DNA from: Antedon mediterranea
Taxonomy: Eukaryota; Echinodermata; Crinoidea; Comatulida; Antedonidae
Direction of reading: 5' to 3'
NCBI RefSeq assembly: GCF_964355755.1
Contig: NC_092670.1
Span: forward strand, 36,133,795-36,197,794
DNA length: 64,000 bases
Shown here: positions 1-64,000 of the stretch, one piece after another
Layout of the letters: every line of letters starts with the position of its first letter
How positions within the stretch are numbered: position 1 is the stretch's first letter
Translations under genes and position numbers: made by a program
The notes under the pieces: generated by a model
Seen by the model: the letters and a program-made list of their open reading frames with translations, nothing else
Database searches by the model: none
What the model was told of the DNA's origin: nothing

Positions 1-3000
1 CGCATGTCTCCAGAATTGGTGAACTTCTTGGTGTCAACGCCGTTGTTGGAGTTGAATTGGTTGTCGTTTACTCCAGTACCAGTGACGTCACAGACGAACT
101 TAAGGTCAACCTTATGTGGTTTTCGTGTAGCGGGAGCACCAGAGAAGATTGGTTTTGGATCACTTCTGAGGGTATTGATGTATCGCATCTTCTGTTGACT
201 AAGACGCTGTAGAGAAAAAGTGTAAATATTGGTGAATAGCACTGTTGTAGTAGTAGCAGGTGATTTGTTTATAAATATTATTAAAGAGTGAACACCACCC
301 GATGAACGTCTTTGTAAATGCGGCGAAGTGCCCATTTACTGCATACATTGCCATAACCTTGTGTCTTATTTTCAATTGAAGCTTTCTTTATTACTGTCAA
401 AATTTGTTTTTGAAGTTCTTAAAGTTAGTGAAAATATTATCTAAGTTTGTTATTGCTATTTTCTTGCTTGTATCGCCTGTACTATTTTTGTGCCATGTTG
501 GACACTGTTATCCCCAGTTGTCAATAAAGAATAATAAATATTACATAATGATAACACTTACTTTGGATTTAGTTCCGCATTCATCATAGAATGTTGTTAC
601 TGTCATCCACTTAGAGTTTCGGCTCTTGGCTGTACATTCTGGATCGTGAAGGTGGAGAAGTTCTGGTGCCATGTCATCGACGTATTTGTGTGGAACGTGG
701 AACGTCATGCTGTAGTCACCACAATCAACGTATGGTTCTGGTGGAGGTGCTGTAAGAAGAAACGTTTTCAGAACTTATTACAAAGATGGTATAATATAAG
801 GGAAATAGATACATTAAGATGGAAACAAAACGAAAGTTTATGCAGTAAATCAAATTAGAAGACCGTACGTGATTTGAATCCCCATGTTGTTGGTGGATTT
901 GGTTTCTTTCCTGGATCATCGCCGCCACCGCCGCCTTTGCCACCTTTTCCTTTTCCTCCCTTTCCTCCTCCTCCGCCGCCTGAAAGAGCTGAGCCCATTT
1001 CGCTTCTGCATGGTGATGGATTGACTGCCATTACGACGCCACCGTCCAGTTGAAGAGTAAACAGCATGCCGTCTTCAATGCCTGATGGTTTGTTGAATCG
1101 AAGGATGGTTGGGTCATCTGATGGGAATTCTACATCACTGGATTTAGAGGCGTCAAATTTAGCCAACACCTTTTGGCTTGGAAGTTCCAAAATTGAGATG
1201 TATGCACGGTTGGTTGGTCGAACAATCTAAAAGACGGTTAATAATAAATTACTAGCAGGTAAATGCACAAATAAATAATGAATGAAGAATGTAATGTATT
1301 TCAACGACGTGTTCAATTAATATTTTAACCAATGTAGGCCTATTACTGTACCTTTTTGTTGAATTTGATTTTCCATACTTTTTCCTTAGCGGTTTCGAAA
1401 TCTGGTGAGGGAATAGATTCTTCTGGAATGGCCATTGGTGGTGGTTTAGGCTTGCATTCAGCCGTTTGGAAGGGGTACATCAAGCCTGGATTAGGACTTT
1501 CTGCTGGAGCGTTACCACATGGGTCTGGTTTGTAGACAATAGCTGTACCTGAGTCAATCTCAACGAAGTATTGCACACCATCCTTGAATTTTTCTAGTGG
1601 AGGTTTGAACTCAATTATTGAACTCTCAGTTCCTTCGACAAATTTAATTTCATTAGGATCGGCAAAGTTGAATTTGGCCAATTCTTTGAAGTCCATTCCC
1701 TTTCGGTACTTAAGTCGAGCGTATGCTGGTTTGCGTGGTCGAGCAACCTATAAATTAAAATTGTTTTCGTCATTATTAGACCTAAAATTAAAGTGGATAT
1801 AAAGTATATACATTTGGTTAATCAAGTGACCTTGAACTTCAGAGAAACAGAGGAATTATTTGTGTCTTTGGTGATTAAGGATGATGAAGGATTGTTTTAT
1901 CACACCTCAGGAAACCACAATTTCCCATAACTTCATTCTTCATGGAAAAATAATATAAAAGCCACAAACACATAGATTAGCAATTCCACACCCACATTGC
2001 CATCATGCAACACGAATTACTATTATTATAGATACTTGTTTGGTAATTACTGACCGAAAGAATTACACAAGCGCACTACTACCAACCTGAAAATAACAGG
2101 CCTCTATTATTACATTACTATTACAATTACCAAGCCAATGTTTTAAACTATAAACCCAACTGAATGGTACGGACAGTTTAATGTTGAGAATCGAGCCTAA
2201 AACGTGGTTCCCACTAGAACGCAACGCAGCGACGTATTGACGCAAAAAGTGATGTATTGCGTAATCAAGTGGGAACCGTCGACGCGGTAGTGCTGCAAAC
2301 ATCGCAGGTTTGTTTTCTAGGCGGGGGAAAATACAATTATTGGAATGGCATTTTGTTAAGTTGCGTTACGTTGCGTCGCTAGTGGGAACCAAGCCCAAGT
2401 TACATGCATAGTTAGATAATAATGCTTACTGGCTTGTTGAAAGCGAGTCTCCATGTCTTAGGCATTGGGGTTTCTCCTTTCTTGTTACCATAGACTTGTC
2501 CTGGTTTAGGAATTGACTTAGCCATGAGTAACTGAGCGGGTTCGGCTTCTTCTTTGTCCTTGGGCAGATCCTCTGTAGAAATATAATGAAAATATACAGC
2601 GTGAATAAGTTTACGAATAAATCTATGTCTAAACTATCAAACTAGTTTGACACAAAAGTGTGATGTGCCTAAATATGGTAGTGATATGACAAAATGACAA
2701 AATATTTGGAATTAAAGATATGTTTCGATAAAGATTTATACGTACTTGAGATCATAATTCGGCCACATACCGGATCACTTTGTACCCTGAACAAAACAAA
2801 TAATAAAAATATTATCATACGATTTTATATCTAATTATCTAATTATAAACATATTTTATAGGCCTAGATATACTAATACCAATATATTCCAAAATGTCTA
2901 TAAGCGATAAAATAATTATGTCTTGATAAACAAACTAACCAGTTGTTATCGAGAGCGGTGTAGCAAAATCCGACAACTCCTTCTTTTCTGCCAGCTGTGT

Positions 3001-5765
3001 ATGAAAGTTCCATAGATGCCTCGCTTCTTGGTAGGCTAGTGGTGATCTTAGTCTTCATTCCTGCTGGGGGACTCATTGGCATAGCAATGATACTGTAAAC
3101 AATTGAGAACATTTTTAAATATCAACGATATTGGTCGCTATAGAAATACAATAGTTGGTTTTGTGTTTGCAAACTTCTAAACTTACGTTTCGGCGTCTGA
3201 TGCTGGAAGAATTCTTGCTGTTACAATTCCTGTCCATTTCTCACCAGGTCGGATGATATCACAAGCTGGGCCTTGCACCAATGGACCTACACAGCTACCG
3301 GCTGCAAGTGTAGATGGTTTAATAGTATGGTTAAACTTAGTATAGTATTAGATTAAAACAAGATTTTAAAATGAAAAACAAGCTGAATACAACTGTACTA
3401 CATTTACTTGATAAGCCTCTTTATAAACTTTGCACAGAATGAGGATTCTTCACCGCCTAATATTAGTGATGGCTGTGGAACCGAAACGTTAGACCACGTA
3501 CAGTAATACCAACTTATATTTGACTATTGCTAACCCGTATTAAGTAGATTTATTTATAAATTGAAAAGTGTTTTTGATATTCGAGGGAAGGACAAAGGCA
3601 GGATATCAATGATCGATTGATAATCATAATCGATTGGTATTGATTAATACTTACGTTCTGTTACGTTTAACAGGAACTGGAATGGAATTGTACTCAGTGG
3701 CTCATTTGACTTCTTGTTCTTAAAATCTTCCACCATGATGGATGCAGCATACCAGCCAGGTATACCCATCTTAGGGAATTCCAATTCACATCGATCCTAT
3801 TGAGAAAAATATAATTTAAGTTCTGAGGAAAATCAAAATCCAAATAAAGTAACCAACATAACGAATTATATTTATATTTATATTATTATAAACTTAAACA
3901 TGAAAACTCATGGTTGCAAAAAGGGTCACTCCAATGAGTGGGATTCTACAAAACTAAAAAAAAATCGTGTTACCGAAATAAAGGAAAACAAAAACGAAAT
4001 TTTACAGGATTGTTTTTACCTTATCAAGAACTGCGTAATCGGTTGCCATTCCGCATACATGTTGGTCACTTCCGAATTTTGGTGGACATTCATTTTTGGC
4101 ATCGACCGCCCATCGACATCGTACAATATCACCATCTGGGTCAGATGCTATAGTAAAATAAAATGCCAACGTAATTATTTGTTGTTTATACAATATACTG
4201 ATACAAAGTAAGTTCAGAACTTTGACAAGAAACGAATGTATAATTATGTATGTGCATGGAAAGAAAATGTAAGGTTTAAGAAGGCAAATAAATGGACAGG
4301 TAATAGAATGAAACGCGAAATAAATTAAGGAAGAGTAATTGAAAGTGGAGAGTGAAGGAATGGGAATGGAAAAATGTGAAATGAAGGAACGGAAAGAGAA
4401 GCTAAATAAAAAAAAAGAATGAAAGAGAATGTTACGTAATGCAAATTAAACAGGATAATGAAGGTAAATTTGAGTATTAATTTATGTTGTGTTCTTACCT
4501 TCAATTGGAATAACACTTCTGCAGCCAGATCGAACAGTGAATACAGGCAACATAGTGACAACGGGTGAATGTTGATTTTTCTTAACTAAGTCTACTTTAG
4601 TTACCAATCTCCAGCAACTTCTTCCGGCTGCGTTTACCAGGTCAATCCAGTTACTGGCAGCTTTACATTGGGATTCAGGTTCTACTTGATAACTGAAAAA
4701 AAATGAATTCATTTCGCGTCTAAGGTTTCTGTTTGTTCTACAAAATACCTTACATTAAGATTGGTTATCACTAGGACGCAGCGCAAGGACGTGAGCAAAA
4801 CGCAAGTGATTTGACCGATCACGACGTGATATATCATCCGTGTCGCTGTGATTTGTCAACACGCGTTGCGCCTAAGTCATTGTATGTCCAACAATATGCG
4901 TCTATGGTTAGTGTTCTTTTCTTAGCTTATTTATAATAAATCATTATCATATATTATTATAAAATAAACGCCATGAAACACTTAAAAAGCTGTAGAACTT
5001 ACAAAAGTGTAAATTGTGGTCTATCTGCGGTAAATTCGGCGTATCCTTCGACAACACTCCAGTCTTGTGTTTCACTATACCCAACACAATCATAGGTCAA
5101 AGGTCCTGCAACCTTATTGTCTCCGGCGCAGTCAATACATCTCAATACACCATTGTATTCACCAGTCATTGTTTGGCCAATGTTCTTGCATTCGTACTCA
5201 AGACCCCATGATCTTTTGGCAGCCAACCTCCACTTTACTCTAATCTAGATAAAGTTAAAAAGGTGAAAGTGTAATTGCAGACCTTTCGATGACAAATTGA
5301 TGAGGAGAGAGGTTAAATGATTCGAGTAAAAAGGGGAAAAAACATACATAAGAATGTTACATTAGTCAAAAGAAAGAATGTAAGTGATGATATTGAATAA
5401 TTCTGAATTGCGTAATGTTGAAAAGAATGTTGAATAGAGGACCTTTGGCCAACAAGAAAAAAAAGGTTTTTTTAGGGGCATTGTGTTTGCTATGTATTTA
5501 TATGTTATCGTTCTTAGTGCACATACGAACATACTGTATTAATATGTCTATAGAGATTGTTCTAATTCAGATTTAGATTAAAATTGTAATCTAATAAAAC
5601 AGTTATTGTTTTTAGTTCACATTGCACATCTCCAGACAATCATGCAGGCAATAAACTTACTTGGTTTTTACCCAACTTCTCATAGCTGAAGGTACCACCA
5701 CGGTAATGGCTGGCCTCTACTGCCCCCAGAACAAACACCAGTGCGAAGAGTACAATACCTTGCAT
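1..5765 (-). CDS. Secreted ZP-domain multidomain protein, gene A (3' end beyond window)
   Basis: Not a gene I can name. Thirteen coding exons are visible (5765-5661, 5244-5003, 4692-4499, 4147-4020, 3796-3655, 3301-3187, 3092-2940, 2786-2746, 2572-2430, 1747-1352, 1226-869, 749-562, 191-1); all join in frame to give 798 residues before the edge. Residues 1-18 are a signal peptide (MQGIVLFALVFVLGAVEA), followed by SHYRGGTF. Then come a Cys-rich segment, SDPDGDIVRCRW (about 182-193), a GWYAASIMVEDF segment and a VQSDPVCGRI segment. Two related ~90-residue modules (about 410-530 and 545-635) resemble bacterial-type Ig-like (Big_5/SbsA) folds. A Gly/Lys linker (636-655) leads into a ZP-N half with VDCGDYSMTF, LHLHDPEC and DECGT, and the beginning of the next ZP segment (VDLKFVCDV). 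ZP domains polymerise outside cells, so a coat or matrix role is inferred. It is paralogous to the gene at 25483-35330. Confidence 0.88.
2203..2396. mobile_element. MITE family 1, diverged copy in an intron of gene A
   Basis: The ends are inverted: GGTTCCCACTAGAACGCAAC on the left and GTTGCGTCGCTAGTGGGAAC on the right. Short TIR-bounded elements of this sequence recur at 4753, 32366, 39530 and 59212. No transposase is encoded, so it is a nonautonomous inverted-repeat element. Confidence 0.7.
2628..2705. mobile_element. MITE family 2, half copy
   Basis: It contains the family words ACTATCAAACTAGTTTGACA and GTGATGTGCC followed by ATATGGTAGTGATATGACA; the second terminal repeat is absent. It lies in an intron of gene A. 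Confidence 0.5.
4753..4880. mobile_element. MITE family 1, decayed copy
   Basis: It keeps recognisable GGACGCAGCGCAAGGACGTGA and CACGCGTTGCGCC blocks in inverted orientation but has lost clear termini. It lies in the gene A intron between exons 4692-4499 and 5244-5003. Confidence 0.5.
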
Positions 5766-6715
5766 TTTCGCTAAAATAAACGAAACAAAACATGTTAATA
5801 AAATAGTAAAACGATATATCTAACTAAACAAGTTTGAAAAGTACGTAATTTACCAATTGTATTGCCTTTGAAAAAAAAAACAATAATAATAATATATTCC
5901 TCCTAGCAATCTTCTTTGGATGTTTTTACATAAACTTTTTGCATAAACCTTTTTCATAAACCGTACTAATAAAGATCGTTTACTATTTGAAAAGCTAGGC
6001 CAAGAGGATTATTTTTTAAATGATAATTATGCTCCGTGTGTTTTAATAATAACGCTTTTTTATCTAAACATTGCATTCTATACGGTATTAAATCAAACAT
6101 AAGGTTAACTAACTAAACTATTCACAGTATTCTAATTAAAATTTCTAGAAAATATAAATTCAAAATATGGAACTATAGAAAGTGTGTTTTTATGAGTCGT
6201 TACTATTGCTAATCTTACAAATGAGAAACTGCAATCATTTTGAGGGAACTGATACAATTCGTGGAAGTAAAACAAAACTTATTTTTCTAAAAAAAATGCT
6301 AATCAACTGAATATACTACTGTAAACTATATACACAAGGAGAACTTTTCTTTACGTATACGAAAGTTTAGGTAAAAAACTTTCGTTTAATAAATCTATAG
6401 TGTACGTTGAAAAACATTAGGCATATAGATATAATCATTCTGATATTGTCAACGAATATACAAAGCCAGCTATATAAATAATACTTAATATGTTATCACT
6501 ATTTCTAAAAATAACTAGTATGCCTACTATCTAAAAAATTAAATAGTTTGTTGTTTCAAACATATTTATTTCAAAATCTATAACTGGTATTTTATCTATA
6601 TTTTTCTTACAGTAATACACGTTACTATATAAAACAAGTTGAAAATTCCTACCTTGTGTTTAAACTCCTGTGCTAGATAAACTTCAGACGTATGGTACGT
6701 CTGCCGATCTGATGC
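5766..6715 (-). other. 5' UTR of gene A: noncoding exon 1 plus intron
   Basis: On the minus strand a short exon runs from about 6714 to 6653 and ends at an AAG|GTAGG donor. A TTTTAG acceptor at 5772-5771 lies a few bases before the ATG at 5765. The intron between them (about 880 bases) is very AT-rich and shows no other ORF. The layout matches the noncoding first exon inferred for the paralogue. Confidence 0.6.
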
Positions 6716-6736
6716 TGAAACTTTCAAATAGAGGCG

Positions 6737-6776
6737 TTTATATATCTTTTTGGTTGTCATTTACTTCATTACGTCA
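6737..6776 (-). promoter_or_regulatory. Core promoter of gene A: TATA box and CRE-like site
   Basis: On the minus strand TATATAAA lies at 6744-6737, about 25-30 bases before the likely transcription start near 6714 (TTTCAGCATC context). A CRE/ATF-type word TGACGTAA sits at 6776-6769, 24 bases upstream of the TATA box. The same two elements precede the paralogue. Confidence 0.6.
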
Positions 6777-7485
6777 TCAGTTAATGATGCACATTTTTGT
6801 AAAATACATGTGGATTTCTCATTAAATTGCATTATATTAATACGGCTCATATAAAATGAATATACTTTACATTATTGCGTTAATATACAAGTTATTTGAT
6901 AACGAACTTTTAATCGCTTGCCTTACTTTATCTAGAACAGTTTTGCTGACGTTTTAAAATTTAATATAGGCCTAAATCCAAACAGATGGTCGACTTAAAA
7001 CTTTTAATTATATTACCCATTGTATTTCGTGATGATATTTCTGCTGTAAATATGGTTAAAACTAATGTTACGATAATATTAAACAATAGTTTCCGTATGG
7101 TTATTTCCTTAATTAAAAAAAAAACAATGTTAAATTGTTTATTCCTTGATTTAACAATCACTACTGCAGTTGGGTTTTTTTACGGGACCTCAAACATCAT
7201 ATCCAGCTATCCAATTGTTAAGGGTAAGGAAGAATTAAAAATTCTATTTTTTTAAACCTTTTTTTCTGGCATTTTACTTAAGAAACTTTAGGCCTATGCA
7301 TACATTCTTCAAAATATAATTTATTTATTTATTGCATTCGTATTACAATCAAAATGTCGTTTAAACGGGTAGAGTACAGGATTGGTAATAAAAAATTAAA
7401 TTAAACGTTTAGTAAAGTTAGGTTTGTTCTAAAAGAAAACAAGGTTGGTAAAGCAAGTAAAGTAAAATTGACACAGTCAAAGGTA
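6777..7485. other. Intergenic, no gene seen
   Basis: AT-rich sequence upstream of the gene A promoter. Overlapping ORFs on both strands at 6961-7255 have low-complexity composition and no recognisable domain, so I annotate nothing here. Confidence 0.6.
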
Positions 7486-7815
7486 TCATGTCAACATTAT
7501 TTTACTGCAGTTACTCCAGTAACTGCATTTTTGTAATGAAACAAAGTCTTTTACCGAAAAAGCTTTTTTTTATTACTAAAAATATATTCATTTCATAATA
7601 TTCATAACTTAACGTATACAGTACATCTCTTTAAAAGTTAAGTTCTTAACACATTTACTTAGCGTGTTAATTTCTTACAGTATTCATTTTCTTAAACATA
7701 TTCATTTTTTAACATTAATCATTTTAGCAAAAAGCTTGCTAATTATTGCATAAACTAAAACGTAAAACAAAATGTATTTAATGCAGTAACTGCAGTAGAA
7801 TAATGTTGACATGGT
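7486..7815. mobile_element. Inverted-repeat MITE with ~35-base TIRs
   Basis: The left end has CATGTCAACATTATTTTACT followed by GCAGTTACT. The right end has GCAGTAACTGCAGTAGAATA followed by ATGTTGACATG, the reverse complement with few changes. The interior is AT-rich and noncoding. A fragment of the terminal word (TTATTTTACTGCAGTTACTG) recurs at about 21331. Confidence 0.65.
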
Positions 7816-7841
7816 CCCTAAAGGTCAAGGTCAAGAAAACA

Positions 7842-8080
7842 GACTGTAGTGGGGAACCTAATGTAATTCCGTGAGATTTTAATGCTCAAATTGAGTTCTT
7901 GGCAGTTTTGGAATCCTTAGTACTCACAGAATTCATATCAAAATGGCACTTATTTTTTACTCAAAACTGATAGTTAGCTCCTTATTTAACCACGTACGAA
8001 CGTAATTTGTGTGACAAAGCTTACAATAGTATGATAAATCAGTCCAAAGGTACAATTTATAATAATAGCATATGGCAACC
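7842..8080 (+). repeat. Dispersed repeat, copy 1 (pair with 22494)
   Basis: It shares long blocks with 22494-22782, such as GATTTTAATGCTCAAATTGA, TTCTTGGCAGTTTTGGAATC, CAAAACTGATAG, TTAGCTCCT and ACGAACGTAAT. No coding potential is seen. The family is unidentified. Confidence 0.6.
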
Positions 8081-8219
8081 ATATTGGAATCCAAGATGGC
8101 CGCCATTAAAAATGTATATAATATATGCATTTATGTATTTAATCATCAAATTATGGCTGCCATATGAATAAATAAATAATATTGAGAGAATATAGTATTA
8201 AAATATACGTATATATATA

Positions 8220-8390
8220 AATCCAAAGGCAAATTACTGAAAAAATGACAATGCTGTGGGTATCAGTGGCTGGATCTCATTGGAGATACAAAATAAAAGC
8301 GAAAAGCTAAATCAAAACGAGAAGTAAAACAGCCAGAAAAGTTAGCAGAGCTTTCGGGCAACACTAGCCCTTCATCAGTACAAGTGAAGG
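8220..8390 (-). mobile_element. Hammerhead-like element end, copy 1
   Basis: On the minus strand it reads CTGATGA (8378-8372), one extra A, a GGGC/GCCC hairpin stem with a seven-base loop, then GAAA (8355-8352), the word order of a hammerhead ribozyme core. The block at 8341-8380 recurs at 9268-9307, and the block at 8220-8265 recurs at 9217-9265. Penelope-like retroelements carry such motifs; assignment to them is inference. Confidence 0.45.
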
Positions 8391-8479
8391 AATTTGGATA
8401 ACGTCATAGTATAAAGCTGGCAAGTGCTGCCTGGGTGGACAGGAATAAAAGAAATATAACAAAGGGCGACAGGGTGGAG

Positions 8480-8507
<28 letters not shown>
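8480..8507. repeat. (AT)n microsatellite
   Basis: About 14 AT units. A matching run at 9190-9216 lies on the other side of the SINE pair. Confidence 0.9.
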
Positions 8508-8510
<3 letters not shown>

Positions 8511-8809
8511 ACATCAGGCAATGAATATTAATTCTAAACCGTCCGGTGATATACTGAAATTTAATTAATTAATTTGAAACGATAAAGATGAGGAAATCTG
8601 TGAGAATGAGAAAAAGTCGCCCCAACCGAGACTCGAACTCGGACCGCCTCCTTGATATGCAGATGTCCTAACCATTAGACCACTGGGGCTTTCATGGTAT
8701 TGTTCAAACTCGATTGGATAGCGACTCTTTAACATTCTCGGCGTGGTACGGTGGAACAGCACTAGTCCTCAGTTGTACGCACGCGCACCAGAGATCAAAT
8801 TGATACGCC
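8508..8809 (-). mobile_element. tRNA-derived SINE, copy 1
   Basis: The minus strand at 8689-8619 folds as a near-complete tRNA. It has a seven-pair acceptor stem (GCCCCAG/TTGGGGC), a D arm with GGTCTAATGGTTAGGAC, and a T arm with GAGTTCGAGTC (B box). The anticodon stem has mismatches, and the loop would give anticodon ATC. The tRNA-like head is followed by an A/T-rich tail with ACTTTTTCTCATTC. The mismatches, lack of a proper terminator context and a second copy 367 bases away indicate a SINE or tRNA pseudogene rather than a working tRNA gene. Confidence 0.65.
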
Positions 8810-8870
8810 TTCATCTTTCTGTATTTTATTCACGAGGCGGGATCTCCGAAGAGATACTTTTATATAATTA

Positions 8871-9179
8871 TATAAACACATCAAGCAATGAATATTAATT
8901 CTAAACCGTCCGGTGATATACTGAAATTTAATTAATTAATTTGAAACGATAAAGATGAGGAAATCTGTGAGAATGAGAAAAAGTCGCCCCAACCGAGACT
9001 CGAACTCGGACCGCCGGCTTGATATGCAGATGTCCTAACCATTAGACCACTGGGGCTTTCATGGTATTGTTCAAACTCTTTTGGATAGCGACTCTTTAAC
9101 ATTCTCGGCGACGTGGTACGGCGGAACAGCACTAGTCCTCAGTTGTACGCACGCGCACCAGAGATCAAATTGATACGCC
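8871..9179 (-). mobile_element. tRNA-derived SINE, copy 2 (tandem)
   Basis: Nearly identical to 8508-8809, including the flanks (ATAAACACATCA...ATCAAATTGATACGCC). The tRNA-like body is at 9056-8986. It differs in the anticodon stem (GCCGG instead of GGAGG), so neither copy has a fully paired stem. Confidence 0.65.
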
Positions 9180-9185
9180 CCAATC

Positions 9186-9189
<4 letters not shown>

Positions 9190-9216
<27 letters not shown>

Positions 9217-9310
9217 AATCCAAAGGCAAATTACTGAAAAAAATGACAATGCTGTGGGTATCAGTTAGTTAGCAGAGCTTTCGGGCAACACTAGCCCTTC
9301 ATCAGTATAT
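9190..9310 (-). mobile_element. (AT)n run and hammerhead-like element end, copy 2
   Basis: An AT run (9190-9216) is followed by a shortened second copy of the element at 8220-8390. The CTGATGA / GAAA words lie at 9305-9299 and 9282-9279 on the minus strand. The interior is deleted relative to copy 1. Confidence 0.45.
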
Positions 9311-10880
9311 ATTTATATATAAGTCAAATTACATATAATTTCGTAATTCCCAAATAATTAAGATGATTGTTTGTTTGATCTAGACCTTTTCTCATAATTT
9401 TAAAGGTAATTCTGGTAAAAGTACACATTAGGCTCAATGAACCGATGTGCCTTACAGTACATTAAAAAAGTAAAGTACATTTACACCAAAACATGATTAT
9501 GATTGAGAGAGAAAGAGATTACCTTAATTGCTAAATGAGATATAACATATTGGCTCCATCAAGCACGAGACATAAAATATGTTGGAAAGTAGTAGAAGTA
9601 TTATAGAGTATCATAGGTAGCTGAAAACAATCACATGATATTCCACGAGGTAATATGTTTTCAAGGGCAGTGGCTTGAAAAAGAGGGTATTAAGCTAAAC
9701 GAAACACCTGGTCAAAACACCCTGCACCAGAATAGGCCTAACGTTATCGCTAAATTTGAATTATAAAAACATTTCTGTTATACATATATAGTTTTGACAC
9801 ATACCGTATTGAATAAACTTCCTATTGAATATACGTCCCTCATAGAACATCATTTGAAATAAACGAATAAACGACCCGGGGCATTTATTCATTTCCTCGA
9901 ACAAACGATATTGCACTATTGTAGGCCTACACATTTTCATTGTACATTATTTATTGATATGATCTACAATTTACCAAGCCTTTTTTTTCTTAAGTAGGTT
10001 CGACCCACTTTTATTTCCTCATCAGTTAAAAATGTTCATTTATTTACAATGCATTGCACTTGATATTAATGTAATAGTATAATGCAAATACAACTGACAT
10101 TATTTAACTTTCAATACATATTAATAATTATTAAATCTCCTACTATTGTATTTTTAACTACAATAATAGTAAGAATATTTTTTTTAAATCATCTTTTACC
10201 AAGAATTTTGATACCATTTTTACTGTATTTTATCCCTATATTAACTATTTTTGTCCATGTTACCATATATTACTCGCGCCAGAGTAAACGTCTCTCTCGA
10301 ATAAACGCTACACTAGAAATCCTCCTGAACAATAAACGCTTGCGTTGCGGCTATGGTAATAAAAGAATGATACACGGAAATATCATCACTATCATTGTGA
10401 ATGAGTTTTAAGAGTAATGAATCATCAGACAATTATTTAATACGACTTTACCACACGTATTAAACTCATCATCAAACATAATGGAATTTAGAATATATGT
10501 TTAAGTGGTATTATTTAGTTGTTGTCAATAAAAAGTTAATATTAACAGTCATATAGGCCGAAATCACGAGGGGTCAGCATTTTAATACGTAGATGTCATA
10601 TTATTACTATAATTATTATATATTAACGACAATTTAAGACGTAAGCGCCATTTAGTCTAATTTTGAAATCCTATATTAGCCTTTTATAGTTTAGGAGTTA
10701 GCAATAATTGGATGTGTCCGATAATATTGGAGAACAGTTGAAAACACGAAAATCAGCGAAGAATTAGCAATCCACAGGAAAATCTACCACCCGATTCTCG
10801 AATCGGGTGAAACTACTGTCCTGTATTCATTGAGTAGGATCAAGTGTATACTGTAGAATATTTACAACTATTATATTGAA
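9311..10880. other. Intergenic, no supported gene
   Basis: The only sizeable ORF (10082-10411, plus) is an Ile/Leu-rich translation of AT-rich DNA. It has no recognised domain and no plausible splice or promoter context. I see no gene. Confidence 0.55.
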
Positions 10881-10883
10881 CAC

Positions 10884-10990
10884 TTTTATTCTACAGCTCA
10901 CAGGATGGTTGGTCGGTCGGTTGGTCGATCGGTAAACTCAAATTTGAGCACGCGACTGCAGCCATGTATATGGAATTGTTTACGTTTGTT
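10884..10990. repeat. GGTCGG-type dispersed repeat, copy 1
   Basis: A run of GGTTGGTCGGTCGGTTGGTC is followed by GTAAACTCAAATTTGAGCAC and GCGACTGCAGCCATGTATAT. The same order occurs at 13124-13246 and, inverted, at 15104-15196. Confidence 0.7.
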
Positions 10991-11029
10991 GAGGTTATGT
11001 ATACGTAACTACAGGCTGTTTCGTTTCGT

Positions 11030-11095
11030 TGTGTCTCACTTGGGACGCCACGCAAGGACGTAAGCGCAACGCAAGTGATATAACCATGGAGAGTG
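11030..11095. mobile_element. MITE family 1, half copy
   Basis: It contains GGGACGCCACGCAAGGACGT and AAGCGCAACGCAAGTGATAT, one arm of family 1. The opposite arm is missing. Confidence 0.5.
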
Positions 11096-11099
11096 AAAT

Positions 11100-13120
11100 T
11101 CACTCTTCCCTGATTTAACCAATCACAAACGACTAATAGGAATCAAGCTTTAGCTCTTCGATTGTAGGCCTATCTAAAGGTCGATTGCCAACCTACTGTG
11201 AATATTTTTGTATTTTTATATAATGGGTATCAGTGGATATTAATTATCATTATTTGTACTTATTATTGTTACGCGTGTTTACCTTTCTTTACAATTCAAT
11301 ACGATTTGTTCTCTTTAGTTTGAGTAATGATGTTTACCGCCCTCAGGAACGACAGACTTTGTGACAATCAATAAAGAAATAGAATCAGAAACAGCAAACT
11401 GCGTCAGTCTCAGTCTGGTCAGTCTTAACACATTTAAAACAAGTACATAAGATAATATGTTTTCATCACTCGTTTACTCGAGTTTCGAGTATTGAGGGCG
11501 GCTAACTAGAGGCTAGACGTTATTTCACTGTCTGTTACGATGCGCTGTTTTTGGACACATTTACCAAAACAATTTTCCTGTGCCCCGTAGTTACATACTG
11601 TTATTATCAAAAATGTACAGTAGGCCTAATATAATCGATTTAATAGAAACAACTTGCCAGTTTTGCTAAACTAAATTTAAGAGTTAAGCTCTTGAAGTTA
11701 ACATTTAAACATTTGTAATCAGAGAATGAACTCTTTTCTTGGATAAAGAAGTTCCATTTTCTTCAATGTAAATTAAATAAGTTTAATGTATTTTAAAGAA
11801 TATCATGTCAATTATTTACGTAACGACAATGTTATGATTAATACGATACCTCTAACATTAAGAGAGTTTATGATTAGTATCCCCTTATAAGTTGAAATAA
11901 ATATGTACCCGATCACGTGGTATACAAATCGCGTGCAAAGTTATGACATATGATAGTTTTCTTCAACGGCGTTTTAGCCGCTAGTTACGACGGTTTGGAA
12001 AGTAGATAGGCCTTTAAGTAAAAAATTGAGGGTTTGAGGCTCTGCGTCGCCGCCGTGATTTTTTACCCTGTCTAAAAGCCTACTTGGCCTAGTCTCATGT
12101 GAGTTTGGAATTATTAACGTTGGTTATTAAATTTGAGTTGAACATTTTCAGAAGCAAGATGAATTAACATAAGTGGACATGGAAACCCTAGTCATCCTTA
12201 AGGTTTTTTTCATGTAAAGGTGTAACGAACTTCGCTGGATTTGTTTTAATATGCTATTATAATTTTACATAGTTATCCACTTTCACCAAAATTAGATCTA
12301 AAAAAATGATTTACCTGAAAAAACTGTAATTTAAATCAAAAAATACCTATTCAAAGTCTGATTTAAATGTCTTAATTTTTCATATTTTTAGGGGAAAATA
12401 CATATTTAAAGCACCAGTTTACAATACAGACCTTACCTTCTTAAACAGTAGTGAAGTTGGCAATGCCTAAGATATAGGCCCACCGTATTATAGCCCAACG
12501 CATTATTTAGTAGGAAAAATGTTTTTAAAAATTATACAGAAGCATTATAAATGTTAGGCCTAGGACATTACTAAGGACGTGTACAAACGAAAAAAACAAC
12601 TTTATTTCTCAAATTGTAATTCTTCGCCTATGGCAAATGATCGTCAACTTATGATGTTATTAAGTAGCCAATAATTATGATTATTAATAGTCGATCACCA
12701 CAGACGTTAGTAGTTGGAGGTCGTTGCTGATACAAATTCGGAGAACAGATTGAACATAATTTCATTTATTTTGAAGGTTAAAATAATATTTTGACGACTT
12801 AAGGGGCCCACATAAGGTGTCCAATGAAATTGCGCCCCCTATTGAATTCAATAAGTTTACCTCATTACTGCGAATTATGTTGCAAGAAAAACAAGGTATA
12901 TACATTCAACATTTTTATAAGCTTAAGGGTACGTCAGGAGAAATGAATTACAACAGAATACCACTGGTAAAATTCCAAAAAGACAAAGAAATGGCTTGTA
13001 TGTGAAACACAATATGATTGATACTGAAAGTAAAACTGTGGAAAATAATCCAAATGTAACGGAGAAATTTAGAAACAAATTATTTCTAAAACAAAATTAA
13101 CAGCTATGTATTCTAACGTA
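11100..13120. other. Intergenic, no gene seen
   Basis: AT-rich sequence with scattered TAGGCCTA-type words. No ORF above about 60 codons has recognisable content, and no promoter or RNA gene is visible. Confidence 0.5.
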
Positions 13121-13123
13121 GTT

Positions 13124-13246
13124 TTTTAGTCGCGTGCAACGCGACTTTACAGCTCACTATGTCGGTCGATTGATCGGTCGGTTGGTCGGTCGGTCGGTAA
13201 ACACTAACTTGAGCACGCGACTGCAGCCATGTATATGGCCTTGTTG
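13124..13246. repeat. GGTCGG-type dispersed repeat, copy 2
   Basis: GTCGGTCGATTGATCGGTCG and its continuation are followed by GAGCACGCGACTGCAGCCAT. It begins with a short inverted pair, GTCGCGTGCAACGCGAC. Confidence 0.7.
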
Positions 13247-14400
13247 TTTCATTTTTAAGACTTGGAAGTAAAAAATCGTGATAAAAATATATAATAACAG
13301 AGTTAACCAGTTTATAACAGATAAACATTTGTTGTAATAATGCTAAATATTAGTATATTATGTATCATAAAGCCTACCATTTACCGTCTAAAGATTGGTT
13401 CACTAAACACTAAATATAATAATACTTAGAGTTTTGGGTTAAAACTATGGGAGGCACCATACACTTTTAACCACAAACGCAAAATAGTTATATAGATTAA
13501 ACATTTAAACAAACCGTTGTACTGTACTTACTACAGAAGTACACAAAAATGATCACAATTTTTTTGAAAAACAATAAACAGAAATAAAATATATATGATT
13601 TGATTTACATCGTTAAATATATAACCCCTGGGTAAGGACTAAAAACAAACTTGGAATGCAGACAAAAATCAAAACTCTATAGATTTCTGTCATAATCAAT
13701 AAACGTGATAATTCCATATTTGTATGGCGGTATAGAACACATCAATTGTATTATTAGTTTAACAAATTTTAACTCTATGCCGTGTCGGTGTTATATAACC
13801 AACCTCGAACAATATTTTGTCTGTTCTGTGGTTCTCCATTTGCTTCTTCCCGACGTCGCTTGCGTGTATATTATGTTTCAGTCCTTTAGTTTAGGTACAC
13901 TGTGATAATTGGTACAGAATGCTATAAATAATATCGTGAGCCTTGGTCCGTATCTGACACGAATCTGTTCAATCTGTTATAGTCTTTGGAATATATTATT
14001 ATTCACGTTTGACATTGATCTCACCCTCACCCCCGTTACCCTTCCCCCACCCACACCCACACCCATAAAAGAAGAACCTAAATAAGCACTTTCACTTATA
14101 AATTACATAGCATTGTATTCCTTTAACAACATTATTGCCTTTTTCGTAGTATAGTTTGTAGCAGATGAGAAACTGTGAGAAAAGAGGAAATCACAGAACG
14201 AATTTAAGAGCTTGCAATTACATACGACGAAAATATTTTTGTTTTGTATTGAATTCATATTATTCTACTATATTGATTGTTTTATATATTGAGTATTATA
14301 CAACCTCTTGCAACTTGTATTATGCTATCGACAACATTTCGTGAGTTTTAGACGTTTCTCTAGCAACTGTGCTGTTGTTATCACGAGATTTGTTTAAGGC

Positions 14401-14568
14401 ATGGCGGTGGTAAGTTTCTACAGGCTAGCACCTCCTCACAGCTGTACCCAGACCCCTGGAAATGAAACACCTGAACTTGAAAAGAACGGAAATCAGGGGT
14501 ACAATGATCCACCTACGACAGCGAAAGGATACAGGGTGAACAATAGCCTAGACCATCTGCCAAGTTGA
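14401..14568 (+). CDS. Small ORF in a GC-richer patch, possible exon or retrocopy
   Basis: A 55-codon ORF begins at a good start context (GGCATGG) and ends at TGA 14566-14568. Its product is hydrophilic (GNETPELEKNGNQGYN), and the base composition is clearly less AT-rich than the surrounding desert. I do not recognise it. It could be an exon of an undetected gene, a fragment of a processed copy, or chance. A GTAAGT donor-like word occurs right after the fourth codon, so the first codons might also form a tiny exon. Confidence 0.25.
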   Translation: MAVVSFYRLAPPHSCTQTPGNETPELEKNGNQGYNDPPTTAKGYRVNNSLDHLPS

Positions 14569-15103
14569 CAATCTTTAATAATGGCAAATTGTATTGAATC
14601 GATAGATGAACACGTTATAATTCAACATGGACACATCTGTTATCTTAGAAGGGCTGTAGCGCGCTGAGATGAAATATTCTAAATTTGATTGTGTTAAAGA
14701 TTATAACTAGTAATAACATTGCATAAATAGATTCGATAAAAAAAATACATGATGACACAACAGGATATGTCTTAGTAGGCGGGGCACACTAATGGAACGG
14801 ATTGCAGGGCTAAACATATTAATTAGTTTATTTGATTGGTATGCGGCAACTATAATTATATTATCTATCAAGACAATTTATTAGATTATATTGTGATTTG
14901 AAATCTAGAAGGTACAATGTTATTACAATAAAGTTTCTATGCATAACTTGGTTATACTGTAAAAAAAAGTTTTAGATACAGCTAATAAAAAATAGGTAGA
15001 AAAGAAATATTAATATAAAATTTACAAAAATACATATTACAATAATTTTAAAAATACAATTTTTAGCACAATTTGATTAACCAAGAGTATAAAACATGAG
15101 ACA

Positions 15104-15196
15104 TATACATGGCTGCAGTCGTGAGCTCAAATTTGAGTTAGTGTTTACCGACCGACCAACCTACCATCTGACCAAACGACCAATATAGTGGGCTAA
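15104..15196. repeat. GGTCGG-type dispersed repeat, copy 3 (inverted)
   Basis: Reads ATATACATGGCTGCAGTCGT, then CTCAAATTTGAG, GTGTTTACCGACCGACCAAC: the reverse complement of the copies at 10884 and 13124. Confidence 0.7.
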
Positions 15197-16313
15197 AGGC
15201 TATTTATTTGTTAGTCCATTTATGATGAAAATATTAGAAAAATAACGTAATTGTATACACGATTAGTATATTATTTTAAAAAGATAAACACATAACATTA
15301 AGTTTTTTTCAAACTTAATTTGAATAAAGATTATAAAAAATGATTATATATAGAAATGCCATTCTGAAACAAATAAACAGAAGACATTTTTAGTATAAAC
15401 TTGAATGTTCTCGAGAAATAATATTTATTTATTTCAACATGATACACAGGTTCAATATGTTACAATAAGTCACTATCAAGCTTCGGGCGTATGTAATAAT
15501 ACTGTCCAAAGTGCTCCAGACTTTCTATCATCCAGCCATCATATGGAATTACCCATCATGCCAAGAACCTTTAGGCAAAACGGCTTAAATTCGCTAAACC
15601 TATAAATATATTCTATAAACAATTGATATCTTTGTTGATCTGACGCCAAAAATGTGTGTCTAAAGATCACTAAATCCTTTTAGCGGTTATTTTTAGAATG
15701 TAACAATATAATAGGCGTAGTCGGGCAATATTCATATTATTATTACACAGTGTTCTACTGTTTGTTGTTTCAGGCCCAATGCTGGAAAATATGTCTAACT
15801 GGACTTGTGCCACTACGTTGATGTCGATTAACATCAAATAATGTTTTGCAAGGATCTCTAGGCTCACATCTAATGTGTGATGTTTAACCTAGGGATACAT
15901 ACAATCTCTTCAAATTATTTTCTTTAGTACATCGTCTGAAGGAATGTTGCGGTGGTATTTGTACGAAAGGAAAGCAATAAAGAAAACCAAAGATAAAAAA
16001 ATAGTTTAAAATGTTATAATTTAGTGTATTTTTTACTTATATTTATTTTATTGTTTATATAATTTATAATGGTTTTCTTTTAACATTTTCAAAAAAAAGT
16101 TTACTATTATTATTTGCATATTTTTATTTCATAATGCTCTGTTTTTTTTTCTAAACTTGTTTTTTCCTTTATGTTTATCTTATTTTAAATGTCTATTTTA
16201 TTGTTATTGTTGTGTATTTATTTGTTTTATTTTGACCAAAAAAACATGAATGCCTATTATGTAGATTTTGGCGTAATACTCGATTTCAAACATATGTAAA
16301 AACAATTCCTAAA

Positions 16314-16475
16314 CCCTGTCTACACTATCAAACTATATGTTACCAAAAAATATGATGTGCCCGTATATAGACATGATGATGTCATATCACTACCATATTT
16401 AAGCATATCACTACCATAGTTGGCCATGGGAACATCACACTTTTTTGTCGAACTAGTTTGATAGTGTAGATAGAT
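16314..16475. mobile_element. MITE family 2, full copy
   Basis: Inverted ends CTGTCTACACTATCAAACTA and AGTTTGATAGTGTAGATAGA flank an interior with GATGTGCCC and ATATCACTACCATA blocks. The same architecture recurs at 34862, 39717, 45204, 59954 and 61604. It has no coding capacity. Confidence 0.75.
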
Positions 16476-16479
16476 CAAT

Positions 16480-18590
16480 ACAACTCTGATTATAAACAAG
16501 TCCTCATCTAAACTACACAAAAGAACAAAACAAAATGTTTAATACAGGAGTGACATCATTTATATCTCAGATCTAAAATAATGAAACAGGAATCATCGTC
16601 TACATACAGTGCACTAGTCACAGCTGTAACCACGACTACAACACCAAACGCAACAGTCCGTTTTAACATCTCAACAAGTCAAAGATTTTAACGAACAAGG
16701 CCTAAAGGACCAGAGTTGAACCGCACGAAAACAAAATGATTAAAAAATGGGAAAAAAATATTATGTATGCAAGATACTAGTGATATGAAATATAAAAATA
16801 TCATACAGGGGATGCTACTGCTTGTAACTGTGTCAGAAACGTTTGAGTGACAACACGAATGCAATAACAAGGCACGTCCAACACGATAACTTGAAACATC
16901 ATGTTGACACATGATAGTGGTAAACGCGTTTTAATTCTGAGCTTCATAAAATAAAATGAGGCCAAATTATCATGAAAGAGAAGTTTAAAGGCTCCATTAT
17001 TAGACCACTGTTAGCGTCCGCGTTGGGACACAGCTATTTTTCTCGGGGCATGAATCACATGTCACAGCAACGTATCGTTCTCTTTTGATGACAACACGCA
17101 ATGCATGTTCCTTGCTTTTTTCGACAGGTGAGTTAAGGGAGTTTAATGTCATTGTTATGCTGTTGGGACACTTTATATGTTAGAGATCAATATCGAGTAG
17201 CTAGAATGTGACATTGTATATCACACACTGATTAAAGTTAAAACATTCTATGTAACCGAATAGCAATGGCACGGTCCATAATTGAATGCTGTACTTTACT
17301 TACATTATACAAACCACGGAGAAGGATCAACCAATGAATTCGCAAATGGGGCACCTGGATCGAAGGATATTTCCATTTACAATTTATTTAATTTTTCTTA
17401 CAAAAAGTATACTATTGCTGATATTGTCTTAGGCTTGCTCCAAGTCTGTATTTATTGTCTTTTTTATGTCATTCCACACGTCGTCGTTTTGATTTTTGTC
17501 TGAAAATACAAACCCTAATACACGTATGAAACGCCATATGTGCAAAAATATTTATATTTTTACTAATATTAAGACAAAACTCCGTCTGGAGCCCAAACTA
17601 ATATTGTCTTTTTAATTTAATCTTTGCATTTCGACTTTAAATATATATTGTCCACGAACATTTTGGGGTTTTTTCACATTTTTGTTGTTGAATATGTCAT
17701 TTTAATGTCACGTAATAGTTATTCACTTTTATTTACAGAAGTGAATAACTTTATTAAAACTGAAAAATGGCCTATTTAAATTCTGATTTTATTAATCTTG
17801 GTTTTTTTTCATGTTTAAAACATCTTTGAAGTACAAGTCACCGTCCTATCAGGGTGTTATTCTCATAATCATATTGATAATCACTAAAATAAAGTTTTAA
17901 AATAACAATTTAAAAAAAAATGTTGTCTTCAATAGTAAATTATATAATTTCTATGAACAAATTAGGTTCATTAAAACATAAGTTTGTATTGTTATGTTTT
18001 TATTGTATTCGTTGTAAGTCTACATTACGCAGCATATTACCTACCAAGGTCTCAATTTGTATAATGCCTTTAATTATCACTAATCATACAACTTAATTTG
18101 AAATGTATGCCAACATAAATATTATCTAAATCCTTCGCTGATAATTATTATGATTATATAAAAATTATTAAAATTGTAATATAATATTTCTTATTGACTT
18201 TGACAGCACCATAGGTAGCTAATTAATATTCTAGGCAAAAGAAATAATTTGAATTTTATAATGTACAAATTAGGGTTTTATCCAAACAATTCGGCTCCAT
18301 TGCACTCATTAAATTTATTGGTAGGCCTCTGGGGATATGTGACACCTGCCCCAGACAAGGACCTTAGGTCAAATGTCAATGACTCGTTTATGATATAATT
18401 TTGAAATTTCATGTTACAGATTTGGTGAAAAAAAAGTCACGTCACGGCCAGCGACTTACTTCGATATGTTAATTGGGTTATCTAAAGAAAAGAATACAGT
18501 GTTAACACATTTTTGCTATATGTTATATGCAGATTGAATAAGTAAACATATAGTAGCAGGCCTAGTAATCTCGATCATTATTGACTATGT
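16480..18590. other. Intergenic, no gene seen
   Basis: AT-rich sequence. Short ORFs at 16688-16912 and 17282-17503 lack recognisable domains and are not annotated. Confidence 0.5.
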
Positions 18591-18599
18591 TACATTTAG

Positions 18600-18790
18600 G
18601 GATATTAGAGCTTAAAATTGAAAAGGGAGATGGGAAGGCTTAGAAAGATATAAGAGATATGTATAAAAGAACATTGGATGAATTTCATTTTATTTTACAA
18701 TGTACATTTTATAATGATTTAAGAAACAAATTTATTAAAAGATTTATACATCTTTATCCTTCTATTAACAAGTTATGTTTATCCCTTTCA
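18600..18790 (+). pseudogene. LINE reverse transcriptase C-terminal fragment
   Basis: From 18678 the plus strand reads DEFHFILQCTFYNDLRNKF and then IKRFIHLYPSINKL, the typical C-terminal tail of non-LTR retrotransposon polymerases. Upstream residues (RWEGLERYKRY) continue in another frame, so at least one frameshift is present. It is a dead fragment. Confidence 0.65.
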
Positions 18791-19321
18791 AACACAAACT
18801 TTACTTATCAAATCTACGTTTCGTGTCATTTGAGATAGATGAGGTAGGTATCAAAGGCGGAGATTTGTCCCGAAGTTTTTCCATTGTGCTCGCCTTTGTC
18901 AGAATTAAGCATAATTTATATATAGATACGTCTACTTTGCTCTTGAAAGAAGAAATTATTAACTTAAGTTATTAGTCCATGTTTTGTATTAGGGTCAATG
19001 ACCCATTATAGGCCTATACATGAATTGAATAAATTCCCTGAAAAGGGAAAGAAGAAGAATAATGACCTATACTTTTGTACAAATTATTTAATTACAATCT
19101 GCCATCTTTAAAAACATCGTGGTCACCAATGAAGTTAAATATCTTCAACCGACATTATAGCTGCTGTTTTCACAAGTACCTTATGGATGTACCTTATGGA
19201 CTCATTGATTCACAGAACCGTTCCTAATATTCGTAGTAAACTGCGGGCGATATACCAAACGCGTATCGAATGCATATCAAATATCGCGTTATAATTGGTC
19301 ATAATTCTGTAAACAGTTGAA

Positions 19322-19394
19322 ATATAAATACGATTACTAAATAAATACAATTGCGTAACATTTGCATTTATTGTGGTTAGGGGTTCGCATTTCC
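19322..19394 (+). promoter_or_regulatory. Possible TATA box and leader of the small secreted-peptide candidate
   Basis: AATATAAATAC at about 19319-19330 lies roughly 65 bases before the ATG at 19395. This is compatible with a TATA box and a short leader. In AT-rich DNA such words also occur by chance. Confidence 0.25.
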
Positions 19395-19728
19395 ATGAAG
19401 GTTTTTATCATGTCATTGCTAGCTGTGATATCATTCCTCGTTATTTGCGCGTAGGCCTAGCCCTGTGAAAGCCTCTCATCGACTGCTCTTTCTGTTTATC
19501 ATAAGTAAAATCATTTGGGTTTGCGTGATATCCTGTAGTCATACAAAAGACAAATTGCTGGGGCACCAACATGTCGTAACAATGGTTGAACGTCCTCCTT
19601 GTAGACAACCAATCCAATTTATTACGACCACAATGAAAAGAACTCCCGCTAAACAAGGGTTAAACGACAGGTGTGATCCAAATCTCTACCCGTTGTCTAT
19701 GAATACTCTGAAAACATTGGCAAAATAG
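19395..19728 (+). CDS. Candidate two-exon small secreted peptide
   Basis: I do not recognise this as a known family. The ATG at 19395 opens a strong signal peptide (MKVFIMSLLAVISF then LVIC), cut off by TAG unless it is spliced at GCGC|GTAGGC (19450/19451). A TGTAG acceptor at 19538 restores frame. It adds HTKDKLLGHQHVVTMVERPP, then a Cys-containing stretch (CRQPIQF, later NDRCDPNLYPLS), ending at TAG 19726-19728, for 81 residues in total. The mature part would have two cysteines and basic sites. The implied intron is 88 bases; gene A has one of 94 bases. The polypyrimidine tract is weak. AATAAA lies near 20130. Without splicing there is no gene here. Confidence 0.33.
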
Positions 19729-21592
19729 AAAACGATGGACAATTACGAACCAATTTGTTTCAAATCTATCCCATTTTTGGTTGCGATATTTTCCAAGGAC
19801 GTTTTTGGCAATTGTCCACAAAAATTAAGATAAAAAACGACGGACAATCAACACAGCCTTCTAGGAGATAGTTCAAAAGAAGCAATAGCAACAATAGATT
19901 AATTGTTTCATTCCAAATATTTCAAATCAGTAATTTGTTCTGTAAATGAATTTACAGAAACTTTATATGAAAGTTTTCTACGGTGCTTCCATTTCTATTG
20001 AACACTCTAGATATTTCTGTAAAATAACATGATGCCTAAAAGTTGTGAATTATCATTTTCTGTACTGTTCTTAAATATTACATTCTTAATGTTCTACTAT
20101 AGGTATTTATAGGAAGACTTCATCTCCAATAAATGTATAGAGAGAGAGAGTTTTTTAAATTAATTGGATAAACACAGATTATACTATGAAATAATTAACA
20201 ATGTTATTCTTATATTCTAGAATTATATATTCTTTTTTTTTTTCTTTCCTTATACTATTATATATAAAATGCAATGGTAGGAGTGAGATATCAGATGTAC
20301 TGAAAGTTATTGAATGTCAGTTATATTGTATTGTATTGTATCATTACATTACTCATGTGCAATGCATTGTAAACGAGCATTTTATTGATGAAGAAATAAA
20401 AGTTGGTCGATCTTACATAAGACAAAAAAAAGTGTTATTCTTATATACAGGTATGAATAACAGTATTCAAATTGAAATAATTTAATGACATTTTTTCCGT
20501 TATATTGGCGAATGTATTCTCTAAATGAGTATTAACTCACAAAACATTTTATATATTTTTATGAGACATTCAAAGAAATAATTCAATATGTTTTTATGTG
20601 CTTATATAAAAAAACAATAACTATTAAATCTTCAATTAAGATTAAAAAAAGGAAAAGCCTAGTAATAAAAAAGTATCTTTAAATACAAATTATAAATTAA
20701 TCAGAAAGATCTTGTTACCGGAAACAATGATTTGAAAGATAACACAATTTACAAGTTAACTGATAATAAATGTGACTTAGTTTAAATACAAAACGACATC
20801 ATAATGAGTCGGAAAGACTCTTTACCAAACAGGTCACATATTTTCTTTCTCTGAACTTAGACATTAGTTATGGATAGCTATGAACTGGCTATGAGGTTTA
20901 GAAACTTAATATTCCCGGCACAGTGTAATGCTTAAAGCCTTTCTCGGTGGAGGTAGAGTAAACAGCATGAACTTAGCTAGCCCAGGCCGACGTATTCAAC
21001 TTCGATATACAACACGGTAGTTATATCATTACCGTGTCAAACTAAACCCTCCGTTGTTTTTGGAACACACCAATGCCTCCTAAATGCTCTTCACGCTAGG
21101 AACACTGCTTTATAAAATTCAATTTTTAACTTTGTGAGATATGATTCGGTTACTTACGTCAGTAAAATAATTCTGTACAATACTGCATGCTAGGTTTTCG
21201 CAGATATAACTATATTTCTATGTAGATTTAACTAATTCAGTTTAATGAGTGACGTATGTATTTAATGTACGCATGTATCAATGACCGGTCACTTAGATTG
21301 TAAACGAACCTGGAACTAAAATGCACTTTTTATTTTACTGCAGTTACTGCAGCTCTTATACAAGAGCGTGTACATGTAATAACACAAATAAAAAACATCT
21401 GCGTAAACAATTTAAAAACTATGAACAATTTTTAAGAAATAAAGAAACAATTGCGGAATATTTTACTGTAGTTTCTAATAATGTCAGTTTAATGAGTAAA
21501 TTTAATTAGTAAAAATAATTAATTTGGTTTGTTACTAAACTCTTCGATTTTTAAATTATTCATTATTATTAATGAGTAGTACATCTACTTAT

Positions 21593-21682
21593 GGTTTCAT
21601 GCAAAGTATGTTGAAGAGTGGTAACATCCTTGTTGCTTGTGTTTGCAAACATATGATCCATAACTCCCAAATGTATTGCTGA
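21593..21682 (+). pseudogene. LINE fragment, same family as 38484-38705
   Basis: The plus strand reads GFMQSMLKSGNILVACVCKH before a stop. This matches the end of the minus-strand translation at 38484 (GFMQRMLNSCNILVDCVCKH). It is a short 3'-coding remnant of a non-LTR retrotransposon. Confidence 0.6.
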
Positions 21683-22493
21683 TGGAGAAGCATTCTATAT
21701 ACGATTTTTCTGTTTATAAGTTTATTAACATGGATGATATTTCCGAAATGAAAAGAAATTGAATTGAATTGAAATTGAATTATTCAACTGAAAAAAGGGA
21801 CGCAGTAAAAGAATTTCCTAAAAAAAAGATTCATAATGGATTGTTTAAAAACTTTTTCTACACTATCAAACTTTATGAGACAAAAAATGGTTTTTAAATA
21901 GTCACTTTTCAATTATAATAAAATAAAATAAAACAATAATAATAAACAATGCATATAGAGTTCTCAATATAAAAGATTTAAAAAAAGGAAAGTTTTAGTA
22001 ATAAAACAAATTTTATAAATTGCTAAACCAAACAAACCATCTCAAGCATTCAAAATCAATCGAACATTGTATTTCAGTCATTTAATCGTCCATTTCAGTT
22101 CTCAAACACCCGGGGTGAAAATACCCGAAAATGGAAGATAGACCCTTTAATTCCATCCGGGGTTGTCACGTCTCAAAGCTGGAATATTTGTGACGTCGTG
22201 GTATTCGCAAACGCTTAAACAATACATAGGTTGTATTAGGAACTTACCTACGGCATTCCAGTCATATTTTGGAGCAAGAATGAAGAATGAAGGAATCTTT
22301 TTATATTTATCTTATTATATTATTTAAAGAATACATAGCAGGGATATACTTGACATGTTTTTTATCTATTTTTTCTATGTTATATCAATACCATGAAGGA
22401 ATCCATGGTAATTACTGTATATCAATTCATGATCATACAACCACATTTTCTTTTTGCATTCTCATTTGTACAGATAATTCTCTTAAGTAGGCT

Positions 22494-22782
22494 ATAGTGG
22501 GGAACCAATGTTCCAAATATCAATTCCATGAAATTTTAATGCTCAAGTTGAGTTCTTGGCAGTTTTGGAATCTTTAGGACTAGTAGAATTCATTGCAACT
22601 GGGGGCCAATTTTTCCCATCCTATTTTGGCCGCCATCTTGGATTTCAAAATGGCCCCCATTTTTTACACAAAACTGATAGGCCTATTAGCTCCTATTTTA
22701 AACCAGCTGATACGAACGTAATTAATTTGAAAAATCTTACAATATTATTATAAATTGTACAATTTATAAAAATAGCATATAG
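22494..22782 (+). repeat. Dispersed repeat, copy 2 (pair with 7842)
   Basis: It contains the same ordered blocks as 7842-8080, with an extra central stretch around TTTTGGCCGCCATCTTGGAT. The 65-codon ORF inside it is part of the repeat and is not a gene. Confidence 0.6.
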
Positions 22783-22799
22783 CTGAGACAGAGTGACCG

Positions 22800-23890
22800 G
22801 CCTATTTATTATATGGTCATTCCTTGCCATTGTGTGTTTTGTATTTTGTTGATGGCTAAATGAAATGAACAAGATCTGTTTAAACTGTATACAATTGATT
22901 TAATTTAGAAATTTGTAATAACAATTGTGACAATGTATTTGTTGAAATATTATACGTCCGCGGCTTGACTCATTAGTTTTATCACTGACTCAGTTAACAA
23001 CGAACCTATTTTAATACATTGAAAATCCGGTTCTGGTGATGATGGTATAATACGGAATGTCTAGTTCTGTTGTGCCTGAGGAAATGGTGTCAGGCAATTC
23101 AACATTGTGACTTAATATCCATTTAAAAATTGTGTTTAATCTAGTTGTGGATGATCAATATCGAATGTAAGGAAGGGTTAATAATGATGGAATGAGATGA
23201 CCAGGAATACTAAGGTGTAAGAATTAATGCAGATGGATAGCGAACAGAAACCTCTACATATTTTAAACTTAACCCTATCACAGAGTATCTAATATAGGCC
23301 CTAAATTCTTTAAGAATGAGCCCGTGAAAGAAAAAAAATACATTAAGAAGTAGTAATACTAATAAATGTAGTCTTATTATAGCGCCTAGTACAATGTTTG
23401 TAAGCGCTATGCACACACAAAATGATCCATAATATAGATAACGAAGAAAAATAAGAAAAGCATAGGAACCATTCAGACCACTCCGTTCTCCGGTACTTTC
23501 AAGCTCTCATATGAGAGCTCGCCGGAACTGTGCTCACATGAGCTCGAGTGAAAAAGGCATCTGTCTATCCTATCTCACCAAAATAAGATGTAAAAATATT
23601 CACTCGTTTTATATTGTGTATAAGAAAAGACTTCCTACAATATTAGATGTACATTGTAGAGGTTTTAAGATAATCTACAAAAACGAAAAGCATAATGATA
23701 TAAAATATAAAAAACAATGAGTAGACAGCTATACAACACTTGACAATTTAGACGGTACAGATTCCAAATATTCATAAGCGAGAAAGCACCACCTGCCGTG
23801 AAATGACTGTGTCAGAGAGCTGACTAAAGCATCATTTAGGTGAAAGTGCTACCTTACAATGCGTCGGTCGCCCAATTCCAACCATCTCAG
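22800..23890. other. Intergenic upstream of gene B, no gene seen
   Basis: No ORF with recognisable content. The stretch next to the promoter (23780-23900) is less AT-rich and may hold upstream control sites. It includes a short palindrome around AGCTCTCATATGAGAGCT at 23501-23518. Confidence 0.5.
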
Positions 23891-23900
23891 CAGGTCTCTG

Positions 23901-23947
23901 TTACGTCACGAAATATCGAATAGATAAACACCATGCGAGTATATAAG
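23901..23947 (+). promoter_or_regulatory. Core promoter of gene B: CRE-like site and TATA box
   Basis: TTACGTCA at 23901-23908 and TATATAAG at 23940-23947, 31 bases apart. Gene A has the same pair in the same order. Transcription would start near 23970. Confidence 0.6.
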
Positions 23948-23969
23948 AAATTCCTACATTTTTTACTTC

Positions 23970-24127
23970 GACATTGATTGGAAGACAACGGAAGAACACG
24001 GACTTAACGCAAATAAAAAACAACACAGTTTCTTCTTCTTCTTGTCTTTTAGAATTGTTTTCGCAAACAAAGAGGAAAGTTGGATTGCGCAATTATAGGG
24101 TCTGCTGTACCTACATTTTATAAATCA
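23970..24127 (+). other. Noncoding exon 1 of gene B
   Basis: From about 30 bases after the TATA box to an AATCA|GTAAGT donor at 24127/24128. The next acceptor is TATAG at 25474, eight bases before the ATG. The intron (about 1.35 kb) holds nothing recognisable. Confidence 0.5.
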
Positions 24128-25482
24128 GTAAGTATATCAACTTTTTTTATCATTAAACTTTTATCAAAGTTTTGAAAAAGAACCATTTTCAGCAATAATC
24201 GAAAGAATATTTTAAACTGTAAACTGTATTCATAGAGACATTTGGAAACTAAACATATTTATAATTTCAAATAATGAAAGTAAATTTAACATAATGTGTA
24301 TTCCTATGTGCACCAATTTGTTTACTTTTTTTTACAAAAGAATACGAATTTCTATCGATGCACTGTATGTTACCCTTAATCTTCTAAACTTACCAGCTAA
24401 ACAATATTTATTCTATTTTACCTTGTATTTATTTACTGGTATACTTCACAATATATACATATATATACATAAATTAAGTTTCTATATTATATATTTTTTT
24501 AAATAAAATAAAAACTATACAATATTAGGTTTTTTTAAAGAAAAATAATATTTCCTTACATATTGTATTATTAGTTCTAAGTCTTTCTGAACTACCAGTA
24601 TCTTTATTCCATTCTACCTTGTATAAATGTATTAAATTATGACTACCATACTACTTCACATTATATCCCTAAAACATAAATGCATTTTCTATATTTTATT
24701 TTGAATTAAAAAAAACTATAGGCCTACACAAGAAAATAATTGTTTGTCACTTTTCACGATAATTGGCTTGTCATGTTATGTATTATTGAAGTGAAATATC
24801 GAAATGTTCACACTAAGATAGTTGCTTCAAACCGTGAAATGCACTCAGATCGTGACTCTACGTGTTGTTAGTTTCTTAGTACTTTCTTCCCTGTTGGGAT
24901 TCAATGTACAAACTCCAGACTGTCTTTGTTGAACGTTTTTCCAACTAATTGGAAATCTTGATTTATATTTATGATATGAAGATTCTGATTTTGAAGTCGT
25001 TTAAATTATTTAGCAATTAGTAAACAAGCTTAGATATGTAAATGAACATTGTAATCTTAGATATAATTTAATAATACATTATATATTTTAATATTTATTT
25101 ATAATACAGTTTTGTGTACTGTATATTGATAAATAATTGTAGTTAAGTGTAGTTCTTCTGGTGACAACGACATATCATGTTATGGTGACTCTGTTGCTTT
25201 TGGGGTCCCAGGACGTGACATGATGTCGAAGAAATAATGAAATGAACATGAATGAAATTAGTTCCATTACGTATTTACTTTTTAAAAATTGTTTCTATGT
25301 AAATATTATTTAAAGATGTGTACATATGTAAAATATAATGCAATGTAAAATTAATACTAACTATTAATAACTAAAATCGAATACTGCATTTCTCACCACA
25401 AAAATAACAATAAATACTCAATATAGTCCTATTCAAATGCAATGCTATTTTTTATTTTTTGTTTTTGTTTATAGGTTATAAG

Positions 25483-28400
25483 ATGACAGGTCTAAGGACA
25501 GTATTACTTCTTCTAGCTGTCGTCTGTCTTTCTCAGGCAACTCATTTTAGAGGTGGAACTTTTAGATGGCGTCCATCGAGGACGAGGGGACAGGTAATAC
25601 TAATAACTCATTAAAGTTATTTTAAATTAATTAAATTTTAATTAAAAAACACAATGCGTTAATTCGAAATTTAATATCATAATTATTGTGTTTTCATTAT
25701 ATCTGTCTAAACAGGACAGGTATATTGTTTTATTACCGCATGTTTTTAGGTAATGATGGATATTTTGTGATATAATATGCGAATATCGAATAGTAGGCCT
25801 AATAATAATTATTAAATACAGTATTCTGAGGATATTGAATTTTTCTTTAAAACATATTTTGTTTAAAAAGAAAAGATCTAAAAAATCACAAAGACGTGAA
25901 TTATTTCTTCTTTTAGATATTAAATCTAAGATCTTATAGGTCTTAGATTTCTAGATCTTGGTTTCCTAGACACCCAATTTAAATCTACTTCTGTAGAACG
26001 GAAATAAATCATCATTGATTTGTTATTAATGCGTTTAGAAAGAATTAGGGTTTTAATTATTATACTTATTCAATAATGCGGAGAGCTAATTTCCGTAACT
26101 TAAATACCAGTGTGAACGCAATTGATTTTATCACCTTTCATTTTCAGCAAGTAGTCGATCATTAAACCGCTTAAAAAATTGAGCTTGTTAAATATCAAAA
26201 TAAACGACTGAATGAAACTAACGTAATTTAGGCCTAGTCACGTTTACAATTGTACGGTTGCTCTTTTTACGTTAAATCGGTCCTGTAGATTTGACAAGTT
26301 ATTGTTAATAAAAAAAACATTCGGAGAATAAACTAGACATTTTGCATTTCAAAAAGGCGGCACCAGGCATTAAACCAAATAAGTGATATCTGTACAGAAA
26401 TCTATCAGGACGATAGTTACGTCGTCTCAAAAAAGGTCAAGTACATATGTTATCTATTATTGAATTAAAACCTTGGACTGTATCTGTCGGAATAACCGGG
26501 ATAATGATTATATCTGAAATTGAAACATTTATTTCCACCGTTACCTATAGTTTTAGAAAACGGTTGAATTTGCGTCCAACGGAGATCTAACGAATATCAT
26601 ACAGTTTCGGCGGTATTTCGATTAATGTTGTGTTTGTGATATTAATTTTTTCATTTTCAACTTTCATTTTTAATAGTTTACAACGCTATTATGTGATTCA
26701 ATCTCCGAGAAACTGTCTGCAATCCTCCACATATGAATAATTAAGTATTTGTTTGGCAGGTGGAAAGTTTCAAACTCCTTTTCATGAATATTCATGTCAA
26801 TTCTAACGCGCCAAAATGACGTCACACGCATAACTATTATGTTTACTAATATTCTACAACTTTACCAATCCATACAGTACAGGAATAAACGCCCTAAATT
26901 AAATTATACCTATTTTCTGATAATAAAATATTTAAGATACATTTGAAGACAAATACGCACTTGGGCGCCTTATTTTAGTACTTTTTCAACTTGTTTTGAT
27001 ATCTAGCTTGAGGCATGATATCTCTTTAAGTAGGCCTAGTATGAGTAAAGTCGAATTCTAAAGCAGAAAATTGGTCAGCTAAATAAATACGTTAAATTCC
27101 AATGATATATCATTTTATTGAGATGTTTTTAAAAGATATGGTAGCTTCCAGTTAAGTTATAAATGTAATTTGTTTTTGTTTTTTTTTTTCAATTCTGTTT
27201 ATACATATAACAATAATTAGAATATGTGACTAGCATTTCTACCCGATATCCAATTGTGCCATAAAAAGCGGTACTTTTGCTGAAGTAAAAAAACAAAACG
27301 ATTACAGATGTCACACAAACTTATTATCCAATAATAACTGATTAAATACTACTTATTAAAATTTGGAATAAATAATGTAAATATGATTTTAAAATTACAC
27401 AAGTAACACGTTCCGAAAAATAGTTAACTTGGAAACATCTAAACAATTTCCAAAACGGCAAAAATAGATTTTAAAATTCATCAATAAGTTGAAGGTTTTA
27501 TTATGAATACGTTTAATATCGCATTTCCTCCCCTACGTTGCTGGAGTAACAGCGGGTGACCCAAAACCGCGACACCGAGAAACGCCATCAACAACTGAGG
27601 CTACTCGCGCAGTCCATTCTCTCGTTGCAAATCGAACTAATTCAATTTCACACACTATGCCAGAGTAAGCCAACTACCACTGTCCGTTTCTCGTTACAAA
27701 TCGTTGATATAATAATTTAATTTAGAGCACTCGCTATGAATAAAGAACACCGATGCTTTATCTTTAATCATCTGGACATTTCTACAAATTCGAGAACAGT
27801 TAACTTCGTGTATGGACTCTAATGCGTGTCTCTATTTTTACAAACTATCTGTTGAGCACATGGTTTTAAACCAGTGGTTGGTGAATCAAATCCTAAACAC
27901 CTTGTATCCCGATACTTACATACAAATAATGAAATTATTTATTCACAATTAAACTTTATTCAATTGATAACTTACGTCATTTTAAATACGTCATCGGGCT
28001 CTTGGTTGAATTTAAATTAATTCAAAAGGTACACGCCATCTATCATTATTCTTTAACTTAGACCAGATTATAATCTACTGACAATTAGTAGAGAGATACC
28101 TTGACTAATTTAATTAATTATCCCGTTCAGGCAACATTCTCTAAAGTGACAGAAGATAATCTACACTTGTAAAAATAGTATTTATAGTGTACAAGTTAAA
28201 ACATTTAAAAGCGAACTTGAGTTGAAATTAAATATTCCGCAACAATTGCATCATTCAAAACTAGATATCGATCTCATTTTTTTTCATATTAAACCTAAAC
28301 TTTTTTTTCATGATTTTTTTAGTATTTAAGACAAGTCACAAAGCATAACAGGTTTTCTTTTACCTGATCATAGCTTCAATGGCAGGCCAATATATTTTTC

Positions 28401-31400
28401 AAATAAGAAAATTATCTTTAATCAGAATTAACGTAAACGCCTGCCTACATGAAGGAAGTAACATATAAAATAATTCTTTCATGTCCTACGACTGAAAACC
28501 CAATCTAAGAAATAATATTCTCCGTCCTTGCACAAGAGTATGAGAATGTGAACATGAGAATGTACGAACATAAATATCCAGTCAAAATTATTGAATATAA
28601 TAAATGAAACATTAATTTGTATCTGTGTTTTCTATCAATGTGTACTACTATTTGTCTATTTTGTTTTTTAACCCTAACCCCGTTTTGTTGTGAAGAAAGG
28701 CAATGTATTTTTATAGAAAGCGAATTTAAATTATAACCACTAAAAATTTACTTTTTTTTCATTGAAACACAAACATTAGATATTATATCCTTATCTTTCT
28801 CGTTTAAAATTAATTAACATTCAGTATGACGGACCGGTTTAGAATTTCTGATGTTAATTTAGGCCCATAAGAAAAGGTGATTCAAAAGTGACGTAAATTA
28901 TAAGAACATCTAACTATTTTAGAGTTAACATTTAAGAGTTGCTCTAGCAATGAAAAATATTGTGTAGCCTATAGCATGCTCAGGTTCATGGGCGCCTGTT
29001 GACGATAGCGGTAGGGTGCATGATCGAATTTCGAAATGAATGTGGCCTAGGCCCCACTTCAAGGGGACTTTACATTCCATCAACTATTTCATCAAGTATT
29101 AACTAATAAAATGTTAAATTCCTGTCATGCCGCGCTCATTGCGCAAAAAACTAAACGCAACACTCTGATTCAACAGCGGTTGAGTTTCGATATCAATGTG
29201 GTTATATCTTTTCTAGGAAAGATTTTTTTGTTTATTGTTTTTAATTAAAAGGATTTATAAATAAACAACCGTTCTGAAACTTTCTATTTCTGGTTTGCAA
29301 AGCAATTGCGTACGTGTTTGTTAACTGAATCATGCTATGAGAACTAGACAGTGTTTATTGGTACTGTAAACTTTACAGATGGTGACATCTCTAAACACAA
29401 TAAAAAAAACACAAATCATTACATTTATACCGATAGTAAAACAATTTCAATTAGTAGGTATCGAAGATTTTTTTAAATCACAAACACATATAATCTTAAA
29501 AATAAATAAAATAATACTAAATGGTTATATTATTGGATATCTGAAACAGTATATGGAAAGAATATATTTATATTTTAGTTAACTTTAAACGTGGTTTTAC
29601 CAGGGAAGAGTGAGATTAATTAATGCCTTCCCAGGTTTTACAGGCATTTTATTTCCAAATGAGATGATTTTAATTTACATTACGATTCTATTGTTGTAAG
29701 TAATGTTGCTCTGAGGATGTTCTAAACTTATATAGTCATTAAACTAAAGCAAGAGGCTTGAAACTTATCAGCTGGTTTTACTTTTGATAAACAATCGAGG
29801 GTTTTTATAAAACATATTTAAAATAGAAAAATTAATATACAAACACAGATCATTCACAATACCTGACGTACTATAAGTTGTTTACTTAGCTTACAGGACT
29901 GGCCTTTAGAATGTGTTTACAGTTGGTCAGGTTGTCAATCATAACCTACCTAATATTTTCATATTAGTTGTATGATACCGTAAAGTCGTCTGCTACTGAC
30001 GCGACCACACAGAATTGCGCGTATGACTGCTGTAAGCGGTACTGTACATATCACTGACTGCGGACTGGTCACAGGCAAAAAAACTAATTTAAAGCGCGTC
30101 GTAATTAGATGTTTAGGGGTTTGCGGAAAAGTATGGAATACAAGGCTATAAATATAAGAACTATATTTATTGTTGTTTTTTTAGATTGAAATTTCATGGC
30201 GTGTATCATGGAGACGGTCGTATGCCCCTCGCAATGACTTTTGGTGCGAGTATCCAGGACAACATCTGGGTGGAGAAGGCGACATTTTGTGCGTAGAATG
30301 CCGCCGAAGAATTTACAGACAACTAGATTTCAATTGTACTGATTTTAGCGATCATAATATTGAGGACTGGAGCACAGGCGTTGGATCTTTCTTGTACACC
30401 CCGGACAGAGAGGTCTTTACAATTAGGTAACGTTACCATGTTTACTGACCAGTTTATTTAAAAGGAATACTTCCAAGACCTATAAATAGAATACTAAGAT
30501 ACTTATCTTCGAAAGATGGAGCCCTAAGTTAAATTATGCCAAAGAGAGAATTCAAAGTTAAATATTATAGATTTACATTTCGCTGACTCAGTAATAGTAG
30601 GCCTAATAGTTTTTAATAAAGGCTAATTAAAAATTATCAAAATGTAACATGTGGAATATTACATAATTAAAGATATGAAGAAGAATCCACTAGTTACTGG
30701 ATTTATTTACAAAACTATGGTGATGCCAACTATTGGAACATGATTTCAACAATTGACCTTCGACCTCGACCAGACACACGACTGCCAAATTCATCACCCT
30801 ACACCACAGTCATTCCAATCATCAGGGTGCAGCAAGGCTGTTCTAGTAAAATCAGAATTCCGGGTGAGTATTTATTGATGTACTACTACGATTTAACTAG
30901 GTGTATTGTGTTTTGGCAAGAGTTCAGAAGGGTATATTCTATTGTTGTTTACCTATCTATATTCGTCATATCAAACTGAAAACTAAATCCTTTAAAACAT
31001 AAACCTAGTGATCATGCACCTTGATTGGCTATCATCGTAGTTTTCACGATGCATGTGTTCCACTCAAATAAAGCGCGCTCATTAAGAATTCACAAGAAGC
31101 AACCGGAATTGTGTGACGATAGAGAGGGCGCTCTGTATACAATGAATTCCGAGCAGTATATTTGAAAGAATTGTTTTTATTACGTATTAACAATATAAAC
31201 TTCTTTCCACAGTCTCGGATCCGGACTATGATACCGTAAGATGCAGGTGGACAAACGAACAAAGAAGAGAATGTCCACCAAATCAGTTCGACCATTCTGT
31301 GTGTGGTAGCCTTACAGAGGAGAGCACACTTGATTCTGTAAGTTCGTGCCTCTAATTGTATTCAATGATCCCTATAAAGTTCACTAACACATTCAAAACT

Positions 31401-34400
31401 ACTAACATTAACACTTATGTAACTTAAACTGATTACTGTTACAGGACGAATGCGAGATATATTTCCCAGCAACTGCCGAACCTGGTTGGTATGCAGTCTC
31501 AATGATGATCGAAGATTTTGCAACTCCAACTTCAACGAAAGCTCTCAGCACTATTCCTCTCCAATTTCTTATAAAGGTTTTCCCACTTGGTAGGTTAACT
31601 CGATTTAGGAAAACAGAGTTATGATGAGTATGTAGGCCTTGGCTACTAGTAGGAAATGTATCACTATCATTAGAGCTAGCTACACGCGTAACAATGTTAC
31701 CTACGCCCTGATGTGGGTCAATACACAGATATCCTCAACCGTTTCGTTCTATTCTATTCTATTCAGGTTTTTATATGGCGCCCTACAAAGAACCTAAGAG
31801 CCTAACAATACTTAGTAATTAAAAAGAAAAGTTTTAAGTTGACGTTTAAATAGAGGTGCCGAATTCGCTCCTCTCAAATCGACAGGTAGCGCGTTCTAAA
31901 TGGCCAAATGCTTTTAAATGTTTATCTTCTGTTTCAGATGAGCCATGCCGTCAACCTGAAATCTTTGAGCCTCCTGGTACCTGCTTCTACCTGAAGCCTA
32001 ACAAACCGTGGAGCATTGACGTTAAGGCGCGAAGTGGCAGACGAGGTGTTGGGTAAGTATACTACTGTTACTAATGTCACAATCCAAAATCCAGATTTTC
32101 ATTTTCAACCAACGGAATGTTGAGTGATTGCAGTTCGTGTTAAAACGATTTACAACAACTTTTTATTAATATTAACTTATTTTAGCATTGTTGAGATTGG
32201 AACAGCATCGCCAGCCGGTATGACCAAATCACCAGTGAAGAGAGTATCGCGCTCAAGGAACGACTACGCAATCACGCTTCGCTGGATTCCACGCGAGACA
32301 GGAATTCACTTTGTTTGTCTATACGCACGAGATACATACGGGTAAGTCAAATAGATACTTCACATTAAAGCTTGGATCCCACTAGAACGTAACGCAAGGA
32401 CGTAAACGCAACGCAAGCGTTTTAACCAATGACAAGCGAAGTTATAGACAGTTAGCAATCACAAGCGAATAAGCTATCGCTTGTGATTGGTCAATTCACT
32501 TGCGTTGCGTTACGTCCTTGCGTTGCGTCGCTAGTGGGAACCAAGCTTTAGACTGTTATCTCACATAGACAAACGACGAGTACTTGTTGGTATTACATTA
32601 TTTGATTTTAATTTGTCAATTCCCTTTTTCTAGAGTTACAAGTGACCAGAGATGTCTAAGACTAATCGTTGCTGGTAAGTTTAAACAGCAAACTCAAATT
32701 AGTTACTAAATGAGTAAATTGGCAAAGATAAAAAATCTTCATAGAGATATACATTTGAATTTAAAGCAAGCTTGTTTTAAAAAGTTCTATTCAACACAAT
32801 TGTAAAATACTACGTGCTAACCATACTATTTATAATTGAATTGATACAGCGTCGCCAGCAAGCAGAATTGCACCACAGCCTCCAAAGATTGTTCCCAGAA
32901 AATCATACCCATCACCGTTGCAACATGTCGTGCCCGAAAACAACGAATGGGTCATCAGTTTCGACAAACCGGTAAGAAAGTTTGTTCATGATAGGAAGCT
33001 TTCGATTTGCGAAAACCGAAGATTTCAGATCAGGCTCTCTTTGGACCCACGGCACGACAGCCATCAGTGCAGAGCCTACAAAGATGAACGACAGGGGCTA
33101 ATGGATTAATATTCCGGAGTAACAGCTAAGCTGCTGCCAAAATATGCACTTGAGTCACATGTATACGTAATCTCAATTTGTTCAACAATAGTCGAGGGAG
33201 ACTTGCTATTATTTTATGGCTATGGTTTGCGACTCCCATAACTAGACCACTATCAGCCAACTGGAAAAAATAACTATTGCAGTTTTATTAAATATTTCAT
33301 TTACAGATTAAAAGACCAAACGAACCAACCTACATTGAGATTATCAACCCAACAAAACCCGTTCCACCAATCTTCAGGATTGATGCCGCATCCGAATCAG
33401 TGACGTTCAACGAGACATCTCTGTCATTTAAGACTCCAGGAATGTTGTTGAAGGACAACGCTCTCCACATGATCTCAGTTGATCCAGGAATTGCGCGAGT
33501 CAGGAACCCAGATCCTTGTGCTGCTAGAACAGATACACAACAGAGTGGTTGGATGTTTCGTACCAGTGAGTTAACTATTATGTAATTGCGTAGAGACACG
33601 TGATTAGTTTGGTAGACACGTGATTAGTTTGGTGGTCACAGAAAACTCGTTTCAATCTAACTGGAGTGTTTGTAATTAAAGCACCAACAATGGGAATTAT
33701 CGGCTATATTATGATACAGCAGTTATTAAAACGTCTGTTGAACGAATATGACCTCATTTTCCCTTTCCATTCTTTATAGATTCTTCCCTTATTCCACGTG
33801 AACCAGTAGTAGAGTGCCATGATTCTCACATGACTGTTTACATCCACCGAAGTATCCTTGCTGACGTCAGTTCACGTCGTCTGCATTTGCATGACCCCAT
33901 CTGCCGAGGAAGAGATTTGAACGAAACACACGTCATCCTTCAAACTGGATACAATGAATGCGGAACGGTCATCCGAGTACGTATATTACACTTTATTTTA
34001 TTCAAAAAATCGCTTTATTTAGAGATTTAAAAAAATGTTATTTATTTTATTTAACTATTTTTATTTAACTATTTTTGTTTTAAATGTTCAGGCTAAATCT
34101 GACAACATCGCCATGTATCGCAACACAATCCGTGACCGCCCAAGATCAGAGAAAGGTGCAAGCAAGATCACACGTGACGTCCGCCATCTTGAAATCAAAG
34201 TAATCTGCGAGATGGAGAGTGAAGGTTTGACGCACGGCCACTTCTTACCAAAGATGGCCAAGAAGACGTACGTAGCAAAGAGCGAAGGCCGCAGCAACTT
34301 CACCTTCCAAATGTTCGACGCACCAGATTACAGTCGTCGTGTAAGCCTGAATGAGTACCCAGCTCAGGTAGCCATGCGCCAGAGGATGTATTTCTCTGCT

Positions 34401-35330
34401 AAAGCTAGAGATCCTTCAAAGAGAATTCTTATTGAAACCTGTAAAGCTACACCAACTTCAGTTCCAGGAAGCAGAGCCAACCAACTCTTTGAGTTTGTGA
34501 AAGACGGGTAGGTCTACTGACTATATCATTTACTTACGTTCACGTGCTTCCATAATTCCAAACTTCTTTATTCTTCTCATACATAAAACCAAGTGTACAG
34601 CCGTTCTAAATTTATGATTATAAAATACATTTTTTCACAGTTGCCTTGTTGACAGCACGATGAAGACAGAGTATTCACCATCAATCTCAGAGCAAAGATT
34701 CTCTATGGAATCATTCTCGTTTATGTTCCATGGACTACATGGAGAGGTATGAATAAACACAGTTTACAATAAGTAAACGTGACACAAGTCAGAAGTTGTG
34801 AAACTTCTCTAGTTACTTTATAAAGTTCTAACCGTAAACCTGTGTCCTTTACCTGTAGGTGCTTAAGCACTGTCTACACTATCAACCTAGTTTTATGTGA
34901 TGTGCCCAAAATATGGAAATGATATGCTTCAATATGGTAGTGATATGACATCATCATGTCCTTACATAGGCACATCACATTTTTTGTCACATAAAGTTTG
35001 ATAGTGTAGACAGAGCTTTAGGTCTAGACATGCTCCGTTGTAACATGAGCAAACATATGTATAGAGGATCAACAATTCGTATAGACAATTGTCAAAACGG
35101 TTTGAAAACACTAAACCTAAATATGTTTTTTGTAATCTTCACATTACCCTGCCATTATTACCATTCTCTTTCGATTCCTTTTCCATCAGGTATTCTTGAG
35201 TTGTCAAGTTTTGATCTGTGACCCTACCGAACGATTCTCTCGCTGCAGCCAGGGTTGTTCTAGTGACGTCAGAGGTAAACGAGCAGCCAGTGACATCTCT
35301 GCTGAAATGGTATTACCACTGGAGCTTTAA
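25483..35330 (+). CDS. Secreted ZP-domain multidomain protein, gene B (complete)
   Basis: Fourteen coding exons: 25483-25593, 30185-30426, 30694-30863, 31213-31337, 31445-31589, 31938-32052, 32186-32341, 32634-32674, 32850-32971, 33307-33565, 33780-33976, 34092-34507, 34641-34746, 35190-35330. They encode 781 residues. There is a signal peptide at 1-19, then THFRGGTFRW, a Cys-rich region with an NCT glycosylation site, and SDPDYDTVRCRW (176-187). GWYAVSMMIEDF and VTSDQRCLRLIV segments follow, then one Ig-like (Big_5/SbsA-type) module (about 400-495). The ZP domain starts at VECHDSHMTV (about 504). A dibasic RGKR at 763-766 matches the furin-type cleavage site of ZP proteins. Only 15 residues follow and there is no membrane span, so the protein should be fully secreted. 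Its role in a matrix or coat is inferred. Confidence 0.9.
25594..30184 (+). other. Large intron of gene B (4.6 kb)
   Basis: Mostly AT-rich and without recognisable ORFs. A less AT-rich patch at about 27530-27710 contains a doubled CTCGTTGCAAATCG/CTCGTTACAAATCG word and stands out from its surroundings. An enhancer or old repeat is possible, but nothing is proven. Confidence 0.5.
32366..32550. mobile_element. MITE family 1, best-preserved copy
   Basis: Long inverted ends: TAAAGCTTGGATCCCACTAG with continuing ACGTAACGCAAGGACGTAAA on the left, and ACGTCCTTGCGTTGCGTCGC with TAGTGGGAACCAAGCTTTA on the right. The whole element can fold into one hairpin. It lies in the gene B intron 32342-32633. 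Confidence 0.85.
34862..35020. mobile_element. MITE family 2, full copy in gene B intron
   Basis: CTGTCTACACTATCAACCTA and AAAGTTTGATAGTGTAGACA ends flank an interior with GTGATGTGCCC and ATGGTAGTGATATGACATCA. It sits in the last intron of gene B. Confidence 0.8.
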
Positions 35331-36111
35331 GTTGTAGGTGAGAGTCTTTAGAACCATTAATTCAAAAGATGAAGGTACTTCGTTATGGAGATTCATAACG
35401 CAATATACGTCTCGGGTTAAGTTAGCGTATTCTTTAAATATATCACTCTTTTCAATTACAATTACGAGCGCATTTTCCAAGTGTGAGGTTTTCGGAAACA
35501 CGTTTGAAAAAGGGGAGTCATTTTTTTTTTCGTCACATGCCATGTCCTACAAGAACGTTGAACGCATCCGATCCTCGGAAACTATGAAACCTCTTCAGCA
35601 TTTCAATGCACATTCCTTTCTATAAACATGATTCTCTGCTTTCCGCTAGGTTCCTTCCGTTCAATTGTTTACGTTAGCTGATGTTCCGGATTTTTCTTCT
35701 TCTTCTTTCTAAGCAAATTTCTTGTATATAATAACAATCGTTTATTTCTGCCTGCTGATGTCTTTCTGTCCTCGCCAGCTAAAGTACGTGTTGATTAGTG
35801 GTTTATACATTTCTTTTTAAAATAAGGACGCCAAATATGCAACTTATAAAAGAAACATTACTGTCATGATGTATTAAACCATATATTTTCCATCCATCAA
35901 CATAAAAATATACATTAATTAATGTTATATTGCTTGTTTCTCCAGATATTTTGAAGTCAGCGAAGATTTTCCAGACTGTCGCACAACTGAAACTGTCGGT
36001 TAAAATACATTGACTGAAGCAAAACACTTCTGTTCCGTGATTTCATTTGTATAACAAGAGGTAGTACATTCGTCCAGAAAATGCTAACTACAAAGTTGCT
36101 GCTTAAATGAT

Positions 36112-36117
36112 AATAAA
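36112..36117 (+). terminator. Possible polyadenylation signal of gene B
   Basis: AATAAA about 780 bases after the stop codon. Other AATAAA words occur up to 37.4 kb, so the true 3' end is not decided. Confidence 0.3.
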
Positions 36118-36119
36118 TT

Positions 36120-37925
36120 TATATACTGGTTTAAAAAAAACCAAATCACTTAAAATTTTGTGAATTTCTGTATATATTGTATTGTCAAACCTAATGATAT
36201 AATTTTTAACAATAGAAAGATCCCCGTACTTCTGGGAATTTCTAACAAATTGGTATAAAGCTTTATTGTAAATTGTAAACAGCTGTGGAGATTTCTCGAA
36301 ATATGTAAATATGAAAGGTTAAACGGCTGCTGATTAGGCGATAGTTGTCACGTGCAATCATCGTGTCGAATAAGTGTTCGTAGTTATGTGAGTACTATGT
36401 TTTGTGAAGAGATTAGTTTTCAATAATAGTATACAATTTACTACCGTATTTGAAATTGTTACGTAACAGCATGTTTATTTTAAAACGATGGCACCAACTC
36501 AATATAAAGAGCACCGCTTACATATGTTAAATTATTATTATTAAAAAAATAAATTATTAATTATGATATAACACGAATAACACCTTAGGTGTAGGTCCTA
36601 TATAGAAGCCAAAATGAGTTTCTATCTTCGAATGAGAATCTGTCCCTAAAGAACATTTAAGAAATAGAAGATATATCTATCGGATTGCTTAAAAATCATT
36701 TAGCCAGTCACGCGACTACGTTTATTCCAGGCAAATTTGTACATGCCGTAAAACAGATGGTAGTCAACCAGATATAACTCGCACTGAAATAGGGCTAGTA
36801 AATTAATATAATGAACTATATTGTTTTTATAAGCAGCTGATTATAGCCAATAGGAAACACTACTGTAGGTGATATTGTACAGAAATAATTGCTGGTAAAT
36901 TAATACTATATTACGTCAGGTATTAGGCCTGTTATTATATTTAAATAATTAAAGATTCTCAAGATATTTAATAATAAAACGGAATTAATCTAGCATTTCA
37001 ATCTTTAGTAGGCTGACTAAAATAACGGTTATTAAAAAACTTAATCAAATGGATTGAAAATTAGCAATTTTAGTTGCTTTTATTGTTTATGTATGCTTTT
37101 TTTAGTACAATTATTATATTATCATACATGACTGTATTTTTCAGATGCTTAATAAATTAATTAAAACGAAAACCTTATATACTTTACTATTTATTTGAAT
37201 AACGAACGAACGAACCATCCGCTCCTAAACAGACCGTAAACGTTTACCATTACTGCAGTACAAAATAATTTCCAACATTGCTACGAAACAATTGTACTAC
37301 TATCTAGACAATAAACGATTTATAATATTCCCAATTAATATTGAGGATGTATGTTTGTTGTAAGACAAAAGTGATATTTAAATAAAGTACTGCATTTCAA
37401 TGTCACATTTTGTAATTTCTCTATTTATTGGTAATAATGGTTGTAGATTTCATAGAAAGGGCATAGTGAGACACAATCAGTTTTTTTGTAAAACAAACAT
37501 TTTGAGACGTAAGGCATGTCAGTTTTCAGAAGGTTTGGTATCTGAATGCGTCGTAGTATAGTAACAAAACGTGGGACCTTTTTTGAGTAGTTAGTTCAGC
37601 TCTCGGCAGTAAGGTAATGACCACTTATCTTATAAACTAACTATAAAAAAAAAATACAAACAAACAAAAAAGAAAAACAATTTAAATAGACAGGCTTTAC
37701 CGTATATTCAAATTCTTTAATACATCAAAACAAATTTGATAAAATTAAAATTGAAAAAACTATTTCAATTAACATCTCTAACTCTGTAATAGATATGTAA
37801 ATGAGATTATCGACCATCTGTTTGGTATGTCTCAATAATTGGATCGTCATCTGGAAAAACTACATATTGGGATAATCAATCCAGAATCGTATTCATAATT
37901 ATAACAGTGACATACTGTAGGAGGT
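36120..37925. other. Intergenic, no gene seen
   Basis: AT-rich sequence between gene B and the dioxygenase gene. No ORF or repeat with recognisable content was found. Confidence 0.5.
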
Positions 37926-37929
37926 GAGT

Positions 37930-40900
37930 ATGGCGGCTTTAACATCGTCAGACATAGAATCATATAAGCAAAATGGATGCATATGCCTTCGAAACGTATT
38001 TTCCTCAGACTGGATTGAGAAGATTAAAATAGGAATACAAAAGAATAAAGAAAATCCTGGCGTGTATTCAGAAAATCTACGAGGTAGTGAAGGAAGTGGG
38101 AAGTATTTCAACGATTACTGTAATTGGAGGTCTATCTCGGAGTTTGAAGAGTTTGCACTGTATTCACCAGCAGCAGAGATCGTTGGTGAGCTTTTAGAAA
38201 CAAAGGTATTTAAGTTAATATTGAATATGAATATCAATAATAACATGCTTAGTTATGCCATTTATTGAATGAACTGACCCGTAGCTGACCCTACTCTAAA
38301 CAAATACAACGGGCCCTAACCAGTATTACCACTCGGTCAATCAATTAAAAAATCAATCAATTTCTTTTATTTTGGAAATTTCATCCATATCAACAAACGT
38401 CGTGCAAACAGAAAAAGAAAAACAAAAATTCGCAAACTCTAAGCTTAAATATATAGGATACTTCTCCATCTACAATACATTTTTTAGTTATGGAGCATAT
38501 TATGTTTGCAAACACAATCAACAAGAATATTACAACTATTCAACATACGTTGCATGAAACCATAGATAGATTTTCGCATATACTCATTAAAGGAAGGGAC
38601 ACCATGTTCAATAAACATCATACCGGCACTACTGCTTCTAGAGACATTCAGTATACGGCGCAGAGCATTATTGTAGCATACATTAAGAGATATAATAGTC
38701 ATCAATAACGGCTATAAAAAGGCTCAATGCTAGGTAATATTTATTGAAGCCACACCTTTACAACGGTGGCACTGGCATAAATAAATACATAGACAAAACA
38801 GGTAAAAAATCAATACAAAAGGACAAAATACATAAACTAAATTTTCTCAAATAAAAATGTTAATTATTTAGAAAGTTGGATTTTACCACGAGCATGTTCT
38901 AACCAAAGATCAGGACACGTACAAAGTTACTCCATGGCACATGGACCAGTCGTACTATCCAATAGATGGCGAAAAGGTAGGTATTTTCTCTAATAGAGAC
39001 AAACTATTAGTCAACTCCTATAAAATAATTCAGCTTCCATCATAAGCAACTCTCTTAACACTTGATGTTACTACTTAAAATTCCACCGACTACCAACTTA
39101 AGTTAATAGTCAACTTCAATGGGAACAGACAACTAACTTAGATTAAACAATTTCAGACAAAAATGACTAGAAAACTCTTGATTTAACTACTCAAAATTCT
39201 ATCAACTACGAAGGGAACAGACAAGAGATTTGAGCTAACTTAGATTAACCAATTTCAGAAAAAATTACTGGAAAACTCGTGTACCAAATTTACTGAAGAT
39301 GAAAGCCGATTTTTTATTTATATGCAAATGTTTTTAGGGATGAAGGTAATAGAACAATAGATGAACTTAATCATCTGTAATTAAATAATAGGACAGTTTA
39401 TGAATAATTATTCTGCTTTACCACTTTTTAACATCATTGCCGCGCCAGATTTACTGAATAAAAAACTTTCTTATCTGATTTTCTAACTAAATCTCAAGTT
39501 TATCTCAAGCTCACCACAACCCCTTACTCTAAAGCTTGGTTCCCACTAGAAAGTAACGCAAGGACGTAAACGTAACGCAAGCGTTTTAACCAATGACAAA
39601 CGAAGTTATAGACAGTTAGCAAAATCACAAGCGAATAAGCCATCGCTTGTGATTGGTCAATTCACTTGCGTTGCGTTACGTCCTTGTGTTGCGTCGCTAG
39701 TGGGAACCACGCTTTAAGCTCTGACTACACTATCACAGAAATGTGATGTGCCCATTATGGACATGATGGTGTCATATCACTACCATTTTTAACCATATTA
39801 CTACCATATTTGGGCATATCACACTTTTTTGATAGTGTAGTGTATATTATATTGCTATCGAAAAGTTATTTCTGTACATTATGTATTTGTAGGTTTGTTC
39901 GATCTGGTTGCCAGTTGATAACATTCCTCTTATTTCATCTCTACAATTTGTGAAAGGATCTCATCGTTGGGGAAAGTGGTTTTACCCAAGAAAATTTGCA
40001 ACTTCACTGAATTATAATATAAGTAAAGCACATGCTACGAAAGCTTTTGAAGATGTGCCAGATATTGACGGTGGCGATTATGAGATTATGAGTTGGGAAG
40101 TGCAGGTAAACCTGGTGTTTTAATAGCCACTTCAACAAGTAAAAAAGTTCTATTTTCAAATGGTTAAACGTAAACCTACTAGAAAGGAGGAAAATGAACG
40201 GTTTACAAAGGTATTATTAAACGGGAAATTCATCAGAATTGTAATGATCATATTATTTTTTTATAATTTTACAAAATGGATACAAGTAAAACATCCGTCT
40301 ATAATAAAACAATCCAATACACTGATAATGTTATGTGATACGTAAGCTTGCTATTACTTATTTGAATATTTAAATTGTAGACCTATACAGTAAGTTGTAA
40401 ACCTTTTTTTACCTCTCCCTTTTTTGTGGATATTATAATGTACAGATGTAATGTAATATGAGACACAACTGGTGCTGACCAGGGTTTAATTATACTGATC
40501 CCTGGTTATTGACGAAGGCGTATCCCCTTACTTCGGTTTGGGTTTTGTTTTTTTGTTTTTGCATGGTTGGAATCCCTTTTATCGTATTAGTTTATGTACA
40601 GCGCTTAGGCCCTTAGGCCCTATATAAATCCAGGATATTATTATTATTATTTAATTTTTTAAAAGACAACTAGACTAGTTCTCATGAGAAGGGGAGGGTG
40701 AGAATCTATTGAGAAATTGAAGCCTAGCTATGACTTATCATTTTCATAAATTCAAATTTTGTTTAGCCCGGTGATGCAGTCATATTCCACATGAAGACAC
40801 TACATGGAGCTCCAATGCATCTGTCAACTACCGCACCAAGAAGAATTCTATCGACACGATGGCTTGGCGACGACGCGGTAATAGCGGAACGACAGTGGGA

Positions 40901-41018
40901 GATTTCACCGCCAATGATGCCAGACATAGCAGTCGGCCAATCAGCGATCTGTGAGGAGTTCCCGCTGGTATGGACACTCGAAAACGGGAAAATACCTATT
41001 CATAGCCGATCAATGTAA
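37930..41018 (+). CDS. Phytanoyl-CoA dioxygenase (PhyH) family protein
   Basis: Four exons (37930-38205, 38872-38976, 39893-40105, 40767-41018) encode 281 residues; every intron is phase 0. Fe(II)/2-oxoglutarate dioxygenases of this family use an HxD...H triad and an Arg. Here these are H115 and D117 in PWHMDQSYYP, H211 in KTLHGAP, and Arg in APRRILSTRWLGDD. Other family landmarks are the N-terminal YKQNGCICLRNVF, the FNDYCNW segment, and VKGSHRWGKWFYP. The pattern resembles bacterial PhyH proteins of about 285 residues more than the human PHYH or PHYHD1 sequences I know. The substrate cannot be read from sequence. There is no clear signal peptide, so it is probably cytosolic. The start ATG follows a weak GAGTATGG context. 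Confidence 0.9.
38484..38720 (-). pseudogene. LINE reverse transcriptase C-terminal fragment
   Basis: The minus-strand frame reads YNNALRRILNVSRSSSAGMM, FIEHGVPSFNEYMRKSIYGF and MQRMLNSCNILVDCVC. This is the segment just after the catalytic domain in non-LTR retrotransposon proteins. It is truncated at both ends and lies in intron 1 of the dioxygenase gene. A fragment of the same family is at 21593-21682. Confidence 0.65.
39010..39300 (+). repeat. Diverged tandem duplication (~110 bases)
   Basis: GGGAACAGACAA...CTAACTTAGATTAA...CAATTTCAGA...ACTAGAAAACTC occurs twice in succession (39120 and 39216 areas) with scattered differences. It is noncoding and lies within intron 2 of the dioxygenase gene. 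Confidence 0.5.
39530..39716. mobile_element. MITE family 1, full copy
   Basis: TAAAGCTTGGTTCCCACTAG and CTAGTGGGAACCACGCTTTA ends flank the internal CGCAAGGACGTAAACG arms. It is about 187 bases long, nearly identical to 32366-32550, and directly abuts a family 2 copy. Confidence 0.85.
39717..39842. mobile_element. MITE family 2, abutting family 1
   Basis: The ends CTGACTACACTATCA and TGATAGTGTAGTGTA flank GATGTGCCC and ATATCACTACCAT. It begins where the family 1 copy ends, so one element probably inserted at the terminus of the other. Confidence 0.7.
40440..40655 (+). mobile_element. LINE 3'-tail remnant ending in (ATT)n
   Basis: TGTACAGCGCTTAGGCCC followed by CTATATAAATCCAGGATATT and ATT repeats is like the 3' ends of L2/CR1-type LINEs. 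The tail at 50141-50343 has the same layout. There is no coding part. It lies in intron 3 of the dioxygenase gene. Confidence 0.45.
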
Positions 41019-41281
41019 CAATATTGTTAATCAATATTAATTTTAGTACAGTATTACATTGATATGGTGTTTTTACTTTTATTATTAATAGTTATTTTAT
41101 TGTTCCATATAGTTATATGATGGTTTCGAAACGTCGATCTTGGTTTTTTTTTAATGGTTGTTTTTTAATTCCGTTTTAATATTATATTAAATTAAATTCT
41201 ATACATGTCATCTGGAAACAAAATTAGTACATCTACTAAAAAAAATTAACACCACTGTGTTTCAATATTTTATTTTTGTTG

Positions 41282-41287
41282 AATAAA
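41282..41287 (+). terminator. Likely polyadenylation signal of the dioxygenase gene
   Basis: AATAAA 264 bases after the stop codon, the first such word downstream that is followed by an AC/AT-rich tract. Confidence 0.5.
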
Positions 41288-41754
41288 AATACAACAATAT
41301 ATACATCGGAGAAGATATCAGTTTTCATACTAAAGATTTATTTATTTTTATAAACCTATTGCTCCATTTCTTATCTACTGTACTACATTACACCAATGGT
41401 TTCATACTGAAACTTGCTTGTCTTGATACATAATTTTGACGGCGCGCACAAAGGAAAGCCTTTATAAACAATAAATTAGTGCTGGTATAAACTGACTTCG
41501 CCCGTGTACTCAGACTTGACATGGAGGAACTTCTTTTCCTTAAAAATATCACTTTTATTTTGCTTGCATTGCATATGAAAAATATAAATGTGTGTACACC
41601 TCAGCTGCTTTTAATTTAAATACTATACCGCAAACATTTATCGCATAGAATAATTAAGGCCTAATAGAAAATGCGCTAAATAAAAAATATTTTTGGAAAT
41701 AGAAATGTCAAAAAAAGAAATGTGTAAAAGAATTATTTCTAGTGTGAGACGGTT

Positions 41755-42165
41755 AAAAAGCACAATCAATTTTTTGGTTTTTAATAAAAATTATATATGG
41801 GCGCATTCAGGCTTAATTATTTATACAGGTAGATTGGTGAAGTACCCAGCAAAGTTAGTGGATAATTTGTCCATAAAGCCAACTTTACCAGGGAAAATAA
41901 ATAAGCCTGAACGTGGCCTATTGGATGTACTTATAACCGAGTTAGTACTTTAATGTTTACTCGGAACTGTCAAATTTTTGGTTTTTAATAAAAATGATAT
42001 ATCACCGTGTTCAGGATTAATTATTTATTAAGTTGGGGAAGTACCCAGCAAAGTTAGTGATAACTTGTCCATGAAGGCAACTTTACCCAGGTAAATAAGC
42101 CTGAACGTGGCCTATTGGATGTACTTGTAACCAAGGCACTCTAATGTTTACTTGGAACTGTCGCA
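41755..42165 (-). repeat. Tandem duplication covering the GLB1 3' end
   Basis: Two units of about 210 bases. Shared blocks include TTTTTGGTTTTTAATAAAAA, AAGTACCCAGCAAAGTTAGT, AAGCCTGAACGTGGCCTATT and TAATGTTTACT(C/T)GGAACTGTC. The second unit (about 41970-42165) contains the real GLB1 stop. The first carries a copy of the last six codons and a stop, so the duplication includes the terminal coding bases. Confidence 0.75.
42024..42029 (-). terminator. Likely polyadenylation signal of GLB1
   Basis: AATAAA on the minus strand, 112 bases after the TAG at 42143-42141. Confidence 0.45.
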
Positions 42166-45100
42166 TTTAAAATAGCTCGATCAATAAAATCTACTGTACA
42201 GCTGCTTGCGGTATTGCATGGGGCAGTCTCTAACTCAAACAAGACGATAACATTGTCTTTAGGTTTCAGGATGGTTGCTGGAACATACAAGGTAATTTGA
42301 GGGCCTCTTGCTGGCCAGTATCTTCCTAGGTTAAAACCATTGATGAATGCCTGGCCCTAAAATAAACAAAGGAGGAAAAACAACGGTTTAGTGCTTTTGT
42401 TTGTAGTTGTGGAGTTCAAAGTAAACAACTATACTATACTACAATAACAAACAAAAAATAAATAATCATATATCTACTGGTCAATATAATCATCTATCTA
42501 CTGTCAATATAACAACTATCTACTGGTCAATATAACATCTATCTACTAGTCACTATAATGTCAATGGTCATTCATAGATTGAAAATAAATGCTTACCTTT
42601 GTCCAACCAGACATCTTCAAAAATGTGTCTCTAGGCTGTGTGATATCGGGAGGTAAGTCAGGCATGGTTCCCGTGTACAGTGTTGGGACACTCAACTGTT
42701 CCTGATGTCTAGGCCTCGTTATTGCGAATCCCAGAACAGATTTTGGTTTGATATTGGATACAAACTCATCAAGTTGTAAAGAGTAGATCTCTAATCCTTT
42801 TAAAATTGTTCCTCCTAACGTTACATTACTAATTATTCCCTATATGGGAAACAGAGAGATTTGTTTAAACGTAAGTAACTATTTTCTAAAAAATGAAGTT
42901 CACAGAGGTAGACCCAGAGGTTCGGTCTTGAGGTGCACATTGCTTCTTTTGACAGTTAAAGTGAAACTATGTATTAATATACTGTAGATTAAATTAAGTT
43001 CATAAATTAATCTAAAGACTATTTATATTATATGTTGATACTAAGAAAAACATTGTATGGAACAGATAGGACATCAAATTAAGCCCAGCCCTTCATTTCA
43101 TTCAATTTTAGGCCTCACTATTTCAAAATCCATGATTTGAGACTTTAATGAAACTAGTAACACAGCATCAATTAAACATACATGTTAACATGTAGCAAAA
43201 ATACTAAATTTGACCCTTAGTTTAAATTAAATAGTTTAACGTCTCACCCATGTTAAACAACTAATACAATTAAACTTTTAGAATAATTGTCAAAAACCAC
43301 TTTGCATGAGTATGTTGATTTGACTATCACAGCCATATGAATTGGAAGAGTGTTTGGAGATATATTTTTGTTAATTTTGACTGTACGAACAAAACCAGTT
43401 CTTGTGAACAGTGATGTTTACTCGAAAAAGTTCAATCAGGGGTCAATCTGATTTTCCTTGGGTAGCGGTAGCAACATGGATTCAAGAAATATAAAAAATG
43501 AAAAATGAGGGGCAGTTAAATTTTCTTGTTTCCTACCTTCATATCTGCAATTAATGATCCATAGTTGATCCTTCCCTGATTGCCAACGACGATATCCAGG
43601 ATGTCGCCCTTTGACACGGTCACATTCAGTCCAGTTGGTTTGTTACGATTCACAATCCCCATCGGTACCTGAAAAAAAAAATCAACATCAATCAAAGTGC
43701 TAAATAGAAATTGCTAAATTATAGCCATATAGTTTATATAAAAGAGAGTATCTACAAAAATTATAATACATTTATGAAAGATTGAATGATGAATAATATA
43801 AAGGTGGTGGTTAACCACAAAAGAAAAAAATATATATATATAGTTTATTTATTGGTCAGACTCTCTCATCTTCTCCTCTTCCATTTCCTCCATCTGGACA
43901 CTATTGAGTATAAAGTACTACTCCTCCCTAATTCGTTGTAGTATTGAGCTGGGATTTGGCATGAATATACTACAGGGACATGTCCTCAAAGCTATAGATA
44001 TTTAAATTTCAAACAGGATGCAGCCATATCACGTCTCGAAGATGGTACCGTATAGCCGTATTTGGTAGCTGATTTTGATGTGTATGTGACGTCATCCCGT
44101 CTTATGACGTCATTACAGCTTCTTTTGCTGTACCCCAATTGTCGCACATTCGTGCTTGTTCTACCCATTAAAGGCCACAATTTCATGATTTGTCTTCAAT
44201 CAAAAGTTTGTTTATCCATACTATACCTTGTTGATTATGATGTACCCTTGATCTTTTATTCCTGGGATATCCAGTAGAGTTGTATTTTTTACCGTTATTG
44301 CAATCGTTGTACGATACATCATATATCCAAAGTTCTGAGAAATACAAATAGAATTGGAATAGGTAGAATGAGGTTGATTGTAATGATAATGATGTCATTG
44401 ATAATGGTGTTGATTAATGATAACATTATGATAATTATGATAATGATGACGAATATGATAGTGCATTATTTCTACATTCATACAGAATTCGTCGACTGAA
44501 GACAACTGATATCTCCCGCAAAACAATAAAATTCTAACACCATTGTAGAGCTATACAAAATAATAACATAATGTATGCAGGGAGTTACATCTCCCTGATG
44601 TATGGCAGCAAAACCTATTTTATGTAACTAATACATAAAGTAATAAATAGCTAATTTCACCCACACTAAGATAAATTCCAATACAATATCCCTCAAGCAA
44701 AGCTTATCATGACCTTATTTAAACACGTTATTTGCACTGACCTGTTGCATGGCTTCCATAGTGATGGGATAATCGGTTTTGATTGGTCCGTAGGGGGTTA
44801 ACTTATCTAGGACATCATAGAGAGAGCCATAAGCGGTCAGTTGTGTTTGACCATAAGCAAGTTTCTGAGTAGCAGGTGGCATTGGTATATCTGGAACCTT
44901 AGCATACTAAAAAAAAAGATAAATATATTATGGTGTAATCAGGCATACTATATATAGTATTTAGCTGAAATATTTCAGAACATAATATTCAAATAAGATG
45001 ATATAAATAGCATTTTGGTTTGTGTTTGTGTCCCTATATATTATCTTTCTTTTGTTTTTTTTTATGACTTTGTACTGTATCTTATTACCAATAGAACAAT

Positions 45101-48100
45101 AAGAATAATAATATTTAAATAAACATATAAATGAATGCATATTAGTTTAATATACTGGAATAGAAACTGGGGAAACTTAGATTGAGCAGCCATATGCAGA
45201 GAATAAAGCTCTGTCTACACTATCAAACTTTATGTGACAACAAAATGTGATGTGCCCATATATGGACATGATGATGTCATATCACTACTATATTTTATCA
45301 TATCACCACCATATTTGGGCACATCACACTGTTTTAGTCAAACTAGTTTGCTAGTGTAGACAGAGCTTAAACAGATAAAAATAATTAAAAAATGGACAGT
45401 TGTATTGTTGCTTGTAAATAGTTTTAGTTTAGTTTAAATAGATGTTTCTCTTCTTTCTCAAAATGTTCTGTTTTGTTTCGTGGACCACACCATATATTGT
45501 GAGTGCCAGTGATTAAATAAAAAAAGAGCAAACTGTTATTTTATACCTTTTTTATTACACTTCTGATAGCCATAAGCTTATCAGTTGGGTCCCCTGCCTC
45601 TGTCAGAGGAGCATCATAGTCATAGCTAGTTGTTTGTGGGTTGTATCCAGAGTTTGCTCCACTCCAATAACCAAAATTTGTTCCACCCTCAAACATGTAC
45701 CTAGAGAAATCAAAATCAAATGAAAGATATTGTGTTTTTTAGTAGCATGCAGAAGGCAGAGGAAATGGGGTCAGATTTATATCTTAAATGAGACTACTGT
45801 ATCTAGACCTACACTAAAACTTTTATAAATGCAAGCAAAAGCTCTCTATCCAGCTCATGGAGATCAACAGGGCAACACCTAAGTATATGCTTACTATGCT
45901 AACTATTACCTATATTTTTATGAATGAATGAACAGTTTTGTTTTGCACACATGTGCATTTTTAAACACATAATCAATTTAATGGACACAGGTAGTGTCTT
46001 CTCAAGCCACAACAGACAAATTACAAACCAACTTATCAATAAATCAGCTAATTAAATGTTAATGATATGCTAAAGCCCTCACATGTTTACAGAAGCACCT
46101 GCTGCCAGCATCTTGTCAAGAGTGAATGTCACTTTATCCGCAGCAACCTTTGAGTGGTTCATCCCCCAATGATCAAACCAGCCAGGGTAGAATTCAGAAT
46201 TCACCTGAAGATCAATTAGAAACACACAGATATTAAAAACAAGATGTTTATTACTTGACTCTCTAGTGTTTGTAGCACAACCGGTTTGGTTTATTTAAGA
46301 GCCAATGGCCAGGTTATAACCATGGATTAATTTTACCCTCCAGTGATGATGGCAGAGGATAACAACTACAAATATTAGGAAGACGGTTTGGTTAATTAAG
46401 AGCTCATGGACAACAAATATCAGGATGGTCTTAGTGGCCAGGTCACTCGACCCTCCAACCAACACCACCAACAAATATCAGGCAGACAGTTGGGTCTATT
46501 AAGATCCATGGCCAGGTTATATAATACTTGGTTCATACTATAAAGATGCAATGCAAGGATGTAAATGTGGAACACAAATAATTTGGCCAATCACAAGCAG
46601 CGGATTATTCAAACTGTTGGTTGTCATTGGTCAACTCTCTTGCATAAATTTTTTGTGGCAAAGAACAACAAATGCAAGAGCAAAATCACATGGCTAGGTT
46701 CTTGAAACTACTTAAATGTGTTGCCCTTTGACCTACCAGTGGACCATGTGGTTGAAATTTTCTCATCCAGTTGAACTGGCTTGTACCATCTCCACCTAAA
46801 ATTTACACCAAAAACGTATTTAAATTATTTTCTGTCAAATTTTAAATAACTTTAGACATTGTCAAATACAAGACATTTGAATGTTCTTGATTTGTACATT
46901 ACAACATGCATTATAGATTATTGTATTAAACATCCATTAGTAACAAAATAATTGAAAAACATAAATAAAAAAAGCATATGATTAAATTGTATTACAGGGA
47001 ACAAATAATTTAACAAATAAAACATTATTTGGAATTGGCGATTTGTATTGTGTGTTTAACACAATGCAAATTGCCACTGCTAATAGCACTAACACTAACA
47101 CTTGTGTTTCATAAGGCCTACTAGTCCGGGTTATAGATGGAGTTTTGACTTAATATTAAAAGATAAATATTTTGGCACATACAGAGTTTCATACTTATAC
47201 TATGGACTAACATATAAAATAATTTTTTCATTTTTTTCATTTCTTTATTCGAATTCATAAAATAACACAAAATAAAAAAAAAAAAAAAATACAAAGAATG
47301 AATTCAGGGTAACACAAAAAAGTAACCAAAGGTCAAACTTATTTCCATTGTGGCCCTGCCACAGCTACAGACTTGGGGCAAAGGCCTACCTGGACCAAAG
47401 TCTACTGTTGTGTATAGGCCTTGTAATGAACCACACTGTAGCATCTTGTTGCCAGGCCCATCAGTTGTAAAGAGTACCACAGCATCCTCACCCCAGGCAT
47501 TCTCAAACAGATTCTTTAAATATCTGATGTAGTCGTGATCACAGGCATCGTAGCTTCCATACTCATTTTCAACCTAAACCGTATTGGATTTAAGGAAAGT
47601 GAGCTCTTAGTTGAAGTAATTAAGTTGTTGAAAAGTAGACATAAATGTGACAATAATGATAATACTGATTAATTGATTGATATTGATTGATATAAAGATG
47701 GTGTGACAAACGACAACAAAGATGAAGAAGTTAATAAAATTATTATGTTAAATATTGTAAAGTTGTTGTTACTAAATATTGTATGTTGATAACTTATATA
47801 GAGGGTGATCCTAAACATCGTATGCTGACAATCAAGGGACCCTCATGATGAGTTATGATAAGTGTGTGACAGAGGCTGTGTGAATACTAGTAAACGGCCG
47901 GGGTAACCTCCACTCATCTCGAAAGATGTACTAGGTTCTTTAAACTGCAGAAGTGTACACTGGACCTACGGTTTATAGTCCTTATCCGAGAAGACTTGTT
48001 CTACCACCAGAACCATGGAGCGAGTCAGGCTTGAACTCTTGCCGATAATAATATGGCAGGGTATTACGGTTCCGCTGTCTTAACCGCTTGGCCACTCACT

Positions 48101-51100
48101 CACTGAATATGTAGATAATGATGACTATGTTTATAATGATCATGATGTTGCTAATGAGATCAGATAATAATGATTATGATACAAAAAGTTTATGATGACA
48201 ATTAAGTTGACAATGCTGATGATGACAACCTGGGATAGTGATATGTGGATGATATTGTTAATGGTAATTTAGATGAAGGTATTATTTTATTAATAAGATG
48301 ATTTACTACACACCTGGACACTAATAATCGGTCCTCCATTAGAATATAAAAGTGGCTTTATTTTGGGCAAAAGAACAGCCATCCACCTATCAACAGCTTG
48401 TATGTACGCTAAAAATTAAGAACGTTTTGTTATATTTTTATTTCTTCATTTTATATAACAACAACAAAAATAAAATTACGTATAACACAAAATTATAAAT
48501 GATTAATCTTCTAAAGAGAGTATGGATTGTTAATAGTATAGAATATTATTACAGAAACAAAAATTCCAAAATATTACCGTTATAAAGAAAGGAATATTGA
48601 AAAATTACAGATTAGTAATGTTATAAATATCACAATGTATGTAAACATAATGTATTATTGACAGGCACTTTAATATTTAATTTCCTCCTTCCGCTTCCTC
48701 ATATAAGACTTTCTATTACTATCATCTTACAGCAGGTTTTTTATAGACATTTTGTATTAAATATTGTTAATACTTTATAATATATAGGGCGTTTATTCTT
48801 TCCCAGGATCAGCAATTGCCCCTTGAGATGTGCCTACACTTCCACTTTTCTTATTTATTATATTATTATTTATTATTTTCAAATAACTAGTTCAGTAATA
48901 GTAAACCACTATTAAGAGGATGAAACCAGAAACAAGAAGTGTCCCTTTAATAGAGGTTCCCCCTGAATAGTGATATTGTCCAGTTGTTAATTTCACAGGA
49001 AAGTGTCCCTTTAATAGAGGTGTCCCCTGAAAAGTGATATTGCCCCTCGTTCGTTTCACAGGAAAGTGTCCCTTTAATAGAGGTGTCCCCTGAATAGTGA
49101 TATTGCCCCTCGTTCATTTCACAGGAAAGTGTCTCTTTAATAGAGGTGTCCCCTGAATAGTGATATTGCCCCTCGTTCATTTCACAGGAAAGTGTCTCTT
49201 TAATAGAGGTGTCCCCTGAATAGTGATATTGCCCCTCGTTCGTTTCACAGGAAAGTGTCTCTTTAATAGAGGTGTCTTCTGAAATAGAAAAGTGTCCCCT
49301 TAATAGAGGTGTTCAAAGAAATGGTATCAGATTAATAACTGTTTTGAAAACAATGGATCAAGTACTAATTTGATTTCAATTAATTACATCACGTTTAGTT
49401 ACTGCAATTAATAACGGAAAGATCAAGGGCAGCTCATTACATTAGACAAAAACATAAAAATACATCATTTCCATGTATTCCTGTTTATATTCAGCAATTA
49501 TTTCTATTTTGGCACAATTCAATGATTTCCATCTTGAATATAAAATCAAGCTACAAAAACACTAAGGTAATATTGCATGATAATGCATATAACCTAATAA
49601 AATATCACTATACAGTATAACACTATTTCTTTTCCATCCTCCTTAGGCTACTATACAATACAAAGGTTGGTTTAGTAAATGTTTGCTGCCAAATAATAGA
49701 AAAGGTAATTGTTGGCAATTTTTGCTGCCAAATTGTAATCAGTAATTGTTGGCACCTTACCAGTATCCATTGTCCTCAGTTTTATGGTTCCGTCTTTCAA
49801 TAGCCAAGAAGGTAATCCCCCCTACAAACAAAGCAATTAAAACAATGTCATAATATTTTTGTTTAAATTGAACTATTTAAAGGTTTGCAAGGTGAAGCAA
49901 TAGTCATAAATAAATGTACAAAAGTGAATAAAAAACTAAAAGTTAATGACAAACTATGTTGCTATGTTCAGTCTTCTCATTTTTATTATTGCAGTCTTTT
50001 TTTGGCAACTCTCTTCCAAACTAACTCTTCAACAATGTAATGTGAAGATATAGATTCACGGTTATAATAAAGACCTGCTTTTTTGTTTCACCTCAACAAA
50101 ATTGTATGGACAACACACGTTTTACTGGTCAGCTGCTGCTCTTTAGAACGCCCTCCAAACTCAATCAGGAATGCTGAATCACTTGCCACATTAAAACAAC
50201 TCCTCAAATCCCACCTTTTTAATTTGCATTTTTAAACATTAATTAATTAGTGCTTTTTAAATTTTTTGTTGTTTGTTCGGCGCTTATAGGCGCCATGTAT
50301 TTTGCACTATATAAATTGAACATTATTATTATTCTTATTATTCCCTACATTACGGCATTTCCATTCCCACTGTCTGGTTTCCTATACTCATCTTCTCATC
50401 AATAACGAATTTCTCTTTACTAGTAGTAAAAGTTAGCAAACTTTTTAATTATGATCTTACCATTTCCCAGTCAGCACAAATGTATGGTCCAGGTCTGAGA
50501 ATTACAAGAAGACCAGTATCATTAGCTTTCTGGAGAAACCCAACCAGATCGGCGTCATCCTCGAAAGTATAGCGGCCAGGTGTTCTTTCATGAAAGTTCC
50601 ATGGCACATATCTACAAATATAAAAAGTCTAGTTTTTAAAGTTTGCATAATTAAGTAATTAGAAAGTATATTATGTATAAAGATGTTTCTACAACATTGC
50701 CATTGGACCAGAAAAATGTTAGCTATTAAGCGAGAGGTCTAGAACTACAAATTACATTAGAGTTGATGTTATATAAATCAGAAATAAAAATAAAAATAAA
50801 GTGTATAGCATGGTATAAACGTAGATCTCTAGTACACCAGCAGTGAAGTCAACTGATACTAAGATACAGATACAGATTCATTTATTGTCCAAAATAATAA
50901 TGGAAATTACAGTGCTCATAAACCTTGGCTTGCCTAAAATAAATATAAATATAACGGGGACTATCTAACAAATGTTTTTTTATAATGCCTTATCCCAGCT
51001 GGGTGGAACGAGTACTTGTAACGGTCCGTCTGCGCATTCACCGTCCTCATCCTATCGGCCACATGCCTTTAGAAGAAGACGGCTACAAGAACAGTTTCAG

Positions 51101-54100
51101 TAGCAATGACTCCCTGCTGCAGAAATCAGTTGCCTTTACATGATTAATATCACAATTGTCATAGCAAAAAAAACTTCAAAGATTTGAAATTGTATTAGTT
51201 TAGACTTAGTGTCCAATACCTTTTTTTGTTACTATGACTAATGTGCTGAACATTGTTTAAATTCAATACAGCAGTTCCATCGAATTAGATGATACCACAA
51301 AACTAAGGTAATAGGCAGTATATGGTACCAAGAAATACTAAACATCACAGGAAGAATTTAACTTTAATGATTTTTTTTTTGTAATTTGGCCAATGAATAG
51401 GCCTAATTGTTGGTAATAGAATAGTGAGTTTAGAGATTGGTACGAACGACCAACAAACTTCTTTAACCTTTCTAAGAGAAGCAATTGCCAAAACAATTCA
51501 CACAAACTTGTTTATTTGGCTATAAAAAATCAGCCAATCAAAATTAATTGTTTTCCTAAAGTAACTTGGCTTGTGTCAAACCATTGTTTAAAAGAAATTA
51601 CCTAGTATTTTTGATGAGTGAAAGATCAACAATCAATTTATTATATTACCTGCACATGTGGAAATTGTGGAAATTATTGTTTATTTTTAAACAACCTTGC
51701 TACTGTCTGTTGTTTGCTTGATTGGAGAGATTGTTGGAAATAAGCAAATCAAATGAAAATATATTTATAATGCATTTTCTTATTACTTGGCGTAATGTAT
51801 ACAAGTCATTGGTTTATCACGAGCCAATCATTTTGTGTGATCAACAAACCTGGTGACCAATTTACAATAGTTGCTTATCATGCGTTTGACGTCAGGATTT
51901 GTTCGATATCTTGGTCAAGTTATTTTGTATTGTTTTGTTTTCTTTTAACAAAGGTTAATTTAGAGAGAACCTGAGCCAACTTCAGTTTCCCATTTGAAAG
52001 GTGAAAAAGAAAAAAAAGAGTGGGCCTGAGAGATGACTCCACTACCCACAAACGCCCAACATCCTGGATCTGCCAAGTTCCACATTGCTAAACTATTGCC
52101 TATTGACCTACAGTATATCCCACATGTACTATTGTATCATATTTATTTATGATGTAATATTATTTAAAGTAGCACATTAAATTCAATATGAGCTGTATCA
52201 AATATTTTTCCCAAACAAAATTACTACTCTGTAATGTATTGTAAATCATTGCTGATGTGGGAGTTTTTGCCAACATGAACACACAGGGACCAAAAATAAC
52301 TTAAATTGGCATCGAACCACACTGCATTGGTTAACATTTTATCAAAATGAGCCAAATAAATGTAACCTATCTATTTAAAAATACATAAATTATGAAATCA
52401 ATCAATCAAATTCTTACTGAAAGTCATTTGCTAAGTATCTGTTTTATTATTAATAATGTATTTATTTGGCAATATTTCTTCTTATGAAAAAAATGGAGAT
52501 AAAGCCACCAATATCTCAAGATGTCTTAAGGTAAAAAGTACATTACACATACAATTTTGTTTGATGAGTTTATAATAGCCCAGTAACATTTTAAACCACA
52601 CTTGGGTTTTTGGCAAATTGTTTTTTTTAAATACATAAATCAAAATTAATTTCCTCATATTTAAAGATGTATTGTCCCCCAAAGACATGAAAAATGAAAA
52701 TTTAAAAAATCAAACTTTGAATTTAGGCCATTTTGTAGTTAATTAAGTAGAAACTAAATTTTCTTCACTTATAAAAAGACAAAATATTACTACTGTATTA
52801 AATTCAACATAAAATGAGTTTTCTGACAGAAAATTTCACTATTTACGTTTTAAGTTTTTTCAGGTAAATATTTTTTTTCGATCCAATTTTTGGTCAAAGA
52901 TTAAGATGACATATTCAACCAAAACAAATGTGACAAATTATTTTTTCAGGTGGACAATCTATCATTAATGTTGCAAAAACTTTATGCTACATTTTTTAGT
53001 AGGTGCAATAACCTAGTAAACTATGACCCACTGTATACTGTAAATCTTCATCAATTTGACAGTTTATTGTTGAAATAAAATAACAATTTATTGTGTAATA
53101 ACAGAATTGGTAAGAACAGCTTGGACTAACTAATTGGTCATCCTGCCTCCACATACTAACAATCAAACTCCAAAGATGTTCCTCCTCTTCACTATGTTCT
53201 AAGTCTGAATATTTTCATTATGTAATGATGAATAAACTATATTCTATTCTTTATTTCTCAGGATTTTATTCTTTCTTTTTAGTGTTTTATTTTTATCACA
53301 TGACATGTGAAAGATTATTGAAATCTGTTACCAAATCCAAACACTTCTTGGTGTCTAGTATAATGCGCATCAAATAGATCACCAATCCAATAGCCTAAAT
53401 CTCTTCTTAAATTTAATTTAAATAACCTATTAGATATTTCACCTACATACTTCAAACCTGTTATGGTGCCTTTAGGCATATACTGTAGACAGAATATCAT
53501 AACAGTAAATTATTTAAACACAATATCTTGAAAGTAGTACAAATCACTTCAGAAATACATATTTTTTTATTATTTCAGCAATTATTTCAAGAGAGCATGG
53601 TCAAAATATTGCTTTTAAAAGTAGGTCACTTTGGAACTAGGTCAAATGATTAAGTACCCCGGATTTAAAATTTAGAAAAATACTGGGATAGTCAGTCATT
53701 CAGAAATTAAATTATTTTTCTAATGTAGTGTTTATATAATAATACAGTGAACGTTTAGTATGATTTTTTCTCATTCAAAATATACAATTTAAAAATGCAA
53801 AAAGTGGGTCAAAATAGAATTATGCCACTTTGCAAAGTATTTAACCTCAAATACCAGAACTAGAAGCTGGAGGCAATGATATTAAATTATTATCTTGTTC
53901 AAAATCGTGTCTAAAACTACAGTAACTACTTTAGTCGCATTGCTTACTATTTGTTTTGCACTAAATTAACATTTTACAACTTATTTTTCTGGTTATTGTT
54001 TCTGTTTATGCCCTGAAGGCATCGTTATTAGGTATATCTTTAGTATTAGGTATTCATTCTGTTTGTTGTTTTTCTGAATCAGTTTTTCTGTTTGTACCCC

Positions 54101-57100
54101 TTTGCATATCAAACAGCGAGATGTATTCAGAGTTAGCCAACCTTGTTTTTTTAGCTTGATATCCTTTTATTTAGAGTTAAAAGGCACTATCTTTACTAAA
54201 TCTGTTTGTTTATTTAAACCTAAAGGATATTGTCGTCCATGAGTGTGCTTTTAAATTCTTTATTTCTACTTAATTCAAAATTGTTTTTTGTAAAAGGTAT
54301 TATTTATGTTTTTCATAAGTTTTTTGATCCGATTATTTATATTTTTTGCAATTTTAATTTCTTAGATTTAAAGGCTCTATCACATGTTTGTGTTGAGCAT
54401 GAACACGCTAAAAATAAGAAAATAAATATGCATGTTATTGCCCTGACCTCAATAATATTGCTATACCAAATTTTATGTCAGGAAAAACATTTAGACATTA
54501 AAACGACATTGTAAAATTAAGTCGTTTATTAACCTTTTTAGAAAGAATCATCCTTACAGTTTAAAGGAAGTTATAAAAGAGCCCACCCTCCCAGATAGGC
54601 CATTTCTTGCCAGTCATTCAACACACTTCAATTTTAATTATAGTCTGATATAGAAAATGTGATGTTTAATGGAGGAAATGTTATTACACAAACTTCCCTC
54701 AACAGCAGTAGTCGGTTAATCTCAAAGTGCACCGCCCTTGATTCGATTCTTAGAAGAATCCAATCAAAAGTGTCAACTCATTTGTTATCAGGACAAAATT
54801 TGGTTAAAGCTTGTGAAAAATCTAGAAAAAACAACTTGTGGGTTTGCCATTTAAAATATTGGGACATAAATGGTCAATATGCCCCTACTGTAGTCTTTAC
54901 TATAGATAATTTCTTTATATAATGTATAGCGTATATCCTCAGGTATAATCCCACTTCAGGTCTAATCACACCCCTACTTTACAGTATGTCTGATTTCACA
55001 AACAGGCATACCTGTATCCCCTGGTATAATCTCTATAGCCAGTTGTGAGTTTTTTTTTAGTTTACAAGAAATGCTTAACAACTTTTTTTTTTCTGAACTA
55101 GGCTTTCCACATGTACTGCATAGGCCCACCCACCAAAGTTGGCCCAATTTCGTGTTCAAGGGGGGTGGGATTATACCAGAGGATATACGGTAATAATCTG
55201 TGTGTTTGACTTGATGCCAATGAAAGTGCTTGATGAAAAAGCTGAGCCAAATAGATAAATAAATGAATGATGCACACCACAGACTGTTCCATGAAGAATC
55301 ACTCTCCAATCATCAGGTGTTCAGGCTCCAAGTAAAGATGTGAAGTTCATTTCACAGGAAGAGACTGTTTAATGTATTTAATTTATCCAAGCATTATATA
55401 CAAATGTTTACACCTGGTTGATTTTATCCAATCCCAGGTCAAGTATACTATAGTATAGTCCATTCTGGTACAGAGTTGTTCTATGAATTTTTTACTTTTG
55501 TATCTAAGTCCTCCTTCTGGAGAGCATGGGCTATCAGTTTATCCAGGTAAGCTAGGCACAAAATACACTACAGTATGACAACCCTTATGCGCCAAAACAT
55601 GTTTTTAAACAAATTCTAAGCTAAATTAGTTGATAATTGATAATGTATTGTGTAGTCACTTGTAATTGTGAATTTTGGCTAGTATAACAACTAACTAGCA
55701 CTGTGGAATAGTGGAATCAATGGTAGTACAGTAAGTTGGGAATGGAATATTTATGGAGAAGGAAAGTTTACAAAATTTTTCCTGCGGGAAATGCCAGATT
55801 TTTGTGGCGATAAAGAAGTAGTCCTGGAAACATTCCAGAGCCGTCATGGAAACTTGGGAGCTATAACACGCTATCTAAATTAAATCTATAGACAAAAATA
55901 AAAACATTCAGACAGTTTTGTTTTGTAGTATAAAATATATTGTTGGCAGATGGAAACCATTCAACAACATTCAAAACCACAGTAACTGCAAGCAATTTGT
56001 TTTGTCATTGAGTAACTACTCAAGTAAACATATTGACTAAAAACATACATTTCATAACTAGAAATTTAATTTTGTTCTCATTTGACAAATCAAAAAGAGC
56101 ACTTTCGTAAAGATTTGTAAACCTGTTTTCTTGGACGATCCTGATTGAAATCACTTTTACTCGCTCTTTTAAATATCTTTTATGAGTTTTTAATGGTTTT
56201 TAAATATTTTGAAAATATGTTAAACAGTTTTATACGGTTTTATCAAGTTGTTTTATATGTTGTTTTTTAATATTGTTTATTCATGAACTTGTTGTATGTG
56301 ATTTTGATCAAATAAATGAATGAATGAAAACACTTCCTTCTATACAAAAGTTTTCAGTTTTGATTTCAAGAAAATACAGTATTTGTTTTGTCCACTTGGC
56401 TTATCTAAGAGACATCAGACAACTGCTGAAGTTTCTGTAATGTTGTCTCTTAAGTACTGTAGGACAAAAGAAAGAGAGGCTAGGAAAAAAGGAAGCCAAG
56501 GCTAAGTGATAAAAATAAACATACATATGTTTGGGGAGTTCAGAAGAGATAGAACCTGACCATGATCATTTTAAAATTAAGGAAAACAAAAAGAAAATAC
56601 AAAGAGATGTTTGTTTTTAGTTTGTGACAAGCATGTACTTGGTACTGTAAAGTACTTACACTTGAATTGCATTTAATCCAGCAGCATACATCTTCTTAAG
56701 TCGATCATCCCAGTAGCCTTTTGGAACTCTTGAGTAGTGAATACTACCGGAGATATAGCGGAATGGTTTACCATCTTTGCTGAATGTATCATCATCATAA
56801 TTGACAACAAAAGAACGTTTTTGACACTGTTTAAAATAAAGAAAATATTGTGTTTATTGTTATGGGATAGGAAAGTCACAGGGGAAGGGGAAGTCACAGG
56901 GGATGGGGAAGTCACAGCAGGGGATGGGGAAGTCCCAGGGGATGGGGAAGTCACAGGGGATGGGGAAGTCACATGGGATGGGGAAGTCACAGGGGATGGG
57001 GAAGTCACAGGGGATGGGGATGGGGAAGTGAGGAAATGGGGGATTGGAAAATGGGGGAATGTGGAAGTGAGGGAAAATGGGGGAATGTGGAAGTGAGGGA

Positions 57101-57773
57101 AAATGGGGGATGTGGAACTGGGGTGTGTGGAGGTGGAGGATGTGGAAATGGGGGTTGTTGAAGTGGGGGATGTGGAAGTGGGGGAATTGGGAAGTGAGGG
57201 GATGGTGAAGTGTGGTGGTTTGGTAAAACGGTGCGGGGGTTAAGTGGGGGATGATTGAAGTGGAGCATGGTGGCACTAGGGCTTACTGTACATCTAGACT
57301 ACCTAATTTTATTATCTTTTTTTTTATTTTCTCTCTCTGGTGGATGATGCATGCTGCACTCGAATTCTTAATTGGGATAGATAGGCATAATTAAAATTAA
57401 ATAATTAAATAAAATACTAACATTGTTTTCATTATGATATATAGATAGGCATAAATCTGATTATACCTGCCTGCAAAGCAATCATTCGGATTCAAATTGT
57501 TTATAATGCCTGACAATGGAATTGTCATATTTTCATCGACCTGGGCCTAAGCATCTACATTATTCACACAGACGGGGATTAGATAGTTTATTGTAAAAAA
57601 ACACAACACAGCCAGGCCTAGCTTTGCGGCTGACTAGCCTAGATTGCATAAAATAATTATAAATAATATTATAACACAAAGCATAGTGAATATAATTATA
57701 CCTTGCCAAATTCCACAAGTAATGCAAATAAATTGATGGCAAATACTAATTTTACAAGCGTTTTCTTTGACAT
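42141..57773 (-). CDS. GLB1: Lysosomal beta-galactosidase (glycoside hydrolase 35)
   Basis: Hydrolyses terminal beta-galactose from gangliosides and glycosaminoglycans in lysosomes. Fourteen exons: 57773-57702, 56826-56660, 50611-50461, 49821-49761, 48408-48314, 47573-47390, 46795-46737, 46204-46083, 45700-45547, 44906-44742, 44334-44227, 43668-43537, 42839-42597, 42356-42141. They encode 642 residues (human 677). A signal peptide ([20 protein letters not shown]) is followed by [22 protein letters not shown] and [19 protein letters not shown]. The acid/base Glu is E186 in VENEYGSY and the nucleophile is E267 in VNSEFYPGW, matching human E188 and E268. The TIM barrel ends near [15 protein letters not shown]. 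The beta domains follow, including [19 protein letters not shown]. The human C-terminal extension is absent. The gene appears intact, with repeats only in introns and the 3' UTR. Confidence 0.96.
45204..45370. mobile_element. MITE family 2, best-preserved copy
   Basis: AAGCTCTGTCTACACTATCA and TTGCTAGTGTAGACAGAGCT ends flank GTGATGTGCCCATATATGG and TTTGGGCACATCACAC. It lies in a GLB1 intron. Confidence 0.85.
46522..46665. mobile_element. MITE family 1, decayed copy
   Basis: CTTGGTTCATACTATAAAGA, TGCAATGCAAGGATGTAAAT and CATTGGTCAACTCTCTTGCA recall the family 1 layout but with many changes. It lies in a GLB1 intron. Confidence 0.4.
47880..48110 (-). mobile_element. tRNA-Leu-like SINE
   Basis: The minus strand begins GTGAGTGGCCAAGCGGTTAA (A box of class II tRNAs) and about 50 bases on has AGAGTTCAAGCCTGACTCGC (B box and closing stem). 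A non-tRNA body follows with ACTATAAACCGTAGGTCCAG and TTTAAAGAACCTAGTACATC. It is in a GLB1 intron. Confidence 0.6.
48937..49305. repeat. 63-base minisatellite (about 5 units)
   Basis: The word CACAGGAAAGTGTC recurs exactly every 63 bases (48994, 49057, 49120, 49183, 49246). The period equals 21 codons, so one minus-strand frame stays open through the units ([14 protein letters not shown] repeated). It lies inside a GLB1 intron and has no splice sites supporting use as an exon. Confidence 0.85.
50141..50343 (+). pseudogene. LINE 3' end: polymerase tail plus 3' UTR and (ATT)n
   Basis: With one base missing early, the frame reads [20 protein letters not shown] then FNLHF and stop, the usual C-terminus of L2/CR1-type retrotransposon proteins. 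A UTR with CGGCGCTTATAGGCGCCATG, CACTATATAAATTGAACATT and ATT repeats follows. It is in a GLB1 intron. Confidence 0.65.
50612..56659 (-). other. Large GLB1 intron (6.0 kb)
   Basis: It holds one copy of a long dispersed repeat (52661-52985) and otherwise AT-rich sequence. ORFs at 53315-53500, 54230-54514, 54659-54922 and 54974-55309 have no recognisable domains. They are not supported as exons. Confidence 0.5.
52661..52985 (+). repeat. Dispersed repeat, copy 1 (pair with 58511)
   Basis: It starts AAAGATGTATTGTCCCCCAA and shares TTTTTTCAGGTAAATA, TTTTTTTTCGAT and AATTTTTGGTCAAAG in the same order as 58511-58880. It is noncoding and the family is unidentified. Confidence 0.65.
56866..57260. repeat. 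G-rich 18-base minisatellite
   Basis: GGGGATGGGGAAGTCACA repeats about eight times, then degrades into GGGGGATGTGGAAGTG-like units. Long ORFs on both strands here (Gly/Asp-rich or Pro-rich) are products of the repeat. It is strongly strand-asymmetric in G, with many GGGG runs, in the first GLB1 intron. Confidence 0.85.
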
Positions 57774-57831
57774 CTTTCGTTTCGCCGTCGTCTTTAAATT
57801 GTTTCCTGTAAATACCAGAGCACCTGATAAT

Positions 57832-57841
57832 GTCATGTGAC
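57832..57841. promoter_or_regulatory. MiT/TFE (CLEAR/M-box-like) site upstream of GLB1
   Basis: GTCATGTGAC, 59-68 bases upstream of the GLB1 ATG. MiT/TFE factors bind GTCAYGTGAC words near lysosomal gene starts in vertebrates. A related GTCACCTGAC lies at 58020-58029. Confidence 0.4.
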
Positions 57842-58510
57842 TACTCAACCAGGGCAGTTGTTGCCAACAAATCTACAAATTCCAGTCCAATGATTTTCAA
57901 ATTCTTATTTTGTTTTTTTGGATATATCATAATATTATGGGCTCTTAGAATGTGATCAATATGTCAATTTGTATTTTAATTTCATGAATTCCAAGCTGAT
58001 GCATAGCTTTGTTTCTCATGTCACCTGACCGTCTATGTCAACAGGTGATTCAAAGCTTAAACAAAGAAACTTGGAAAAAATGAAATTAGTTGATTCGTCC
58101 AGGGGCTCAATAGGAAATTCCAAAGATTGACAACAATAATATAAGAATTATGACGTTGCGTCTAGACGCCTCATGTGGTAACTTTCATTTCATGAGCACT
58201 GTAAACATATTTTAGAAGTCTTTGGATGGACAAAGGCTGAATATGTGTTGAGGAATTAAAGGCAACCTAATACGAACAAATCCGCCACGATCACCGGCGA
58301 TTAAAAGTACAACAAAGATTAGTCAGTACAATAGTTTTTTATTTTGTTTTAATTTATTACGTCATATTTAAACTAATATTAATTAAATGACCAAACAAAT
58401 GTACAAAAACACACATACTATTTAAAAAAAAATCATAATTTTAATTAAGTTTGATTATACGCTTTGGAGGTCCAGCCAATAGTCTGGTAGTCACGCGGCT
58501 TAACCCGACT

Positions 58511-58880
58511 GTTAAAGATGTATTGTCCCCCAAAAACATGAAAAAATAAGATTAATTAAATCAGACTTTGAATAGGTTATTTTGTAATTTAGTTAATCAC
58601 TTTCGTAGAAAAAAATGGAAACAAATTATGTTTTCTCTTATAAAATTACAAAATAAATGGTTAAATTCAACAAAAAAATCAATTGGCTGGCAGTCAATTT
58701 GACTATTTTTTTGCTTTAGGCCTAAATTAGTTTTTTTCAGGTAAATAATTTTTTTTTCGATCTAATTTTTGGTCAAAGTTGATAATTATTATATGAAATT
58801 AAAATGACATATGCAACAACAAAAATGTTAAATAATTATTTTTTTCAGGAGGAAATATATCTTTAACGCACAAAAAAAAA
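58511..58880 (+). repeat. Dispersed repeat, copy 2 (pair with 52661)
   Basis: AAAGATGTATTGTCCCCCAA start and the same internal order as copy 1, with small indels. It lies between GLB1 and the fibrinogen-domain gene. Confidence 0.65.
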
Positions 58881-59211
58881 CTGGTAAGACGTTTCTTTTT
58901 GTCGGTACTTTTTTTTTTATAATGTTGTACTGTGGTCCTATAACGGACCCCCTGGAGCACCAATACCTTCCTGTACCAATCAATACATCATAAACAAATA
59001 ACTTAGTGTACGCCTAAATAATAATTGGTTATTATCACAGATAAGTTGGAAATTTAGATACATTTTGTAACAATCGGAAGGGTTCCCATTCACGTAACCT
59101 CAACATAAACGAATCGGTTTGGCTTGGGCGCAACACAACGAGGGTCGTTAACAAATTAGACAGTTCGGGGGTGATCCATTGAATCGTGATTGGTCAATTG
59201 TGGCGCGCTTA

Positions 59212-59650
59212 GAGCTTGGTTCACATTAGTAAACAAAGCCGGAGACGTTAAGCGCAACGCAATCGAGTATGACAAGAGACAAGTTGAATGACCTATCGTG
59301 TCGTGATGGTCAACATACTTACATTGCGCTTACATTTGGCCTTACGATGCGTCCTAGTGGGGCCATTGTGGTTGGTTCCTCCCACTAGGATCCAACGCAA
59401 TGACGTAAGTACAACGAAAGTGATGACCAATCACAAGCGAATAAACTTGGTTCCCACGTACTTGCACGCAACGAAAGCAAACTGCCGCTTGTGATTGGTC
59501 AACACACTTGCGTTGAGATTACGTCCTTGCGTTGCGTCCAAGTAGGAACCAAGCTGTATGGATTATCCGACTGAGACTTGTCAATGGACAACTCGCCCGC
59601 GTTGCGTTTACGTCCTTGTGTTGCGTCCAAGAAGTGGGAACCAAGCTTTT
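59212..59650. mobile_element. MITE family 1 cluster, at least three nested or tandem copies
   Basis: Repeated arms (AACGCAATGACGTAAGTACA, ACGTCCTTGCGTTGCGTCCA, GCGTTTACGTCCTTGTGTTG) and terminal words GCTTGGTTC / GGAACCAAGC occur several times in both orientations over 440 bases. The arrangement suggests insertion of the family into itself. Confidence 0.7.
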
Positions 59651-59953
59651 GAATAAACATTTTATGGTATAATTAACTGATTGCGAATGTTCTGAATTTT
59701 AACTTCTTTTTATTTTAGCTATTTACAATGCACTATGGGAATGAAACTAATATATATATATAGCTAAACTGACACAAAAACAAGTGGAGATTTTCTTAAG
59801 GATGTAACTTTTTGAATTATAATTTTGTAAATAAAAAAAAAAGTATAGACTTTATACAATGTAATAGCATTCTTGACGAAACCAATATTGTGTTTGTGCA
59901 TCCAATCAAAGCTCACCATTGTAAGATTGGCTTCCAATTAGAATTATTTTAAC

Positions 59954-60076
59954 TAAAGCTCTGGCCACACTATCAAACTTTATGTGACAAAAAAATGTGC
60001 CCATATGGACACGAATCACTACCATTTGGGCCGGGCAAATCACACTTTTGTTTTCAAACGAGTAGAAAGAGCTTTA
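59954..60076. mobile_element. MITE family 2, shortened copy
   Basis: AAAGCTCTGGCCACACTATC start, AATCACTACCATTTGGGCC centre and AAAGAGCTTTATAAT end. The interior is partly lost. Confidence 0.6.
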
Positions 60077-60219
60077 TAATCGACTTTGTCTATAAATCTG
60101 CGTTGTCTCGGGAGGGGGGGGGGGGGTCTTTAATGAAATTAAACAAAAGTACAATAGGCGTTATAATGCCTGGTCTATGCAGACGTCTGAGGTAGGCATA
60201 TTTGGTAAACAAAAGTCAA

Positions 60220-60615
60220 AGTGGCGTATTCAGAAGGAAGGGCGTACGTGCTTCAGCTGCTCGTGGTTACCTTTGGTTTTATAACTGGCTAATTTTACGA
60301 TAATAATGTCTGTCAACGCTAGTGTTTATAATGAAGCTTATCCTAATATCAAGGCAATCTAACAACAGGACACTGGGCTAGCTCGCCTTGCCAAGACAGG
60401 AATTCGTAACAGTGCTTTGATCTTATGTCTGGCTGCGACAAATATAAACAGTCGTAATCACCGCGGCGGCACGTTAAACTGTTAAACTGTCGCAGCCACA
60501 GATAAACCCTTTGATCTCCGGAGTTCAGCATCCTGTTATTAGATTGCCTTGGTCTTATCATACAGTGTGCCTTCTTCCAGTAATTAAACTATATTCCTCC
60601 CTAAATACGCCACTG
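60220..60615. mobile_element. hAT-like inverted-repeat element with inner fold-back
   Basis: The ends are AGTGGCGTATT and its reverse complement AATACGCCACT. Inside, AAGGCAATCTAACAACAGGA (60351) is matched by TCCTGTTATTAGATTGCCTT (60531-60550). A further pair CTGGCTGCGAC / GTCGCAGCCA lies in the centre. CAGTGGCG-type ends are common in hAT elements. No transposase is present. Confidence 0.6.
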
Positions 60616-60662
60616 AGTTCCTCCTCTCCACATGATGACCAAACTGGACAACATTAAGCATA

Positions 60663-63326
60663 TTATGAGCTTGGTCGGAGTTTCATAGTGACTTTCTTCA
60701 GTGAATAATTCTCCCCTTTCCATTTGTACCAGACAATTCCTTTATATGGTTGTTCATTTCGTCCTCCAAGGTAGCGTCCGTTAAGGTTTGCCGTTCCACA
60801 CTGGTTGTACCACCATCCGCCGCCGTTCTCTTCGGCACAATTCCGTCCGCCACCATTGTTACGATCTTTTGCAGAAAATTCACAGTTACCGTGGTAAGAA
60901 AATGAGTCACCTGTACAAAAACAGAAAAAAAGTACAATAGTTTATATCTGTAACTTTATTACACACACCCACACAAAGATTGAAGGATTGGACTCGTTGG
61001 GTAATCGTTGTTCCACCAGATCAATATATTGGTTGGAAGTGGTAAAAACAAAGGCTTTTGATAACAAGACCTTTTCTTTTTAGAAAATCGAACTGTTATT
61101 GCCGGAACTTTTGTTTTGATTCGGATTGTTGAACATAATTAAAATCCTAAAAAAAAACGTATTTATCCTCTTCTTTTTTTCTAACTTAAACAAATGCAAA
61201 AAAAAAATGAAAGCATTCATAGGATAATGCGTTAACAGTTCATTAGATAGAAATAATCTGACGAAAAATCTTAGGTTCCCTTTCAATTTAGTTCGGTCCC
61301 TGGGCAAATCATAGTTGTTCCGTTACGCGCTATATCTGGGACGTAACAGGCCTATACATTTACCCTAAGTAATCCTAATTACCTCACAAGACATAGACTA
61401 TTCGGATATTGGCGGTTCTTTAAAGTTCCCTTGTGGATTTTAAGCTCAAAACGTTACAAATTTTAGTGTAAAATTAGTAAATGCTTTATAAAAGCAAAAG
61501 TTTATAGGTAAAGGTAATTCCAACAACATTCAGATTGACGTTTTATACTAGAAAACTACAATGTAAGGATAAGCATATAATTCACGATTCTCAAATGGCC
61601 TTTATAACTGTCACTATCAAAAAAAAAATGTGATGTGTCCAAATATGATAGTGGTATGCTCAAATATGGTAGTGGTATGCTCAAATATGGTAGTGGTATG
61701 CTCAAATATGGTAGTGGTATGTATGGTAGTGATACTGACATAATAGTGTCCATTATTATATATGAGCACATTACATTGTTTTGTCACATTAAATTTGATA
61801 GTGTAGACAAAATTAGGTTTGGTAAAATCATTTGAACAATTTTAACTCCGCTTTTTAAAGTTCTTACCTGCATTTCCACCAATATATTCTCCCAGTCTGA
61901 GACGGAAATTTTCCTTATGGTTGCCAACATAGAAATTGCCATAATTGGCAAATACTTCGTTATCTTCGAAATCCTCCATATCTATCCGAAGTTCGTACTC
62001 ATCTTGGGATGTCAGACGATGAAGGTTCTCATTTCCTAGCCAGAACTCCTCCTCGACATTGCCAAAACCTCGACGGTAGCTACCATAGCCTCGGTAAAAG
62101 TTGATCAGTCCATCTTGTCGTCGTTGAACTACCTATTAAATGGTACAAGTTTCAGTATTACGTCATATGTCTACCAATCATAGACCAAAGCAGTGGCGAA
62201 CGCAGAGACCTGAGACCCTGGTTTAGGAACCCTAAGTGGCCTTTCCACGCTGGAGGCCGGGCGTTTTTAGCCCCTTTCCCGCCTTTTTCGACATATTTTA
62301 ATGCCTCTCGGCATTGCTCAGGGGCCCCCGTAGGCTCTGGGCGCTGGGTTTAGCCAGTGAGCACTCATAGCCATTACGCCACCGCAGTGGACAGAATACT
62401 GTTCAGTTTCAAACTTTAATGATTTGCTGAGCTGCTTTTAAAACATTTCTTTTTGCATTGAAGTGTTGATCACTAAAAAATGTTTTACCAAATTGAAGTT
62501 TGTTGTAATTAATCACATTTGATTCTATTGGATGTTTTGTTTTCACACTTCTTCAACATTATTCTGAATTATATTTCTTTTTTTTAAAAAGTTAAAATGT
62601 TGTACTTACGGTCCATCCACCACCGGCTGTATCCATATCACAGTACACGTCGAATGGTTTACCATCGCCAGTCGGTTTAATTTCATATTTTCCACTTGTA
62701 CCAAAACCACTTGCTAATACTTCTGAACAATCTCTGGGAAGAGGCTCTAAAAAAAGGATATTCAATTATTATTTAGTATTAAAATGCATTAAATTTGTGT
62801 TTATATTTTCAATCTTTTTGGAGATGTGTGAGATCGAGGCTTTCTCTCTTCTTGTAAAAAAACAAAACAAAAAACGCTGTCAATATTATTTTATTTTGCT
62901 GATATGAGATTTTAAATCTTAAAAAACGCTTGAGAGTTTTGATGGTTCGGATCACATTATGACGTTATATATTGTCTGTAGATATGAACCTGATGACAGA
63001 GATATCATGTATATTAAAAGTATGTAATGCAGTAAGATGGGTATCTGGGAGACTTGCAACAGTCTTCCACATAGAATCTGGTGACAGCTACAGAATCGGT
63101 TGAAAATCCATTAAAATTTACGTCTAAAAATCAATTGGACAAACTAATCATATTATAATGTTGACTGTTGTATGGAGATAACCGTATACAGTAGAGTTTG
63201 TATATTATTGAGGAAGGATTGACCTTTATGACACTTGGCATCGAAAAGGGTAACTTTTCCTTCACAGATCCATAATAAAATGATGGACGCTTGTTTTAGT
63301 TTCCAAACAATCATTTTTACGAACAT
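60663..63326 (-). CDS. Secreted fibrinogen-domain (FReD) protein
   Basis: Three certain exons (62746-62610, 62132-61868, 60910-60663) form one complete fibrinogen-related domain. It has [105 protein letters not shown] and [20 protein letters not shown], then a stop. Such domains bind acetylated sugars or proteins in ficolins and tenascins. A tentative first exon (63326-63224) offers [19 protein letters not shown] as a signal peptide and the correct phase, for 250 residues in total. Its donor (G|GTCAAT) is weak. The Ca-site Asp cluster is altered (KDRNNGG) and the acetyl-site CH is CG, so ligand binding may differ. No coiled coil or collagen part is seen. Confidence 0.82.
61604..61810. mobile_element. 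MITE family 2 copy with an internal 21-base tandem array
   Basis: Starts ACTGTCACTATC and ends TTTGATAGTGTAGACAAAAT. The internal word GCTCAAATATGGTAGTGGTAT is repeated in tandem at about 61637-61720, whereas other copies have it once or twice. It is in the FReD gene intron between 60910 and 61868. Confidence 0.75.
62189..62392. mobile_element. hAT-like short element, GC-rich
   Basis: The left end is CAGTGGCGAACGC. The right end, read on the minus strand, is CACTGCGGTGGCGTAATGG. The GC-rich interior (AGGGGCCCCCGTAGGCTCTG) contrasts with the AT-rich surroundings. It lies in the FReD intron 62133-62609. Confidence 0.5.
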
Positions 63327-64000
63327 ACTTAGTTTGGATGTTATTTCTTTCCTAGTGTGGAATGATGAAAAATATACCGTGCCTTGGTCTGCGATAATGT
63401 GGAAAATAATTGGCAACAATTGACTGTTATGCATTCGGTGACGTGTATGTTTATATTATTCCTGTAATAGAATGTTCAAATTATGATAAACTACTCTGAC
63501 ACCCAGTGGACATGCAATATTTTATAGAAAGTATTAAAAATAGAGTATAAAGTTTTATTTATCTTAGAATGGAGCCCATGGATAGCGACATGAGAACATT
63601 CTATTTTAGAAAAATAAACCACATTTTTAATATTACTCGTGATAGAAATGACGACAAATCGAAAGTTCATAAGTTTAATACAATGTTCCCTATTGTGATG
63701 TGATCATTTATAATTGTTAGCACATTTTTGTCGCGACAGGATGAATCAAAATTTTTCTTCCCAAGCATTTTTGGAGAAGATGTTTTATATGTTTCTTTTC
63801 TAATTTTCCCGGTGGATGGTTTTATAAGATCATGATTAATGTAACATCGTAATGTCTGTCACTGTATCACCGTTCATCATTGTTTTTTTTACATTGAAAT
63901 GCTATTATCAGTAAAGGTACAACAAATTAATAATAAATAACAATAATTTAGAATGTTTTATATTTTTTCTTCTATGAAAATAACTCTTAAAAAAGGAAAT
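63327..64000. other. Right edge, nothing recognised
   Basis: AT-rich sequence upstream of the fibrinogen-domain gene. No TATA box placed convincingly before 63326 and no further ORF. Confidence 0.5.

Follow-up and report, generated by a model that had tools for sequence, protein, structure and literature searches.

A divergent pair of ZP-domain genes in the crinoid Antedon mediterranea and a family of loci sharing their N-terminal head

Results

The gene pair and its surroundings

The window analysed here, by which we mean the whole stretch of 64,000 nucleotides (Antedon mediterranea, assembly GCF_964355755.1, contig NC_092670.1, positions 36,133,795 to 36,197,794 of the forward strand), contains two divergently oriented genes, A and B, whose models were built by hand on GT..AG splice sites. 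Gene A lies on the minus strand and has 15 coding exons encoding 938 aa; its coding sequence runs from position 5765 through window position 1 to -1207, and the final 1.2 kb, which precede the window start, were read from the adjoining genome sequence. Gene B lies on the plus strand and has 14 coding exons (25483-35330) encoding 788 aa. A first-pass annotation of the window had placed both genes within positions 1-35330, which is correct for B; A, however, is truncated by the window, and part of its exon 13 and the whole of exons 14-15 are located outside. By sequence, a member of this type consists of a head, made up of an RGG-type N-terminal part with conserved cysteines, a DPDGD/GWYA/EDF part, a third part and one or two RP modules, and of the ZP-N and ZP-C that follow it. 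The features are as follows.

Gene A (minus strand)
5661..5765: exon 1, signal peptide and SHYRGGTF (splice model)
5003..5244: exon 2 (242 b), Cys-rich part of the head (splice model; same length as exon 2 of B)
4499..4692: exon 3 (splice model)
4020..4147: exon 4, SDPDGDIVRCRW (splice model)
3655..3796: exon 5, PGWYAASIMVEDF (splice model)
3187-3301, 2940-3092, 2746-2786: exons 6-8 (115, 153 and 41 b), third part of the head (splice model; Big_9 weak, in consensus sequences only)
2430-2572, 1352-1747, 869-1226: exons 9-11, two RP modules and a Gly/Lys-rich linker (splice model; weakly Big_5-like in relatives H and D and in consensus)
562..749: exon 12, most of ZP-N (PF23344, E=4.1e-8, spliced protein)
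206 to -203: exon 13 (410 b, the first 206 in the window), ZP linker and ZP-C (PF00100, E=2.6e-11)
Beyond the window start, ending at -1207: exons 14-15 (splice model)

Gene B (plus strand)
25483..25593: exon 1, signal peptide and THFRGGTF (splice model)
30185..30426: exon 2 (242 b; splice model)
30673..30863: exon 3 (splice model)
31213..31337: exon 4, SDPDYDTVRCRW (splice model)
31445..31589: exon 5, PGWYAVSMMIEDF (splice model)
31938-32052, 32186-32341, 32634-32674: exons 6-8 (115, 156 and 41 b; splice model and splice-aware alignment)
32850-32971, 33307-33565: exons 9-10, one RP module (splice model and RP search)
33780..33976: exon 11, most of ZP-N (PF23344, E=1.5e-12, spliced protein)
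34092-34507, 34641-34746: exons 12-13, ZP linker and ZP-C (PF00100, E=1.3e-19)
35190..35330: exon 14, end of ZP-C, basic site RGKR, short hydrophobic tail and stop (splice model and hydropathy)

The order of elements that had been read from both proteins at first pass, namely signal peptide, RGGTF, a Cys-rich segment, DPDxDxVRCRW, PGWYAxSxMxEDF, a 41-base exon, an Ig-like region and a ZP domain, is present in both splice models, and the V-SDxxC motif reads VQSDPVC in A and VTSDQRC in B. The three identical exon lengths that had been proposed were recovered in the hand models (exon 2, 242 b; exon 6, 115 b; exon 8, 41 b). The intron codon phases are 0,2,1,0,1,2,2,1,0,0,1,0,2,0 in A and 0,2,1,0,1,2,2,1,0,1,0,2,0 in B; the earlier statement that they agree throughout is true for all matched introns but passes over one additional phase-0/0 repeat exon in A. 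By BLASTP the two proteins match with an E value of 3e-71 at 31.7% identity over 520 columns. The proposal of a duplication with introns in place is supported. With protein A as the query, a purpose-written splice-aware alignment gave ends for B exons 2-8 and 11-13 that are the same as in the hand model; the alignment began at exon 2, read through intron 9 (one stop), made exon 10 six bases short and halted within exon 14. In A as well as in B, ZP-N and ZP-C exceed their curated Pfam cut-offs. Since the start codons of the two genes are 19.7 kb apart, a bidirectional promoter common to both seems unlikely.

Several other features were seen in the window. Between A and B (8565-9138, minus strand) there are two near-alike open frames of 67-68 aa, perhaps a repeat, one of which was scanned against Pfam without a match. 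An exon of a glycosyl hydrolase family 35 protein is found at 47304-47573 and two exons of a fibrinogen-C domain protein at 60663-62132, all on the minus strand, and the open frames at 48947-49312 and 56673-57298 are built of short repeated peptides and are probably tandem DNA repeats.

The family of head loci

The genome searched amounts to 354 Mb in 18 contigs, of which the window forms one part. Searches with the heads of A and B gave 98 and 78 matches (E<=10), and these exon matches, grouped by hand, make up about 25 head loci, a count that is to be read as a lower bound: eight are located in an array on C1 at 15.21-15.32 Mb, eleven others are on C1, and C2, C3, C5, C6, C7 and C11 have one each. 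Locus C (C1, 36.12 Mb) is the convergent neighbour of A and is 54% identical to it. Models were made for 19 loci with introns (A, B, C, D, E, F, H, I, J, K, M, N, S, T, U, V, W, X and Y) and for an intronless locus, R; array locus O has a partial model, four more array loci were left out and V was followed only part of the way. The D, H and K models have uncertain 3' ends, and the 5' end is incomplete for C, D, F and H.

ZP-C is over the Pfam cut-off at 16 of the 19 loci that were followed past the head, the remaining three being I, J and T, and among the 16 members modelled into the ZP region it is accompanied by a ZP-N over the cut-off in 13 (C, D and N are without a reported ZP-N). Among the 19 models with introns, the short exon has 41 b in 11 (A, B, C, D, E, F, H, K, T, X and Y) and 38 b in J and M; it is fused to the next exon in N and U and could not be clearly delimited in I, S and W. 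The model of V stops before it. An RGG exon was not found in the upstream stretch read for H, I, J, S and T, so that their heads are documented from exon 2 or 3 onwards. A search of the genome for RP modules gave 26 matches, all of them at head loci; H, I, J and T are absent from these 26, and their RP modules are visible by alignment only.

Two members of the array repeat at C1:15.26-15.30 Mb with an offset of about 29.3 kb, three exon matches being equal-scoring and the exon 2 and RP matches unequal, which points to a probable recent duplication in tandem. Array members M and O are without the first intron, their exons 1 and 2 being continuous (C1:15309757-15309411 and C1:15240288-15239939).

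One reading is that the members of the family form polymers in mucus or coelomic fluid, which would trap microbes like uromodulin, and that the expansion of the family reflects immune diversification. The roughly 25 loci, the array and the diverged heads would agree with this, as would the finding that no anchor was seen in A or B by hydropathy, and the fibrinogen-domain exons in the same window are at most suggestive. However, an alignment of 13 heads contains 34 invariant columns, which points to a common structural constraint, and we regard the mucus or coelomic-fluid reading as improbable. The array with its similar copies could also be accounted for if these were proteins of an egg or larval coat, expressed in ovary or embryo, whose heads would serve to recognise gametes or to form a barrier. 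According to PMC6262864, the egg coats of vertebrates and of some invertebrates are built by ZP proteins, and sub-threshold matches to VERL_C were obtained for S (E 0.0059) and X (E 0.01). These matches sit on ZP-C, though, and may merely reflect similarity to ZP-C, and many other roles are known for ZP proteins; a coat function is, in our opinion, also unlikely.

An intronless member

Locus R (C3:5504300-5507300) is a single open frame of 783 codons from its likely start, with no stop and without introns. Its product carries a signal peptide and the RGGTF head, together with a single RP module, both ZP-N and ZP-C, and a basic site. Aligned with B, R is colinear across each of the 13 B junctions and has no insertion at any of them, and in a tree of the heads it is the sister of array member M with a support of 100/100. 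The divergence between R and M (dS 0.56, dN/dS 0.44) and the lack of a stop in R are the reasons why, on sequence comparison, R looks like a retrocopy that has been retained under moderate constraint. It provides a natural cDNA-like record of the ZP architecture: R is intact and has the whole architecture, and therefore an mRNA of the A/B family once joined the head exons to the ZP exons. The exon joining that the first-pass annotation had assumed for the transcripts is in this way borne out for the family, although this does not extend to the A and B transcripts.

The head in front of other domains

The head-ZP combination emphasized at first pass holds for the 16 loci with ZP-C, but the head, traced from exon 2 or 3 onwards, also precedes other domains in I, J and T. 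These domains were located by their position on the same strand, and their joins to the head are putative. Downstream of head and RP, J (C11:22087500-22100500) has HYR_4C (E 1.6e-7) and three CARDB stretches (CARDB, E 1.2e-23), and T (C5:22531500-22540500) has EGF (E 6.7e-8) and TIL (E 7.7e-8); downstream of the head, I has an EGF-like exon with an E value of 6e-4, slightly below the cut-off. A ZP exon profile built on 10 family members found no ZP exon in the stretches read for I (18.0 kb), J (13.0 kb) and T (9.0 kb), the best E value being 0.53, and the same profile did detect X, U and W, which are outside the profile, as well as an unrelated ZP gene on C10. Near the end of the stretch read for J, the sequence is RHS-like by eye (FGRGW).

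On C10, a cluster at 21.41-21.51 Mb accounts for 8 of the 15 ZP matches in the genome. The one gene of this cluster that was read has a CUB, MAM and ZP arrangement and resembles the family in its ZP domain, with CUB and MAM in the place of the head, and no head or RP match was obtained on C10 in the genome searches.

Judged from these arrangements the head looks like a movable module, and because I, J and T have it before other domains, head and ZP were probably joined by exon shuffling, the ZP combination being one product of this process. The tree of the heads, which has 15 rows, places I, J and T on one side of a weakly supported branch (67/33), and T and S form long branches; both a gain and a loss of ZP within the family would be compatible with it.

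Discussion

In this study, we describe a conserved module of extracellular proteins, about 370 residues long, which is unnamed in the Pfam copy used and which precedes three kinds of C-terminal domains in one genome. ZP proteins with diverse N-termini are already known; what is new here is a head that is unclassified and apparently shuffled, together with an intronless copy under constraint. Similar segments may occur in predicted proteins of other invertebrates. A literature search, in which motif-string queries are weak as papers seldom print motifs, led to no paper recognised as describing the head with the ZP architecture. The first-pass annotation had pointed out that the combination lacks a named family; this is supported insofar as the head has no curated family in Pfam, NCBIfam or among PDB sequences, but what had been taken for one pair is the family of loci described above.

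A scrambled control sequence matched at E 0.089 in the profile searches, and matches near 0.1 were therefore taken as noise. No Pfam model reaches its own printed cut-off on the head, the best E value over 13 heads being 0.0033; the head has no match in NCBIfam, which is a prokaryote library, and searches of PDB sequences with profiles made from 2 and 13 sequences gave nothing significant. Candidate prokaryotic and viral relatives were pattern matches, none of which was confirmed by tblastn. Matches of heads to K319L-like_PKD (2 members, best E 0.018), Pom152 Ig, CBM_14, V-set, CopC and zf-CCCH_2-like_3, and of consensus sequences to He_PIG and EMP24, were weak and were set aside as noise or generic Ig similarity. 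Big_5 matched the RP module of H (E 0.0033) and D (E 0.043) and the consensus (E 0.0012 and 0.015), and Big_9 matched the third part of the head in consensus sequences (E 6.7e-4, 0.0097 and 0.065), all of these being under the curated cut-offs. As far as can be told from sequence, the third head part and the RP modules appear weakly Ig-like; a structure model of the RP exon was poor (pLDDT 55), and a fold search was without a match at E<=0.001.

Weak matches in two members pointed to two domains of the amoebal Sib proteins. The first, SIBA-E_N (PF24907), matches F (aa 8-138 to 3-118 of 119, E 0.49) and H (aa 47-98, E 0.21), and in H it is followed in the proper order by the second, Ig_SIBA-E_2nd (PF24908; aa 124-217, E 0.0076); all of these are sub-threshold, and both SIBA-E_N matches are weakened by the level at which the scrambled control matched. 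No match to a Sib domain was reported by Pfam in A, B, the other heads scanned or three consensus sequences. A search of the genome with PF24907 and PF24908 gave none at the head loci and one match with an E value of 0.39 elsewhere, a weak test given that exons split the domains. Dictyostelium Sib is described in PMC12686525 as a transmembrane protein with a vWA domain and NPXY motifs; in A and B, in contrast, vWA is absent from the Pfam scan and there is no transmembrane peak. It is conceivable, although we put this forward only tentatively and rather doubt it, that the head derives from a pre-animal adhesion ectodomain held in common with Sib, which would have lost its anchor and become joined in this lineage to the tails of matrix proteins (ZP, HYR/CARDB and EGF/TIL), in which case an expanded and partly retroposed family would show an ancient adhesion surface on polymers. 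If the link to Sib is true, animal matrix proteins would be tied to a pre-animal adhesion ectodomain.

With regard to anchoring, a hydropathy scan (19-residue windows, threshold 1.6) revealed no transmembrane-sized peak in A, B or R other than the signal peptide, and the C, D, F, H and K models have no window above 1.6. A C-terminal transmembrane segment, as in the membrane-anchored type of ZP protein, was thus not seen by hydropathy in A and B. An internal hydrophobic stretch is present in M and S and is tentatively ascribed to wrong exons. A site of the form R-X-K/R-R followed by a short tail is found near the end of B, F, M and R. In contrast, A and C are predicted to end shortly after ZP-C without such a site or tail, and D has RIRR near its end with no clear tail.

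The family shares with the ZP matrix proteins uromodulin, the tectorins and the egg-coat ZPs a signal peptide and a C-terminal ZP-N and ZP-C, and in B, F, M and R also the basic site and tail, but differs from them in that A and B lack a transmembrane peak and A and C the basic site. The heads are unlike the EGF, D8C, VWD and ZP-N repeats of these proteins. By analogy with them, we consider it fairly probable that A and B are members of a secreted extracellular-matrix family in which the ZP tail polymerises and the head is displayed. As set out in PMC7486124, removal of the C-terminal propeptide of uromodulin accompanies the chaining of its ZP modules via beta-sheet complementation. If the crinoid proteins behave in a similar way, a C-terminal propeptide would be cut and the ZP would then polymerise; the short tail behind the R-X-K/R-R site in B, F, M and R might be this propeptide, and the heads would stick out from the filament and bind partners. 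One half of the A/B pair, namely A, does not fit this step of controlled cleavage. Since A and C are without site and tail, they may assemble without propeptide control or may be partners of other members.

It is also possible, and compatible with a secreted polymerising family, that the filaments are made from members with site and tail only, that is from those of the B type, and that A and C are non-polymerising or have a capping role. The distribution of the R-X-K/R-R site would be explained by such a division of labour. However, the ends of A and C are taken from predicted exons, behind which another 3' exon may lie, and D has RIRR but no clear tail; we view a restriction to the B type as somewhat doubtful.

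In the course of the genome searches, a homeodomain search found twelve Hox-type homeodomains in order at C2:7827770-8206180, within 0.38 Mb and with the second inverted; from their signatures we take them to be Hox1-8, Hox9/10 and three posterior genes of the 11/13 type seen in ambulacrarians.
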